Shown here: positions 1 through 64,000 of the stretch, piece after piece | How positions within the stretch are numbered: position 1 is the stretch's first letter | Layout of the letters: every line of letters begins with the position of its first letter | From: Kineosporia succinea | Lineage (GTDB): Bacteria; Actinomycetota; Actinomycetes; Actinomycetales; Kineosporiaceae | Reading direction: 5' to 3' | DNA length: 64,000 nucleotides | NCBI RefSeq assembly: GCF_030811555.1 | Contig: NZ_JAUSQZ010000001.1 | Location: forward strand, 620,001-684,000 | The notes under the pieces: generated by a model | Database searches by the model: none | Told to the model about the DNA's origin: nothing | Seen by the model: the letters and a program-made list of their open reading frames with translations, nothing else | Program-made: the position numbers and the translations under genes

Positions 1-38
1 GCTCGCACAACGCGGCCGGTTCCAGCAGGATCAGGCAG

Positions 39-1217
39 GTGAAGACGTCACGTTCGATCGCCGCCGGGTCACTCGTCGTGTTCGCGCTGACCGGGTGTGC
101 CGGAGGATCGGAACCCGCGAAGTCCGCCCTGCCTCCGGGATCGGCGGGTGAGCCGATCACCCGGCCCGCCACGACCGTTCCGGAAGGTGGGCCGAGCGCC
201 TCGGCGACCGGCGCGTCCTCGAGCCGGATCCCGAAGAAGATCACGCTGGGCCGGACGCTGGCGACGAAACTGGACGTGCCCTGGGGCGTGACGTTCCTGG
301 CCGACGGCTCGGCGCTGGTGTCGGAGCGGCCCAGCGGTGACGTGGTGCGCATCAGCAGGACCGGGAAGAAGACGGCCGTGGGCACCGTGCCGGGTGTCAG
401 TGACGACGGCGAGGGGGGCCTGCTGGGGCTCGCGACGAAACCGAGCGCGAAGCCGACCCGGGCCCAGCCCGTCAATGTCTGGGCCTACGTTCACAGCACG
501 CGGGGTGACAACCGGGTCGTGCGGATGAGTTTCGACGGCAGCCGGCTCAGCCGCCCGAAGGCGGTGCTGACCGGGATCCCGGCCTCGAGCATCCACAACG
601 GCGGGGCCCTGAAGATCGGGCCGGACAACAAGCTCTGGATCGGCACGGGCGACGGCGCGCAGACCAGCAACGCGCAGGACCGGAAGAACCTGGGCGGCAA
701 GATCCTGCGCGTCAACGGCGACGGAACGGTGCCGGACGACAACCCGTTCAGGGATTCACCGGTCTACTCGATGGGCCACCGCAACGTGCAGGGCATCGCG
801 TTCGACTCGAAGAAGCGGCCCTGGGCGGCCGAGTTCGGGCAGGACACCTGGGACGAGCTGAACCGCATCCTGCCCGGTAAGAACTACGGCTGGCCGGTGG
901 TCGAGGGCAAGAAGACCAAGGCGGGATTCGTGTCGCCGAAGGTGCAGTGGCACACCGATGTCGCGTCCCCCAGCGGTCTCGCGATAGTGGACGACGTGGC
1001 CTACCTGGGTGCCCTGCGCGGGGAACGCCTGTGGGCGGTTCCGTTGAAGGACAAGAGCGCCGGGACGCCGAAGAGCTTCTTCCGCGGTCGTTTCGGGCGC
1101 ATCCGCAGCGTGGCCGCGGCCCCCGGAGGGAACCTGTGGATCACGACGTCCAACACCGACGGACGCGGTGACCCCGGCCGTCTCGACGACCGGGTGCTGC
1201 GCGTCGACCTGAAGTAG
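39..1217 (+). CDS. PQQ-type glucose/sorbosone dehydrogenase-like lipoprotein
   Basis: A 392-residue secreted beta-propeller of the glucose/sorbosone dehydrogenase (GSDH/Aldose sugar dehydrogenase) family, expected to oxidise sugars outside the membrane, probably with PQQ. The N-terminus is a lipoprotein signal with lipobox LTGC and Cys20 as the lipidated residue. A Ser/Pro/Thr-rich linker follows to about residue 65, then the propeller. Family motifs seen: DVPWGVTFLADG, HNGGALKIGPDNKLWIGTGD, GHRNVQGIAFD, NYGWP and SPSGLAIV. The start is a GTG at 39 with the purine-rich stretch AGCAGGATCAGG just upstream. The gene converges on the acyltransferase gene with only 10 bp between the two stops. Family assignment is firm; substrate and cofactor are inferred. 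Confidence 0.88.
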   Translation: MKTSRSIAAGSLVVFALTGCAGGSEPAKSALPPGSAGEPITRPATTVPEGGPSASATGASSSRIPKKITLGRTLATKLDVPWGVTFLADGSALVSERPSGDVVRISRTGKKTAVGTVPGVSDDGEGGLLGLATKPSAKPTRAQPVNVWAYVHSTRGDNRVVRMSFDGSRLSRPKAVLTGIPASSIHNGGALKIGPDNKLWIGTGDGAQTSNAQDRKNLGGKILRVNGDGTVPDDNPFRDSPVYSMGHRNVQGIAFDSKKRPWAAEFGQDTWDELNRILPGKNYGWPVVEGKKTKAGFVSPKVQWHTDVASPSGLAIVDDVAYLGALRGERLWAVPLKDKSAGTPKSFFRGRFGRIRSVAAAPGGNLWITTSNTDGRGDPGRLDDRVLRVDLK

Positions 1218-1227
1218 CCACGAGCAG

Positions 1228-4200
1228 CTACATCAGCACGTTCTCGAGCTGCCGGTCGAACGGCTGCCGGGTCAGGCCGGGCACCATGTCCTTCGGCATC
1301 GGCTGCGCGCCCCGGGGCCGTCCGCCGACCGTGTCCCGCACGAGATCGGTGAGATTCTGCGGAGGTTCGTAGAGCATCCGCGCCGGGGTCTTCATCAGCC
1401 CCTCGTTCACCTTCAGCGCCAGCCAGATCGCCGGGACGGTCAGCACGAACGGCAGGATCCACTTGACCGCCTGCACCGCACCGGAACTCGCGACCGGGTC
1501 GAGCACGGCCACCATGACCACGAGGATCGGGGTGTGGGCCAGGTAGATCGGCAGGGTGCGGGAGCCCAGGTAGGCGAACAGCTTCACGTCCTGCAGCAGC
1601 ACCGCCAGGCCGATGCCCGTGACCAGGCCCAGGATGCGCACGACCACACCGACCAGCGGCAGGTAGAGCACACCGGTGAAGTAGGCGACCGACGCCAGCA
1701 CCAGCCAGCCCACGATCGCCCCGATCGCCAACTGCCGGGTGACGCGTGCGGCCAGGGCCAGCAGCAGCGGACGGTAGTAGCAGCCGATCAGGAAGAACAG
1801 GTAGTACTTCGGCACGCCGTTCCAGCCCAGGTTGACCTCCGGCACCAGGTGCGAGAACGCGACCCCGCCGAGCAGCGCGCCGATCGCGAGCTGCGGGGCC
1901 AGGGGGAACCGGGAACAGAGGCGGGCCACGACGAAGAAGATGGCCAGGGCCCAGATGAACCACAGCTCGAAGCGGGGGCGGGCCGGAGTCAGGGCCAGCG
2001 ACAGGGCCATTCGCATCGGGGACAGGTCGTCACCGGTCACGGTCGAGGCCACGACGGCCTGGAACGAGCCCACCACCTGCCACAGCAGATACACCCAGCC
2101 CAGGAAGAAGACCTTCTTGGAGAGCAGGTCGGCCCACGACTGGTAGAGCCACTTGGTCGCGAGAAGGCCGGCGCACATGAAGAACAGGGGCATCCGCAGG
2201 GTGCTGACGATCTCGTTGATGTCGTTCCACAGCGGGGTGCTGATGGTCGACTCCTGCATCCACTGCGAGGCGTGGATGAAGACGACCAGGCTGATCGCCA
2301 GGCCCCGGGCGGTGTCGATCCAGGCCAGTCGCGGACGGGCGGGCGGGTTGCTGGGGTGTCCGTGGCCGTCGGGCGCCTGGTGCGGTGCCGATGACGGACG
2401 CGGTGGTCGCGCCTGCGCTCGCTGCCACTGGTTGCCGGGGTGGCGGGGGTCCGGGTGGTCACCCGGGTGCTGACGGCCGGGGGTGCGGTCGGGGGCTCGG
2501 TCGTGGGCTCGGTCGAGGGCTCGGTCAGGGGTGCGGTCGGGGGCGTACTGGGCCGGGGCGTAACGGTTCTGGTCGGCCGGTGGCTGGTGGGGCCGGAACA
2601 GGTTCTCCGGGGTGACGGGGCGGGAGAGCTGGGTCAGCCACATCGCGTCGGAGTCGTCGCGGGCGCGCTGTTCGCGGGCGCGTTCCTCGCGCTGCTGGCG
2701 GTTGAAGGCCTCGGCGGTGAGCTGCCGGGGACTCTTCAGCCGCAGGTCGCCCTCGTCGAACGGCCCGGCGGCGTGGTGGTGCCGGTCGTCGTGCTCCCGG
2801 TACCCGTCGTGGCCCTGGTACCCGTCCTGATACGCGTCCCGGGCTCGGTAGGCGTCCTGGTCGCCCTCGTCCCGGTACCCGTCCTGGTCACCCTCGTCCC
2901 GGTACCCGTCCTGGTCACCCTCGTCCCGGTACCCGTCCTGGTCACCCTCGTCCCGGTACCCGTCCTGGTCGTCCTCGTCCCGGTACCCGTCCTGGTCACC
3001 CTCGTCCCGGTACCCGTCCTGGCCGTCCTCCTCCCGGTACGCGTCCTGGTACCCGTCCTGGTCGTCCTCATCCTGATCGCCGTACGCACCCTGACGGGCG
3101 GGCCGATCCTGACGGCCGTACCGGTCCTGTCCCTCGTTCCCGCCGAGCCGGCCAGCGCCGTCGCGGTTGCCCGGCCGGGAGGGGCCGCGTCCGGGGACGG
3201 GCAGGTCCTGGGTCCAGAACGCCTGCGGATCGCCGAGCCCGGCGCCCGCGTGCTGCACCGACTGGAAGCCGGGAGGAGTCGTCGGCACCGGATGGCGACG
3301 AGCGACTGGAGCCGCACCCCGTCCCTGCTCCCGTCCCTGCTCCCGGGAAGCCCTGCCGAACCGGGGCTCCCGCCCTGGATCGCGCTTCGTCTCGGCGTCG
3401 TGACCGTTGGCAACGTTGCCGTCACGGGCGTCAAAGTCGGGGGTGGCGTCGTGGGCGTGTGCGCGGTCGTCGATTTCGTGGTCGGTCTCCGGCTCCGGGC
3501 GCCGCGCCGAGACCCCGAAGTCCGGCGCCGGCATCCGGGACGCGATCTCCGAGACACTCGGCACCGCCGTCCCCCGGTGTGGTGAACGCACGGACGCCTC
3601 GACCCGATACCCCGCCGCCCCGCCCCGGAAGTCTCTCTCCGGCAACCGATCACGCGCGCCGTCGGGTTCGCCGGCTTCACGTCCCCCGGACGGCCGGACC
3701 ACCGGACCCCCCTCCTGCCGAGCCAGCGCCCCACCCGCAGCTCCGCCCGGGACCGCTTTACCCGGAACCAGACCGCGCCGGTTCGCGCCGCCGACGGCCA
3801 CACCGCCAGGACCCGCTTCCCCCGGAACCGCTTCACCAGGAACCGTGCCCCGGAGATCCACGTCGTCCAGGGCGGCACCACCGGCAACCGCACCACCCGG
3901 GTTCGTGCCACCGGGAGCCCTACCGCCGGGATTCGCGCCACCGAGCGCGGGCGCGGCATCCTGCGGACGGCGCCTCAGACCCGCGGCCGCGGCGAAACCG
4001 GCATCCGGGGTGGGAGTCCCGGCGGCGGCCAGGCGGGCCGGATCGAACCCGGGACGCTTCGGCGCCGAGGTCCGCGGACCCGGCGCCGGCTGCTTTCCGG
4101 ACTCCACGTCGCCAGGGCCGAACGGCATCAGGGGACGCCGCGCCACCTCACCCCCCGGACGAGTCCGCCCGCCCGACAACGCGTCCAGCCCCGGCTCGCC

Positions 4201-4899
4201 ACCGGCACCAGCGGTGGGGGCCGCAGCTCCGGACCCGCTTCCCCCGGACGGCGCCGCCGACCCCGGACGGTCGTGCGGACTCCCCGCCGCGCGCCCCTCC
4301 CACCAGGGCCTTTCCTCAGCGTTCGCAGGGGTTTCCGCGGGCGGGCGGGCGGCCGTCCTCCCGGGGCCCCCGACGCGTCCATCGGCACCGGCGTCTCCCC
4401 GCGCCTGCCGGGGGCCGCCCGGCTCGGGGGCACCGACGCGTCCACCGGCACCCGCCATGCCCTCAGGCCCCCTCCCGACCGGGGACGCCTGGTGCACCTG
4501 CGCCGCCCGGCGCCCCTCGGCGCGCCGGCGCTCGGCCCGCGAGCGGAACTGCTGGGGCTCGGCTTCCGGCGCACGGGAGGGCGTTTCGGGGGTCTGGCTG
4601 AACTCGGGCAGATACGTGTTCAGGGGGCGGTGATCGGCAGCGGCCGGGGTCGCGTCGTCGCGCTGCAGGTACATCTCGCCCGTGCGCTGACGGCGGTCGC
4701 GCAGCGCGTCCAGCACCGGCATGCCGTTCGGCGCGGTGATCGCGGGCGCGCGGTGCCCCTCGGCGCGGCGGTGCCCGGGCAGGGGCTCGTGGGCTCCGGC
4801 CGGGAAGTCACCGGGAGGCGTGGCGGACGGCGCGGCGGGCGCGGCACGACGGCCGGAGCGCCGACTCGGGACAGGCCGGGGCTCCTGCAGGTCGGCCAT
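1228..4899 (-). CDS. Acyltransferase-3 membrane protein with ~850-residue disordered N-terminus
   Basis: A 1223-residue protein. Only the last ~350 residues form a recognisable domain: a multi-pass acyltransferase-3 (OafA/WecH-like O-acetyltransferase) module starting at WIDTARGLAISLVVFIHASQ, where His876 fits the conserved catalytic His of the first membrane helix. Everything before it is low-complexity: Pro/Ala/Gly/Arg-rich, then a stretch of Val/Gly/Pro repeats, then seven copies of a nine-residue DGYRDEGDQ-type acidic repeat (residues about 620-682) and a basic/His-rich linker. It would face the cytoplasm if the acyltransferase has the usual topology. The start at 4899 has GAGGAG about 8 nt upstream. 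The family is normally 350-400 residues, so the N-terminal extension is exceptional. Substrate is unknown. Confidence 0.85.
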   Translation of the reverse strand: MADLQEPRPVPSRRSGRRAAPAAPSATPPGDFPAGAHEPLPGHRRAEGHRAPAITAPNGMPVLDALRDRRQRTGEMYLQRDDATPAAADHRPLNTYLPEFSQTPETPSRAPEAEPQQFRSRAERRRAEGRRAAQVHQASPVGRGPEGMAGAGGRVGAPEPGGPRQARGDAGADGRVGGPGRTAARPPAETPANAEERPWWEGRAAGSPHDRPGSAAPSGGSGSGAAAPTAGAGGEPGLDALSGGRTRPGGEVARRPLMPFGPGDVESGKQPAPGPRTSAPKRPGFDPARLAAAGTPTPDAGFAAAAGLRRRPQDAAPALGGANPGGRAPGGTNPGGAVAGGAALDDVDLRGTVPGEAVPGEAGPGGVAVGGANRRGLVPGKAVPGGAAGGALARQEGGPVVRPSGGREAGEPDGARDRLPERDFRGGAAGYRVEASVRSPHRGTAVPSVSEIASRMPAPDFGVSARRPEPETDHEIDDRAHAHDATPDFDARDGNVANGHDAETKRDPGREPRFGRASREQGREQGRGAAPVARRHPVPTTPPGFQSVQHAGAGLGDPQAFWTQDLPVPGRGPSRPGNRDGAGRLGGNEGQDRYGRQDRPARQGAYGDQDEDDQDGYQDAYREEDGQDGYRDEGDQDGYRDEDDQDGYRDEGDQDGYRDEGDQDGYRDEGDQDGYRDEGDQDAYRARDAYQDGYQGHDGYREHDDRHHHAAGPFDEGDLRLKSPRQLTAEAFNRQQREERAREQRARDDSDAMWLTQLSRPVTPENLFRPHQPPADQNRYAPAQYAPDRTPDRALDRAHDRAPDRTPGRQHPGDHPDPRHPGNQWQRAQARPPRPSSAPHQAPDGHGHPSNPPARPRLAWIDTARGLAISLVVFIHASQWMQESTISTPLWNDINEIVSTLRMPLFFMCAGLLATKWLYQSWADLLSKKVFFLGWVYLLWQVVGSFQAVVASTVTGDDLSPMRMALSLALTPARPRFELWFIWALAIFFVVARLCSRFPLAPQLAIGALLGGVAFSHLVPEVNLGWNGVPKYYLFFLIGCYYRPLLLALAARVTRQLAIGAIVGWLVLASVAYFTGVLYLPLVGVVVRILGLVTGIGLAVLLQDVKLFAYLGSRTLPIYLAHTPILVVMVAVLDPVASSGAVQAVKWILPFVLTVPAIWLALKVNEGLMKTPARMLYEPPQNLTDLVRDTVGGRPRGAQPMPKDMVPGLTRQPFDRQLENVLM
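2854..3042. repeat. In-frame 27-bp tandem repeat, 7 copies
   Basis: Seven contiguous 27-bp units with few differences, in frame inside the acyltransferase gene. They encode nine-residue acidic repeats of the type DGYRDEGDQ. Near identity at the DNA level points to recent expansion. Confidence 0.9.
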
Positions 4900-4952
4900 C
4901 CGATGGCTCCTCGCCTTCCGTCGACTGCGCCACCCAGCCGTCCGGCAAGGCC

Positions 4953-4966
4953 ATAACGGATGTTAT
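4953..4966. promoter_or_regulatory. Inverted repeat upstream of the acyltransferase gene
   Basis: ATAAC-GGAT-GTTAT, a perfect 5+4+5 palindrome 54 bp upstream of the acyltransferase ATG, in the only AT-rich stretch of the 195-bp gap (4900-5094). It could be an operator or overlap a promoter reading leftwards. No regulator is assigned. Confidence 0.3.
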
Positions 4967-5094
4967 CGGGCCAATAAGTGCCCAGAGCAATCTAAACGCA
5001 TCTTTACCAAATATTTCGCAGCGAGGGACGAAGGGCGTGACGCGGCAGCCCGAACGGCCCGGGAAGGCCGGTCGAGGTGCGGAAAGGACGGCGG

Positions 5095-7413
5095 CTAGGC
5101 GCCGGAACGGGAGAGCCGGTCGGCCATCGCGGCGAGATCGGCGGCACTCATCGCGTGCCCGTAGTGCAGCCCCTGGCCGAACCCGACGCCCATGCGTCGC
5201 ACCAGGTCGTCGACCTGGCTGGTCTCGACGCCCTCGACCACCACGCTGACCCCGACCGTGCGGCTCAGGTCGAGCACCGCACGGGTGATCGCCCGGGACC
5301 GGGGCTCGGTGATCAGGCTGCTGGTGAGGGCCCGGTCGATCTTGAGGATGTCGGCGGGCAGACGCTGGAGGTAGCCCAGCGCCGAGTAGCCGGTGCCGAA
5401 GTCGTCGATCGCGATGGTCAGCCCGAGGGCCGCGAGCCGGTGCAGTGTCTGGGCCGCCTGGCCCTCCTCGACGAGCACCTGCTCGGTGACCTCGATGACG
5501 AACTGCTCGGTGGGCGCACCGTGGGCGGTCAGGGCCTCCTGCACCACCTGGTGGAAGCCCGGCACCCGCAGCTGCACCGGCGAGACGTTGCAGTTGATGC
5601 GCAGGCCGCGGTCGAACAGGCCTTCCTTCACGGCGCTGGAGAGCGTGGCCTTCATGATCTGCTCGCCGATGTCGACGACCAGGCCGGTCTGCTCGGCCAC
5701 GGTGATGAACTCGTCGGGGCCGACCCGGCCGAGCACCGGGTCGGTCCACCGGGCCAGGGCCTCGGCGCTGGTCACGACGCCGCGGCGGAGATCGACGATG
5801 GGCTGGAACTGCACGGTGATGGCGCCGGTCTCGACGGCGGTGCGCAGCCGTTCCTCGACCCGCAGACGACGCTGACGGATACGCGCGACGGTGGAGTTGT
5901 AGACCTCGACGCGGTTACGGCCACTGGCCTTGGCCACGCGCAGGGCCGCACCGGAGGCGGAGAGGGCGCCGAGGGGCTCGACGACCGGGGTCTCGTCGTC
6001 CGGGGAGTTGCCGTCGTCGGCCGGGATGGCCAGCGGCGTGGCCCTTTCCACACCGTCTTCGACGGTGGCCTTGGCGTCGACCGCGGCGACCCCGATGCTG
6101 GCCGAGACCTCGACCCGGGTGACGCCCTCGACGTCGGCGGCCGACTGCCGCACGGCGGTGACGACGGTCTGGCCGACCTGGGTACCGACCTGCAGGCTGC
6201 CCGGCAGGAGCACCGCGAACTCGTCGCCCCCGATCCGGCTGACCAGGGCGTTCGGCGGCACGGCGGCGGCCAGGCGGTGGGCCACGGCGACCAGCAGCTT
6301 GTCGCCGGTGGCGTGGCCGAGCAGGTCGTTGACGTCCTTGAAGCCGTCGAGGTCGACGGTGAGCAGGCACCACGGCTCACCGTGCTGCAGACGCGCCATC
6401 TGGGCCTGCAGCACGCGCCGGTTCGCCAGGCCGGTCAGCGGGTCGGCCGTGGCCTCCTCGTTCAGGCGGCGCAGCAGGGCCGAGCGGATGCGGGTGTTCA
6501 GCATCTCGCGGCCGCCGAACACCACCACGGCCATCATGACGAGCACCAGCGCGACCTTGTCGGTGTCGTCGTCGACCAGCAGCGCGGCCAGCGACACGAT
6601 CAGCAGCACCAGGCTGGCCGTGGTGGTGATGATGACGCCGCGGGCGTCCGGGTCGACCGGGTCGTGCAGTTCGTCGGGCTGACCGGGCTCGTAGTGCAGC
6701 AGCCCGTAGGCGATCACCGGCCAGGCCAGGCACCACAGCAGCGCGGCCCACCAGGGCCAGGGCTGGGCGTCGAGCAGACCGGCGCGCATCGTCACCAGGT
6801 CGCCGATCGTGTAGAGCCCGGCCCCGACGCACGCGATGAGCAGGTTGCGGTCGAGGTCGCGGACGTACGCGAGGGTCGCGAAACAGATGACGGTCAGGTC
6901 GGCGATGAGCACCAGCACCGCGGTGACGGCCTGGGCGTCGAGCGGCCGCCCGGTGAGCGGCCCGGCGAAGGCGAAGTGCCAGGCGGGCAGGGCCACGGTG
7001 ACGCCGAGCAGCACCGAGTCCAGGCCCAGGCGCCAGGCGGGGTGCCGGCCCGGCACCGCGCGCGGCACCGACAGCAGGCCCCACACCCCGAGAGGCGCCG
7101 CGAGGAAGGCGATCACGTCGCCCACGCCCGGGAACCCGTCGGACGTGAGCGAATTGACGACCTGGCCGGCACCCCAGCAGAGCAGGGCCGCGCCCAGGAT
7201 CCGCAGGTGCCGCACGGCGACGGGCCGGGTGCCCCGGACGACCAGCAGGGCGCCGCTGAGCAGCGCCACCCCGCCGGTCAGACCGGTGTCGAGCGAACGG
7301 GCGTCCATGCCGTGGGAGATTCCGGCCACGGTCAGGACCACCGCGCAGACGACGGCCAGTGCGGCCACCGTCCAGAACGCGGCGTCCCGTCCGTGGGAGG
7401 TGTGAGTCGTCAA
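5095..7413 (-). CDS. Membrane-bound GGDEF-EAL protein (cyclic di-GMP turnover)
   Basis: 772 residues. The first ~330 form eight to nine hydrophobic segments of a membrane sensor region without a recognised name. A GGDEF diguanylate cyclase domain follows (DPLTGLANRR; intact GGDEF at 395-399), then an EAL phosphodiesterase domain (QFQPIVDL, intact EAL at 551-553, DDFGTGYSALGYLQRLP, LKIDRAL). Both active-site signatures are intact, so either activity is possible. The five residues before GGDEF contain no RxxD inhibitory site, so product feedback at the cyclase is not expected. The gene lies 18 bp downstream of the gatB stop... in physical order its start faces the gatB 3' end, on the same strand, so it could be cotranscribed with gatCAB or have its own promoter inside gatB. 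I infer housekeeping c-di-GMP signalling. Confidence 0.93.
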   Translation of the reverse strand: MTTHTSHGRDAAFWTVAALAVVCAVVLTVAGISHGMDARSLDTGLTGGVALLSGALLVVRGTRPVAVRHLRILGAALLCWGAGQVVNSLTSDGFPGVGDVIAFLAAPLGVWGLLSVPRAVPGRHPAWRLGLDSVLLGVTVALPAWHFAFAGPLTGRPLDAQAVTAVLVLIADLTVICFATLAYVRDLDRNLLIACVGAGLYTIGDLVTMRAGLLDAQPWPWWAALLWCLAWPVIAYGLLHYEPGQPDELHDPVDPDARGVIITTTASLVLLIVSLAALLVDDDTDKVALVLVMMAVVVFGGREMLNTRIRSALLRRLNEEATADPLTGLANRRVLQAQMARLQHGEPWCLLTVDLDGFKDVNDLLGHATGDKLLVAVAHRLAAAVPPNALVSRIGGDEFAVLLPGSLQVGTQVGQTVVTAVRQSAADVEGVTRVEVSASIGVAAVDAKATVEDGVERATPLAIPADDGNSPDDETPVVEPLGALSASGAALRVAKASGRNRVEVYNSTVARIRQRRLRVEERLRTAVETGAITVQFQPIVDLRRGVVTSAEALARWTDPVLGRVGPDEFITVAEQTGLVVDIGEQIMKATLSSAVKEGLFDRGLRINCNVSPVQLRVPGFHQVVQEALTAHGAPTEQFVIEVTEQVLVEEGQAAQTLHRLAALGLTIAIDDFGTGYSALGYLQRLPADILKIDRALTSSLITEPRSRAITRAVLDLSRTVGVSVVVEGVETSQVDDLVRRMGVGFGQGLHYGHAMSAADLAAMADRLSRSGA

Positions 7414-7431
7414 CGAGACTCACGAGAGGAT

Positions 7432-8973
7432 CTAGGCATCCGGCGAATCCACCGGGAGCCGCTCCAGAACGAGCTCGCGCACCCGGGCCGCGTCGGCCTT
7501 CCCCCGCATCTCCTTCATGACCGCACCGATCAGCGCGCCGGCGGCCTGCACCTTGCCCGCCCGGATCTTGTCGGCGACACCCGGGTTGGCCGCGATCGCC
7601 CGGTCGACGGCCTCGCCCAGCGCGCCGTCGTCGGAGACCACGATCAGCCCGCGCTTCTCGACGACCTGCTCCGGGTCCCCCTCGCCGGCCAGCACGCCCT
7701 CGAGCGCCTGGCGGGCCAGGGTGTCGGTCAGCTTGCCCGCGTCGACCAGGGCCTGCAGCTGCGCGACCTGGGCCGGGGTGACCGGCATCTCGGTCAGCGG
7801 CTTCTCTTCCTGGTTGGCCAGACGGGCCAGCTCACCCGTCCACCACTTGCGGGCCGACGCCGACGAGGCCCCGGCCGCGACGGTGGCCTCGACCAGCTCG
7901 ACCGCACCGGCGTTGTAGAGGTCGCGCATCTCCTTGTCGGAGAAGCCCCACTCCCCCTGCAGCCGGCGACGGCGCAGGGCAGGCGGTTCGGGCAGCGTGG
8001 CCCGCAGCTCCTCGACCCAGGCCGGGTCGGGCTGGATCGGCACCAGGTCGGGCTCCGGGAAGTACCGGTAGTCCTCGGCGTCGGACTTCTCCCGGCCCGA
8101 CGTGGTGATGCCGGTGTCTTCGTGCCAGTGCCGGGTCTCCTGCAGGATCTTCTGGCCGCCGGTGAGAACCGCCGCGTGCCGGGAGATCTCGTACTTCACC
8201 GCGCGCTCGACGCTGCGCAGCGAGTTGACGTTCTTGGTCTCGGTGCGGGTGCCCAGCGGCACGGAGTCCTGGTCGGCGGCCCTGGGGCGCAGCGACGCGT
8301 TGACGTCGCAGCGCATCGAGCCCTGCTCCATCTTCACGTCACTGACCTTGAGCGCCCGCAGCAGCTCACGCAGCGCGGACACGTAGGCCTTGGCCACCTC
8401 GGGGGCCCGCGAGCCCGCCCCGGTGATCGGCTTGGTGACGATCTCGATCAGCGGGATGCCGGCCCGGTTGTAGTCGACGAGCGAGTACTCGGCGCCCTGG
8501 ATCCGGCCGGTCGCGCCACCGATGTGCAGCGACTTGCCGGTGTCCTCCTCCATGTGGGCGCGCTCGATCTGCACCCGGAAGACCTCACCGTCTTCGAGCT
8601 CGACGTCGAGGTAGCCCTCGAAGGCGATCGGCTCGTCGTACTGCGAGGTCTGGAAGTTCTTCGGCATGTCCGGGTAGAAGTAGTTCTTCCGGGCGAACCG
8701 GCACCATGAGGCGATCGAGCAGTTCAGCGCCAGGCCGATACGGATCGCCGATTCCAGGCCGATCGCGTTCAGCACCGGCAGCGCGCCCGGCAGACCCAGG
8801 CAGACCGGGCAGACCTGGGTGTTGGGCTCGGCGCCGAACTCCGTGGAGCAGCCGCAGAACATCTTGGTGTTGGTGTTCAGCTCGACGTGCACCTCGAGAC
8901 CGAGCACCGGGTCGAACTTTTCGAGGGCCTCGTCGTAGTCGAGGACCTCGGCGAACTGGCTGAGCGAGGTCAT
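7432..8973 (-). CDS. gatB: Asp-tRNA(Asn)/Glu-tRNA(Gln) amidotransferase subunit B
   Basis: 513 residues, full length for GatB. This subunit binds the misacylated tRNA and phosphorylates its side-chain carboxylate, in complex with GatA and GatC. It carries the GatB signature [16 protein letters not shown] and the four-Cys zinc site (FCGCSTEF then CPVCLG), plus the C-terminal GatB/YqeY helical domain with its typical [10 protein letters not shown] region. The start overlaps the gatA stop by 4 bp (ATGA), showing translational coupling in a gatC-gatA-gatB operon. Confidence 0.97.
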
Positions 8974-10511
8974 CGGACCGCCTCCAGGGTCTTGGCGTCG
9001 AGCACCTGTGCCTTGTCGAGAATGCTTCCGCCCCAGCCCTCGTGGAGGAGGGCCTCGAGCGCGGCGCCGACCCGGTAGAGCCGGTCGTCGGCCTGGGCGG
9101 GGGCGAGCAGCTGGATGCCGGCGGGCAGGCCGTCTTCGTCGGCCAGGCCCGAGGGCAGCGACATGCCGGGCACACCCGCGAGGTTGGCCGGGATCGTCGC
9201 GACGTCCTGCAGGTACATCGACAGCGGGTCGTCGAGCTTGGCGCCGAGCTTGAACGCCGTGGTCGGGCTGGTCGGGCTGACCAGCACGTCGGCCTGCTCG
9301 AACGCGGCCGCGAAGTCACGCTGGATGAGCGTGCGCACCTTCTGGGCCGAGCCGTAGTAGGCGTCGTAGTAGCCGGACGAGAGCGCGTAGGTGCCGAGGA
9401 TGATGCGGCGCTTCACCTCGTCGCCGAAACCGGCGGCGCGGGTGGCGGCCATGACCTGCTCGGCGCTCGGCGCCTCGACCCCGGCCGGGCCGACGCGCAG
9501 GCCGTAGCGCATGGCGTCGAACTTGGCCAGGTTGCTGCTCGCCTCGCTGGGCAGGATCAGGTAGTACGCCGCGAGGGCCGCGGTGAAGCTCGGGCAGGAG
9601 ACCTCGACGATCTCGGCGCCGGCCTTGGTGAGCAGGGCCAGCGACTCGTCGAAGCGGGCCATCACGCCGGCCTGGTAACCGCCGTCGCCACCGTGCAGTT
9701 CGCGGATGACGCCGATCTTCATCCCGGCGATGCCCTGCGTGGCGCCCGCGCGGGCGGCGGCCACCACGTCGGGATAGCCGCCGGAGAGGCTGGTCGAGTC
9801 GAGCGGGTCGTGCCCGGCCATGACCTCGTGCAGCAGCGCCGTGTCGAGCACGGTGCGGGCGCACGGGCCGGCCTGGTCGAGGCTGCTCGCCAGGGCGATC
9901 AGGCCGTAGCGGGACACCGCGCCGTAGGTCGGCTTCACGCCGACCGTGCCGGTGACCGACGCGGGCTGGCGGATCGAGCCGCCGGTGTCGGTGCCGGTCG
10001 CCAGCGGGGCCTCGAAGGCGGCGAGCGCGGCGGACGAGCCACCGCCGGAGCCGCCCGGGATGCGGTCGAGCGCCCACGGGTTGCGGGTGGGGCCGTAGGC
10101 CGAGTGCTCGGTGGAGGAACCCATCGCGAACTCGTCCATGTTGGTCTTGCCGAGCGTGACCAGGCGGGCCTCGCGCAGCTTCCGCACCACGGTGGCGTCG
10201 TAGGGCGGGATCCAGCCCTCGAGCATCTTCGAGCCGGCCGTGGTGGGCAGGCCCTGGGTGGTCATCACGTCTTTCACGGCGATCGGCACACCGGCCAGCG
10301 GGCCGAGCTCCTCGCCGGCGGCGCGCGCGGCGTCGACGGCGGCCGCGTCGGCCAGCGCCTTCTCACCGGCGACGTGCAGGAACGCGTGGACGCCCCCGTC
10401 GACCTCGGCGATCCGGTCGAGGTGCGCCTGGGTCACCTCGACGGACGAGACCTCGCCCGAGGACAGCAGCTGCGAAAGGTCGGCCGCGGTGCGGCGGATG
10501 AGCTCGCTCAT
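8970..10511 (-). CDS. gatA: Asp-tRNA(Asn)/Glu-tRNA(Gln) amidotransferase subunit A
   Basis: 513 residues, amidase-signature family. It hydrolyses glutamine and channels ammonia to GatB. The Ser-cisSer-Lys machinery is visible: Lys in VKDVMTTQG, the Gly/Ser-rich motif [14 protein letters not shown], and the nucleophile region [11 protein letters not shown]. Its start codon shares one base with the gatC stop (TGATG), and its own stop overlaps gatB. Presence of GatCAB implies that at least Gln-tRNA or Asn-tRNA is made by the indirect route in this organism. Confidence 0.97.
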
Positions 10512-10807
10512 CAGTCCTCCTCGAGAATGCGCGGGACGCGGAAGCGCTGCTCCTGCTGGGCCGGGGCTCCCGCGAGTGCCTGCTCCGCGGACAGGCCGGC
10601 GCGCGGCACGTCCGGGCGGGTCACGTTGACGAGTGGCATGGGGTGCGACGTGGCGGGCACGTCGTCCCCGGCCACCTCACGGACCTGGGCCACGGCTCCG
10701 AGGATCACGTCGAGCTGGCCGGCCATGCGGTCCAGCTCGTCGGGACTCATCTCGATCCGGGCCAGTCCGGCGAGGTGGGCCACCTCATCGCGCGAGATGG
10801 CGGGCAT
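10511..10807 (-). CDS. gatC: Asp-tRNA(Asn)/Glu-tRNA(Gln) amidotransferase subunit C
   Basis: 98 residues from the chosen start, typical for GatC, the small subunit that belts GatA to GatB. It begins [20 protein letters not shown], the conserved GatC opening, and ends with the [10 protein letters not shown]-type tail. An in-frame ATG 12 codons upstream exists, but AAGGGAG sits 9 nt before the ATG at 10807, so I prefer the shorter form. First gene of the gatCAB operon. Confidence 0.95.
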
Positions 10808-11010
10808 GAGGAGCATCTCCCTTGTCATCGACGGGTGTTGCAACGGTCGTGGTCGGCAATCGGCGAAGACGATTGTCGATCCTGCAGTCTACGGTCACGA
10901 TCACCCACCGATGACGCCCGACGCCCTCACCAGGGCCGATCGGCACGAGGCGTTTCGTGTCCGTAACCTGGAGTCCCCGATCCGCCCGGTTCGACGAAAG
11001 GGCCCGACCC

Positions 11011-11664
11011 GTGTCCCAGGACGTGGAAACCACGTATCCCGACGAAGGCACACCCGAGCTGGAGCCGTTCAACGCGGTCGCTCCCCTGCGCAACGAGGGC
11101 GATCGGCCGGAGCCCGACGACGCACCCGCCGCCGCCCGGCACGTGTTCGGCAACCCGGACGCGGAGATCTGCGTGGTCGAGTTCGGCGACTACGAGTGCC
11201 CCTACTGCGCGGGCGCCGCGCCGGTGCTGCACGAGCTGGTGGAGTCGTCGCAGGGCCAGATCCGTCTGGTGTTCCAGAACTTCCCGCTGTTCGAGACGCA
11301 CCCCTACGCGCTGACGGCGGCCCTGGCCGCGGAGTCGGCCGAGGCCACGGGCGGTCCGGAGGTGTTCTGGAAGATGCACCACAAGCTCTTCAAGAACCAG
11401 AGCCGGCTCACCGACGGCGACCTGCGCCTGTACGCCGAGCACGTCGGGGCCGACCCCGACCGCGCGGCCGGTGAGAAGGCACAGGAGTTCGCACCGCTGG
11501 TGCAGGCCGACTATGCGGCCGGTGTCGCGAGCGGGGTGGTCGGCACGCCGACCATCTTCATCGACGGCGCGCCGTACCAGGGTGTGGTCGACGTGCCGTC
11601 GCTGCGGCGGGCCGCCGGCGGCCTCTCCTCGGCGCCCCGCAAGCGGTTCTTCGGTCTTCTCTGA
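11011..11664 (+). CDS. DsbA-family thioredoxin-fold protein
   Basis: 217 residues with a DsbA/Thioredoxin_4 fold. The CPYC redox motif lies in EFGDYECPYCAGAAP, and the cis-Pro region is GVVGTPTIFIDG. No signal peptide or membrane helix is visible, so it probably acts in the cytoplasm, unlike secreted DsbA. It resembles the protein often annotated as Na+/H+ antiporter NhaA-linked or standalone thioredoxin-domain protein; here nhaA is its convergent neighbour. I chose the GTG at 11011 because GAAAGGG lies 8 nt upstream; an ATG 18 codons earlier lacks such support. Redox role inferred from the motif; partner unknown. Confidence 0.88.
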   Translation: MSQDVETTYPDEGTPELEPFNAVAPLRNEGDRPEPDDAPAAARHVFGNPDAEICVVEFGDYECPYCAGAAPVLHELVESSQGQIRLVFQNFPLFETHPYALTAALAAESAEATGGPEVFWKMHHKLFKNQSRLTDGDLRLYAEHVGADPDRAAGEKAQEFAPLVQADYAAGVASGVVGTPTIFIDGAPYQGVVDVPSLRRAAGGLSSAPRKRFFGLL

Positions 11665-11678
11665 AACCGCCGGCACCT

Positions 11679-11722
11679 CGATGGTGGACGTTGTGGTCCG
11701 GTGACCACGACGTCCACCATCG
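11679..11722. terminator. Bidirectional terminator, 20-bp arms
   Basis: Inverted repeat with 20-nt arms (11679-11698 and 11703-11722, one mismatch) and a CGGT loop, between the convergent DsbA-like and nhaA genes. The outer arm ATGGTGGACG/CGTCCACCAT recurs in the palindrome at 37986-38019. Confidence 0.85.
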
Positions 11723-11727
11723 CTGGT

Positions 11728-13140
11728 TCATCGCTGGGGAGCCCCGGGGAACTGCGGCGCGGTCCAGGGCAGCCCGGGCAGTTCGGGCGGGGCCGTGTCG
11801 CCGGCCGGTGAGCAGAGCGGCATGCGCTCACCCATGACCCGCAGCACCCAGGCACCGACCACGGCGGACACCAGCGAGCCGACCAGGATGCCGATCTTGG
11901 CCTCGTCGCGCAGGAGCTGGTCGTCGAAGGCCAGGTCGGTGATGAACAGCGAGATGGTGAACCCGATACCGGCCAGCAGCGCGGCGCCGAAGAGGTGGCT
12001 GTAGCGCACGCCGCCGGGCAGCACGCCGACGCCGCTGCGCAGGGCCGCGATCGCGAACAGGGTGATGCCGACGCCGTTGCCGACGAGCAGGCTGACCGCG
12101 ACACCGATCGTGACGGTGGACGTGAGCGCCGCGTCGAGGGTGTCGGCGCTCAGCTCGACGCCGGCGTTGGCCAGGCCGAACGCGGGGATCACGACGAACG
12201 CCGACCACGGGTGCAGCCAGGCCTGGAGCCGCTCGTTGGCCGAGACCGTGGAGTTGGCGGCCAGATTGGCCAGGCGCACGCCCTGCGCGCTCGGGCTCTC
12301 GACCAGCGCGCGGCCGAAGACGAACAGCTCACGGCCCCTCGCCGCCGGGGTCGAGGCCGGAATCAGCAGACCGGCCAGCACACCGGCGAGCGTGGGGTGC
12401 ACGCCGCACTCGTAGGCGGCGAACCACAGGGCCAGGGTGAGGAAGACGTACGGCGTGAGCTTCCAGTGGCCCATCCAGCGCAGGGCCAGGAACGCGATCA
12501 CGATGCCGACCATGACCAGCAGCGGGGTGATCTGGATGTCGTCGGAGTAGAAGACGGCCATCACGGCGATCGCGCCGATGTCGTCGACCACGGCCAGGGC
12601 CAGCAGGAACATCCGCAGCCGGTCGGGGCACTTGGGGCCGAACAGGGCCAGCACGCCGAGCACGAACGCGGTGTCGGTGGACATCACGATGCCCCAGCCG
12701 TGCATCGCCTCGCCGCCGTCGCCGAAGATCCCGTTGATGGCCAGGTAGAGCACGATCGGGATGGTCAGGCCGCCGATCGCCCCGATCGCGGGCACGCTCA
12801 TGATCCGGCGGTCGCTGAGCTCGCCCGCGGTGGTCTCGCGCGACACCTCCAGGCCGACGACCATGAAGAACACGGCCATCGCGGCGTCGTTGACGAAGTG
12901 GTGCAGGTCGAGCTCGAAGACGCCGTCGCCGATGCCCAGCCGCACCGGCATTTCCCAGAGGTGGTGGTAGCTCTCGCTCCACGGGGAGTTCACCCAGATC
13001 AGCGCCACCACACTCGCGACCAGCAGCACGGCGGCGCTGCTGGCCTCGTTGTCGATGTAACGGCGCACCGCGGGGGTCATGGAAGGTGTGACGAAGCGCA
13101 GCGGGGGTCCCGGTCGCAGACTGACGGCCATGGTCGCCAT
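11728..13140 (-). CDS. nhaA: Na+/H+ antiporter NhaA
   Basis: 470 residues from the chosen start, with about twelve hydrophobic segments. It exchanges internal Na+ for external H+ across the cytoplasmic membrane, for pH and sodium homeostasis. The catalytic motif AVVDDIGAIAVMA carries the paired aspartates, and TDTAFVLGVLALFGPKCP is the conserved unwound-helix region. The start at 13140 has AAGGG 9 nt upstream; a start three codons later (13131) is nearly as good, and the frame stays open to 13242. It ends against the bidirectional terminator at 11679-11722. Confidence 0.95.
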   Translation of the reverse strand: MATMAVSLRPGPPLRFVTPSMTPAVRRYIDNEASSAAVLLVASVVALIWVNSPWSESYHHLWEMPVRLGIGDGVFELDLHHFVNDAAMAVFFMVVGLEVSRETTAGELSDRRIMSVPAIGAIGGLTIPIVLYLAINGIFGDGGEAMHGWGIVMSTDTAFVLGVLALFGPKCPDRLRMFLLALAVVDDIGAIAVMAVFYSDDIQITPLLVMVGIVIAFLALRWMGHWKLTPYVFLTLALWFAAYECGVHPTLAGVLAGLLIPASTPAARGRELFVFGRALVESPSAQGVRLANLAANSTVSANERLQAWLHPWSAFVVIPAFGLANAGVELSADTLDAALTSTVTIGVAVSLLVGNGVGITLFAIAALRSGVGVLPGGVRYSHLFGAALLAGIGFTISLFITDLAFDDQLLRDEAKIGILVGSLVSAVVGAWVLRVMGERMPLCSPAGDTAPPELPGLPWTAPQFPGAPQR

Positions 13141-13247
13141 CCTGCATGACCCTTGCGACAGACCGGTAAACCGGTGACCTCGAGCAACTGGTGCTCCGGG
13201 ACTCCTGTTCTTGTCGCCGGGCACGCCGGTGCCTTGGCTCACCGGGT

Positions 13248-13342
13248 CTGCCGGGCTCGCCCTACCTGGCCTGCCGGGCTTGCCCTACCTGGCCTTGTCG
13301 GGCTCGCCCTACCTGGCCAGCCGGGCTCGCGCCCTACCGGGC
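13248..13342. repeat. 23-25 bp tandem repeat spanning the FAD-dehydrogenase stop codon, 4 copies
   Basis: Four contiguous units at 13248-13270, 13271-13293, 13294-13317 and 13318-13342. Each contains CGCCCTACC or a close variant, i.e. a TAG on the minus strand. The gene's real TAG (13334-13336) is in the unit at 13318-13342, so the unit is built from the gene's own last codons. Confidence 0.85.
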
Positions 13343-14983
13343 CTGCTGGGCCGCCGCTCTTCCCGCGGCCCGGCCGCTGAAGAGGCATCCGCCCAGGAAG
13401 GTGCCCTCGAGCGCCCGGTAGCCGTGCATCCCGCCGCCTCCGAACCCGGCCACCTCCCCGGCCGCGAAGAGCCCGGGCACCGGCGTGCCGTCGGCCCCGA
13501 GCACGCGGGACTCGAGATCGGTGTGCAGGCCGCCGAGGGTCTTGCGGGTCAGGACGTTCAGGCGCACGGCGATCAGCGGACCGGCCGACGGGTCGAGCAG
13601 ACGCTTCTCGGCGGCCGTGCGCATCAGCCGGTTGAGGAAGTAGCCGCGCAGGTCGCGGATGGCGAGGATCTGGTCGTCGGTGGACGAGGGATCGACGATC
13701 TGCCGGTCGCGCTCCAGCACCGCCTTCTCGACCGTGGGCAGGTCGAGCAGGGGCTGGTCGGTGGTGGCGTTCATGGCGCGCACCAGTGACGGCAGGTCGT
13801 CGGCGGTGAGGAAGTCCTGGCCGTTGTCGAGGAAGTCCTGCACCGGCTTCGTGGCCCCCGGCCGCACCCGGCCCAGCAGCTTCGAAATTGACTTGCCGGT
13901 GAGGTCGGGGTTCTGCTCGGAACCGCTGAGCGTGAACTCCTTCTCGACGATCTTCTGGTGGAGCACGAACCAGCTGTGGTCGTGGCCGGTGGCGGTGCGC
14001 AGGTGCTCGAGGGTGCCCAGGGTGTCGGCGCCCGGGTAGAGGTGCGGGGGCAGGCGGTGACCGAGCGCGTCGATCCACAGCGACGAGGGGCCGGGCAGGA
14101 TGCGGATGCCGTGGCTCGGCCAGACCGCGTCCCAGTTGTGCACGCCCTCCACGTAGTGCCACATGCGATCGGGGTTGATCACCGTGCCGCCGGCGCTGCG
14201 GGTGATGCCGATCATGCGGCCGTCGACGTGGGCGGGAACGCCGGTGACCATGGTGGACGGGGCGGTCCCGAGCCGCTGCGGCCACGCCTCCCGCACCAGG
14301 TCGTGGTTGCCACCGATACCGCCGGAGGTGACGATCACCTGCCCGGTGAGGCTGAACTCGCCCTTCTCGGTGCGGTTGCTGGCGACTCCGCGCGGGCGCC
14401 GGTCGTTCTCGAGGACCCGGCCCCGCACCCCGGTGACCGTTCCCGCGTCCGTGAGCAGCGCGTCCACCCGGTGCCGGAACGCGAACGTGACCAGCCCGTC
14501 GGCCTGGGCCTGACGCACGCGCCGGGCGAACGGCTCGACCACGCCGGGCCCGGTGCCCCAGGTGATGTGGAAGCGCGGCACCGTGTTGCCGTGGGTGCCG
14601 GGACGACCTCCGCCACGTTCGGGCCAGCCGACCAGCGGGAACCACTTCAGCCCCCGCTCCTGCAGCCACGAGCGCTTCTCCCCCGCCGCGAAGTCGACGT
14701 ACGCCTGCGCCCAGCGACGCGGCCAGAGGTCTTCGTCGCGGTCGAAACCGGCGGTGTCCTGCCAGTCCTGCCAGGCCAGCTCGTGCGAGTCCTTGATCTT
14801 CATGCGGCGCTGCTCGGGGGTGCCGACGAGGAAGAGGCCGCCGAACGACCAGAACGCCTGCCCGCCCAGGTTCTGCTCGCCCTCCTGGTCGACGAGGATC
14901 ACCCGCCGGCCGGCGTCGGCCAGCTCGGCCGTCGCGACCAGTCCCGCCAGGCCCGCACCCACCACGATGACGTCAGCGTCCAT
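13334..14983 (-). CDS. FAD-binding dehydrogenase (FAD_binding_2 family)
   Basis: 549 residues of the fumarate reductase/ketosteroid-dehydrogenase-like flavoprotein superfamily. The Rossmann motif DVIVVGAGLAGLVATAELADAG begins at residue 4, and the FAD-closing region GLFAAGEVAGFGGGGMHGYRALEGTFLGG is near the C-terminus. The whole length matches the actinobacterial putative FAD-binding dehydrogenase group (PRK12834-type) whose substrate is not established; steroid or other ring dehydrogenation is possible. No signal peptide. The stop codon lies in a four-copy tandem repeat. Monocistronic as far as seen. Confidence 0.88.
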   Translation of the reverse strand: MDADVIVVGAGLAGLVATAELADAGRRVILVDQEGEQNLGGQAFWSFGGLFLVGTPEQRRMKIKDSHELAWQDWQDTAGFDRDEDLWPRRWAQAYVDFAAGEKRSWLQERGLKWFPLVGWPERGGGRPGTHGNTVPRFHITWGTGPGVVEPFARRVRQAQADGLVTFAFRHRVDALLTDAGTVTGVRGRVLENDRRPRGVASNRTEKGEFSLTGQVIVTSGGIGGNHDLVREAWPQRLGTAPSTMVTGVPAHVDGRMIGITRSAGGTVINPDRMWHYVEGVHNWDAVWPSHGIRILPGPSSLWIDALGHRLPPHLYPGADTLGTLEHLRTATGHDHSWFVLHQKIVEKEFTLSGSEQNPDLTGKSISKLLGRVRPGATKPVQDFLDNGQDFLTADDLPSLVRAMNATTDQPLLDLPTVEKAVLERDRQIVDPSSTDDQILAIRDLRGYFLNRLMRTAAEKRLLDPSAGPLIAVRLNVLTRKTLGGLHTDLESRVLGADGTPVPGLFAAGEVAGFGGGGMHGYRALEGTFLGGCLFSGRAAGRAAAQQAR

Positions 14984-15087
14984 CGACGAATCCCATCACG
15001 CCCGCCCGGATTCGCCCAGGCCCGTTCACCGCATCGTGATCACGCGACGTGCGGACGGGCGGTGTCGTCGTGTGCATGTGACCGCGC

Positions 15088-17295
<2,208 letters not shown>

Positions 17296-17414
17296 TCAGC
17301 ACGCTCCGGGGTCGCCCGCCGGACGGAAGGCGCATGATCACGAGCGAATCGACGGGGGACGCACCGGCCGGCGACCGTCTCGGGTCACCGGACGGCGGCG
17401 CACCCCGGAACCGG

Positions 17415-18479
17415 CTACTCCTGAGCCCGCTCGCTCAGGATCCGGGAGGCCTCCCGGGCCACCCCGAGCGCCGAACGGGCCTGCTGGGGCGACGATCCGG
17501 CGAGCCCGCAGGCCGGGGTGACCACCACGTCCGCAAGCCCCGGGACCGCGAGACCCAGCCGCCGCCAGGGATTCGCGATCGAGTCGGCCACCACCTGGGG
17601 CTTCACGCCGGAGGCGGTCGGCACCGCGCCCGCCCAGAGCGCCGTGCCGTTCTCGGTGGCCTCGGCCATCTGCTCCCAGCGCTGCTGCCCGAGCTGCGAC
17701 ACGTCGAGCGACAACGCCGACGCACCGGTGCGGACCAGCAGCTCCACGGGCGGTTTCGAGGCGCAGCAGTGGATCACGGTGCGCACCGCCCCGGCCCCGG
17801 TCGCCGCGTCGAGCACCGCACGCAGCCCCTCGACGAGCAGCGGCTCCTCGATCGCCCGCAGCCGCCCGAACCCGCTCGCCGTCGGCAGCGAGCCGTCGAG
17901 CACCGCCTGGATCCCGGGCTCGTCCAGCTGCAGCACCAGCCGGGCCCCCGGCACCAGACGGCTCACCTCGGCCAGGTGCTGCGAGACCCCTTCGGCGAGC
18001 GAGGCCACCAGGTCCCGGCAGGCTCCGGGATCGACCACCGCACGTTCCAGACGCGGCAGCCACAGACTCGACGCCAGCGTCCACGGGCCGGTGACCTGCA
18101 CCTTCAGCAGCCCCTGGTAGCCGTCGGCGACCTCCGCGAGCACGTCCAGGTCCTGCCGCAGCCACGACCGGGTGCGGTGGTGGTCGCGGCCCGGGTGGTC
18201 GACCAGGCGCCACCCGGACGGCTGAAGATCCACCGGCATGTCCACGAGCAGCCCCGCCGCGCGCCCGACCATGTCGGCACCCGGCCCGCGCGCGGGCAGC
18301 TCGGGCAGGTACGGCAACGCGGGCGGATCGCCCAGCTCGCCGAACGTGACCCGCATGGTGTCCAGCACGTCGGTGCCCGGCCACGACCCGACGCCGGTGG
18401 CCGCCCCGGGGCCGATCGTCACCTCGTCGGGGGTGGTGGTGGGCAGGTCGTGCGGAGGCAGGTTGCTCGAGGAGGGCAC
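17415..18479 (-). CDS. MetE C-terminal-domain-like methyltransferase (cobalamin-independent methionine synthase family)
   Basis: 354 residues corresponding to the single catalytic barrel of cobalamin-independent methionine synthase (UROD/MetE-like). Putative zinc ligands are His-Cys in VIHCCASKPPVE and Cys in VVTPACGLAGSS, so a thiol-methylating function is plausible. It is half the length of true MetE (about 750 residues) and lacks its N-terminal barrel, so the methyl donor and acceptor are not certain. The start is a GTG at 18479. It lies 143 bp upstream of ligA on the same strand. Confidence 0.85.
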   Translation of the reverse strand: MPSSSNLPPHDLPTTTPDEVTIGPGAATGVGSWPGTDVLDTMRVTFGELGDPPALPYLPELPARGPGADMVGRAAGLLVDMPVDLQPSGWRLVDHPGRDHHRTRSWLRQDLDVLAEVADGYQGLLKVQVTGPWTLASSLWLPRLERAVVDPGACRDLVASLAEGVSQHLAEVSRLVPGARLVLQLDEPGIQAVLDGSLPTASGFGRLRAIEEPLLVEGLRAVLDAATGAGAVRTVIHCCASKPPVELLVRTGASALSLDVSQLGQQRWEQMAEATENGTALWAGAVPTASGVKPQVVADSIANPWRRLGLAVPGLADVVVTPACGLAGSSPQQARSALGVAREASRILSERAQE

Positions 18480-18666
18480 CCGCCGAGCCTACGGCGCCCA
18501 CGCGACGGGCCGGGTGCCGGACGACTTCGCCGATTCTGTCGGGGGCGGGCAGTACGGTGATCGCGAGATCACGCTCCGTCGGGTCGCACGTGGTGACACC
18601 GGAGCGGGAACCACACGGGGGCGTCCGGGCCAGGGCGCCGGATCATCGTTGATTCAGGAGGCTCAG

Positions 18667-19443
18667 ATGGCAGTCCGAACCGAGAAGTGGCGCGCGGGCA
18701 CCCCCTGCTGGGCCGAGCTCGCGGCCGACGACGTCGAGGTGGCCAAGGCGTTCTACGGCCCGTTGCTGGGCTGGTCGTTCGAGCGGTCGGTGTCCGAGCA
18801 CCGGCTCGTCGTGGCCACGGTCGAGGGCGCCGAGGCGGCGGGCATCACCGAGGTCCACGAAGACACGCCGACCGGCTGGCTGGTGCACTTCGCCACCGAC
18901 AACCTGCAGGCCACCGCCGATTCCGTGGTGGCGCACGACGGGCAGGTCCTGCTGCCGCCGCAGGCGGCCGGCACCCGGGGCCGCCGGGCCGTGGCCTGCG
19001 ACCCGACCGGTGCGCCGTTCGGGCTCTGGCAGGCGGGCGACGCCGTGGGCGGCGAGCACACCCGCGCGCCCGGGTCGTTCGTGTGGGACGACCTTCGCAC
19101 GCCGAACCCGTCCGTGGCCCGCGAGTTCTATTCGCAGGTCTTCGGTTTCGCGAACGCCCCGCTGCCCGCCGAGATGGGTGGGGGCGACGACTACCAGACC
19201 TACTCCTTCCCCGACCAGTCCTGGCCGCTGGGCGGAATGGGCCCGATGATGGGCGACCTCGAGTCCGCGCCCTACTGGCTCGTGTACTTCCAGGTGCGCA
19301 GCATCGTCGCCGCCCTGGAGTTCGCCGAGAGCACCGGCGCCCACATCGACCAGCGCGACTTCGAGACCCAGTTCGGCCGGATGGCCGCGCTGCGCGACCC
19401 GTTCGGCAACCGGTTCTGGCTGATGGAGCCGTCCGCCAACTGA
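18667..19443 (+). CDS. Two-domain VOC (glyoxalase/Cfp30B-like) protein
   Basis: 258 residues with two vicinal-oxygen-chelate domains (about 8-125 and 135-255). The opening GTPCWAELAADDVEVAKAFY and the second-half GSFVWDDLRTPNPSVAREFY are internal-duplication halves. It resembles the mycobacterial 27-kDa antigen Cfp30B and Streptomyces VOC hydroxylase-like proteins, whose enzymatic roles are not settled. The ATG at 18667 has a perfect AGGAGG at 18656-18661; the frame is open far upstream (to 18238), but that extension overlaps the divergent MetE-like gene and is not coding. Confidence 0.9.
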   Translation: MAVRTEKWRAGTPCWAELAADDVEVAKAFYGPLLGWSFERSVSEHRLVVATVEGAEAAGITEVHEDTPTGWLVHFATDNLQATADSVVAHDGQVLLPPQAAGTRGRRAVACDPTGAPFGLWQAGDAVGGEHTRAPGSFVWDDLRTPNPSVAREFYSQVFGFANAPLPAEMGGGDDYQTYSFPDQSWPLGGMGPMMGDLESAPYWLVYFQVRSIVAALEFAESTGAHIDQRDFETQFGRMAALRDPFGNRFWLMEPSAN

Positions 19444-19458
19444 ATCCGGCGGTCTGCC

Positions 19459-19490
19459 GAGGCACCCGGCCGCTCGCGGGCCGGGTCCTC
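19459..19490. terminator. Bidirectional terminator between VOC and histidine kinase genes
   Basis: Stem GAGG-c-ACCCGGCC pairing with GGCCGGGT-CCTC around a 7-nt loop, with one bulged C. It sits exactly between two convergent genes. Confidence 0.7.
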
Positions 19491-20699
19491 TCAGCCCTCC
19501 GCGGCCCCGCCCGGCCGGCCCCCGACCCGGGACTCGGCCTTTCGCGGCAACCGGGCCCGCACGGCGAAACCGCCGCTCTCCGCCCCTGCGGTCAGCTCGC
19601 CACCGAAAGCGGCTACCCGGTCGCGCATTCCGTTGATCCCGCGTCCCGAACGGGCCCAGGCCCGGCGGGGCGTGGGGGCGGGAGAACCGGTTCCGGCCGT
19701 CACCACCTCCACCGAAAGGTCGTCGTCACCGTGCACCAGCGTCACCGTCGTGGCACGACCGGGGGCGTGCTTCAGGGCGTTCGTCAGCGACTCCTGCACC
19801 ACCCGCTGCAGTGCCAGGCCGAGGCCCGTGGGCAGCGGGTGCGGCGTGCCCCGCTCGGTGAGGGTGACGTCCTGCCCTGCCGAACGGGCGCGCTCCACCA
19901 GGGTTTCCAGTGGCTCGCGAGCCGGGACGCGGTCGGGGTCCGGTGCACTCTCGCCCGGGTCGTGCAGCACGTCGAGCAGCTCGCGCAGGTCGGTCATCGC
20001 GGAACGCCCCGTGGCGCTGATGGTCCCGAGCCCGTCCGTGACCTTGTCCGGGTTGCCCGGCAGCAGGAACGGAAGGGCCTCGGCCTGCACCACCATCGCC
20101 GTGACGTGATGCGTCACCACGTCGTGCAGTTCGCGGGCGATGCGGGCCCGTTCGGACGCCACCGCCTCCCGCTCCTGGGCCGCTCGCCGGGCCGCCTCCG
20201 ACCGGGCGCGCGCCCGCACGCCCTCGCCGATCAGCCAGAACAGCACCAGCACGGGCACGAACGTGACGTAATCGATGACCAGCGGCTGCCGGTACGGGGT
20301 CCGGTCCATCGCCACGGCCAGCACCAGGTAGCCGATCGCGGCGGCCAGAGCGGTCTCCCAGCGCCGCCGGTCCAGGTGCGCGCCCACACTGTAGAGCGCG
20401 ATGTACAGCGCCAGCCCGGCCGCGCTGCCCTCGTAGCCCAGCACCTGGTACAGCCCGAAGGCCACCCCGATCACGCCCAGGGCCGGTGCCGGGTGCGTGC
20501 GCCGCACCAGCAGCGGAAGGCACTGCGCCAGAACCAGAAGCAGCCACAGCAGGTCGTCCGGCCGGTCCCGGCGCGCCTGGTCGCCGAGCACGGCCGCGAA
20601 GGTGTCGCCCGTGGTCAGGGCGAGCGCGGTGAGCACCAGCACGAGCAGCACGTCACGGGACGTGCGCAACCGGTCGAGGCCGCCGGGGAGATACCGCAT
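19491..20699 (-). CDS. NarL/DesK-type sensor histidine kinase (orphan)
   Basis: 402 residues. The N-terminal ~160 residues hold about five membrane segments, followed by the HisKA_3 dimerisation domain with the phospho-acceptor His192 in RIARELHDVVTHHV. The HATPase domain has an N box (LQRVVQESLTNALKHAP) and a G box (SGRGINGMRDRVAAFGGEL). The family phosphorylates LuxR/NarL-type response regulators, but none is adjacent: the neighbours are a VOC gene and mnmA. The ATG at 20699 precedes MRYLPGGLDRLR; a longer frame upstream overlaps the mnmA 3' end and its repeats, so I reject it. Signal unknown. Confidence 0.9.
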   Translation of the reverse strand: MRYLPGGLDRLRTSRDVLLVLVLTALALTTGDTFAAVLGDQARRDRPDDLLWLLLVLAQCLPLLVRRTHPAPALGVIGVAFGLYQVLGYEGSAAGLALYIALYSVGAHLDRRRWETALAAAIGYLVLAVAMDRTPYRQPLVIDYVTFVPVLVLFWLIGEGVRARARSEAARRAAQEREAVASERARIARELHDVVTHHVTAMVVQAEALPFLLPGNPDKVTDGLGTISATGRSAMTDLRELLDVLHDPGESAPDPDRVPAREPLETLVERARSAGQDVTLTERGTPHPLPTGLGLALQRVVQESLTNALKHAPGRATTVTLVHGDDDLSVEVVTAGTGSPAPTPRRAWARSGRGINGMRDRVAAFGGELTAGAESGGFAVRARLPRKAESRVGGRPGGAAEG

Positions 20700-20756
20700 G
20701 GTCCGGCAGCATAGAGGGCGGTTCTGAGCGCGAACCACGGTGCCTGAGGACGCGTC

Positions 20757-20837
20757 GGTCGCCTTCCGGTCGACTCGGTCGCCTTCCCGGTCGACTCGGT
20801 CGCCTTCCGGTCGGCGCGGTGGCCTTCCGGCCGGCGT
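20757..20837. repeat. 20-bp tandem repeat behind the mnmA stop codon, 4 copies
   Basis: Units of type GGTCGCCTTCCGGTCGACTC at 20757-20776, 20777-20797, 20798-20817 and 20818-20837, ending 5 bp from the mnmA TGA (20843-20845). The copy next to mnmA is the most divergent. Confidence 0.85.
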
Positions 20838-20842
20838 GAACC

Positions 20843-21961
20843 TCAGGCGGTGGCGCTGATGGTGGACGAGCCGATCACCTGGGTGCCCCGGTACAGCACC
20901 AGGGTCTGCCCGGTGGCGACCCCGCTGATCGGCTCGTCGAGCTCCACGTGCACAGTGGCCGGGAGGGTCTGCAGCGAACCGGCCCCAGAACCCGGCCCCG
21001 TGCTCGAGCCGAGCGACACCACGCGCGCCGGCACCTCGCGTCCGTGCGCCCTGACCTGGACCGAAACCGCCGCCCCGGGCTCGGGCACGGGCGCGCACCA
21101 GGTGGCCTCCGCCCCCGTGATCGCACGCACCTTCAGCTCCTCGGCCGAACCCACGACCACGGTGTTCGAGACCGGCTCGATCGACAGCACGTAGCGCGGC
21201 CTGCCGTCGGCGGCCGGCGTGCCGATCGCCAGGCCACGCCGCTGCCCGACCGTGAAACCGTAGGCGCCGGAGTGCTCACCGAGCTGCTGCCCCTCGGAGT
21301 CGACGATCGGGCCGGGCTTCTCCCCCAGCCGCTTGGCCAGGAAACCCTGCGTGTCACCGTCGGAGATGAAGCAGATGTCGTGGCTGTCGGGCTTGCTCGC
21401 GACCCGCAGACCGCGCTCGGCGGCCTCGATGCGCACGTCTTCCTTGCGGGTGTCGCCCAGCGGGAACAGCGAACGGGCCAGCCGGTCGGGCGGGAGCACC
21501 GCCAGCACGTACGACTGGTCTTTGCCCATGTCGACGGCGCGATGCAGCTCCGGGCCGTGCGGGCCGTCGAGCATCTGCGCGTAGTGCCCGGTGCTGACGG
21601 CGTCGAACCCGAGGGCGACGGCCTTGTCGAGCAGCGCGGCGAACTTGATCTTCTGGTTGCAGCGCACGCACGGGTTGGGGGTGCGGCCGATCTTGTACTC
21701 GGCCACGAAGTCGTCGATCACGTCTTGCTGGAAGCGCTCGGCCAGGTCCCAGACGTAGAACGGGATGCCGAGGATGTCGGCGACCCGGCGGGCGTCGCCG
21801 GCGTCTTCGATCGTGCAGCAGCCCCGGGCCCCGGCGCGCAGGGTCTGCGGGTTGCGGGCCAGCGCCAGGTGCACGCCGACCACCTCGTGACCGGCGTCGA
21901 CGGCGCGCGCGGCAGCCACGGCGGAATCCACGCCGCCGCTCATCGCAGCCAGTACTCGCAT
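20843..21961 (-). CDS. mnmA: tRNA-specific 2-thiouridylase MnmA
   Basis: 372 residues. MnmA installs sulfur at C2 of the wobble uridine (U34) of tRNA-Lys, -Glu and -Gln, using ATP and a persulfide relayed from a cysteine desulfurase. The PP-loop motif SGGVDS is at 8-13. The catalytic cysteines are Cys98 (NPCVRCN) and Cys197 (SHDICFI). The sulfur source is plausibly the product of the next gene upstream, 37 bp away on the same strand, forming a two-gene operon. The 3' end is followed by a tandem repeat. Confidence 0.97.
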
Positions 21962-21998
21962 CAGTGCATACCCCTTGTCAGAACCGTCGTCGCCGAGT

Positions 21999-23234
21999 TC
22001 AGAAGCTCAGCCCGGCACCCCGGGCCCGCTCGACCACCGGGCCGATCGCCTCGGCCAGCGCGGCGACGTCACCGGCGGTCGAGGTGTGGCCGAGGCTGAA
22101 GCGCAGAGCCCCGCGGGCGGTCGCCTCGGCGACGCCCATGGCGAGCAACACGTGACTGGGCTGAGGTACTCCCGCCTGGCAGGCCGAACCGGTCGAGCAC
22201 TCCACGCCGCGGGCGTCGAGCAGGTAGAGCAGGGAGTCACCCTCGCAGCCGGGGAAGGTGAAGTGCGCGTTGCCCGGGAGCCGTGCGGTGCCGTCGGCCG
22301 CCGCCAGTGCGGGCCCGAGACCGTCTACCTCGGGCGGCACGGCACCGTTCAGCACCGCGTCGGGCACGGCCTTCCAGACGGCGCGGATCAGGTCGTCGCG
22401 CAGCTGGGCGACGCGCACACTCTCGGCCGGCTGCGCCTCGACGGCCAGCGTGGTCGCGACCGCGAACGCCCGCAGGGCCGCCACGTCGAGCGTGCCCGAG
22501 CGGATGCCGCGTTCCTGCCCGCCGCCGTGCAGACCGGGCACCAGGTCGAGGCCGCGCCGGGCCAGCAGGGCGCCGGTCGAGACCGGGCCGCCGAGCTTGT
22601 GGCCGCTGACGCTGAGGCAGTCGGCCCCGCTCGCGGCGAAGTCGAGCGCGAGGTGCCCGACCGCCTGGATCGCGTCGGTGTGCACCGGAATGCCGTGCCG
22701 GTGGGCCAGTTCCGCGATCCGCTCGACCGGCTGGATCGTGCCGACCTCGTTGTTCGCCCACATCACGGTGACCAGCGCGACCGACTCGTGCCGCGCGTCC
22801 AGAAGCTGTTCGAGGCCGTCGAGATCGACGCGACCCGCGTGATCGACCGGGGCCCAGACCACCTCGGCGCCCTCGTGGGTGACCAGCCACTCGACCGGAT
22901 CGAGCACCGCGTGGTGCTCGATGGGAGAGGCCACGACCACCCGGCGCCGCTCGTCGGCGGCGCGACGGGCCCAGAACAGGCCCTTGACGGCCAGATTGTC
23001 GGCCTCGGTGCCGCCCGCGGTGAAGACCACCTCGCTGGGGCTGGCCCCGAGGGCCACGCCCAGCTGCTCCCGGGCCTCCTCGACGACGCGGCGGGCGCGG
23101 CGGCCGGAGGAGTGGAGCGAGGAGGCGTTGCCCGCGAACGTCATCTCCTCGGCCATCGCCGCCACCGCTTCGGGCAGCATCGGCGTGGTCGCCGCGTGGT
23201 CGAGGTAAGCAGTCACAGTGTCGAGTGTAGGCAT
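21999..23234 (-). CDS. Cysteine desulfurase (NifS/IscS type)
   Basis: 411 residues, class V aminotransferase fold. It takes sulfur from L-cysteine as an enzyme-bound persulfide, leaving alanine. PLP Lys213 lies in SVSGHKLGG, the PLP phosphate-binding region is [10 protein letters not shown], and the catalytic Cys352 lies in the flexible loop [11 protein letters not shown]. Position directly upstream of mnmA suggests a main role in tRNA thiolation; no IscU/SufU scaffold is nearby. The start is uncertain: ATG at 23234 has a poor ribosome site, and a GTG six codons later ([12 protein letters not shown]) fits the family start better. Confidence 0.95.
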
Positions 23235-23270
23235 TCCGAGTGCACGAAAGGGCTGGGGCGGTTCAAACCC

Positions 23271-23317
23271 GTCCGGGCCGTGGAGCCGCGCGCCGGCGCG
23301 GTTCCACGGCCCGGGAC
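23271..23317 (-). terminator. Strong terminator behind etfA
   Basis: Arms of 21 and 22 nt (23271-23291 and 23296-23317), GC-rich, one bulge and one mismatch, GCCG loop. It starts 4 bp beyond the etfA stop on the minus strand and separates the etf operon from the cysteine desulfurase gene. Confidence 0.85.
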
Positions 23318-23321
23318 CGGA

Positions 23322-24284
23322 TCAGCCCTTGCGCTTCGCGACCTCGTCGGTGGCCTGCGGCAGCACCGTGAAGAGGTCACCGACGACGCCGAAGTCGACG
23401 AGCTCGAAGATCGGCGCCTCCGGGTCCTTGTTGACGGCGACGATCGTCTTGGACGTCTGCATGCCGGCCCGGTGCTGGATCGCGCCGGAGATGCCGCTGG
23501 CCACGTAGAGCGTGGGCGAGACCTGCTTGCCGGTCTGGCCGACCTGCGTGCTGTGCGGGTACCAGCCGGCGTCGACCGCGGCGCGGGAGGCGCCGACGGC
23601 ACCGCCCAGGGCGTCGGCGAAGCTCTCGACGGCGGAGAAGTCGCCGTTGGTGCCCCGGCCGCCGGAGACCACGACCGCGGCCTCGGTGAGCTCGGGACGA
23701 CCGCTCTTCTCCTTCGGGCGGCGCTCGGTGATCTTCGCGCCCTTGGCCGCGTCGGACACCGTGACCGGCACGGTGACGACGTTCGGCGTCACGCCCGCGA
23801 CGGCCACCGGCTCGGCCGAGTTCGGCTTCACGGTGATGATGGGCGTGCCCCGGGTGACCGAGGCGGTGACGGTGAAGGCGGCGGCGAAGACCGACTGCGT
23901 GGTGACCGGGCCCTCCTGCACGTCGACGGCGTCGGTGATCAGGCCGGACTCGAGCTTGACGGCGAGACGGCCCGCGATCTCCTTGTTCTCGCCCGAGCTG
24001 GCGAGGAGCACCGCGGCCGGGTCGCCGGCCTGGGCTGCCTGCTGGACGACCGCGGCCAGGGCCTCGGCCTTGGGCGCGACCAGGTACTCGTCGAGGCCCT
24101 CGGCCTCGACGACGTACACGGTGGCGGCGCCGTACTCGGCCAGGGAGGCGGCGGCCGCGTCGTAGCCCTGGCCGATGAACACGGCGGCGGGCTCGCCCAG
24201 CCGGGCGGCGATGGTGAGCAGTTCGCTGGTGGTCTTACGGACGGCGCCGTCGACGTGGTCGACCAGCACGAGTACCTGGGACAT
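23322..24284 (-). CDS. etfA: Electron transfer flavoprotein alpha subunit
   Basis: 320 residues, carrying the FAD-binding C-terminal domain of ETF. It accepts electrons from acyl-CoA and related dehydrogenases. FAD-domain signatures are visible: [43 protein letters not shown] and [26 protein letters not shown]. It lies 35 bp behind etfB on the same strand. The enoyl-CoA hydratase about 5 kb away belongs to the same metabolic area (fatty-acid oxidation) but not the same operon. Confidence 0.97.
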
Positions 24285-24319
24285 GGACGTCCTTTGCGTT
24301 CTAGGGGGGTTTAGGGGAG

Positions 24320-25099
24320 TCAGACCAGCTTGGCGGCGGCGAGGAACTCGACCAGCTTGGTGCCGCCGTCGCCCTCGTCCTTCACGACCTGGCCGGCGGT
24401 GCGGGCGGGGCGCTCGGTCACCGCGGAGACCGCGGTCCAGGCGGCGGACAGGCCCACCTCGTCGGCGGACAGGCCCAGGTCTTCCAGGGTCCAGGTCTGC
24501 AGCGGCTTCTTCTTGGCGGCCATGATCCCCTTGAACGAGGGGTAGCGCGGCTCGTTGATCTGGTCGGTGACGCTGACGACAGCGGGAAGGCTCGCCTCGA
24601 TGATCTCGGTGCTGGCGTCGTTGTCGCGGCGGATCGTGGCCTTGCCGTCGGCCACCGTGAGCTCGCTGGCCAGCGTGATCTGGGGCAGGCCGAGGCGCTC
24701 GGCGAGCATCGCGGGCACGACGCCCATCGCGGCGTCGGTCGAGGCCATGCCGGTGAGCACCAGGTCGTACTCGAGCTTGGCGAGCGCGGCGGCCAGGATC
24801 TTGGAGGTGGCCAGGGCGTCGGAGCCGTGGATCGCGTCGTCCTCGACGTGGACGGCCTCGTGGGCGCCCATCTGCAGCGCCTTGCGGGCGGCGTCGGTCG
24901 CGTCCTCGGGGCCGACCGTGAGCACGGTGACCTTGCCGTCGGTGGCCTCGGCGAGCTTCAGGGCCTCCTCGACCGGGTACTCGTCGAGCTCGGAGAGCAG
25001 GCCGTCGACGTTTTCACGGTCCGTGGTGTTGTCGTCGGCCGAGAATGCCCGGTCCGCCTGGGCGTCCGGTACGTACTTCACACACACCACGATGTTCAT
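24320..25099 (-). CDS. etfB: Electron transfer flavoprotein beta subunit
   Basis: 259 residues. EtfB binds AMP and pairs with EtfA. It opens with MNIVVCVKYVPD and contains the adenine-binding loop TVGPEDATDAARKALQMGAHEAVHV and the recognition-loop region VVPAMLAERLGLPQITLASEL. The start at 25099 has GAGAGG 5-6 nt upstream; a longer frame to 25180 lacks a ribosome site and conservation. First gene of etfB-etfA. Confidence 0.97.
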   Translation of the reverse strand: MNIVVCVKYVPDAQADRAFSADDNTTDRENVDGLLSELDEYPVEEALKLAEATDGKVTVLTVGPEDATDAARKALQMGAHEAVHVEDDAIHGSDALATSKILAAALAKLEYDLVLTGMASTDAAMGVVPAMLAERLGLPQITLASELTVADGKATIRRDNDASTEIIEASLPAVVSVTDQINEPRYPSFKGIMAAKKKPLQTWTLEDLGLSADEVGLSAAWTAVSAVTERPARTAGQVVKDEGDGGTKLVEFLAAAKLV

Positions 25100-25272
25100 G
25101 AGCGCCTCTCGACTTCTTACGCGTTGGTGGGACGACCGCTTGTCTGGCGTCAGTTTCTCACCCGTCACGGGCACGGCCATCCGCGGCAGTTCTGATCCAA
25201 CACGCTAACCGTCGAGAGAGATCGCTCTCATCGCCCCCCTGTGAATTAACTCACCCGGATGTGTCTTTATTG

Positions 25273-25312
25273 AAGGACCTCCGGCGGGTTCGGAGGACCT
25301 CAGGCGGGCAGC
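25273..25312. repeat. 20-bp duplication spanning a stop codon
   Basis: Two adjacent 20-bp units (25273-25292, 25293-25312) sharing the core GGACCTCMGGCGGG. The gene-side unit includes the TGA (25300-25302) and the last codons of the unknown gene at 25300-26505. It also forms a weak hairpin. Confidence 0.6.
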
Positions 25313-26505
25313 GCCAGGCCGAGACTGACACCCATCCCGGGCGTCGGCCGCTCCTCGCTCACATCGGGGACGGGCAGCGTGGTGGGCGGGCTCGAGGGCA
25401 CCGGCAGCGTGATCTCGCGGGCGACCAGGTCGAGGAAGGTCAGGCTGGTGATGCGGCAGATCATCAGCCGGGCGTCGAGGCCGGCGACCGGGGCGGGCAG
25501 CAGCTCGTGCAGGTGGTGCTGCAGGTAGAACTGCCGGGCCGGGCCGATCCAGCCACCCGAGCCGTAGCAGCGGCAGGTCAGGTCGTAGGCGGCGATGGCC
25601 TCGGCCTCGCGGGCGCGGCGCTCCTGGCGGCGCAGGGAGCGGCGGGTGTGAACCCTCACCCGCTGGCGGAACATGTCCAGGCCGCCCACGCCGACGCCGG
25701 TCGCGGCGGCCTTCCAGTCCGCGCGGAACGACGGCGGCAGCGACGCGTCACCCATCCCCTCAGCGGCCAGGGCCTTCGCCGGACCGCCGAAACCGCAGCG
25801 CTGGAGCACGTGCACGGTCAGCGCGGCCGGGTCCTCGTCGGGCAGCGCGATCCGCTGGGCCTGACCGGTCAGGCCGAGGGCCTGGCCGTAGTCCTCCTGC
25901 CGGGCCAGGTCGGCCGCGGCGATGGTGAGCATGCGCAGGTCGCGGCAGCCCCCGGCGCGGGCGGAGCGGGCCAGCGGCGCGGCCGTGACCAGGTCGCCGA
26001 CCGACACCGCGGCCAGCGCGACGATCCAGTCGAGCCCGGCCGACGGCTGCACCTTGGACGCGGCCTCCTGCACCGCCGTCAGGTCGCCGGTGCCGGCGAG
26101 CAGCTCCGAGACCCGTCCGAGCAGGTCGAGCCAGGGACTGGCCGGGGCCAGGCGGGACTTGCTGATCACCGTGACGTTGCGCCGGGTCCGCTCCGACGTC
26201 CCCTCGACCAGCTCGTCGAGCAGCTCCTGCGACCGCGCGTGCAGACCCGCGAGCACAGCCAGCTCGGCCTGGCGCACGACATCGACGCGTTCCTGGGCCG
26301 GGTGCACGTCGAGCGCCTCGGTGTACAGACCCGCCGCCGACAGGGCGTCGCTCCACTGCCGCAGCACCTCCGGCGGGGGGCCGTCGGCGCGCAGCACGCT
26401 GGGCGGGATCTGGCCCGGGCGTACCGGCATGACCAGACTCCGTGTCGGCTGGGCCGTCTCGGGGGTCGGCTGGTCGTCGGGTACTTCCACGGGGCGCTGG
26501 CTCAC
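25300..26505 (-). CDS. Hypothetical protein, 401 residues
   Basis: I do not recognise this family. It is a soluble, helix-rich protein rich in Ala and Leu. Segments such as PPPEVLRQWSDALSAAGLYTEALDV, RQAELAVLAGLHARSQELLDEL and WIVALAAVSVGDLVTAAPLARSARAGG are spaced like tetratricopeptide helices. A basic stretch VRVHTRRSLRRQERRAREAEA is near residue 280, followed by a YDLTCRCYGSGGWIGPARQFYLQHHLHELLP segment with two Cys. N- and C-terminal tails are Pro-rich. No signal peptide or membrane helix. It stands alone between etfB and the methyltransferase gene. A TPR-like scaffold is only a guess. Confidence 0.7.
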   Translation of the reverse strand: MSQRPVEVPDDQPTPETAQPTRSLVMPVRPGQIPPSVLRADGPPPEVLRQWSDALSAAGLYTEALDVHPAQERVDVVRQAELAVLAGLHARSQELLDELVEGTSERTRRNVTVISKSRLAPASPWLDLLGRVSELLAGTGDLTAVQEAASKVQPSAGLDWIVALAAVSVGDLVTAAPLARSARAGGCRDLRMLTIAAADLARQEDYGQALGLTGQAQRIALPDEDPAALTVHVLQRCGFGGPAKALAAEGMGDASLPPSFRADWKAAATGVGVGGLDMFRQRVRVHTRRSLRRQERRAREAEAIAAYDLTCRCYGSGGWIGPARQFYLQHHLHELLPAPVAGLDARLMICRITSLTFLDLVAREITLPVPSSPPTTLPVPDVSEERPTPGMGVSLGLALPA

Positions 26506-26562
26506 GCTGTCCGCATCGGCACGATCTGCCGCCGCGTTGAGTGTGAGCCAGCTCCCGGTCGG

Positions 26563-29151
26563 CTACTTCCGGCCGGTCAGCCCCACGGTGGGGAACGCGG
26601 CCGCAGGCAGGAACTGCGACAGCTTCCGGTCCAGCTGGGCCAGCCGCTCGCGGGAGCGGATCACCGCCGCCCCCGGCTCCGCACCCGGGTACGGCAGCAC
26701 CGTGGCGAGCAGCTCCTCGGGCTTGACCATCACGTCCTTGGCCCCGGCCTCGGCCGCGACGGCGCGCAGCCGGTCGGGCACGGCCGGCCCGGCGTCGGGG
26801 GCGCCCGTCAGGGTGCGCAGCCGTTCGGGCAGCCGGGTGCGGGCCTGCCCCGCCCGCGACATCCCGACCCGCCCGACGCTGCCCTGAGCCCGCGCGAACC
26901 CGGGCGACGCCCAGTCCCGCACGCGGGTCGACTCCCCGGTGATGACGAACCGCCCGCCCGGACGCAACACCCGCAGGACCTCCGTCAGCGTCGCCGCCGG
27001 ATCCATCCGCCGGTGCAGCAGGGCGTGCGCGATCACCAGGTCGAAGCGCCCGTCCGCGAACGGCAGCATCTCCGGGTCCCCGAGCTCGTCCCCCTCCACC
27101 CGAAGTCCAAGCTGGTCCGCCCGTTTCCGCGCCGCCGTCAGAGCCGACGTCGCGAGATCACTGACCCACAGCCGCTTCACGACCCCCGCCTGCAACAACC
27201 CCAGCGAGAACCCGAACGTAGAACCGGCCCCCACCTCGAGCGCGTCCCCGTACGGCTGCTTCTCATGCCGCTGCACCCGCGCCCCGACCAGCGCCGAGAA
27301 CCGATCACGGGCATACCCAGCCCCCTGAGCCCCCTTGTCTCCCGCCCGAAGCCCCCCGGCAGACCTCCCGGCAACGGACGCCCCGGTCACGTCACGCTCC
27401 GACCCCCCGGTCGACCCCGTCCCCGACTTCCCGGCAACGGACGCGCCCCTCACCTCACGCCCCGCCCCCGCGGTCCCGCCCGTCCCCGACTCCCCGGCAA
27501 CGGACGCGCCCGTCGCCTCACGCACCGCCCCCGCAGTCAGCCTCGTCCTCGACTTCACATCAGAGGACGCACCGGTGACCTCGACCAGCTGGCCTTCATT
27601 TTCACCCACGTCCGACTTCCCCGCGGCGGACGCGCGCTCACTCCCACTCCCCACGCCAGCAGCTGACTCACCGCTCGAGGACGAACTCGCCTCCACCAGT
27701 ATGGCCTCCCTGTCGCCCGCCTCGCTGACACCTGTGGATAAGCCCCCACCTGTGGATTCCGCAGAGCCAGGGGGAACAGCACCCTCTATACCCGATCGGT
27801 ATAGGGGGGTGTGTTGCGTTGCGGGCGAGGTCGTCTCAGATTCCCCGCTCGCCACAGGTGCCTCAGCGGCAGAGGCAGCGGACGGCGCTGCTCGGCCGGT
27901 GGATGCGTCGGTCGACCCGGCGGATGCATCGGTCGACCCGGCGGATGCGTCGGTCGACCCGGCGGATGCATCGGTCGCCCCGGCGCTCTCCGCGACCGGG
28001 GAAGAAGCAGAGGCCGAGGCAGAACCCTCCGTCTCAGGGGTAGGGGCAGAGGCGGGGGCAGGGGTAGAGGCGGGGGCGGGGGCAGAGACGGGGGCAGAGG
28101 CGGGGGCGGGGGCAGGCGGAGCCTGATCTGACACAGCCGACGCGTCGGTGGCACCAGCCGGAGCAACGGGCTCCGCCGCAGTCACGCGCCTCGCTGGAGT
28201 GGTGGTCGCAGCCGTCGTGGCGGGCTCCACCACCGTGGCGGGCGCGGCCGGGGCGACGGGCTTCGAGGTGGTGGTGGTGGGCGCTGCCGGGACCGCTGGG
28301 CGGGCTGCGGCGGAACGGTCCACTCCGGGCTTGATCAGCGGGTCGCTCTCCGGGGTCACCGGTGACGGGATCGCTGTCGAGGCGGCGCTTTCGGACGCGT
28401 CGGCATTCGAGGAGGAGCGGTCCGAGGGCGGGGTGGCTGCGGCCAGGACCTGGTCGGGGACCTCGGGGGTCGGGGCCACGGGGGTGGCGGGTGGGTCGGC
28501 GGCAGGGGATGACGCAGCAGTGACCGAAGACTCCGCCTCGACTGCCGTCGGGGAGATCTCGGCGGCCGGGATCGTCTCCGGGGCAGGGGCTGGATCCTTG
28601 GCCAGGGCTGGATCCTTGGCCAGGGCTGGATACTCCGCAGACGCGGCGGTGGGGTCGGTGGGTGGGGTCGGGGTCTTGCGGGGGGTGGTCTTCTTGGCCG
28701 GGCCGCGCTTGGAGGTGGGGCGGCGCGGGGCGGCGGGCTTGGCCGGGTCGGTGCCGGGGGTGGCCTTGACCGCCCGGGGCCTGCGGACCGGGGCCTTCTT
28801 CGGCTGGGCGTCAGCGCCGCCGGGGGCTTCGGGGGCGCCGGCCGCGTCGGTCACGGCCGGGGTGGGCGCTGAATCGGCGGTCGAGGCAGCGGGTTCCGGG
28901 GCCTTCGAGGCTGGGGCCTTCGAGGCCGGGGTCTCCGAGGCCGGGGCCTGCGAGGCCGGAGTCTCCGGGGCCGGGGGTGTGACGGCGCGGCGGGGCGGGC
29001 CGGCCGAGCGGGCGGCCCGCGGGGTACGGGTCGCCCGCGGGGGCCTCTTGCCGGGCGAGACGGGACCGGCCGCCCGTTCCGTCGGACTGTTCACCCCCGA
29101 AGACGCCTTCGCGTCGTCGTCGGTGGGGCCGGCTGCCGTCTCGTCAGTCAT
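26563..29151 (-). CDS. Class I SAM methyltransferase with ~580-residue low-complexity N-terminus
   Basis: 862 residues. Only the last ~270 are a domain: a Methyltransf_11-type SAM fold with motif I LEVGAGSTFGFSLGLL, the acidic motif II region LWVSDLATSALTAARKRADQLG, then DPEMLPFADGRFDLVIAHALLHRRMDPAATLTEVLRVLRPGG. The preceding region is Ala/Pro/Ser/Thr-rich with an early Arg/Lys-rich part (KRPPRATRTPRAARS) and DASAGST repeats; it is probably disordered. The ATG at 29151 overlaps the stop of the enoyl-CoA hydratase gene (ATGA), giving coupled translation and fixing the start. The substrate is unknown. Confidence 0.85.
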   Translation of the reverse strand: MTDETAAGPTDDDAKASSGVNSPTERAAGPVSPGKRPPRATRTPRAARSAGPPRRAVTPPAPETPASQAPASETPASKAPASKAPEPAASTADSAPTPAVTDAAGAPEAPGGADAQPKKAPVRRPRAVKATPGTDPAKPAAPRRPTSKRGPAKKTTPRKTPTPPTDPTAASAEYPALAKDPALAKDPAPAPETIPAAEISPTAVEAESSVTAASSPAADPPATPVAPTPEVPDQVLAAATPPSDRSSSNADASESAASTAIPSPVTPESDPLIKPGVDRSAAARPAVPAAPTTTTSKPVAPAAPATVVEPATTAATTTPARRVTAAEPVAPAGATDASAVSDQAPPAPAPASAPVSAPAPASTPAPASAPTPETEGSASASASSPVAESAGATDASAGSTDASAGSTDASAGSTDASTGRAAPSAASAAEAPVASGESETTSPATQHTPLYRSGIEGAVPPGSAESTGGGLSTGVSEAGDREAILVEASSSSSGESAAGVGSGSERASAAGKSDVGENEGQLVEVTGASSDVKSRTRLTAGAVREATGASVAGESGTGGTAGAGREVRGASVAGKSGTGSTGGSERDVTGASVAGRSAGGLRAGDKGAQGAGYARDRFSALVGARVQRHEKQPYGDALEVGAGSTFGFSLGLLQAGVVKRLWVSDLATSALTAARKRADQLGLRVEGDELGDPEMLPFADGRFDLVIAHALLHRRMDPAATLTEVLRVLRPGGRFVITGESTRVRDWASPGFARAQGSVGRVGMSRAGQARTRLPERLRTLTGAPDAGPAVPDRLRAVAAEAGAKDVMVKPEELLATVLPYPGAEPGAAVIRSRERLAQLDRKLSQFLPAAAFPTVGLTGRK
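27901..27984. repeat. In-frame 21-bp tandem repeat, 4 copies
   Basis: Four contiguous 21-bp units (27901-27921, 27922-27942, 27943-27963, 27964-27984) inside the methyltransferase gene, encoding seven-residue STDASAG-type repeats. Confidence 0.85.
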
Positions 29152-29930
29152 CAACGTCCTTCGAATTTTGCCTTGCCCGGGCCGTTCTCGATGAACGACT
29201 GCATGCCCAGGGTGCGGTCCTTGGTCGCGAACAGGCCTGAGAACAAGCCTCGTTCGATCTCCTGACCGGTGGCCAGGTCGGTCTCCAGGCCCCGGTCGAC
29301 AGCTTCCTTGGCGGCGCGCAGCGCGACGGCCGCACCCCCCACGTACATCCGCATCCGGCGCCGGGCGGTCTCGAAGACCTCGGCGGCCGGCACCACCTCG
29401 TCGACCAGGCCGATCGTCAGGGCCTCGGCCGCATCGACGAAACGGCCGCTGAAGATGAGGTCCTTCGCCCTCGACGGGCCCACCAGCCGGGGCAGGCGCT
29501 GCGTGCCGCCGGCGCCCGGGATCAGGCCGAGCAGGATCTCCGGCTGGCCCAGCCGCGCGTCGTCGGCCGCCACCCGGAAGTCGCACGCCAGCGCCAGTTC
29601 GCAGCCCCCGCCGAGCGCGTAGCCGGTGATCGCGGCCACCGTCGGCTTGGGGATCGACGCCACCGCGTCGAACGCCTTCTGCAGCCGGGCCCCGCGCACG
29701 AAGGCGTCGGTGTAGTCCATCGGCTGCATCTCTTTGATGTCGGCCCCGGCCGCGAACACGTCCGGCCCGCCGTACACGACCACCGCGGCGATGTCGGGCC
29801 GGGCCGCCGCGTCTTCCGCGGCGTTCCGGATGCCCTCGGTCATCTCCGCGTTCAGCGCGTTCATCGTCGGCCGCGACAGCCGGATGACCCCGATCGAGTC
29901 CTCCACGTCGAGGTGCACGAGCTCGGTCAC
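29151..29930 (-). CDS. Enoyl-CoA hydratase/isomerase family protein
   Basis: 259 residues, crotonase fold. Likely hydrates trans-2-enoyl-CoA in fatty-acid beta-oxidation. Oxyanion-hole motifs are AVVVYGGPDVFAAGADIKEM and ALGGGCELALACDFR; the two catalytic acids are likely in the segments PEILLGLIPGAGGTQRLPRLVG. The GTG at 29930 is preceded by GAGAGGGAG at 7 nt, so I prefer it over the GTG at 29954. It is translationally coupled to the methyltransferase gene downstream. EtfAB in this window would accept electrons from the preceding acyl-CoA dehydrogenase step. Confidence 0.93.
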   Translation of the reverse strand: MTELVHLDVEDSIGVIRLSRPTMNALNAEMTEGIRNAAEDAAARPDIAAVVVYGGPDVFAAGADIKEMQPMDYTDAFVRGARLQKAFDAVASIPKPTVAAITGYALGGGCELALACDFRVAADDARLGQPEILLGLIPGAGGTQRLPRLVGPSRAKDLIFSGRFVDAAEALTIGLVDEVVPAAEVFETARRRMRMYVGGAAVALRAAKEAVDRGLETDLATGQEIERGLFSGLFATKDRTLGMQSFIENGPGKAKFEGR

Positions 29931-30076
29931 GTCAGCACTCCCTCTCTCGACCACACCTCAGATGCCCGCCGGGAGACCGCCGCGACCACGAACCCGAGCC
30001 ACCGCGAGGTCTCCCCCGGCGCCGGTGCCGTACCCCCGCACGCCGGGAACGCTCGTCACCCATTCAGTCAACCAGC

Positions 30077-30091
30077 CCTGAGCGACTCAGG
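30077..30091. terminator. Short hairpin at the YbjN-like gene stop
   Basis: CCTGAG-CGA-CTCAGG, a perfect 6-bp stem overlapping the stop codon (30087-30089). A weak terminator or mRNA end structure. Confidence 0.4.
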
Positions 30092-30554
30092 CCTCGTCGT
30101 CGGCCGCCGGACCACCCTCGAGCAACTGGGTGACGGTCTGGTGCCACGTCCGCACCGACCCGAGCACCGCCTCGAGCGTCGCCGTGAGCAGGGGGCCCAG
30201 CTCCGTGCCGTCGGACACGATCAGGTCGACCGCCACCGCCAGCCGGTCGGCGTTCACCGTGACCTTGACCAGGTTCAGCGCACTGGTGACGGCGTTCGCC
30301 GCGCGCAGCCGGGTGATCTCGTCACCGGCCATCGTGTCGTCGAGCAGCCACTGCCCGAACACCCGCATCATCGGCGGCTGCGTGTCCAGGCAGCGCACGA
30401 ACAGCATCTGCTCCTGCACCGACACGGCGACGTCACCGTCTTCGTCGATCCGCGGCTGCTGCCCCTCGTCGATCAGGGCGTCCAGCACCTTGCCGCGCAG
30501 CGGGTGCTCGTCCGGCGGGGGCGGGAAGGAGGGCAGGGACGTGGGATCGGTCAT
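30087..30554 (-). CDS. YbjN-domain protein
   Basis: 155 residues, soluble and acidic. Layout fits the YbjN / type-III-secretion-chaperone-like fold: an N-terminal helix (RGKVLDALIDEG), strands (PRIDEDGDVAVSVQEQMLFVRCLDTQPPMMRVFGQWLL), then helices (RLRAANAVTSALNLVKVTVN) and the strand region LAVAVDLIVSDGTEL. Actinomycetes carry several such proteins, often of unknown role. It reads away from glgX, sharing a 107-bp divergent region (30555-30661). Confidence 0.75.
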   Translation of the reverse strand: MTDPTSLPSFPPPPDEHPLRGKVLDALIDEGQQPRIDEDGDVAVSVQEQMLFVRCLDTQPPMMRVFGQWLLDDTMAGDEITRLRAANAVTSALNLVKVTVNADRLAVAVDLIVSDGTELGPLLTATLEAVLGSVRTWHQTVTQLLEGGPAADDEA

Positions 30555-30661
30555 GTCAGAACCCTAGTCGCTCCCCCCATCCGTGCGACGAACCGACGCC
30601 CGTCCGGACACGGACTCGTGCACGCCCCGACGCCGGCGCCCCCGTCCGGCACACTGAGTCA

Positions 30662-32803
30662 GTGGCCAGGTCTCTTCCGTACCCGCTCGGCGTCCATCCC
30701 CGCGACCACGGCGTCGACGTGGCCGTGCTGGCCACCAACGCCGACCGCGTGCAGCTCTGCCTGCTCGACCCCGACCCGGCCGTCCCCGGCCGGTTCAGTG
30801 AACGGCGGGTCGATCTGCCGAACCGGACCTACGGCATCTGGCACGGTTTCGTCCCCGACGTCCAGCCCGGCCAGCGCTACGGCTTCCGCGTGCACGGCCC
30901 CTGGGACCCCCGCCGCGGCCATCGCCACAACCCGGCCAAGCTGCTGCTCGACCCCTACGCCCGCGCCCTCGTCCCCCCGCCCGGCGGCCTCGTCCCCGAG
31001 CTCTACGGCCACCAGGTCGACGCCGAGCTCAAGGGCAACCACCGCACCCAGGACCACCGCGACTCCATGCCCCACGCCGCCCACGGCGTGGTCGTCGAAC
31101 CCGGCGCCCCCCGGAAGAGCACCAAACCCCGCACCCCCTGGGCCCGCACCGTGGTCTACGAGGCGCACGTGCGCGGCCTCACGAAGAACCTGCCCGGCGT
31201 ACCCGACGCCCTGCGCGGCACCTACGCCGGCCTCGCCCACCCGGCCACCGTCGAGTACCTGACCGGCCTCGGCGTCACCGCCCTCGAGCTGCTCCCCGTG
31301 CACGCCACCCAGTCGGAGGGGCACCTCGAGGCCCGCGACCTCACCAACTACTGGGGCTACAACACCCTCGGCTTCTTCGCCCCCAACCCCGGCTACGCCG
31401 CGAGCGACGACCCGGAGGCCGTGCTCGCCGAGTTCCGCGACATGGTGCAGGCCCTGCACGCCGCCGGGCTCGAGGTCCTGCTCGACGTGGTCTACAACCA
31501 CACCTGCGAGGCCGGCGTCATCGGCCCCACGCTGTCGTTCCGTGGCCTCGACGCCGCCACCTACTACCGCCTCGACGGCGACGGCCGCGACATCGACTTC
31601 ACCGGCTGCGGCAACAGTCTCGACGCCACCCAGACCCGCGTCGTGCAGCTCGTCCTCGACTCCCTGCGCTACTGGGTGCAGGAGATGGACGTCGACGGCT
31701 TCCGTTTCGACCTCGCCCCCACCCTCGCCCGCGGCCGCAACGAGTACCACGCCGACCACCCGATGCTCGTCGCCATGCGCGTCGACCCGGTCCTGGCCGG
31801 CGCCAAGCTCATCGCCGAGCCCTGGGACCTGGGCCCCGACGGCTGGCGCACCGGCCAGTTCCCGCCCCCGTTCGCCGAGTGGAACGACCGCTACCGCGAC
31901 GACGTCCGGGACTTCTGGCTGACCTCCGCCGCCCGCGTCGCGAACGGCGAGACCCCGGGCGGGCTGCGCGATCTCGGCACCCGCATCGCCGGATCGGCCG
32001 ACACCTTCGACGCCGCCCGGGGCCCGCTGGCCTCGGTCAACTTCGTCACCGCCCACGACGGTTTCACCCTCGCCGACCTGACCGCCTACGACGTCAAGCA
32101 CAACCACGACAACGGCGAGGACAACCGCGACGGCACCGACAACAACCGCAGCTGGAACCACGGCACCGAGGGCCCGACCGACGACCCGGCCATCCTCACC
32201 GCCCGCCGCCGCAACATCCGCAACGTCCTGGGCACCCTGCTGTTCTCGGCCGGTGTGCCGATGCTCGTGGCCGGCGACGAGTTCGGCCGCACCCAGCACG
32301 GCAACAACAACCCGTACTCCCAGGACAGCCCGGTCTCCTGGCTCGACTGGGACCTCGAGGGCTGGCAGTCCGACCTGCTCGCCACCACCCGCTACCTGCT
32401 CTCGCTGCGACGCCGCTTCGGCGCCGTGCGCCCGTCGCACTTCTTCACCGGCGAGCCCGGCCCCACCGGCCTGCGCGACGTGGCCTGGTTCGCGGAGGAC
32501 GGCACCGAGATGACGATGGCGCACTGGGGCGACACCCAGCGCCGCATGCTGCAGGTGCTCTTCGCCGAGCCGCCCGCCGCGATCGGCAGGGGCGAGACCA
32601 CCGGCTCCCTGCTGCTGGTCATCGCCGGTTCCCTGCAGCCCCCGACCGTCGTGCTGCCCGACGTGCCGCCGCTCATGTCCTACGAGCTGCTCTGGGACAG
32701 CGCCGAACCCCGGCCCCCGGCCCCGGGTTCCGCGCCGTTGCTGCCCCCGGCCACCGAGATCGTGCCCTCGCCCGACTCGTTGCGGCTCTACGTCGCCCGG
32801 TAG
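30662..32803 (+). CDS. glgX: Glycogen debranching enzyme (isoamylase type)
   Basis: 713 residues. It hydrolyses alpha-1,6 branches of glycogen or limit dextrin. An N-terminal CBM48 (about 8-95) is followed by the GH13 barrel: VLLDVVYNHT, nucleophile Asp in DGFRFDLAPTL, acid Glu in KLIAEPWDLG, and FVTAHDGFTLADL. The GTG start at 30662 gives the expected opening SLPYPLGVHPRDHGVDVAVLATNADRV. It belongs functionally with glgE-treS-mak and glgP further on, but is separated from them by the 32.9-38 kb uptake locus. Confidence 0.95.
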   Translation: MARSLPYPLGVHPRDHGVDVAVLATNADRVQLCLLDPDPAVPGRFSERRVDLPNRTYGIWHGFVPDVQPGQRYGFRVHGPWDPRRGHRHNPAKLLLDPYARALVPPPGGLVPELYGHQVDAELKGNHRTQDHRDSMPHAAHGVVVEPGAPRKSTKPRTPWARTVVYEAHVRGLTKNLPGVPDALRGTYAGLAHPATVEYLTGLGVTALELLPVHATQSEGHLEARDLTNYWGYNTLGFFAPNPGYAASDDPEAVLAEFRDMVQALHAAGLEVLLDVVYNHTCEAGVIGPTLSFRGLDAATYYRLDGDGRDIDFTGCGNSLDATQTRVVQLVLDSLRYWVQEMDVDGFRFDLAPTLARGRNEYHADHPMLVAMRVDPVLAGAKLIAEPWDLGPDGWRTGQFPPPFAEWNDRYRDDVRDFWLTSAARVANGETPGGLRDLGTRIAGSADTFDAARGPLASVNFVTAHDGFTLADLTAYDVKHNHDNGEDNRDGTDNNRSWNHGTEGPTDDPAILTARRRNIRNVLGTLLFSAGVPMLVAGDEFGRTQHGNNNPYSQDSPVSWLDWDLEGWQSDLLATTRYLLSLRRRFGAVRPSHFFTGEPGPTGLRDVAWFAEDGTEMTMAHWGDTQRRMLQVLFAEPPAAIGRGETTGSLLLVIAGSLQPPTVVLPDVPPLMSYELLWDSAEPRPPAPGSAPLLPPATEIVPSPDSLRLYVAR

Positions 32804-32821
32804 GGCTTCTCATCGACGGTG

Positions 32822-32843
32822 CCCCGAGACCTTCGGCCCGGGG
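32822..32843. terminator. Possible terminator between glgX and GNAT gene
   Basis: CCCCGAGACC-ttc-GGCCCGGGG, an imperfect stem in the 58-bp gap between two convergent genes. Confidence 0.4.
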
Positions 32844-32861
32844 AGGTGCCCCCGGCGTCGG

Positions 32862-33575
32862 TCACGGCTGCGGTATGTGGACGGCGACGAACGTCGTGCG
32901 CCGCCGCAGCTCGAAACCCATGGCCTCGTAGAGCCGGATCGCGGCGGTGTTCGTGCCCGCGGCGTGCAGCAGCGGCACGTCACCGCGCTCGCGGATGCCG
33001 TGCGCCACGGCCCGCACCAGCCGCGCCGCCAGACCCCTCCGGCGATAGGCCGGGTCGGTGCAGACCGCGCTGATCTCGGTGTAGCCGGCCGGGTGCAGCC
33101 GCTCCCCCGCCATCGCGACCAGCGCCCCGGAGTGCCGGATCCCCAGGTAGGTGCCGAGCTGGTAGGTGCGCGGCCGGAACGGTCCCGGCTTCGTGCGGGC
33201 CACCAGGTCGAGCATCTCCGGGACGTCGTCGGCGCCCAGCCGCACCGCCTCCGGCGCGGGCTCGCTCACCAGGCGTGACGTCGACACCAGTTGCACTCCC
33301 TCGCCCCGCATCTCGTACCGCCAGGGCTCCGGCAGCGACCCGGTCAGCTCCGGCCCGCCCGACAGGGCCACGGTCTGCCCGGGACCGACCAGCTCGGCCA
33401 GGTCGGTCCAGGTCCGCGCGGTCGGCACCGGCGGCACGGCCACGAACGGCGACACGTCGGCCGGGTAACGCCGGGCCTGGTCGGTGCCCTCGGCGAAGGA
33501 CGCGTGCGGGCCGGTCAGCGAGAACCAGGCGGGGTTGTCGAGCACGTGCGTCTCGACCGGGTGGATCGTGGTCAT
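32862..33575 (-). CDS. GNAT-family N-acetyltransferase
   Basis: 237 residues. The C-terminal ~125 residues are a GNAT domain with acetyl-CoA motif A in YTEISAVCTDPAYRRRGLAARLVRAVAHGI and motif B in NTAAIRLYEAMGFELRRR. The N-terminal ~105 residues (LDNPAWFSLTGPHASFAEG and onwards) fit the DUF5645/FR47-like companion domain of bacterial FR47 acetyltransferases, though I am less sure of that. Acceptor unknown. It sits head to tail with the amine oxidase gene on the same strand, 68 bp behind it, and the gap is filled by tandem repeats. Confidence 0.85.
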   Translation of the reverse strand: MTTIHPVETHVLDNPAWFSLTGPHASFAEGTDQARRYPADVSPFVAVPPVPTARTWTDLAELVGPGQTVALSGGPELTGSLPEPWRYEMRGEGVQLVSTSRLVSEPAPEAVRLGADDVPEMLDLVARTKPGPFRPRTYQLGTYLGIRHSGALVAMAGERLHPAGYTEISAVCTDPAYRRRGLAARLVRAVAHGIRERGDVPLLHAAGTNTAAIRLYEAMGFELRRRTTFVAVHIPQP

Positions 33576-33591
33576 GGACTGCGGCTTCCTA

Positions 33592-33668
33592 GGCGGTCAG
33601 GCTCTTACGGGGCGGTCGGGCTCTTACGGCGGCGGTCAGGCTCTTACGGGGCGGTCAGGCCCTTACGG
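33592..33668. repeat. 19-20 bp tandem repeat spanning the amine-oxidase stop codon, 4 copies
   Basis: Units of type GGCGGTCAGGCTCTTACGG at 33592-33610, 33611-33630, 33631-33649 and 33650-33668. The last encodes the gene's own RKGLTA; the next carries its TAA (33644-33646). The other two lie beyond the stop and extend to within 20 bp of the next start. Confidence 0.88.
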
Positions 33669-34765
33669 GAACGGTCGAGCGAGAACAGCGGGTCGGGACG
33701 GGGGCCGTCGGTGGCCAGATCGGCGAGGATCCGGCCGATCGCCGGCACGAACTTGAAGCCGGTGCCGGAGAACCCGGCGGCGACCACGACCGGCCCGGAA
33801 CGGTCGAGCACGAACACCTCGTCGGGCGTGCTCGTGTAGGTACAGGTCACGGTCTGCGCGGTGTCCGGGTCGAGCCCGGGCAGCCAGTCGCGCACGTACC
33901 GCTCCAGCGCGGCGCTCAGCTCCGGACGCGGCCGGAAGTCACGCCGTTCCGGATCGATCCGCGGACCGGCGGCGTGGAGACCGACCTTCACGCCCTCCCC
34001 CGGCGTGGCCAGACCGTAGGCCGGGAGACCCGCCGCGAAGTGCCCGAAGCTGGGCCAGTCCTGCCCCTCCTCGAACGGCTGGAAGTGCGCGGGCTGCTCC
34101 TGCGTCACCCGCAACCGCGGGAGCGGCACCAGACCGCCGAGCAGCTGGTCGGTCCATGCCCCCACCGCGACCACCACCCGTCGGGCCCGCAACGGACGGG
34201 AGTCCTGCTCCGTCGAGACCGCGACCGCGTCGTCCCCCAGCACCTCGATCTTCACCACCCGCGTGTGGTGCAGCACCACCGACCCCTGCCTCGCGGCCTG
34301 CGCCTGGAGCGCCGCGACGGCCCGGTCGGCGTGCAGGCGCCCGCTGTCGGGATGGAACAGCGCGCGGCCCTCGACCCGCAGGCCCGGCCAGCGTCGGCCC
34401 GCCTCGCCGGCATCGACCCAGTGGCTCTCCACCCCGGCCTCCGCCAGCCCCGCGTGCAGCCGGCCGAGGAAGACCGGCGACCCGTGGTCGACACCTCCGG
34501 TGACCGTGAGAAGTGACGTGCCCGAAGCCTTTTCCAGGTCCCGCCAGAGTTCCCGCGCCTCCCGGGCCAGCGCGATGTGAGGCGCGTCGGGGTACGACAA
34601 CCGGAAGATCCGCGAGGCCCCGTGCGACGCGCCCCGGGTGTGACCGGGCTCGAACCGCTCGATCAGCAGCACGTCCACCCCGCGCCCGGCGAGCTGCCAG
34701 GCCGCGGCCGATCCCATGGCTCCCCCGCCGACGACGATCACGTCCGCGTCGAGCCCGTTCTTCAC
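33644..34765 (-). CDS. MTOX/sarcosine-oxidase-like FAD-dependent amine oxidase
   Basis: 373 residues of the monomeric sarcosine oxidase / N-methyltryptophan oxidase (DAO) family. It oxidises a secondary amine or N-methyl amino acid with O2, giving H2O2. The Rossmann motif ADVIVVGGGAMGSAAAWQLAGRG is at the N-terminus. The covalent-flavin motif TCTYTSTPDE places Cys308 at the position that carries 8-alpha-S-cysteinyl FAD in MSOX, and AAGFSGTGFKFVPAIG closes the domain. The GTG at 34765 has GGGAGG 8 nt upstream; an ATG exists at 34828 without a good site. The divergent ABC transporter may import the substrate; both share the 34766-34860 promoter region. Confidence 0.9.
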   Translation of the reverse strand: MKNGLDADVIVVGGGAMGSAAAWQLAGRGVDVLLIERFEPGHTRGASHGASRIFRLSYPDAPHIALAREARELWRDLEKASGTSLLTVTGGVDHGSPVFLGRLHAGLAEAGVESHWVDAGEAGRRWPGLRVEGRALFHPDSGRLHADRAVAALQAQAARQGSVVLHHTRVVKIEVLGDDAVAVSTEQDSRPLRARRVVVAVGAWTDQLLGGLVPLPRLRVTQEQPAHFQPFEEGQDWPSFGHFAAGLPAYGLATPGEGVKVGLHAAGPRIDPERRDFRPRPELSAALERYVRDWLPGLDPDTAQTVTCTYTSTPDEVFVLDRSGPVVVAAGFSGTGFKFVPAIGRILADLATDGPRPDPLFSLDRSRKGLTAP

Positions 34766-34821
34766 ACTCACTTGCCCTCCCGAGGATTCTGTCCACCCAC
34801 AGGTAATCATGACCAGATTGG

Positions 34822-34850
34822 TTGACAAAAGGTGGTGGCCGTTTTAGCTT
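34822..34850 (+). promoter_or_regulatory. Probable sigma-70 promoter for the leader peptide and ABC operon
   Basis: A perfect -35 TTGACA at 34822-34827, a 17-bp spacer, and TAGCTT (3 of 6 matches to TATAAT) at 34845-34850. It would start transcription near 34857, about 60 nt before the leader ATG. Confidence 0.6.
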
Positions 34851-34917
34851 CACAGACAACGCCATTCGAAGGCCCTTCGGACGAAGCCCGGCCCGCTCAC
34901 CAGGAGAGGAACCAGCG

Positions 34918-34989
34918 ATGCACTCCGCACCGATCTGCGATCCTCCGTGTCCGCGTCAGCCCGTCGTTCTCGAACTCTGTCGAAACTGA
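34918..34989 (+). CDS. Putative 23-residue Cys-containing leader peptide
   Basis: ATG at 34918 with GGAGAGGAA at 34903-34911 as a strong ribosome site; TGA ends it at 34989. The peptide opens MHSAPICDPPCPRQPV and ends LELCRN, with Cys at 7, 11 and 21 in only 23 residues. It lies between the promoter at 34822 and the ABC permease start at 35085 on the same strand, where no other gene fits. A hairpin with stem GCCTGC/GCAGGC (35032-35054) sits between it and the permease ribosome site. I infer a regulatory leader whose translation reports amino-acid supply, as known for Cys-rich upstream ORFs in actinobacteria; too short to be sure. Confidence 0.5.
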   Translation: MHSAPICDPPCPRQPVVLELCRN

Positions 34990-35084
34990 CCGCTCTCCGC
35001 GTTCTTTCCGCACCTCTCGCGTTTCGCTGACGCCTGCCCCGATCCGGCGCAGGCCCGCTCGCCCCTGCCCGAGGAGACCTCCCT

Positions 35085-36032
35085 GTGAGCGCCGACCCCT
35101 CTCTCGCCCCGCCCGCGGTGGCCCGGAGCGAACCCGACCCGCTGGCCGCCGGCACGGTCGTGAAGCTGCGTCACCCCTGGCGCTGGGCCGCGACCGCCGT
35201 CGTCGCCGTGCTGACCGCCCAGGTCCTGCACGGCCTGTTCACCAACGAGTTCTACCAGTGGGCCCGGTTCCGGCACTGGTTCCTGCAGGGCGCCGTGATC
35301 GACGGCCTGCTCGTCACCCTGCAGGTCGCGGCCTGGAGCGCACTGCTCGGCCTGACCGGCGGCATCGTGCTGGCCCTGATGCGCCAGTCGCCCAATCCCC
35401 TTCTGCAGGCGGTCAGCTGGACCTACATCTGGCTGTTCCGCTCGATCCCGCTGGTCGTGCTGCTGCTCATCCTGTTCAACTTCTCGGCTCTGTATCCGGA
35501 GCTGTCGCTGGGCATCCCGTTCGGCCCGGGGTTCGCGTCGTTCCGGACCACCGACCTGCTCGGCTACATGACGATCGGCGTCATCGGCCTGAGCCTGAAC
35601 GAGGCGGCGTACGCGGCCGAGGTGGTGCGCTCCGGCATCAACTCCGTCGACCAGGGCCAGCACGAGGCCGCCACCGCGCTCGGCCTGGGCAAGGGCCGTC
35701 AGTTCCGCCGGATCGTGCTGCCGCAGGCGCTGCGGGCGATCGTGCCGGCCTACGTCAACCAGCTCGTCAACCTGATCAAGGCCAGCTCGCTGGTGTTCTA
35801 CGTGTCCCTGCTCGACCTGTTCGGCACCGTGCAGAGCCTGGGCTCGACCTTTCCCGGCGACCTGATCCCGCTGCTGCTCGTGGCCACGGTCTGGTACGTG
35901 ATCCTCACCAGCGTGCTGTCGGTGCTGCAGTACTACGTGGAGCGTCACTACGCCCGCGGCGCCCTGCGCACCGTTCCCCCGACCCCGTTCCAGCGTCTGC
36001 GTAAACTCGTTGCCACCCGGAGCTTCTCGTGA
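35085..36032 (+). CDS. ABC transporter permease, polar amino acid type
   Basis: 315 residues, HisM/GlnP-like permease with about five or six membrane helices. The TIGR01726-type HEQRO region is GLLVTLQVAAWSALLGLTGGIVLALMR, and the cytoplasmic EAA loop for the ATPase is EAATALGLGKGRQFRRIVLPQALRAIVP. The GTG at 35085 has GAGGAGA at 35071-35077. Its stop overlaps the ATPase GTG by 4 bp (GTGA). Together with the ATPase and the binding protein it forms an importer; the divergent amine oxidase hints at an N-methylated or cyclic amino acid as substrate. Confidence 0.92.
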   Translation: MSADPSLAPPAVARSEPDPLAAGTVVKLRHPWRWAATAVVAVLTAQVLHGLFTNEFYQWARFRHWFLQGAVIDGLLVTLQVAAWSALLGLTGGIVLALMRQSPNPLLQAVSWTYIWLFRSIPLVVLLLILFNFSALYPELSLGIPFGPGFASFRTTDLLGYMTIGVIGLSLNEAAYAAEVVRSGINSVDQGQHEAATALGLGKGRQFRRIVLPQALRAIVPAYVNQLVNLIKASSLVFYVSLLDLFGTVQSLGSTFPGDLIPLLLVATVWYVILTSVLSVLQYYVERHYARGALRTVPPTPFQRLRKLVATRSFS

Positions 36033-36799
36033 CCGATCCGCGTCCGGCCGTGGAGATCCGCGGCGCCACCAAGGCCTACGGCACGCACACCGTGCTCGAC
36101 GACGTGAACCTCACCCTCGCCCCCGGACAGGTCGCCGCGCTGATCGGCCCCTCGGGCGCCGGCAAGTCCACCCTGCTGCGCACGATCAACCACCTCGACC
36201 GGCTCGACCGCGGCTACGTGCGACTGTTCGGCGAACTGGTCGGCGTGCGGGAGCAGCGCGGCCGGCTGCACGAGCTCACCGACCGGGCGATCCGGGCCCA
36301 GCGCGCGCGGATCGGGTTCGTGTTCCAGAACTTCAACCTGTTCCCGCATCTCACCATCCTGGAGAACGTGATCGAGGCGCCGCTGGCGCACCGGCTGTTC
36401 CCCCGGGAGGAGGCCCGGGCCCGGGGCCTGGCCCTGCTCGAGCGGGTCGGGATCGGCGAGAAGGCCCACGCCTACCCGCGTCAGCTCTCCGGCGGCCAGC
36501 AGCAGCGCGCCGCGATCGCCCGGGCCCTGGCCCTGGAGCCCGAGCTCATCCTGTTCGACGAGCCCACCTCCGCGCTCGACCCGGAACTGGTCGGCGAGGT
36601 GCTCTCGGTGATCCGGGACCTGGCCGGCACCGGCACCACGCTCGTCATCGTCACCCACGAGATCGCCTTCGCCCGGGAGGTCGCCGACCAGGTCTACTTC
36701 CTGGCCGACGGCCGGCTCGTCGAGCACGGCCCGGCGAAGCAGCTCATCGACTCGCCCCAGCACCCGCGCACCCGTGAGTTCCTCGCCCGGGTGCTCTGA
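36029..36799 (+). CDS. ABC transporter ATP-binding protein, polar amino acid type
   Basis: 256 residues, GlnQ/HisP-like ATPase. Walker A is GPSGAGKST, the Q loop is VFQNFNLFPH, the signature is LSGGQQQRAAIARAL, Walker B is LILFDEPTSALDPE, and the H loop is TLVIVTHEIAFA. It energises the permease encoded just upstream (4-bp overlap). Its last three codons and stop form the first unit of a six-copy tandem repeat. Confidence 0.95.
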   Translation: MTDPRPAVEIRGATKAYGTHTVLDDVNLTLAPGQVAALIGPSGAGKSTLLRTINHLDRLDRGYVRLFGELVGVREQRGRLHELTDRAIRAQRARIGFVFQNFNLFPHLTILENVIEAPLAHRLFPREEARARGLALLERVGIGEKAHAYPRQLSGGQQQRAAIARALALEPELILFDEPTSALDPELVGEVLSVIRDLAGTGTTLVIVTHEIAFAREVADQVYFLADGRLVEHGPAKQLIDSPQHPRTREFLARVL

Positions 36800-36889
36800 A
36801 ACCCCGGGTGCCCTGAAACCCCGGGTGCTCTGAAACCCCGGGTGCTCTGAAAACCCGGGTGCTCTGAAAACCCGGGTGCTCTGAAATCC
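36789..36889. repeat. 17-bp tandem repeat starting at the ABC ATPase stop codon, 6 copies
   Basis: Six units of type GGGTGCTCTGAAACCCC from 36789 to 36889, the first five 17 bp and the last truncated. The first contains the real TGA (36797-36799) and last codons. Each junction forms CCCGGG. Because the period is 17, the copied TGA falls in all three frames. Confidence 0.92.
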
Positions 36890-36960
36890 TTTCTACCCCA
36901 AACCTTCTCGTTTCCCCCGAAGCCCTCGCGTCGTCCTCAATCTCACCCCAGGAGAAACCC

Positions 36961-37971
36961 GTGTCCCGCACCCTCGCCCGCCGAGGCGTCCTGCTCTCCG
37001 TCGCCGCCGGCCTGACCTTCACGCTCGCCGCCTGCGGCGGTGACGCCGACGCGTCCGCCCCGGCCGCCACCAGCGGCACCAATCAGGTCGAGATCGCCGT
37101 GGCCACCGGCGACCCGTACACCGAGACCACCATCGACGTGCCGGTGCAGGCCGACATCCGGGCCAAGCTCCCGAAAGACGTTCTCGACAGCGGGAAGCTG
37201 GTGATCGGCGAGGGCGCCCTGCCCGCCGGGTTCCCGCCCCTGGCGTTCACCGGCACCGACGCCAAGACGATCACCGGTTCCGAGCCCGACCTGGGCCGCC
37301 TGGTCGCCGCGGTGCTCGGCCTGGAGCCCGAGATCAACAACTCGACCTGGGAGAACCTGTTCGTCGGCATCGACAGCGGCCGCAACGACATCGGCTTCTC
37401 GAACATCACGGTCACCGAGGAGCGCAAGCAGAAGTACGACTTCGCCTCGTACCGCAACGACGACCTCGCGTTCCAGGTGAAGAAGGACAGCACCTGGAAC
37501 TTCGACGAGAACTACGAGAACCTGGCCGGGCTCGTGGTTTCGGTGGGCAAGGGCACCAACCAGGAGAAGATCCTTCTGGAGTGGCAGGAGAAGCTGAAGG
37601 CCGCCGGGAAGCCGTTCGAGGTCAAGTACTTCGCCGACAACAACGCCGTGCAGCTGGCCCTCGCCTCGGGCAAGATCGACGCCTACTTCGGCCCGAACCC
37701 GGGGATCCAGTACCAGATCGCGCGCGGCGCCTCGGGCAGCACGCCCACCCGCAACGCCGGCAGCTGGTCGGGTGCCGGCGACACGCTGCAGGGCCTGATC
37801 GCGGCGACCACCAAGAAGGGCAGCGGCCTGGCCGAGCCGGTGGCCGAGGCCATCGACTACCTGATCGAGAACGGGCAGTACGAGGCCTGGCTCAAGGCCT
37901 ACCAGCTGGAGAACGAGGCCGTGGAGCAGTCCGAGGTGAACCCGGCGGGCCTGCCGCTCGACAACGAGTAA
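36961..37971 (+). CDS. ABC transporter substrate-binding lipoprotein
   Basis: 336 residues, SBP_bac_3 family (polar amino-acid binding). Lipoprotein signal with lipobox LAAC, lipidated Cys25. The binding fold starts at about residue 65 (LVIGEGALPAGFPPLAFTGTDAKTITGSEPDLGRLVAAVLGLEP), with NSTWENLFVGIDSGRNDIGFSNITVTEERKQKYDF as the typical lobe-crossing part. It collects substrate outside the cell for the permease-ATPase pair encoded 160 bp upstream; the repeat between them makes a separate, weaker transcript plausible. The start is a GTG at 36961 with AGGAG 8 nt upstream. Confidence 0.93.
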   Translation: MSRTLARRGVLLSVAAGLTFTLAACGGDADASAPAATSGTNQVEIAVATGDPYTETTIDVPVQADIRAKLPKDVLDSGKLVIGEGALPAGFPPLAFTGTDAKTITGSEPDLGRLVAAVLGLEPEINNSTWENLFVGIDSGRNDIGFSNITVTEERKQKYDFASYRNDDLAFQVKKDSTWNFDENYENLAGLVVSVGKGTNQEKILLEWQEKLKAAGKPFEVKYFADNNAVQLALASGKIDAYFGPNPGIQYQIARGASGSTPTRNAGSWSGAGDTLQGLIAATTKKGSGLAEPVAEAIDYLIENGQYEAWLKAYQLENEAVEQSEVNPAGLPLDNE

Positions 37972-37985
37972 CGCCTCCTGAACCG

Positions 37986-38019
37986 ACAATGGTGGACGCC
38001 CCGGGGCGTCCACCATTGT
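37986..38019. terminator. Perfect 34-bp palindromic terminator
   Basis: Arms of 17 nt (37986-38002 and 38003-38019), fully complementary with no loop, centred on CCCCGGGG. It separates the convergent binding-protein and maltokinase genes. Outer arms share ATGGTGGACG/CGTCCACCAT with the terminator at 11679-11722. Confidence 0.85.
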
Positions 38020-38028
38020 TCGTTTCGG

Positions 38029-39545
38029 CTACCGGGAGACCCGGGCCAGCAACCGGCCGACCGCACGCAGCGGCACCTCGACCCATCCGGGACGGTGCCG
38101 GGTCTCGTAAACCACCTCGTAGAGCGCCTTGTCGAGCTCGAGCGCCCGCAGCAGCACCGCGTCCTGCCGGGGATCACGACCGGCCTGCGCCGCGTAACCG
38201 CCCAGGTAGGCCTCGCGGCACTCGTTCGCCCAGGTCGACGCGGCGAGCGCCCGCGGGTCGTCGTCGGCCAGCCCGAGCACTGAGTGCCGGGCCGCGTAGT
38301 CGAACGAGCGCAGCATTCCGGCCACGTCGCGCAGCGCCAGGTCGGGCTCACCCCGCTCGGCCAGCGGGCGCAGCGGCTCGCCCTCGAAGTCGAGCAGGAC
38401 CCAGCCCCGGGTGTCCGAGTACAGGGCCTGGCCGAGATGCAGGTCGCCGTGCACGATCTGGAGGTCGGGGGCCTCGCTCAGCTCGCGCACCTCGTCCACC
38501 ACCTGACCGGCCGCCTCGGCGTACTCGGCCAGGGCCGGGGCCGCCTCGAGCGCCCAGTTCAGGCGCTGACGCAGGTGGTCGGCGAGCGCGCGGAGCGTGG
38601 CCGGGGTGCTCGGGCGGGTCGGGAGCACCGACGCCAGCGCCGCGTGCACGGCGGCGGTGGCCGAGCCCAGCTCGGCCGAGAGCCCGGCGAAGGTCTCCCC
38701 GCCCGAGACCGCACCGGTGGCGACGCGCCAGCCGTCGGCGCTGCCGGCGACGAACTCGGCCGCGGCCGAGAGGTGCCCCCAGGCGGGCTGACCGCCGGGC
38801 TGCACCCACTCGCCCTCGACCCAGCCGACCAGCCGGGGCACCCGCTCGTTGCCGGCCCGGGCGAGAGCGCCGGGCACGACGACGTCGGGGTTGCGGCCGG
38901 GCTGGAGCACGCGGAAGAGCTTGATCATGACGGGGTCCGGGCTGTCGGCCCCGACGATGATCGAGGTGTTCGACTGCTCACCGGAGAGCACCTTGGCCGC
39001 GCGGTACGGGTCGGGCGGGGTCTCCCCGGCCCGGCGCACGCCCCGCACCCGGCTGCGCGGGGTGCCGGCCTCGGACATCGCCTCGGTGGACGTCGCGATC
39101 AGTGACGTCCAGGCGGTGACGAAGTCCGGGTCGTGCGGCGCGTCGTAGACGTACCGCACGCCGTCGGGCGTGCGCAGCTCACCGAGCAGGGCGTGGGCCA
39201 GGTCCTCGCGGGCCTGGGCCCGGTAGGTGAGCGGCACCTGGTAGGTGGCGGCCCCGGAGCCGGAGGCGGGCTGCCCGGCCGGCAGGGCACTGATGAGGTG
39301 CACCACGATGCCGACCGGACGCTCGATCGCCTTCTCCGGCGCCAGAACCCGGGTGGGGAGCTGGAACTCGCCGGTGGCGGGTTCCACCACCTCGGGCTGC
39401 GCCACCAGCGGGACCAGGGTGATCTGGCCCGCCGGGGTGAGACTGACCCCGCCGTGTCCGGCGGAGAACCATCTCTGCCGGGGCAGCCAGCTGGCCAGCA
39501 GGCCGGCGATGTCGACGGCGCCGGTCGATGGGCTGCCCTGGTCGG

Positions 39546-39549
<4 letters not shown>
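38029..39549 (-). CDS. mak: Maltokinase
   Basis: 506 residues. Mak (Pep2) phosphorylates maltose at C1 with ATP, making the maltose-1-phosphate used by GlgE. The kinase lobe has the catalytic [10 protein letters not shown] motif and the metal-binding LLDFEGEP, followed by [18 protein letters not shown], all typical of the actinobacterial maltokinase fold. The N-terminal cap region begins with [18 protein letters not shown]. Its ATG overlaps the treS stop by 4 bp, so TreS and Mak are made together, as expected because TreS product is Mak substrate. It converges on the ABC binding-protein gene. Confidence 0.95.
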
Positions 39550-41342
<1,793 letters not shown>

Positions 41343-41343
41343 C

Positions 41344-43545
41344 TCAGAGCCTCCTGACGTGGAGGACGTGGGCGGGCTGGAAGTAGGGGTCGAGACGCAC
41401 GAAGTTGTGCTCCTGCCACGGGTAGGTCGTACCGGTGATCAGGTCTTCGACGATGAAGCCGTCGAACCAGTCCAGGCCCAGGGCGGGCATGTTCAGGTGC
41501 ACGAGCGTCTCTCGGGTGGCGTGCGGATCGAGGTTGACGACGACGATGAGCACGTCCTCGGGGCCACCGGCCGTCTCCCCCGACTCCAGACGCCGCGAAT
41601 AGCAGATGACCTGCTCGTCGTCGACGTCGTGGAACACGGTGTTGCGCAGGCGCTGAAGTGCCTTGTGGTCACGCCTGATGTCGTTCAGCCGCGTGATGTA
41701 CGGCGCGATCGAGCGGCCGTGGTTCGAGCCGCCCGGTTCGTAGCTGTCCCAGTCCCGCGGGCGGTACTGGAACTTCTCACTGTCCAGGTACTCCTCCCGG
41801 CCCGGCAGCGGGGCCCCCTCGCAGAGCTCGTAGCCGGAGTACATACCCCAGCTCGGGCTCAGCGTGGCGGCCAGCACCGCGCGGAGCTTGAAGGCCGACG
41901 GCCCGGCGTTCTGCAGGAAGTCGTGGAGGATGTCGGGCGTGTTAGGCCAGAAGTTCGGCCGCATGTAGTCGGCACTTGAGCCCGCCAGGTCGGTGACGTA
42001 CTCGGTGATCTCTTCCTTGGTCGTACGCCAGGTGAAGTACGTGTACGACTGGTGGAAACCGACCTTTCCGAGGGTGTGCATCATGGCCGGCCGGGTGAAC
42101 GCCTCGGCCAGGAACAGCACCTCGGGGTGGCTGTTGTTGACCGTGCGGATCAGCCACTCCCAGAACGACACCGGCTTGGTGTGCGGATTGTCGACGCGGA
42201 AGACCTTCACCCCCCGGTCGATCCAGTGCAGGACGACCCGCAGCACCTCGGCGCCCAGCCCGGCCGGGTCGTTGTCGAAGTTGATCGGGTAGATGTCCTG
42301 GTACTTCTTCGGCGGGTTCTCGGCATAGGCGATCGTGCCGTCGGCGCGCGTGGTGAACCACTCCGGGTGGGCCTTGGCCCACGGGTGGTCGGGCGCGCAC
42401 TGCAGCGCCAGGTCGAGAGCGATCTCCAGACCGAGACCGCGCGCCGTCTCCACGAAGTGGTCGAAGTCCTCGAAGGTCCCGAGGTCGGGGTGGATCGCGT
42501 CGTGCCCGCCCTCGTCCGAGCCGATCGCCCAGGGCGAGCCCGGGTCGCTCTCGCCCGGCGTGAGGGTGTTGTTCGGGCCCTTGCGGTTGACCCGGCCGAC
42601 CGGGTGGATCGGCGGCAGGTAGACGATGTCGAAGCCCATCGCGGCGGCCGCGTGCAGCCGGGGCTCGGCCTGCCGGAAGGTGCCGGAGATCCAGCGCCCG
42701 TTCTCGTCGAGGCGGGCGCCCTCGGAGCGCGGGAACAGCTCGTACCAGCTGGAGTAGAGCGCCCGTTCGCGCTGCACCTCTAGGCGCTGCACCGGCGACG
42801 GCGACACCAGGTCGCGCAGCGGGCTCTCGGTGAGCGCGCCCTTCACCTGCACCGACAGACCGGCGGCGAGCCGCTCGGAGACCGAGCGGTTGCTGTTGCG
42901 CAGCACCGCGGCGGCCTCGGTCAGGTTGAGGGCGGGCTTGCGGCGCTGCTTGGTCTCCTTGACCGCGCGCTCCATCAGCCGGGCGCCCTCCTCGAGCATC
43001 AGCTCGACGTCGACGCCGGAGCCGATCTTGATCACGGCGTCGTGTTCCCAGGTGCCGTAGGGATCGCTCCAGCCCTCCACCACGAACGACCACATCCCGA
43101 TCCGGTCGGGCGTGAAAGTGGCGTGGTAGCGGTCGGTCCCGGGGGCGCCGGGAGTCATCCGGACCTCGGAGTGGCGGTTGCCCTCGGGGTCGAGGAGCAC
43201 CGCGGTGGCGGCGACGGCGTCGTGGCCCTCGCGGAACACCGTGGCACTGACCTCGATCGCCTCACCCACCACGGCCTTGGCCGGCCAGCGGCCGCCGTCG
43301 ACGCTCGGGGTCACCCCGGTGACGGGGATGCGGCCGATGCCGGGACGCCCGAGGACGACCTGCGGACTCTCGCCCGTGCCCTGCGCCAGGTACGCGGTCA
43401 GGTCGGTGCGCTCACCCGTGGGGAGCGCGGCGTCCCTGCCGTTGTACTCAGGTGTCGTGCTCGTCTGTGTGTCCATGCGTTTACCCGTTCCCGCGACGCC
43501 CGACGAAGTGCGGTCGATCTGATCGAAGCCACTGTGGAGGCTCAT
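41344..43545 (-). CDS. glgE: Alpha-1,4-glucan:maltose-1-phosphate maltosyltransferase
   Basis: 733 residues from the chosen start, GH13_3. GlgE extends linear alpha-1,4-glucan by two glucose units from maltose-1-phosphate. The N-terminal beta domain opens with [16 protein letters not shown]. Catalytic motifs: [14 protein letters not shown], nucleophile Asp in [13 protein letters not shown], acid Glu in [14 protein letters not shown], and the GlgE-specific YTYFTWR. First gene of glgE-treS-mak. The start is uncertain: ATG 43545 has GGAAG 6 nt upstream, ATG 43476 is also possible, and the frame is open to 43617. The first ~95 codons are not conserved. Confidence 0.95.
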
Positions 43546-44024
43546 AGGACGCTTCCGACGTCCTTCCCGGCGGGGCGCCTTCGGCCCCCACCACATCCTG
43601 CTGACGACATCTGACAAACCCGGCCTGCCGTGTACCAGACTCGGTCATGACGGGGGGTCCCCGCATTTCCACCGCACCGATCGCCCCCGAGCCGTACCCG
43701 ACAGTTCATCTGAGCCGCCGCATCCGGTCGTCGCGACGCGGCCGGCCGCGTCCAGCCCGGCCAGGTCAGCCGGCCCAGCTGCGGACAGCTCTGCCCGGCC
43801 ACCGTCGTGGACGGGGAGCTCACGGTGCCGGCCGGTGACCACCAGGAAACATGGTCGCGCCACGACAGCCGCTGGCCCAGATCCAACCAGACGGTAGTTT
43901 CGGGGTGATCACTGCGGTGCTTCAAAACCTATCGGCACGCCCGGGGTGAAACTTCTTGCGAGTTCCGCAAGAGGTTCACAGCGTCGTCGTGTGCTCAGGG
44001 CCGGGGTGTCCTAGGGTGATCCGG
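43546..44024. other. Divergent glgE/glgP intergenic region
   Basis: About 480 bp without a credible gene between the oppositely directed glgE and glgP starts. It should carry both promoters. The only clear element is the inverted repeat at 43950-43976. The short open frames here lack ribosome sites. Confidence 0.6.
43950..43976. promoter_or_regulatory. Candidate operator upstream of glgP
   Basis: Imperfect palindrome with 11-nt arms (AACTTCTTGCG and CGCAAGAGGTT, one mismatch) around AGTTC, 48 bp upstream of the glgP GTG. The TTGCG-N5-CGCAA core resembles LacI/GalR-family (MalR-like) sites. The regulator is not in the window. Confidence 0.5.
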
Positions 44025-46616
44025 GTGAGAGCGATCCGCCGATTCACCGTCCGGACCGTCCTGCCCGAGCCGCTGGCGCCGCTGGCCGAGCTCGCCAGCA
44101 ACCTGCGCTGGTCATGGCACAGACCCACGCTCGAGCTGTTCGCGTCGCTGAGCCCGGCGCGCTGGGAGGCCGCCCGCCGCGACCCGGTGGCGATGCTCGG
44201 CTCGTTCTCACCCGAGGAACTGCAGACCCTGGCCGCCGACGGGCAGTTCGTCGCCCGGGTCGGCGAGGCCGCCGCCGGCCTGCACGAGTACCTCACGCAG
44301 CCGCGCTGGTACCAGACCCTCGACGAGGAGCTGGCCTCGGAGAACCGTGGCCCGGCGCCCCGTTCCATCGCGTACTTCTCGCCCGAGTTCGGCATCACCG
44401 CGGTCCTGCCTCAGTACTCCGGCGGCCTCGGGATCCTGGCCGGCGACCACCTGAAGTCGGCCAGTGACCTGGGCGTCCCGATCGTCGGCGTCGGTCTGCT
44501 CTACCAGCGTGGGTACTTCGAGCAGTCGCTCACCCGCGACGGCTGGCAGCACGAGGAGTACCCGGTGCTGGACCCCCACGAGCTGCCGATCTCGCTGGTG
44601 CGGGAGGCCGACGGCTCCCCGGCCGAGGTGACCGTGACCCTCGCCGGCGGGCGTCCCCTCGTCGCCCACGTCTGGAAGGCGCAGGTCGGCCGCGTCCCCC
44701 TGCTGCTGCTCGACTCCAACCACGAGTCCAACGACGAGGCGTTCCGCGCAGTCACCGACCGGCTCTACGGCGGCACCCCGGAACACCGCCTGCACCAGGA
44801 GATGCTGCTCGGCATCGGCGGGGTGCGCGCCCTGCGGCTGTGGAGCCGGCTCACCGGGGCCCCGGCGCCGGAGGTCTACCACACCAACGAGGGGCATGCC
44901 GGGTTCCTCGGCCTGGAGCGCATCAGCGAGCTCGTCGGCACCGGCCTGACCTTCGACGAGGCGCTCGAAACGGTGCGCTCGGCAACGGTCTTCACCACGC
45001 ACACGCCGGTCCCGGCCGGCATCGACCGGTTCGCCCGCGAGCTGATCATGAGCCACTTCGGGCCGGAGAGCGGGCTGCCCGGGCTCTCGGTCGAACGGGT
45101 GCTCGGGCTCGGCTCGGAGACCTACGACGGCGGTGACCCGGGCGTCTTCAACATGGCCGTGATGGGACTGCGCCTGGCACAACGTGCCAACGGGGTGTCC
45201 CAGCTGCACGGCGTGGTGAGCCGCGAGATGTTCGACGGGCTGTGGCCGGGCTTCGACCCGCCGGAGGTGCCGATCACGTCGATCACGAACGGCGTGCACG
45301 CGCCCACCTGGGTCGACCACCGCATGATCGAGCTGGCCGAGAAGCACGTCGGGCCGCGCATCCGCACCGAGGCCAAGGCCTGGGAGGAGATCGCCAAGGT
45401 CCCGCCCGCCGAGCTCTGGGCCACCCGCCGCGACCTGCGGGCCGACCTGGTGAGTGAGGCCCGGCAGCGGGTGCGGGCGTCGTGGCTCAAGCGGGGCGCG
45501 AGCAACGCCGAACTGCACTGGATCGACGGCATTCTCGATCCGGACGTGCTCACCGTCGGGTTCGCCCGGCGGGTGCCGACCTACAAGCGGCTCACGCTGA
45601 TGCTGCGCGACCCCGACCGGCTCAAGCGCCTGCTGTTGCACCCGGAACGCCCGGTGCAGCTGGTGATCGCGGGCAAGTCGCATCCCGCCGACGAGACCGG
45701 CAAGCGCCTGATCCAGCAGATGGTGCGCTTCGCCGACGCCAACGACGTGCGGCACCGCATCGTCTTCCTGCCCAACTACGACATCGCGATGGCGCAGAGC
45801 CTGTACCCGGGCTGCGACGTCTGGCTGAACAACCCGCTGCGCCCGTTCGAGGCCTGCGGCACGTCCGGCATGAAGTCGGCGCTCAACGGCGGGCTCAACC
45901 TGTCGGTGCTCGACGGCTGGTGGGACGAGTGGTTCGACGGCGAGAACGGCTGGGCCATCCCGACCGCCGACGGGGTCGAAGACGCCAACTACCGTGACGA
46001 CCTCGAGGCCGCGGGCCTGTACGACCTGCTCGAGAACGAGGTCGCGCCGCGCTTCTACGACCGCGACCACGACGGCCTGCCCCAGCGCTGGCTGTCGATG
46101 GTCACCCACACCTTCGCCTCGCTCGGGCCGAAGGTGCTGGCGAGCCGCATGGTCGCCGACTACGTGCGGCAGCTGTACCTGCCCGCCGCCGCCTCCGGCC
46201 GGGCCACCACGCCCGAGACGGCGCGCGACCTGGCCGCGTTCAAGGCCCGGGTGCGGGGGGCCTGGCCGTCGGTGCGGGTGGAGCACGTCGACTCCTCCGG
46301 TCTGTCCGACTCCCCGCAGGTCGGTGACGGCATGACGGTCCGGGCGGTGATCGCGCTCGACGGCCTGTCCGCCGACGATGTCGAGGTGCAGGTGGTGCAC
46401 GGCCGGGTCTCCCCCGAAGACCGGATCACCGACTTCGTGGTGCAGCCCCTGCAGTACGTGGGGCCGGCCGACAACGACCCGGCCGAGGGGCGTCACGTCT
46501 TCGAGGGGCTGCTGCGACTGCGCCGCACCGGGCCGTTCGGTTACACGGTGCGGGTGCTGCCCCGGCACGAGGGTCTGGTGGCGCCGGCCGAGCTGGGGCT
46601 GGTCACGAACGCCTGA
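44025..46616 (+). CDS. glgP: Alpha-glucan (glycogen/maltodextrin) phosphorylase
   Basis: 863 residues from the chosen start, GT35, of the actinobacterial alpha-glucan phosphorylase group. It releases glucose-1-phosphate from alpha-1,4-glucan ends. The N-terminus begins LPEPLAPLAELASNLRWSWH. Active-site parts: FSPEFGITAVLPQYSGGLGILAGDHLKSASDLG, YHTNEGHAGFLGLERI and the PLP region EACGTSGMKSALNGGLNLSVLDGWWDEWF. GTG 44025 has AGGG 8 nt upstream and the frame open from 43956 is not conserved. It reads away from glgE-treS-mak, so the same region controls glucan making and breaking. Confidence 0.95.
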   Translation: MRAIRRFTVRTVLPEPLAPLAELASNLRWSWHRPTLELFASLSPARWEAARRDPVAMLGSFSPEELQTLAADGQFVARVGEAAAGLHEYLTQPRWYQTLDEELASENRGPAPRSIAYFSPEFGITAVLPQYSGGLGILAGDHLKSASDLGVPIVGVGLLYQRGYFEQSLTRDGWQHEEYPVLDPHELPISLVREADGSPAEVTVTLAGGRPLVAHVWKAQVGRVPLLLLDSNHESNDEAFRAVTDRLYGGTPEHRLHQEMLLGIGGVRALRLWSRLTGAPAPEVYHTNEGHAGFLGLERISELVGTGLTFDEALETVRSATVFTTHTPVPAGIDRFARELIMSHFGPESGLPGLSVERVLGLGSETYDGGDPGVFNMAVMGLRLAQRANGVSQLHGVVSREMFDGLWPGFDPPEVPITSITNGVHAPTWVDHRMIELAEKHVGPRIRTEAKAWEEIAKVPPAELWATRRDLRADLVSEARQRVRASWLKRGASNAELHWIDGILDPDVLTVGFARRVPTYKRLTLMLRDPDRLKRLLLHPERPVQLVIAGKSHPADETGKRLIQQMVRFADANDVRHRIVFLPNYDIAMAQSLYPGCDVWLNNPLRPFEACGTSGMKSALNGGLNLSVLDGWWDEWFDGENGWAIPTADGVEDANYRDDLEAAGLYDLLENEVAPRFYDRDHDGLPQRWLSMVTHTFASLGPKVLASRMVADYVRQLYLPAAASGRATTPETARDLAAFKARVRGAWPSVRVEHVDSSGLSDSPQVGDGMTVRAVIALDGLSADDVEVQVVHGRVSPEDRITDFVVQPLQYVGPADNDPAEGRHVFEGLLRLRRTGPFGYTVRVLPRHEGLVAPAELGLVTNA

Positions 46617-46686
46617 AAGGGTGGACGTGGCGGTCGCCCGCTCCTGAACCCGAAAGATCCTGGGCCCCAGAGTTATCGGGCATAAA

Positions 46687-46736
46687 CCCCAAGGGTGCCG
46701 CAATCAGGTGCTACCCCCCTTGCGGAACTCTTGGGG
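46687..46736. terminator. Imperfect hairpin behind glgP
   Basis: 16-nt arms at 46687-46702 and 46721-46736 with outer CCCCAAG/CTTGGGG and inner CCGCA/TGCGG paired and four central mismatches, 18-nt loop. Either a glgP terminator or a leader structure of the OmpA-family gene. Confidence 0.5.
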
Positions 46737-46799
46737 CGACGGGCAGTCTTCACGCGTGCGCGCACCGACACTATTCGTGACCAGTCGTGCGCATGGTGC

Positions 46800-48383
46800 A
46801 TGCCGGTGAACGAGGCCCCGCCCCGCGGCCCGGGTCCCGCCGCCGACGAGCCGTCGTTCGCCCTCTACGGTCCTGACCCGCTCGAGCCGGTGCGTGACGC
46901 CGTGGTCCGGCTCGACACCGAGGCCTTCGTGCGGTGCTTCACGGCAGGCGGTCGCCTGCGGGTGCCCCGGCGCGACGGCGACATCCTCGTCACCGGTCAC
47001 GACGAGATCGCCCGCGCCGCCCGCGACCTCACGCTGATGATCCGCGAGGTCTCCTGGACCCCGCACCGTCGCTTCGTCTCCTCCGGCGAGGTGACGGAGG
47101 AGGCCGTGCTCACCGCCCACCGGTCCCCCGGCCGCGCCGCTCGCGGAGGCCGGGTCAACCGCACCGCCCGGGTCAACCGCACCGCCCGGGCCGACCGGGC
47201 GCCCGTGTCCCCACCCGCCCCGGCCTCCCGGCCAGAGCCGACCCCTGAGCCGGACTCGACCCCTGGGCCGGACTCGACCCTTGAGCCGGGCCCCACCCGT
47301 CGGCCAGGCACCACGCTCACACCGGGCTCGTCCGAGCTGCGGGTGCCGCTGCGTGCCGTCGCGACCCTCACCACCGACGGCCTGATCAGCGCGCTCACCC
47401 TCTGGCTGGACTGGGCCGCACTCTCCGGCCCGCACGGCACCGGCTCGGCCGAGGGCACGGCGCGGGCCCTGGTCACCGTCGCCCGCTCCCGCGACGAGCG
47501 AGGACTGCGCGTGCTCCAGACCCCCGCCGCCCCGACGATCCCGCCCCCGCCCGAGGCCTCCGACGCAGCGCACGAACGCCCGGAACCCATGAGCCGGGGC
47601 GCCGTCTGGTGGCAGCTGCACCGCACCACACTGGCCGGTGGCGTCATGGCCCTGGCCGCCGCGGTGCTGCTCGGCTGGGTCGGGCTGAACGTGCTGGTGC
47701 CCCTCTGGCAGGACACCGGCTCCGGTTCGTCCTCGGCTTCGTCCTCGGGCGAAGGGCGTCTGCGCGGCGCCGATACCGCACGGGGTTCCGGAACCACAGC
47801 GGACGGTTCCGCCACGTCGTCCTCAAGCAGCTCGGGCAGTTCAAGCAGCTCGGACGGCTCCGGCTCGGCCGATTCCGGCTCGGACGGCTCCGGCTCGGAC
47901 GGCTCCGGCTCGGCCGATTCCGGCTCGGCCGATTCCGGCTCGGCCGATTCCGGCTCGGCCGACACCACCGGCCGCTCCGGCGCCCCCGTCATCTCCACCG
48001 CCGAGCCCGACGTGATGCCGACGGTTCAGGCCGGGCGCGAAATCACCTTCCTGTCGGACGTTCTCTTCCCCTTCGGGTCGTTCGAACTGTCCCGGCAGGC
48101 CCACGGGCGCCTCGACCAGCTCGCCGCCCAGATCCGCGACACCGGCGTCCGGGGCCAGATCCAGGTCAACGGCTACACCGACAGCATCGGCAGCGAGCCG
48201 CTCAACCTGCGGCTGTCGCGCCAGCGGGCGCAGGCGGTCGCCGAGGCACTGAGCGAGCAGCTGCCCGGGGTCGAGGTCACGCTGCGGGTGCAGGGTTTCG
48301 GCGAGAGCAACCCCCGCGAGAGCAACGCCACCGACGACGGACGCCGCCTCAACCGCCGCGTCATCGTTGTGCTCCCGGAGTGA
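46800..48383 (+). CDS. NTF2-like / transmembrane / OmpA-domain protein
   Basis: 527 residues from the chosen start. Residues about 25-105 and 178-210 form an NTF2-like (SnoaL-type) fold, split by a ~70-residue Arg- then Pro/Thr-rich insert (repeats of [16 protein letters not shown]). One membrane helix at about 279-303 follows, then a Ser/Gly/Asp-rich linker with SADSGS repeats, then an OmpA peptidoglycan-binding domain (about 405-527) with the conserved [25 protein letters not shown] and [22 protein letters not shown]. So an inside sensor-like domain is tied to the cell wall outside. The start is uncertain (ATG 46800; the frame is open to 46695). The stop lies in a three-copy tandem repeat. 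Confidence 0.8.
47851..47960. repeat. In-frame Ser/Gly/Asp-coding tandem repeat
   Basis: Degenerate repeats of the hexamer-based unit GGCTCGGACGGCTCC and GGCTCGGCCGATTCC inside the OmpA-family gene, encoding the linker between membrane helix and wall-binding domain. Confidence 0.8.
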
Positions 48384-48418
48384 GTCGTGCTCCCGGAGTG
48401 AGTCGTGCTCCCGGAGAG
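48369..48418. repeat. 18-bp tandem repeat spanning the OmpA-gene stop codon, 3 copies
   Basis: GTGCTCCCGGAGTGAGTC at 48369-48386 and 48387-48404, then a copy from 48405 with the last bases changed. The first holds the gene's last codons (VLPE) and TGA (48381-48383). The 18-bp period keeps the copied stop in frame. Confidence 0.9.
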
Positions 48419-48482
48419 GTCGGGCAGCCCTCGGCGGTATCGGCCTCAGCGCGAGGGCGGAAGGACAGCCCGGACCTGTTGA

Positions 48483-48544
48483 GAGATGGCCGGACGATCC
48501 ATGAAGAGAACCCGGCCCAACTTTACGGATCGTCACGCCATCTC
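48483..48544. terminator. Long hairpin between the OmpA and CopC genes
   Basis: 18-nt arms at 48483-48500 and 48527-48544 with two mismatches and a 26-nt loop, in the 319-bp gap between convergent genes. Probably terminates the OmpA-family transcript. Confidence 0.65.
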
Positions 48545-48605
48545 AGACACGAGACCCCGTACGCTCCGGCCCGACCATCAGCGGACGCCACCGGCCGACC
48601 GGGAC

Positions 48606-48695
48606 GCGGCGCCCGTCCCAGGACCTGAGACCTGAGCCCAAGGCCCAAGCTCTGAGCCCAGAGTCCTGAGCCCGAGGCCCCAGGACGGGCGCCGC
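48606..48695 (-). terminator. Hairpin behind the copC gene
   Basis: 13-nt perfect arms GCGGCGCCCGTCC (48606-48618) and GGACGGGCGCCGC (48683-48695). The 64-bp loop is a run of degenerate CTGAGCCCA-type repeats. Located 8 bp past the copC stop. Confidence 0.6.
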
Positions 48696-48702
48696 ACCGG
48701 AA

Positions 48703-49341
48703 TCAGTTCTCGCTCGAGCGTTTCGGCGCGAGCACGAACACGTAGGCGACCGCGCCGATCACCAGAACCGCCAGCACGATCAGCGTGATGATCAGAACCG
48801 GCGAGGTACCGCTGTCGTCGTTCTGGTCGGCAGCGGCCACGGCGTCCGACACCGACGCCGTCGCACCCGCGTCCGCCGGTGTGGTGACCGTGGTCGAGGT
48901 CTCCCCCGCGCCGGCGGTCGCCGTCGCCGCGGGCGCGGCCCCTTCGGAACCGGCCTCGGCCGTGAAGGTGAACTGGCCCGAGATCGGGTGCCCGTCCGAG
49001 GACGTCACCCGCCACTGCACCGTGTACTCACCGGCCGGGGCCCCGGCCGCCACCGGCTGGGTGAGGGTGTGGTCGACGATCGTGGCCTTGCCCTCGGTGA
49101 CATCGCCGCCCGGACCGGTGACCTTGGCCACCGACCCCATCGCCAGCGGGATGTTGTTGAAGGTCATGGTGATCTCGTCGGGCACCGTGGCGACGGTCGA
49201 GCCGTCTTCCGGGTTGGACTCGTCGATCTGGTCGTGGGCCAGGGCCGGACCGGCGCCGACCACCAGACCGGCCAGGACGAGAGCCGCGACGGCGGCGAAC
49301 CGCCCCCGCACGCCGAGCTTTCGCGTGGTACCGGTGGTCAC
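48703..49341 (-). CDS. copC: CopC-domain copper-binding protein, membrane anchored
   Basis: 212 residues: signal peptide ending ALA before His36, a CopC beta-sandwich (HDQIDESNPEDGSTV to GQFTFTAEA), a Thr/Ala-rich linker and one C-terminal membrane helix (VLIITLIVLAVLVIGAVAYVFVL). If the signal is cut before His36, that His with the Asp and His of TSSDGHPISG would make the known Cu(II) histidine-brace site of CopC. It is a short form without a fused CopD. Translation is coupled to the YcnI-like gene upstream (ATGA overlap), forming a two-gene copper operon. Confidence 0.92.
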   Translation of the reverse strand: MTTGTTRKLGVRGRFAAVAALVLAGLVVGAGPALAHDQIDESNPEDGSTVATVPDEITMTFNNIPLAMGSVAKVTGPGGDVTEGKATIVDHTLTQPVAAGAPAGEYTVQWRVTSSDGHPISGQFTFTAEAGSEGAAPAATATAGAGETSTTVTTPADAGATASVSDAVAAADQNDDSGTSPVLIITLIVLAVLVIGAVAYVFVLAPKRSSEN

Positions 49342-50114
49342 ACCGAGCTCCCGGTCTTGGTCGCGCTGGTCGTGGCGGCCTTCGGCAGCGCGGCCACCCG
49401 ACGCCAGGCGACAGCGGCCAGCAGCACGCCGATCACGCCCACGACCAGGCCGCCGGCGCCGAGCCAGCGGGCGGCCGAGTCGGTGGAGCTGTCAGCAGCG
49501 CTGTCCGTGGTCGCGGCCGTCGTGTCGCCCGCGGCCATGGTGCCGTGGCCACCGGTGGCGTCGGCCGCGGTGACCTCGAACGTCGGGGCCGGGTTCTCCG
49601 GCTCGTCCGCGCCCTCGACGGTGGGCTCGTTCCAGTCCGAGATCTCGCCGTCGGAGTAGGTCTGCTTGGTCGGCAGCTCGATCGTGGTGCCCGACTTCGG
49701 CAGCGGACCCACCGAGATCGAGAACTCCTGGTACTCGCCCGGGTTGATCTGGGTGCCCTTGTCCGCGGTCCAGGTCACCTTGGTCGCGGCCTTGGTGACG
49801 GTGGTGCCGTCCAGGTCGACGGGTTCCGGCAGGTCGGACTCGGTGACCTCCGCCGTCCAGCCGTTCACCGGCTTGGTCATGACCGACGAGAAGGGCGTGT
49901 CCGTAGGCAGCGAGACCTCGATCTCGGTGGTGCCCGCGGTGTCCGACTCGTTCGGCACCCGGAACGTCAGCCGGGAGTAGCCGCCTTCGGCGGTGTTGTC
50001 GGGGGTGACGCGCACGTGCGCCTGCGCGGCGGCGGCGCCCGCGACGGTGAGCGTGGCGGCGGCGAGGAGGGCGGCCCCGGCCCGCAGGGCCAGAGGGGTG
50101 CGTGACTGCGACAT
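49338..50114 (-). CDS. YcnI/DUF1775-like copper-associated membrane protein
   Basis: 258 residues. The signal peptide ends AQA before His33 (HVRVTPDNTAEGGYSRLTFRVPNES), the mature start expected of DUF1775 proteins, in which an N-terminal His binds Cu(II). The beta-sandwich runs to about residue 175, then an acidic linker and one C-terminal membrane helix (GGLVVGVIGVLLAAVAW) with a basic tail. The ATG at 50114 begins the signal peptide; the frame open to 50246 is not coding. First gene of the operon with copC. It probably works with copC in copper acquisition or defence. Confidence 0.9.
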   Translation of the reverse strand: MSQSRTPLALRAGAALLAAATLTVAGAAAAQAHVRVTPDNTAEGGYSRLTFRVPNESDTAGTTEIEVSLPTDTPFSSVMTKPVNGWTAEVTESDLPEPVDLDGTTVTKAATKVTWTADKGTQINPGEYQEFSISVGPLPKSGTTIELPTKQTYSDGEISDWNEPTVEGADEPENPAPTFEVTAADATGGHGTMAAGDTTAATTDSAADSSTDSAARWLGAGGLVVGVIGVLLAAVAWRRVAALPKAATTSATKTGSSV

Positions 50115-50639
50115 GAGTTCAAGCGTCTTTCTGTTGAAGTTCGAAAATGATGGACGAACGAACACGTTCGCCAGGTCCGGCCCCTTCACGAGTGGCCGGG
50201 TGGAGCTACGAATCATGAGACCGGGGCAGACCCGAGCCAGGGCCACCCCGAGAAACCCGGCTGCCTCGAGGAACCGACCACCACAACGGCCGGACGAGCA
50301 GACCGGCGCGCATCGTCACCAGGCCCACATCGGCTGGACCACGTCGGCCGGACCACTCTCGGCCGGACCACTCTCGGAACCGGACCGCCACGAAGAACTG
50401 ACCGACCGCGACAGACCGAGTCACTGCGAAGAGCCCAGTCACTGCGAAGAGACGGCCCACCACAACGGGCCGGGTCACTACGCGGTGACGGATCCCTTCG
50501 CCGCCGTGCCGAATCCAGCCGCCCAGCTGGGCGAAGCCATACCGCCGGAAGCCTGGTCTGTCGTCGGAGGCGGAGTCGTCGGACGACTGGCCGGACGAAG
50601 ACAACTGCCCTCTCCCGCGACACTGTGCCGCCAGGTGGT
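50115..50639. other. Gene-free region upstream of the copper operon
   Basis: About 525 bp that should carry the copper-operon promoter. I see no good gene. It contains short irregular duplications (two copies of TCGGCCGGACCACTC near 50349-50378 and two of CAGTCACTGCGAAGAG near 50417-50452), possibly remnants of older tandem arrays. Confidence 0.6.
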
Positions 50640-51337
50640 CAGGTCGTTGGGCGAGGCTGGCCCGTCGCACCGGTCAGACCGTCAGGCCGCACTGGCCGTC
50701 ACACCGATCAGACCGTCGCACGGATCAGGCCCTCCGACCGGACTGCTCCTCAGACCGGACCGGCCCTCAGACCAGACCGACCCTCAGACCAGACCGCCCC
50801 TCCGACCAGACCGCCCCTCCGACCAGACCGCCCCTCAGACCGGACCGGCCCTCAGACCGGATCGGCCGTCACACCGATCAGACCGTCAGGCTGGGTTGGC
50901 CATCGCACCGGCCAGACCGTGACACGGACCAAGCCCTCAGCACCGACCAGCCGTTTAGACCGGGCAAGCCGTCACAGAGGCCAGGCTCTCAGCCCGGACT
51001 GGCAGTCACACGGATCAGGCCATCGAGCCGGACTGACCGTCACACGATCAGACCGTGACACGAACCAGGCCTCAGCACTGACCGGCCGTCAGACCGGCCA
51101 GGCCATCAGACAGGCCAGGCTCTCAGCCCGGACTGACCGTCATACGGATCAGACCGTCAAGCCGGCTTAACCGTTAGACGGGGCAGACCGTTAGACGGGG
51201 CAGACCGTTAGACAGGGCAGACCGTTAGATGGGACAGACCGCTAGACGGGGACAGACCACTAGGCAGGACAGACCACTAGGCAGGACAGACCGCTAGGCA
51301 GGACAGACCGCTAGGCAGGACAGACCGCTAGGCAGGA
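50640..51337. repeat. 698-bp array of 41 tandem 17-bp units ending in a gene's stop codon
   Basis: Contiguous units, nearly all exactly 17 bp (three of 18 and two of 16), general form CAGACCGTCAGACCGGA. The nine next to the gene (51184-51337) are almost identical (CAGACCGCTAGGCAGGA). Units 17-24 (50913-51048) and 25-32 (51049-51183) match pairwise as an eight-unit higher-order repeat. Farther units are more varied, with local duplications. The last unit contains the TAG (51328-51330) of the membrane-protein gene, read leftwards. No spacers, so not CRISPR. Long open frames across it are by-products of the composition. Confidence 0.93.
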
Positions 51338-51972
51338 CAGGCGACGAGCGCCGGCGGGCCGCGGCGGCGCACTGTGCGACGGGGGACGTCGGCGCGCGGG
51401 AGGAGTGCCTCGCGCACCGGGACCGGGAGCGGACGCGCTGCCGGGGCCAGGGCGACCGGGCGGCTCAGGGCGTGGGCCAGGCCCAGGCCGCCGGCCAGCA
51501 GGTGGGCCACGACGCGGGTCAGGGCCCAGACCGCGGCTTCACCACGCTCCAGCAGCAGCGCCAGCGCCAGCGCGGCGACGGCGTGCGCGGCGAACATGCG
51601 CGGCGACATGGCGAACATGTCGGAGGCCTGGTGACCGGCCATGGCGGGGTCGCAGGGGGTGACGCCCACGGCGCCGTGGCCGGAGGTCGCGTGGCCACCG
51701 GCCATGCGGCAACCGTCGGACATGATCGCCGCCATCAGCACCGCGTGCAGGGTGGCCTGGGTGAGGGCCATGGCCACCACCAGCGAGACCGGGCCCCGGC
51801 GGCGGGCCGCCAGCAGATTGACCACCAGCATGACCCCGGGCACACAGGCCGCAGCGACGGGCAGACTCACCCGCTCGCCCCCGGCCGCGTGCGCAGCGAC
51901 GGCCAGGCTGACGGCGGACAGCGAGAAGATCGCCGCCCGGGCCAGCCGGATCGCACCGCGCCCCGGACTCAT
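51328..51972 (-). CDS. Putative copper-related membrane protein with Met/His-rich loop
   Basis: 214 residues from the ATG at 51972 (AAGG 8 nt upstream; an earlier GTG/ATG at 52002 is possible). About five hydrophobic segments. Between the third and fourth lies a Met/His/Cys-rich loop (MSDGCRMAGGHATSGHGAVGVTPCDPAMAGHQ then MFAMSPRMFAAH), typical of copper-binding stretches. No named family is evident to me, though similar small proteins accompany copC/ycnI genes in actinobacteria. It lies upstream of the copper operon on the same strand but separated by 1.2 kb of repeats. Copper role is inference from composition and place. Its C-terminus is Arg/Pro-rich and merges into the repeat array. Confidence 0.75.
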   Translation of the reverse strand: MSPGRGAIRLARAAIFSLSAVSLAVAAHAAGGERVSLPVAAACVPGVMLVVNLLAARRRGPVSLVVAMALTQATLHAVLMAAIMSDGCRMAGGHATSGHGAVGVTPCDPAMAGHQASDMFAMSPRMFAAHAVAALALALLLERGEAAVWALTRVVAHLLAGGLGLAHALSRPVALAPAARPLPVPVREALLPRADVPRRTVRRRGPPALVACPA

Positions 51973-52196
51973 ACCCAAAACCTTAACCGCCCCCACCGAC
52001 ATTCTGGGTCAGGGCCAGGTCAGGCCCGAGTCAGGGCCGGCTCAAAACGCACTCAGGGTTCCCCGGCCCGATCAAGCCCGACGCCCGGGGTGAGCACGGG
52101 AGGGAATGGTGGGGCGAACGGTGGATATCCACGCCTCCGCACGTGTCAACGCTGTGTGATCGGTGATTACTTCGCGTTGATCCTTAGTCTGCCCGG

Positions 52197-53647
<1,451 letters not shown>

Positions 53648-53660
<13 letters not shown>

Positions 53661-54409
53661 ACGCCCCGGCGGGTGCGGATGGTCAGCCGCTCGGCCACGA
53701 CCGGCTTGTGCCGGCGGCTGACCAGTCCGGACGCGACCACGAGCACCGACCCCAGACCGAGCGCGAGCAGCGGGAAACCGTACGAGACGCCTCCACCGGC
53801 GGGCGGGTCCTGACGCGGGACGGCCGTGACGACCTCACCGTCGTGGGCCCACGAGTCCTTGACCGAGGGCGTCGCCGCGGGCGCACTCACCGACGGGGAC
53901 ACAGACGGGGACACCGACGGCGTCGCACCGGCAGAAGGAGCGGCCGAGGGGGTCGCCGCCGCCGACACCTCGGGCAGCGGCACCCCGGTGATCAGCGGGT
54001 CGTTGTTCGGGTGACCGGCCGTGAAACTGAAGGTCCCGGAAAGCTTGTCGCCGTTCGCCGCCACCGCGGTCCAGTCCACCGTGTACTGCCCGTTGGGCGC
54101 CCCCATCACCACCGACCGGCGCAGCGTCTTCGCGCCGGTGGACACGTCGCCCTCACCGACCTCGCCGTCCTTCGTGTGGATGCTCATCGACGCCCCCGCG
54201 TCCCGCAGTTCCGTACTGAAGGTGACCGAGACGGCATTCGGTGCGAACTGCACCACCTCGCGCGCGGGACTCACCCCGACGACCCCGGAATCGGAAGCGG
54301 CCCAGGCCGTTCCGGCTCCGCTCCCGAGAACCAGACCGGCTCCGGCGACGCCGACGGCCGCCGCCATCCGAACCCCATGACACGCATCGCTCACTCTCAG
54401 CCACAACAT
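53648..54409 (-). CDS. CopC-like domain protein lacking copper ligands, membrane anchored
   Basis: 253 residues: signal peptide, CopC-like beta-sandwich (VVGVSPAREVVQFAPNAVSVTFSTELRDAG to GTFSFTAGH), a Pro/Ser/Ala linker with PSVSPSVSPSVS repeats and one C-terminal membrane helix with a basic tail. Same layout as the copC gene at 48703. However, the predicted mature start is Ala-Ser-Asp instead of His, and the SSDGHPISG motif is replaced by AANGDKLSG, so the Cu(II) site is gone. A structural or different-ligand role is possible. The start is uncertain: ATG 54409 or a GTG five codons later. Confidence 0.82.
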
Positions 54410-54542
54410 TCTTACAGAATGTCACCCTGAGACCCGGGGTCCCCTTGCGAATCGCCGGTAGCTCACTCACCGAACAGCGGAAATCTGTGGACGGGCCGCG
54501 GCGGGAGTTGCCGCCCCGCCCCCCAGGCGGTCGAATCGCGCC

Positions 54543-56111
54543 GTGACGAATTCGCCTGCCCCGCAAGATCTGCAGGTCCCGGTGGAGCTCGGGACCGGTC
54601 CTCTGACGACGGACGACGTGGTCGCCGTCGCGCGCCACGGCGCCCCCGTGCGTCTCACCGAAGCCGCGCTGGAGGTGATCGCCGGCTCCCGGGCCGTGAT
54701 CGAGGAACTGGCCGGCGACCCGGAGCCGCACTACGGCATCTCCACCGGGTTCGGCGCCCTGGCCACCACCTTCATCCCCCTGGCGGACCGCGCCCAGCTG
54801 CAGGCGAGCCTGATCCGCTCGCACGCCGCGGGGTCCGGCCCGGCCGTGGAGACCGAGGTGGTGCGCGCGCTCATGCTGCAGCGCCTGTCCACCATGGCGA
54901 CCGGCCGCACCGGGGTGCGCCCGCAGGTCGCCCGCACCTACGCGTCCCTTCTCAACGCCCGGATCACGCCGGTCGTGCACGAGTTCGGATCCCTGGGCTG
55001 CTCGGGAGATCTCGCCCCGCTGGCCCACTGCGCGCTCGCCGTCATGGGCGAGGGCCCCGTGGTGGACGCGGACGGCGTGACCCGCCCCGCCGCCGAGGCC
55101 CTCGCGGACGCCGGCATCGAACCGCTGCGGCTGGCCGAGAAGGAGGGCCTGGCGCTGATCAACGGCACCGACGGCATGCTCGGCATGCTGGTGCTCGCGC
55201 TGCACGACCTCGCCGACCTGGTCACGGTGGCCGATCTCGCCGCCGCCATGAGCGTGGAGGCGCTGCTGGGCACCGACGCGGTGTTCGCCGCCGACCTGGC
55301 CCGCCTGCGCCCGCATCCCGGGCAGCAGGCCTCGGCCGCGAACCTGCGCGCGCTGCTGGAGGATTCGCCGATCATCGCGAGCCACCGGGATCCCTCGTGC
55401 ACCCGCGTTCAGGACGCCTACTCGCTGCGCTGCGCCCCGCAGGTGCACGGCGCCGTGCGCGACACCCTCGAGCACGCCCGCCTGGTGGCCCTGCGCGAAC
55501 TCACCGCGGCCATCGACAATCCGGTGGTCACGCTCGATCACCGGGTCGAGTCGAACGGCAACTTCCACGGCGCCCCGGTGGCCTACGCCCTCGACTTCCT
55601 GGCCATCGCGGTGGCCGACCTGGCGAGCATCTCGGAGCGCCGCACCGACCGGCACCTCGACGCGAAGCGCAACGACGGGCTGCCGCCCTTCCTGGCCGGC
55701 ACCCCGGGCGTCGACTCGGGCCTGATGATCGCGCAGTACACCGCGGCCGGGCTGGTCGCCGAGATGAAACGGCTGGCGGCCCCGGCGTCGGTGGACTCGA
55801 TCCCGTCGTCGGCGATGCAGGAGGATCACGTGTCGATGGGCTGGCACGCCGCCCGCAAGCTGCGCCGGTCGGTGGAGTGCCTGCGCGACGTGCTGGCGAT
55901 CGAGCTGCTCACGGCGGCGCGGTCACTGGACCTGCGGGCGCCGTTGCGGCCCGCGGTGGGCACCGCGGCGGTGCGGGACCTGCTGCGCACGGGGGTGGAA
56001 GGGCCCGGGCCGGACCGGTTCCTGGCGCCCGAGATCGCCTGGGTGAGCGCGGCGGTGGGTTCCGGGGCGGTGCTCGCGGCGGCCCGGGCCGCGGTGCACG
56101 GGCTTCACTGA
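54543..56111 (+). CDS. hutH: Histidine ammonia-lyase
   Basis: 522 residues. HutH turns L-histidine into trans-urocanate and ammonia, the first step of histidine use. The MIO prosthetic group would form from Cys153-Ser154-Gly155 in EFGSLGCSGDLAPLAH; the Cys form is known in actinobacterial enzymes. The catalytic Tyr region GISTGFGALATTFI and the SIPSSAMQEDHVSMGWHA segment are intact. Alternative lyases with this cofactor (PAL/TAL) cannot be fully ruled out. The GTG start is at 54543. No other hut gene is in the window, so it is a solitary gene. Confidence 0.93.
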   Translation: MTNSPAPQDLQVPVELGTGPLTTDDVVAVARHGAPVRLTEAALEVIAGSRAVIEELAGDPEPHYGISTGFGALATTFIPLADRAQLQASLIRSHAAGSGPAVETEVVRALMLQRLSTMATGRTGVRPQVARTYASLLNARITPVVHEFGSLGCSGDLAPLAHCALAVMGEGPVVDADGVTRPAAEALADAGIEPLRLAEKEGLALINGTDGMLGMLVLALHDLADLVTVADLAAAMSVEALLGTDAVFAADLARLRPHPGQQASAANLRALLEDSPIIASHRDPSCTRVQDAYSLRCAPQVHGAVRDTLEHARLVALRELTAAIDNPVVTLDHRVESNGNFHGAPVAYALDFLAIAVADLASISERRTDRHLDAKRNDGLPPFLAGTPGVDSGLMIAQYTAAGLVAEMKRLAAPASVDSIPSSAMQEDHVSMGWHAARKLRRSVECLRDVLAIELLTAARSLDLRAPLRPAVGTAAVRDLLRTGVEGPGPDRFLAPEIAWVSAAVGSGAVLAAARAAVHGLH

Positions 56112-56121
56112 GGTGTATTGA

Positions 56122-56193
56122 GGACGCGTCGGTCGGGTTTCGCTCCCGGGAGCCACTTCCGCAGGGCCGGAGCCGAAGGGGACCGACGCGTCC
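56122..56193. terminator. Bidirectional terminator between hutH and the Eis-like gene
   Basis: Perfect 13-nt outer arms GGACGCGTCGGTC (56122-56134) and GACCGACGCGTCC (56181-56193), with a partly paired inside (TTCGCTCC against GGAGCCGAA). Sits between convergent genes. Confidence 0.75.
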
Positions 56194-56209
56194 GTCGTTC
56201 TGCTCGTGA

Positions 56210-57523
56210 TCAGAACGCCGTGCCGCTGAAGGGAGCCCGGCGCAGGCCGAAGAGGTGGTCGGCCGCGGCCAGCCCGGCGTCGCGGTGCACCGCGATCCGC
56301 CCGGCCTGGGCCAGCTGCCAGAACGCGGTGCCACCGAGGTAGGCGCAGGCCAGCTGGGACACGTCGAGCGTGATGTCGGGCGGCTGCTCGGTGCGGGCCG
56401 GACCGGCGGCGGAAACGATGTAGCGGCCGTTGTTCTCGCGCAGCACCTCGTCGCGGACCTCCAGGGTGACCGCCCCGGGCGCCCGGTAGGAGCGGGCGGT
56501 CAGGGCGGCCTGCACGTCGACGAGGCGCAGCCAGGTCTCGTCCCGCCCGCCCCGGGTGGTCAGGGCGCGCTCGTCGGTGAGGAGCTTCTCGATCGAGTGG
56601 TCGACCGGCATCGGGTCGAGCACGACGCGCTGCACGTTCTCGATCGCCAGCAGGTGCCGGAGCAGGCCGAAGTGGGCGCGGGAGGTGGTGGTGACGAAGT
56701 CGTTCACCACGATGCCGCGGTCGGTGGAGCGGAACCAGGTGGCCGCGTCCTGGGGCCGGTAGATCGCGAAACCGTCCTCGTGGCCGGGAATCCCGTGCAC
56801 CACGGCGTAGTGCTGCTCGGTGCTCAGGTGCCGCATGTGGGCCTGGGCGCGCCACCAGTAGCCGGGGCGGTCGACCGCCCCGACCCAGTTCGCGCCCGTG
56901 TAGATCCGGGCCAGCAGGTCCTGGTCGGCACGTTGCCGCAGGTCCACGGGCCGCACGTCACCGCCCTGGGGCACGCCCGCGCGGAACCGGGCGCGGTCCA
57001 CCGAGATCTCGACCGAGGCCACCTGACTGGCGATGCCGAAACCCCAGCGCTCGTAGATGGTGGCCTCGTCGGCCCGCAGCGCGGCCAGGATCTCGCCGCG
57101 GGCCAGGCACTGCTCGAGCTGGTGACGCACGAGGGCACTGACCAGGCCGCGCCGGGTGGGGGTGGGCAGCACACCGACGTCGGTGACCGCGGCCTGCGGC
57201 ACCTTGCGGCCCCCGGGCACGACCATCCAGCTGGTGAACGAGGTGGCCGGTCCGCCGAGGCGTTCCGGGGTCTGGGTGCTCTGCGGGGTGGCCGGGTCGT
57301 AGGCGGTGCCGTAGGCGCGGGCGGCCTGGGGACGCAGGGCCTGCCGGTACGCGCCGGTGGTGGGGGCGGGCCCACCGGGTCGGGACGGGTCGTCCACCGG
57401 CGTCCGGAACCCATCGCTCTCCACCGGCGTCCGGAACCCCTCGTGCTCCACCGGGGTCAGGAAACCCTCGAGCGAACGGCCGATCTCCTGGGCGTCGGTC
57501 AGCACCCTGATCTCGTGGTCCAC
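56210..57523 (-). CDS. Eis-like GNAT N-acetyltransferase
   Basis: 437 residues: an N-terminal GNAT domain (VTDVGVLPTPTRRGLVSALVRHQLEQCLARGE carries the acetyl-CoA loop), a second GNAT-like domain and a C-terminal SCP2-like domain. This matches mycobacterial Eis (enhanced intracellular survival), which acetylates amines including aminoglycosides. It ends in Phe437; in Eis the C-terminal Phe carboxylate acts as general base, so the exact end is consistent with activity. Odd: near residue 20 an insertion with three near-identical GFxTPVE units, encoded by 30-bp repeats, and a Pro/Thr-rich loop. It reads away from the WYL regulator. Confidence 0.87.
   Translation of the reverse strand: MDHEIRVLTDAQEIGRSLEGFLTPVEHEGFRTPVESDGFRTPVDDPSRPGGPAPTTGAYRQALRPQAARAYGTAYDPATPQSTQTPERLGGPATSFTSWMVVPGGRKVPQAAVTDVGVLPTPTRRGLVSALVRHQLEQCLARGEILAALRADEATIYERWGFGIASQVASVEISVDRARFRAGVPQGGDVRPVDLRQRADQDLLARIYTGANWVGAVDRPGYWWRAQAHMRHLSTEQHYAVVHGIPGHEDGFAIYRPQDAATWFRSTDRGIVVNDFVTTTSRAHFGLLRHLLAIENVQRVVLDPMPVDHSIEKLLTDERALTTRGGRDETWLRLVDVQAALTARSYRAPGAVTLEVRDEVLRENNGRYIVSAAGPARTEQPPDITLDVSQLACAYLGGTAFWQLAQAGRIAVHRDAGLAAADHLFGLRRAPFSGTAF
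57391..57480. repeat. In-frame 30-bp tandem repeat, 3 copies
   Basis: Three roughly 30-bp units in the N-terminal part of the Eis-like gene, encoding GFLTPVEHE, GFRTPVESD and GFRTPVDDP segments. The first is the family's normal sequence, the others look like added copies. Confidence 0.75.
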
Positions 57524-57623
57524 GTCTTGACGCTAGCCCCGTGACCAGTGGGTTTCCTGGTGGAGCACCCGAGCGGCCCTCCGGCCGCCCCTCCCTTGGC
57601 CGCCCCTTGGCCAGCCCTGAACC

Positions 57624-57648
57624 CATGCGGAACGAAACCTTCCGCATG
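57624..57648. promoter_or_regulatory. Candidate operator of the WYL regulator
   Basis: Perfect inverted repeat CATGCGGAA-N7-TTCCGCATG, ending 18 bp before the regulator's ATG and in the divergent region shared with the Eis-like gene. Position and symmetry fit autoregulation. Confidence 0.6.
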
Positions 57649-57666
57649 CCGTGTCACCCTCGACGT

Positions 57667-58632
57667 ATGGCCGATACCTCCAGGCGACTGCTGACGCTCC
57701 TGTCGCTGCTCCAGACGCCCCGCGAATGGTCGGGCCCGGAGCTGGCCGGCCGGCTCGGCGTGAGCACCCGCACGATCCGGCACGACGTGGAACGCCTTCG
57801 CTCGCTGGGCTATCCGGTCGACGCCACGCGTGGCTCGGTCGGTGGCTACCGGCTCGGGGCGGGCGCGGCGCTGCCCCCGCTGCTGCTCGAGGACGACGAG
57901 GCCGTCGCCATCGCCCTCAGCCTGCGATCGGTGGCCGGCGGTTCGGTGGCCGGGCTGGAGGAGAGTGCGCTGCGCGCGCTGAGCAAGCTGCAGCAGGTGC
58001 TTCCGGCCCGGCTCGGGCGGCGGGTGGACGCGGTGGTCGCCTCGACGGTGCGGGTCGGGTCGGGTGCGCCGGGGGTCACGGCGGTGGACGCGTCGGTGCT
58101 CCAGCTGCTGGCCTCGGCCTGCCGCGACCAGGAACGGGTGCGTTTCGCCTACGCCGACCACGCGGGCACCTCGACGCAGCGCACGGTCGAGCCGCACCGC
58201 CTGGTCAGCTGGGGCCGGCGCTGGTACCTGGTGGCGTGGGACCGCGACCGCGACGACTGGCGCACCTTCCGGGCCGACCGGATCGGCGCCCCGGCGGCGG
58301 TGGGCGCCCGGTTCGGCGCCCGGGAGGTGCCGGGCGGTGACGCCGCGGCGTTCGTGCGGCGCGGCACCCGGTCGGTGCAGTGGGCGGTGATGGCGCGGGT
58401 GCGGGTGCACGAACCGGCCACCACCGTGAGCGAGCGGCTCGGCAGTGCCGCGGAGTCGGTGGAGGCCGAGGGCGCGGATCGCTGCGTGGTGATGCTCGGC
58501 GGCGCCGACGCCGAGTCGATGGCACCGTGGCTGGGTCTGATCGGGGCCGAGTTCGAGGTGCTCGGACCGCCCGAGCTGGCCGCCGCGGTGCAGCGGCTCG
58601 GTCACCGGATGCTGCGAGCAGCCGGTGACTGA
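57667..58632 (+). CDS. WYL-domain transcriptional regulator
   Basis: 321 residues. N-terminal DeoR/HTH_11 winged helix (MADTSRRLLTLLSLLQ, WSGPELAGRLGVSTRTIRHDVERLRSLGYPVDATRG), then the WYL ligand-sensing domain (VSWGRRWYLVAWDRDRDDWRTFRADRI) and the WCX C-terminal extension. These proteins bind nucleic-acid-like or other small ligands and control transcription. ATG 57667 opens the helix-turn-helix; the frame open to 57541 overlaps the operator and is not coding. The divergent Eis-like gene is the obvious candidate target. Confidence 0.92.
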   Translation: MADTSRRLLTLLSLLQTPREWSGPELAGRLGVSTRTIRHDVERLRSLGYPVDATRGSVGGYRLGAGAALPPLLLEDDEAVAIALSLRSVAGGSVAGLEESALRALSKLQQVLPARLGRRVDAVVASTVRVGSGAPGVTAVDASVLQLLASACRDQERVRFAYADHAGTSTQRTVEPHRLVSWGRRWYLVAWDRDRDDWRTFRADRIGAPAAVGARFGAREVPGGDAAAFVRRGTRSVQWAVMARVRVHEPATTVSERLGSAAESVEAEGADRCVVMLGGADAESMAPWLGLIGAEFEVLGPPELAAAVQRLGHRMLRAAGD

Positions 58633-58772
58633 CCCCTCACGGATCGGTGTTTTCCGTTATAAGGGGGTCAAATCCGCGTTCTGATTCTTGTTCGCCACAC
58701 AGCTGAACCTGCGATTTTCAAAGCTTTCACCTAGCATTCCCATCTTGTTGGAATTCCGGTGAAAGGTTGACG

Positions 58773-60074
58773 ATGCCCGCCTCCGACATCTCGTCGGACG
58801 ATTTCGACCGCACCCAGCCCCCGATCCCCGAGGCACCCCTCGAGACGGGAGTCACGGCCCGGCCGCTCGGCGGGGGTCAGCAGGGCACCACCCCGGCCCC
58901 GGCGATCCCGCGGCGCTTCACCGCGCTGGACGGACTTCGCGGGCTGGCCGCCCTGGCGGTGATCTTCTTCCACCTGCGGCGCGAACTGCGGGACGTGGGG
59001 ATGCCGGACCACCTCGACCGCCTGGTCACCGGCGGCTACCTCATGGTCGACCTGTTCTTCGTGCTCAGCGGTTTCGTGCTGGCCCGCACCATGCTGCGCA
59101 CCCGCGGCGCCGGCGAGGCCCTGCGGTTCTCCGAGCTGCGCATCCGGCGGTTCATGCCGCTGCACCTGACCGGCTGGGTCGTGGCCCTGGCCGGGGTCGT
59201 GGTGCTCGCGGTCTGCCAGCAGTTCGACCTGCTGCACACGCCCGAGCGGGGCGCGTTCGACAGCGAGGACACCGGGCCGATCGCCTGGGCCTCGAGTTTC
59301 GTTCTGCTGCAGGGACTCTTCGGGCCGCAGTTCGCCGGCTACCCGGCCGCCTGGTCGCTGTCGGTCGAGCTGTGGAGCAACATCCTCATCGTCGCCGTGA
59401 TCGCCTTGATGCCCGGCGCCTCCTACCGGCGCCTGGTCGGGCCCGCCGCGGTGCTGGCCGGGGCGGTGCTGCTGGCCTGGACTCCCCCCGCGGCCGAGAA
59501 CAGCGTCGGGGCGGCGGCGTTCGGGCGCGGTCTGGCCGGGCTCGGCGCGGGCATGGTGGCCTACGAGCTGTTCCTGATGCTGATGCGGCGCCGGTCCCGA
59601 CACGACCGGGCCAGTTCCGGCGTCGGCGTCGGTGCCGGTGCCCCGGGCTGGGCCGTGCCGGTGAGCGTGATCGCGCTCGGGCTGCTGGTTCTCGCCGTCT
59701 GGGAACGGGAGGTCGTGCGCGAGCTGCGGTTCCTGCCGATGCTCGTGGTCGCCCCGCTGCTGGTGCTGAGCCTGGCCCTGCCCGGCGGCGGCCCGGTGAA
59801 GTGGGTGCTCGACCGGCCGGTGTCGCAGTGGCTCGGCAGCCGCTCGTTCGCGCTGTACGCCCTGCACGGCCCCGTCCTGATGACGGTCGAACTGCTGCTG
59901 GAGCTGCGGGGGTTCGAGACCGGAGGGGCGAAGGTGTCCGCGTTCGTCATCATCGCCACGGTCAGCGGCTCGCTGATCGCCGCGGAGCTCGGTCACCGCT
60001 ACGTCGAGACCGCCTGGCTGCCGCGGAGGAAATCGGCGGCCGCCGCGCCGGCCCGGGAGAGCGTCAGCGTCTGA
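58773..60074 (+). CDS. Acyltransferase-3 family membrane protein
   Basis: 433 residues with about ten membrane helices. O-acyltransferase for a surface glycan or lipid. The domain starts at residue ~50 with FTALDGLRGLAALAVIFFHLRREL, which carries the conserved His, followed by MVDLFFVLSGFVLARTML and the Arg-rich loop RIRRFMPLHL. The first ~45 residues are a disordered cytoplasmic tail. ATG 58773 has GAAAGG (58761-58766) 6 nt upstream. The 140-bp upstream region is unusually AT-rich and should hold the promoter. Unlike the protein at 1228-4899 it has a normal length. Confidence 0.92.
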   Translation: MPASDISSDDFDRTQPPIPEAPLETGVTARPLGGGQQGTTPAPAIPRRFTALDGLRGLAALAVIFFHLRRELRDVGMPDHLDRLVTGGYLMVDLFFVLSGFVLARTMLRTRGAGEALRFSELRIRRFMPLHLTGWVVALAGVVVLAVCQQFDLLHTPERGAFDSEDTGPIAWASSFVLLQGLFGPQFAGYPAAWSLSVELWSNILIVAVIALMPGASYRRLVGPAAVLAGAVLLAWTPPAAENSVGAAAFGRGLAGLGAGMVAYELFLMLMRRRSRHDRASSGVGVGAGAPGWAVPVSVIALGLLVLAVWEREVVRELRFLPMLVVAPLLVLSLALPGGGPVKWVLDRPVSQWLGSRSFALYALHGPVLMTVELLLELRGFETGGAKVSAFVIIATVSGSLIAAELGHRYVETAWLPRRKSAAAAPARESVSV

Positions 60075-60148
60075 ACGGGGTCGCAGGCCCCTGGTCGGGG
60101 CCGCCGGCCCTGGTCAGGGCTCGACGCGTCAAGGTCCTGGACGCACGA

Positions 60149-60176
60149 ACGACGGCCCGGGAAACCGGGCCGTCGT
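60149..60176. terminator. Bidirectional terminator with GAAA loop
   Basis: Perfect 12-nt arms ACGACGGCCCGG and CCGGGCCGTCGT around a GAAA tetraloop, between the convergent acyltransferase and lipoprotein genes. The preceding 60086-60125 holds two 20-bp copies of a GGCCC-CTGGTC hairpin unit. Confidence 0.88.
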
Positions 60177-60187
60177 CATTGCCTTGA

Positions 60188-60622
60188 TCAGGAGGGCTCT
60201 TCGGCGAGCTCGGCCATCGTGGGCACACCCGACGACTCCAGCACCTGCGCGCGCAGGGCCGGGCAGCCGTCGTTCATCAGGGCGTCCACCTTCGCGGACC
60301 GGATCGTGGCGTTGGGGGTGCTGGACCCGTCGAACGCCGCCTCGAGGCTCTCCACCAGCTGGGAGGCCAGCTTCGTGCCGTTCGCCCCCTGGGCCAGGGT
60401 GGTCTCGACCACGCCGCAGACCATCACGGCGGAGATGTCGAAGCGCACGGTCGACTTGGGCGTGGGCACAGCGGCCGCACTGGTCTCGGCGTCGACGGAC
60501 GCCGTGGTGGTCGTCGCCGCCGAACTCTCGGTGTCGTCACCACCGCCGCACCCGGCCAGGACGAGGCCCAACAGCGGGGCCACGGCCAGCGCCACTACCG
60601 CTTTGCGTACACCAGGTAACAC
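60188..60622 (-). CDS. Small lipoprotein, two-Cys family (paralogue 1)
   Basis: 144 residues, function unknown. Lipoprotein signal with lipobox LAGC, then a Thr/Ser/Ala linker, then a small domain with Cys residues in VMVCGVVETTLAQG and MNDGCPALRAQVLESSGVPTMAEL, which could form a disulfide outside the cell. It is clearly related to the lipoprotein encoded at 60919-61398. The GTG at 60622 has GGAGAG 6 nt upstream. The 296 bp upstream (60623-60918) contain nothing else I can identify. Confidence 0.82.
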   Translation of the reverse strand: MLPGVRKAVVALAVAPLLGLVLAGCGGGDDTESSAATTTTASVDAETSAAAVPTPKSTVRFDISAVMVCGVVETTLAQGANGTKLASQLVESLEAAFDGSSTPNATIRSAKVDALMNDGCPALRAQVLESSGVPTMAELAEEPS

Positions 60623-60918
60623 GATCAGCTCTCCGGAGGATCAGACTGTCAGGCACCGGGCCCGAGCGTTCCGGGCTCGGCCATCTCGTGCCGTCCAGGG
60701 TCGGTCTCGACAGTGTGGAACCACCGCCACACATCGAGACCGGGTGCGTGACGGTAGGCCGAAGGCGCTCGCCAGCCCGCCTCGTCGCCGTCGACCAGGA
60801 CGAGCGCACGCTCGGCCGATACGCAGGCTACCCGTACGTCTCCCGGTTCGCGTCTTTCTCGCCCTTCCCGATGGTCTCAACCGGTTAATCCTGAACGATG
60901 AGTTACCCGGGGCAACGG

Positions 60919-61398
60919 TCAGTTGCTGTAGAGCTCGTTCAGGGAGTCCCGTTCGACCAGCTCGAGCGCGTCGGCGTGTACGGCCGGGCACTCTTCTTTC
61001 ATCACCGTGTCGAGGTCGAAGCTGGATCCCTCGTCCTCACCGATCGTGGTGAAGATGGTGGAGACGGTGGCCGCGAGCTGCGTCACCGCGGCCTCGGTGT
61101 CGCCGCCCTCGCTGGTGCCCACGACGGCCTTCACCGTGGAGCAGGCGAGCTTGGCCTGCCCGGCCTCGCCCAGGTTGCCCGCCGCGTCCTGCAGCTGCTT
61201 CTCGGCCTCCCCGAGGTCGAGGTTCTCGGTCGCGTCCTCCAGCTGCTGCGCGGTGTCGTTGAGCTGGTTCGCGGTGTCGTTCAGCTGGTTGATCTGCTCG
61301 GCCGCGCTGTCGGCGGAGTCGCCGCACCCGGCCAGGAGCAGTGCGGCCAGGGGCAGCACCACCAGAGAACGAACCGCCACGGTCTGCCGGGATCTCAC
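60919..61398 (-). CDS. Small lipoprotein, two-Cys family with heptad repeats (paralogue 2)
   Basis: 159 residues, function unknown. Lipobox LAGC, then a coiled-coil-like segment with QLNDTA heptads (INQLNDTANQLNDTAQQLEDATENL), then the domain shared with the neighbour: Cys in LACSTVKAVVGTSEG and MKEECPAVHADALELVERDSLNEL. GTG start at 61398 with AGGAGG 7 nt upstream. It reads away from the sensor kinase, sharing a 110-bp promoter region, so a link to that kinase's input is possible but unproven. Confidence 0.82.
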   Translation of the reverse strand: MRSRQTVAVRSLVVLPLAALLLAGCGDSADSAAEQINQLNDTANQLNDTAQQLEDATENLDLGEAEKQLQDAAGNLGEAGQAKLACSTVKAVVGTSEGGDTEAAVTQLAATVSTIFTTIGEDEGSSFDLDTVMKEECPAVHADALELVERDSLNELYSN

Positions 61399-61508
61399 GG
61401 TCTTGCCTCCTGGGGTAGCGAACGCTTTCGGAAGAAAACGGAAGTCACCGACCGGGGGTTCCGGATCCGGAGGTCCAGCACACCGGGAGGGCAGCCGATA
61501 GGCACAGA

Positions 61509-64000
61509 GTGAGCGACCAGACGAGCGAAGACGAGGCCCGGCGCCTGGCCGAGCTGGACACCTACCGCGTGCTCGACACCGATCCCGAGCCCGGTTTCGA
61601 CGCCCTGGTCAAGGTCGCGTCGTCGATCGCCCGCACCCCCAGCTCCACGATCACCCTGATCGACCAGCACCGGCAGTGGTTCAAGGCCGCGATCGGGATG
61701 GCCAACCGCGAGGGCGACCGGCGCACCGCGTTCTGCGACCGGGTGGTGCAGGACCGGGCCCCGGTGATCGTCACCGATGCCTCGACCGACCCCCGCTTCT
61801 CCGCCAACCCCCTGGTGACCGGCGAGCCGGAGATCCGCTTCTACGCCGGCTTCCCGCTCGAGACCCCGACCGGCGAGGTCCTCGGCACCCTCTGCGTGAT
61901 CGACTACGAGCCCCGGCAGCTCACCGCCGACCAGCTGGAACTGCTGCGGGTGCTCGCCGACCAGGTGATGGCCCAGCTCACCCTGCGCCGCACCCTGTTC
62001 GAGCGCGAGCAGGAGCTGGCCGAGCGGCAGCGGCTGATGGGCCGGGTCGCCGAGTCCGAGGCCCGCTACCGGATGCTGGTCGAGAGCTCCCCCGACGTGA
62101 TCGCCCGTCTCTCGCCCGACGGCGACGTGCGCTACGCCTCGCACGCGCTGCAGGCCGTGCTCGGTGTGAGCCCGGAGCAGGCCACCTCCACCCAGGACAT
62201 CGTCGACACCCTGGTGCACCCCGACGAGCTCGAGACCGCGCAGCAGGCCCTGGCCGACGTGAAGGCCGGGCACCGCCGCGACTTCACCACCCGGCTGCTG
62301 CGCACCACCGACCGCACCTACCGCCAGCTGGAGGTGACGATGCTGCCCCTGCAGGACGCCGACGGCACCGTCACCGAGGTGATGCTGACCGGGCGCGACG
62401 TCACCGAGAAGATGGTGGTGCAGCAGGCCCTGGGCGCGGCCACGGCGGAGGCGATCCGGCGCGGCAACCAGCTCGAGGAGGCCCAGGAGATCGCCGAACT
62501 GGGCAGCTGGACGGTCGATCTGGGCACCGGCGAGTCGTGGTGGTCGCCGCAGCTGTTCCGGCTGTTCGGCGCCGACCCGCACTCCGTGACGCCCTCGATC
62601 GAGCAGGCCCGCGCCTACAACCACCCCGACGACCGCGAGCGCGTGCGCGAGGCCACCGCCCGGATCATCGAGGGCGGCGCGTCCGAGCAGATCGAGTACC
62701 GGATCGTGCGGGCGAACGGTGAGGAGCGCACCGTGCTGGCCCGCGGGCGGCGCGAGTCCGACGGCGACAGCGGAACACACCGCATCGTCGGCACCATCCA
62801 GGACATCACCGAGCTGCGCCGCACCGAGCGTGAACTGCGCAGCGCGCGGGACCTGTTCGCCCAGGTGCTGGACTCCACCGAGCACGCGTTCATCGCGATC
62901 GACCCGGAGGGCCACATCACCATGTGGAACCGGGGCGCGCAGCTGATGCTGGGTTATACGGCCGATGAGGTCCTGGGCACGAAGAAGGGCCTGACCTGGC
63001 ACGACCCGGCCGAGATGGAGCGGATCGCGGCCGAGATCGGGGTGCCGTTCGGGCTGGCCATGTTCGTCGAGCACGCCGGGCACCCGGCGCTGATGCGGCC
63101 ACGCACGTACATCGCGAAGGACGGCACGAGGCGCACGGTCTCGGTGACCATGCGGGCGATGCACGACGGCGACCCCAGCCTGGTCACCGGTTACATCGGC
63201 GTGGTCACGGACATCACCGCCCGGGTGAACGCGGAGAAGGAGCGGGACGCGCAGAGCCACATGCTGCGCGCGGTGATCCAGAACAACCAGTCGATCATCA
63301 CCGTGAAGGACCTGAACGGCCGCTACCTGATGGTGAACCGGGCCTTCGAGAGCGCGTTCGGTATCCCCGAGGCCGAGATCGTGGGGGCCACCGACGACCT
63401 GATCGACCCGCAGCTGGCCACGCGCTGGCGGGCGAACGACCTGCGTGGCCTGAACGGCGCGGTGCCGGTCGACGAGATCGCCGACCTGCCCGACGGCCGG
63501 CACTGGTACGAGACCGTGCGGATCCCGCTGCAGGACGAGGCCGGTGAGGTCACCGCGATCTGCACGGTGGCGCTGGACGTGACCGAACGGCGCCGGGCCG
63601 AGGCCGAGAAGGCCGCGGCGATGGAGGCGATGACCGGGGCCCGCGACGCGGCGGTCGCGGCCACGAAGGCGAAGTCGGCGTTCCTGGCCACGATGAGCCA
63701 CGAGATCCGCACCCCGATGAACGCCGTGATCGGGATGACCGGGCTGCTGCTGGAGACCCCGCTGAACGACGAGCAGCGCGAGCTGCTGCACACCGTGCGC
63801 TCGAGCGGCGACCAGCTGCTGGCGATCATCAACGACATCCTCGACTTCTCCAAGATCGAGGCCGGCGACCTGGAGCTCGAGGAGCACCCGTTCGAGCTGC
63901 GGGACTGTGTGGAGGGCGCGATCGCCCAGTTCGCCGGGTCGGTCAAGAATCTCGACCTGATCTCGCACGTGGACGAGGACTGCCCGGCGGTGGTGGTCGG
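61509..64000 (+). CDS. GAF and multi-PAS sensor histidine kinase (runs off the window)
   Basis: The first 830 codons of a large kinase without a stop in the window. In order: a GAF domain (about 25-160), four PAS/PAC units (about 180-300, 319-430, 450-567, 580-694) and a HisKA domain with phospho-acceptor His731 in [21 protein letters not shown], continuing into EDCPAVVV at the edge. There is no signal peptide or membrane helix, so it is a soluble cytoplasmic sensor. The H box is of the hybrid-kinase (BarA/ArcB) type, so HATPase and receiver domains are expected beyond 64000. GTG 61509 is my start, the first good one; GGGAGGG lies about 12 nt upstream. Confidence 0.9.

What the first reader, a model, noticed from the sequence alone, without database searches (positions are those of the whole stretch)
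13248..51337. Tandem repeats built from gene 3' ends recur at seven loci, each with its own unit
At 13248, 20757, 25273, 33592, 36789, 48369 and 50640, tandem units of 17-24 bp lie at or directly after a stop codon. In six loci the unit includes the gene's last codons and/or stop (TAG, TGA, TAA, TGA, TGA, TAG); in the mnmA case it begins 5 bp behind the stop. Units at different loci are unrelated in sequence, so this is not a dispersed REP/BIME-type element. It looks as if the end of each gene has been copied outwards. About one gene in six is affected, which is far from random. Possible roles: back-up stop codons, mRNA 3'-end structure, or slippage hot spots at terminator DNA. I know of no named system of this kind.
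Basis: partly seen in the sequence, partly recalled or inferred. Interest (0 to 1): 0.85.

Follow-up and report, generated by a model that had tools for sequence, protein, structure and literature searches.

The report
Lineage-specific tandem duplications at gene ends
Short DNA stretches at the ends of several genes in this soil bacterium have been copied outward in tandem, which looks like ordinary, tolerated copying error that happens to be concentrated in this stretch of the genome rather than a dedicated system.

Summary
The arrays are real. In this 64 kb of a Kineosporia-like genome, 6 of 41 called genes have their stop codon inside a tandem repeat; a seventh (mnmA) has one starting 3 bp behind it. 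But the window is a local outlier: in 1.36 Mb sampled elsewhere in the genome, 18 of 1000 stops (and 6 of 1000 starts) lie in a repeat. Rates are similar in four sister species (12/652), Streptomyces (4/223) and Micromonospora (7/292). Coverage has no peak at the stop. It climbs from 4% just behind the stop to 9-10% further out, is 0.4% just before starts, and is highest in convergent gaps. In 27 of 28 comparisons the window's units are not found at orthologous gene ends in relatives beyond background; some relatives carry other arrays there. Best reading: slippage-type duplications that persist where harmless. One spanning a stop codon leaves the protein intact, so gene 3' ends keep them and promoter regions lose them. 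A shared RNA structure was not found; back-up stops are explained as a by-product.

The parts
13241..13355 (-). Tandem array, period 23, 4.9 copies, across the TAG stop (13334-13336) of a FAD-binding oxidoreductase gene 13334-14983(-)
   Evidence: TRF; gene; Pfam FAD_binding_2; gap to the next gene 193 bp against 64, 32 and 49 bp in G001, G003, G005
20755..20839 (-). Tandem array, period 20, starting 3 bp behind the TGA stop of mnmA 20843-21943(-)
   Evidence: TRF (20755-20830); start by self-match scan; Pfam tRNA_Me_trans; no array at this end in G001 and G003, different arrays in G002 and G005
25264..25306 (-). Two ~20-bp copies across the TGA stop of gene 25300-26505(-); approximate ends. 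G001 shows the stop directly against the conserved ATAAAG motif
   Evidence: Self-match scan; ortholog comparison; not listed by TRF at score >=30; no Pfam family for the gene
33592..33669 (-). Tandem array, period 19/39, across the TAA stop (33644-33646) of a DAO-family oxidoreductase gene 33644-34765(-)
   Evidence: TRF; Pfam DAO
36786..36886 (+). Tandem array, period 17, 5.9 copies, across the TGA stop of an ABC ATPase gene 36029-36799(+); first copy encodes the C-terminus conserved in relatives
   Evidence: TRF; Pfam ABC_tran; ortholog comparison; gap 161 bp against 30-46 bp in four sister species
48369..48416 (+). Perfect tandem array, period 18, 2.7 copies, across the TGA stop of an OmpA-domain gene 46800-48383(+); first copy encodes the conserved VVLPE end
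   Evidence: TRF; Pfam OmpA; ortholog comparison
50662..51340 (-). Long degenerate array of ~17-bp units running from the TAG stop (51328-51330) of gene 51328-52002(-) through most of the 1138-bp gap behind it
   Evidence: TRF (several rows); gap length; no Pfam family for the gene; relatives have other or no arrays at this end

Best explanation
These are independent, lineage-specific tandem duplications (minisatellite births) of the slippage type, filtered by selection. A duplication inside a gene or near a start or promoter is usually harmful and is lost. One that lies behind a gene, or straddles its stop codon, leaves the protein as it was, because translation still ends in the first copy; it may then expand by further slippage. 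That makes the unit contain the gene's last codons and stop, and makes the copies run outward. The pattern (position, outward direction, lineage specificity, lack of a peak at the stop) is shown; the slippage step and the selective filter are inferred. The density of this one window is a local excess whose cause is not known.
For: No peak at the stop: outside the window repeat coverage is 1.3% at -20..0, 4.1% at 0..20, 7.1% at 20..50, 8.8% at 50..100 and 10.1% at 100..200 bp relative to the stop, against 0.4% at -20..0 and 2.4% at -50..-20 relative to the start. Gap type outside the window: convergent 16.2%; co-oriented 6.6-8.5% beyond 50 bp from a start and 1.7% within 50 bp; divergent 1.5-4.0% up to 250 bp. 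Stops 18 of 1000, starts 6 of 1000. Similar stop rates in relatives: sisters 12/652, Streptomyces 4/223, Micromonospora 7/292. Lineage specificity: in 27 of 28 ortholog comparisons the best match of the unit lies within the range of 60 unrelated gene ends. First copy equals the conserved C-terminus at 36799 and 48383. Array-bearing gaps are longer than their array-free orthologs in 25 of 31 mixed cases (median +54 bp, p = 0.0008), and only 16 of 31 remain longer when the repeat bases are subtracted, as net insertions would give. Periods: coding arrays are multiples of 3 in 240 of 253; noncoding ones 36, 25 and 29 in the classes 0, 1 and 2 mod 3.
Against: The window itself holds 6 of 41 where the rest of the genome predicts about 0.7, not explained by a uniform process. 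In this genome 36 of 49 arrays in co-oriented gaps lie in the half nearer the stop (p = 0.0014, window included), though sisters (15/28) and Streptomyces (13/24) show no such lean. Streptomyces has as many starts as stops in repeats (4 and 4 of 223). Divergent gaps stay poor in repeats even 100-250 bp from a start (2-4%), so the 5' effect must reach further than the start region; at 250-500 bp they reach 17%, from 4 of 16 gaps. One of 28 ortholog comparisons exceeds background (25300 against G001: 16 of 20, background maximum 14). Gene calls come from my own script and were not compared with a published annotation.
Confidence: 0.75

Rival explanations
1. Local mutational hotspot: something about this stretch of this lineage's chromosome raised the rate of tandem duplication, so gene ends here acquired arrays in a burst.
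For: 6 of 41 stops in the window against 18 of 1000 elsewhere. The roughly corresponding first 64 kb of the sisters' synteny blocks have 0/47, 0/44, 2/47 and 1/43, so the excess belongs to this lineage.
Against: Neighbouring DNA is ordinary: 540-620 kb 2 of 62, 684-864 kb 3 of 141. The window was selected after the fact; about 126 such windows exist per genome. Coding repeats were not tested for an excess here.
Confidence: 0.12
2. The arrays work as transcription terminators or mRNA 3'-end stabilisers made of repeated stem-loops.
For: Convergent gaps are the richest (16.2% outside the window). 3 of 8 folded stretches are clearly more stable than dinucleotide shuffles (z -4.95, -3.16, -2.93).
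Against: The other 5 of 8 are not (z -1.77, -0.78, -0.39, +0.88, +0.90), so there is no shared structure. Units differ between genes and are not found at orthologous ends in 27 of 28 comparisons. Most gene ends have no array (18 of 1000 outside the window).
Confidence: 0.08
3. Back-up stop codons: copies of the stop catch ribosomes that read through the first.
For: The next in-frame stop is nearer in repeat-bearing genes (median 16 codons, n = 18) than in others (43.5, n = 686; p = 0.004).
Against: This follows from copying a unit that holds a stop, whatever the cause. Unit lengths 17, 19, 20 and 23 put successive copies in different frames. The stop rate does not exceed the coverage of noncoding DNA a few bases on.
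Confidence: 0.03
4. Assembly artefact.
For: Tandem repeats are prone to collapse or expansion in assemblies; raw reads were not available here.
Against: The genome is one contig of 8,065,021 bases, copies differ from one another at most loci, and separately assembled sister genomes have arrays of the same kind at other gene ends.
Confidence: 0.02

Closest known systems
Bacterial VNTRs / minisatellites (MLVA loci)
   Same: Head-to-tail units of about 10-100 bp, mostly noncoding here, presence varying between close species; this is what the arrays are.
   Different: Copy number within the species was not tested; here many units include a stop codon.
MIRU-VNTR loci of mycobacteria, such as VNTR3239 (ETR-F) between rnc and fpg (PMC2734929, passages seen)
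   Same: Repeats behind a stop codon that lengthen an otherwise short gap: 279-358 bp in the M. tuberculosis complex against 1-54 bp in other mycobacteria; my gap comparison shows the same kind of growth.
   Different: MIRUs are related 40-100-bp units found at 41 places (same paper); here units are 17-23 bp and unrelated between loci. VNTR3239 starts 40 bp behind the stop and is linked there to expression of the following gene.
Bacterial satellites of Subirana and Messeguer (PMC8625621, passages seen; their 2020 survey PMC7549362 was not held, recalled)
   Same: Noncoding tandem repeats with different sequences at different places.
   Different: Those have a constant unit length (52 nt in the passage seen); here noncoding periods spread from 10 to 134, mostly 10-24.
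REP / BIME elements (recalled)
   Same: Lie behind genes, rich in convergent gaps, poor in divergent gaps.
   Different: REP are one dispersed palindromic family; these units are unrelated to one another.

Membership tests
Minisatellite / VNTR | Head-to-tail copies of a unit of about 10-100 bp | tested here: met
   TRF, six of the seven loci; the seventh has two copies seen by the self-match scan
Minisatellite / VNTR | Copy number varies between strains of one species | not tested
   Only other species were compared: presence and absence differ between them
MIRU | Related 40-100-bp unit interspersed at many loci (PMC2734929, passages) | tested here: not met
   Units 17-23 bp; unit-to-unit matches at shuffled level except two pairs one match above it. 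Of the seven only the mnmA stretch was searched genome-wide: one weak second match, 77% over ~70 bp
REP / BIME | One dispersed palindromic sequence family | tested here: not met
   Unrelated units; no common fold, z from -4.95 to +0.90 in 8 stretches
Constant-length bacterial satellites | Fixed unit length across families (52 nt, PMC8625621 passage; 22/44 recalled) | tested here: not met
   Noncoding periods spread over 10-24 with a tail to 134; the commonest, 18, makes up 10 of 90
Intrinsic terminators | Stable hairpin at the gene end | tested here: inconclusive
   3 of 8 stretches fold clearly better than shuffles; the promoter/terminator scan tool was not run

The most novel reading that the evidence does not exclude
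Outward tandem duplication of gene 3' ends is a standing source of new intergenic DNA and 3' UTR sequence in high-GC actinobacteria. Because a duplication across a stop codon is invisible to the protein, gene ends act as one-way nurseries from which gaps of a few bases grow to hundreds, and in some lineages, as in this window, the process runs in bursts.
Probability: 0.25. Interest if true: 0.5.

Novelty: new member of a known kind. Interest (0 to 1): 0.27.

Why it matters
It warns against reading a striking local cluster as a system: the same test across the genome and its relatives removes the stop-codon preference. If the growth reading holds, it offers a simple, testable account of how new 3' flanks arise in compact genomes: protein-neutral duplications at stops that leave dateable, lineage-specific traces. 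The loci would also serve as strain-typing markers for Kineosporia if copy number proves variable.

Tried and rejected
Hotspot at fixed sites: in 127 ortholog sets (at least 4 of 5 species), 12 have a repeat in 2 or more species; permutation within species and gap-length bins gives 9.4 +/- 2.0, with 142 of 1000 reaching 12. No significant recurrence at the same gene ends, although mnmA (own, G002, G005) and the 51328 gene (own, G001, G003, G005) do recur.

Genus peculiarity: noncoding arrays per noncoding kb are 0.65 in the random own sample, 0.37-0.77 in four sisters, 0.79 in Streptomyces, 0.42 in Micromonospora, 0.00 in Dactylosporangium (4 loci) and 1.26 in three named Kineosporia loci (64 of the 80 loci were used). 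Kineosporia is not clearly special. Some 'noncoding' DNA may hide uncalled genes.

A first gap comparison (26 of 28) counted some convergent and divergent gaps twice; the de-duplicated one (25 of 31; 23 of 29 without the region of the 1007-aa ORF) replaces it.

Mismatch repair: no MutS_V match in the genome, one NucS match. This is kept as background only; it does not explain the pattern.

Literature: ten answered searches listed nothing on stop-anchored tandem repeats as a system; only listings were seen, plus passages of PMC2734929, PMC8625621 and PMC12817950 (the last on promoter repeats in M. tuberculosis). Subscription journals are mostly not held, so absence from print is not shown.
Full report
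What the window is. The window is positions 620001-684000 of a single-contig 8,065,021-base genome. Its GlgE protein is 88-91% identical to those of Kineosporia mesophila, K. rhizophila and K. babensis, and at most 70% to any other listed, so the organism is a Kineosporia or very close to it. G+C is 71.9%. I called genes with a codon-model script of my own trained on 864 kb of this genome (44 genes in the window). It was not checked against a published annotation, and in one place it seems to have cut a longer reading frame short (26563-29586, see noticed in passing).

The observation. TRF finds arrays at six of the seven places; the seventh, at 25273, is two ~20-bp copies that only my self-match scan reports (18-base words, at least 15 identities, shift 10-40). 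Six have the stop codon inside the repeat; the mnmA array begins 3 bp behind it. The units are unrelated to one another, at the level of shuffled units with two pairs one match above it. With Markov-simulated downstream sequence 2 of 2082 stops would lie in a repeat, so the duplications are real.

Is it a property of the genome? No. In 1.36 Mb outside the window, 18 of 1000 stops and 6 of 1000 starts lie in a repeat; in the window 6 of 41 and 0 of 41. The flanking 80 kb and 180 kb are ordinary (2 of 62, 3 of 141), as are five 60-kb windows elsewhere (0/42, 0/46, 0/49, 1/49, 2/57). With about 126 windows in the genome, the binomial 9e-5 corresponds to about 1% per genome before allowing for how many windows were read in the first stage. 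With the stricter TRF criterion (score >=50) the own sample including the window has 16 of 641 stops and 2 starts covered.

Is the stop special? Outside the window, repeat coverage rises smoothly from 1.3% just inside the gene to 4.1%, 7.1%, 8.8% and 10.1% going outward, and shows no peak; upstream of starts it is 0.4%, 2.4%, 4.1% and 4.2% going outward. By gap type, outside the window: convergent gaps 16.2%; co-oriented gaps 6.6-8.5% beyond 50 bp from a start and 1.7% within 50 bp; divergent gaps 1.5-4.0% up to 250 bp, then 17.0% at 250-500 bp carried by 4 of 16 gaps. Sisters show 12.2% in convergent gaps, Micromonospora 16.2%, Streptomyces 5.6%. The stop rates of the other groups (12/652, 7/292, 4/223) bracket that of this genome. 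Against my reading: in this genome 36 of 49 arrays in co-oriented gaps lie in the stop-side half (window included; sisters 15/28, Streptomyces 13/24, Micromonospora 5/7), and Streptomyces has 4 starts as well as 4 stops in repeats.

How old are they? At the orthologous gene ends of up to five relatives, 27 of 28 comparisons find no match to the unit beyond what 60 unrelated gene ends give; the exception is 25300 against G001 (16 of 20, background maximum 14). Some relatives carry other arrays at the same end: mnmA in G002 and G005, the 51328 gene in G001 and, further out, in G003 and G005. Across 127 ortholog sets such recurrence is not significant once gap length is allowed for (12 observed, 9.4 +/- 2.0 expected).

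Which way were they copied? At 36799 the four sister genes end in -KVL and stop with TAA and have gaps of 30-46 bp; this gene ends in -RVL, TGA, and has a 161-bp gap full of copies of that end. At 48383 the end VVLPE matches relatives, and copies follow. At 25300, G001 has the stop directly against a conserved ATAAAG motif, where this genome has the second copy between them. Over the 24 stop-spanning repeats of the sampled genome, 22 have more repeat behind the stop than before it. Array-bearing gaps are longer than array-free orthologs in 25 of 31 cases, and the surplus largely goes when the repeat bases are subtracted (16 of 31); part of the first figure may come from longer gaps simply offering more room.

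Mechanism. The simplest account is tandem duplication by slippage or a short-homology event (inferred), then loss of those that break coding frames or promoters (inferred from the coding arrays, 240 of 253 with periods divisible by 3, and from the depletion near starts). A duplication across a stop codon leaves the first copy, and so the protein, untouched. The genome has no MutS match and one NucS match; I give this as background only.

Function. Folding gives z from -4.95 to +0.90 over 8 stretches, with 3 of 8 below -2.9: no shared structure. The nearer second in-frame stop (median 16 against 43.5 codons) follows from copying the stop. Neither role is excluded for single loci.

Place among known things. 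These are minisatellites of the VNTR kind. The nearest described case is the rnc-fpg gap of mycobacteria, 279-358 bp of repeats in the M. tuberculosis complex where other species have 1-54 bp (PMC2734929, passages seen). They fail the defining features of MIRU, of REP/BIME and of constant-length satellites.

Noticed in passing
25241-25254: Inverted repeat GTGAATTAACTCAC in the gap between genes 24320-25099 and 25300-26505; the motif and an ATAAAG beside it are kept in all four sister species compared at this place (G003 with one change) while the sequence around it varies. It looks like an operator or promoter element of the gene at 24320-25099.
   Followed up: no
26563-29586 (-): A 1007-aa open frame whose end (residues 783-886) matches methyltransferase domains and whose front is rich in coding tandem repeats with periods 15, 18, 21, 30 and 63. 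My gene caller kept only the last 237 aa, so those arrays were counted as noncoding.
   Followed up: partly
L204-L197 and L212-L205 (G005, G002), gap orthologous to own synteny position about 161.7 kb: A long near-perfect inverted repeat (GTGATCATGCAAAACCTCCCC...GGGGAGGTTTTGCATGATCAC) with inner copies of GAGTTCTAGAACTC fills a convergent gap in both sisters; a similar left arm lies behind the 51328 ortholog in G002. Possibly a dispersed terminator-like element.
   Followed up: no
own synteny gap after 76682 (genome about 696.7 kb): A 945-bp gap with 457 repeat bases where four sister species have -7 to 18 bp: a larger case of gap growth outside the window.
   Followed up: no
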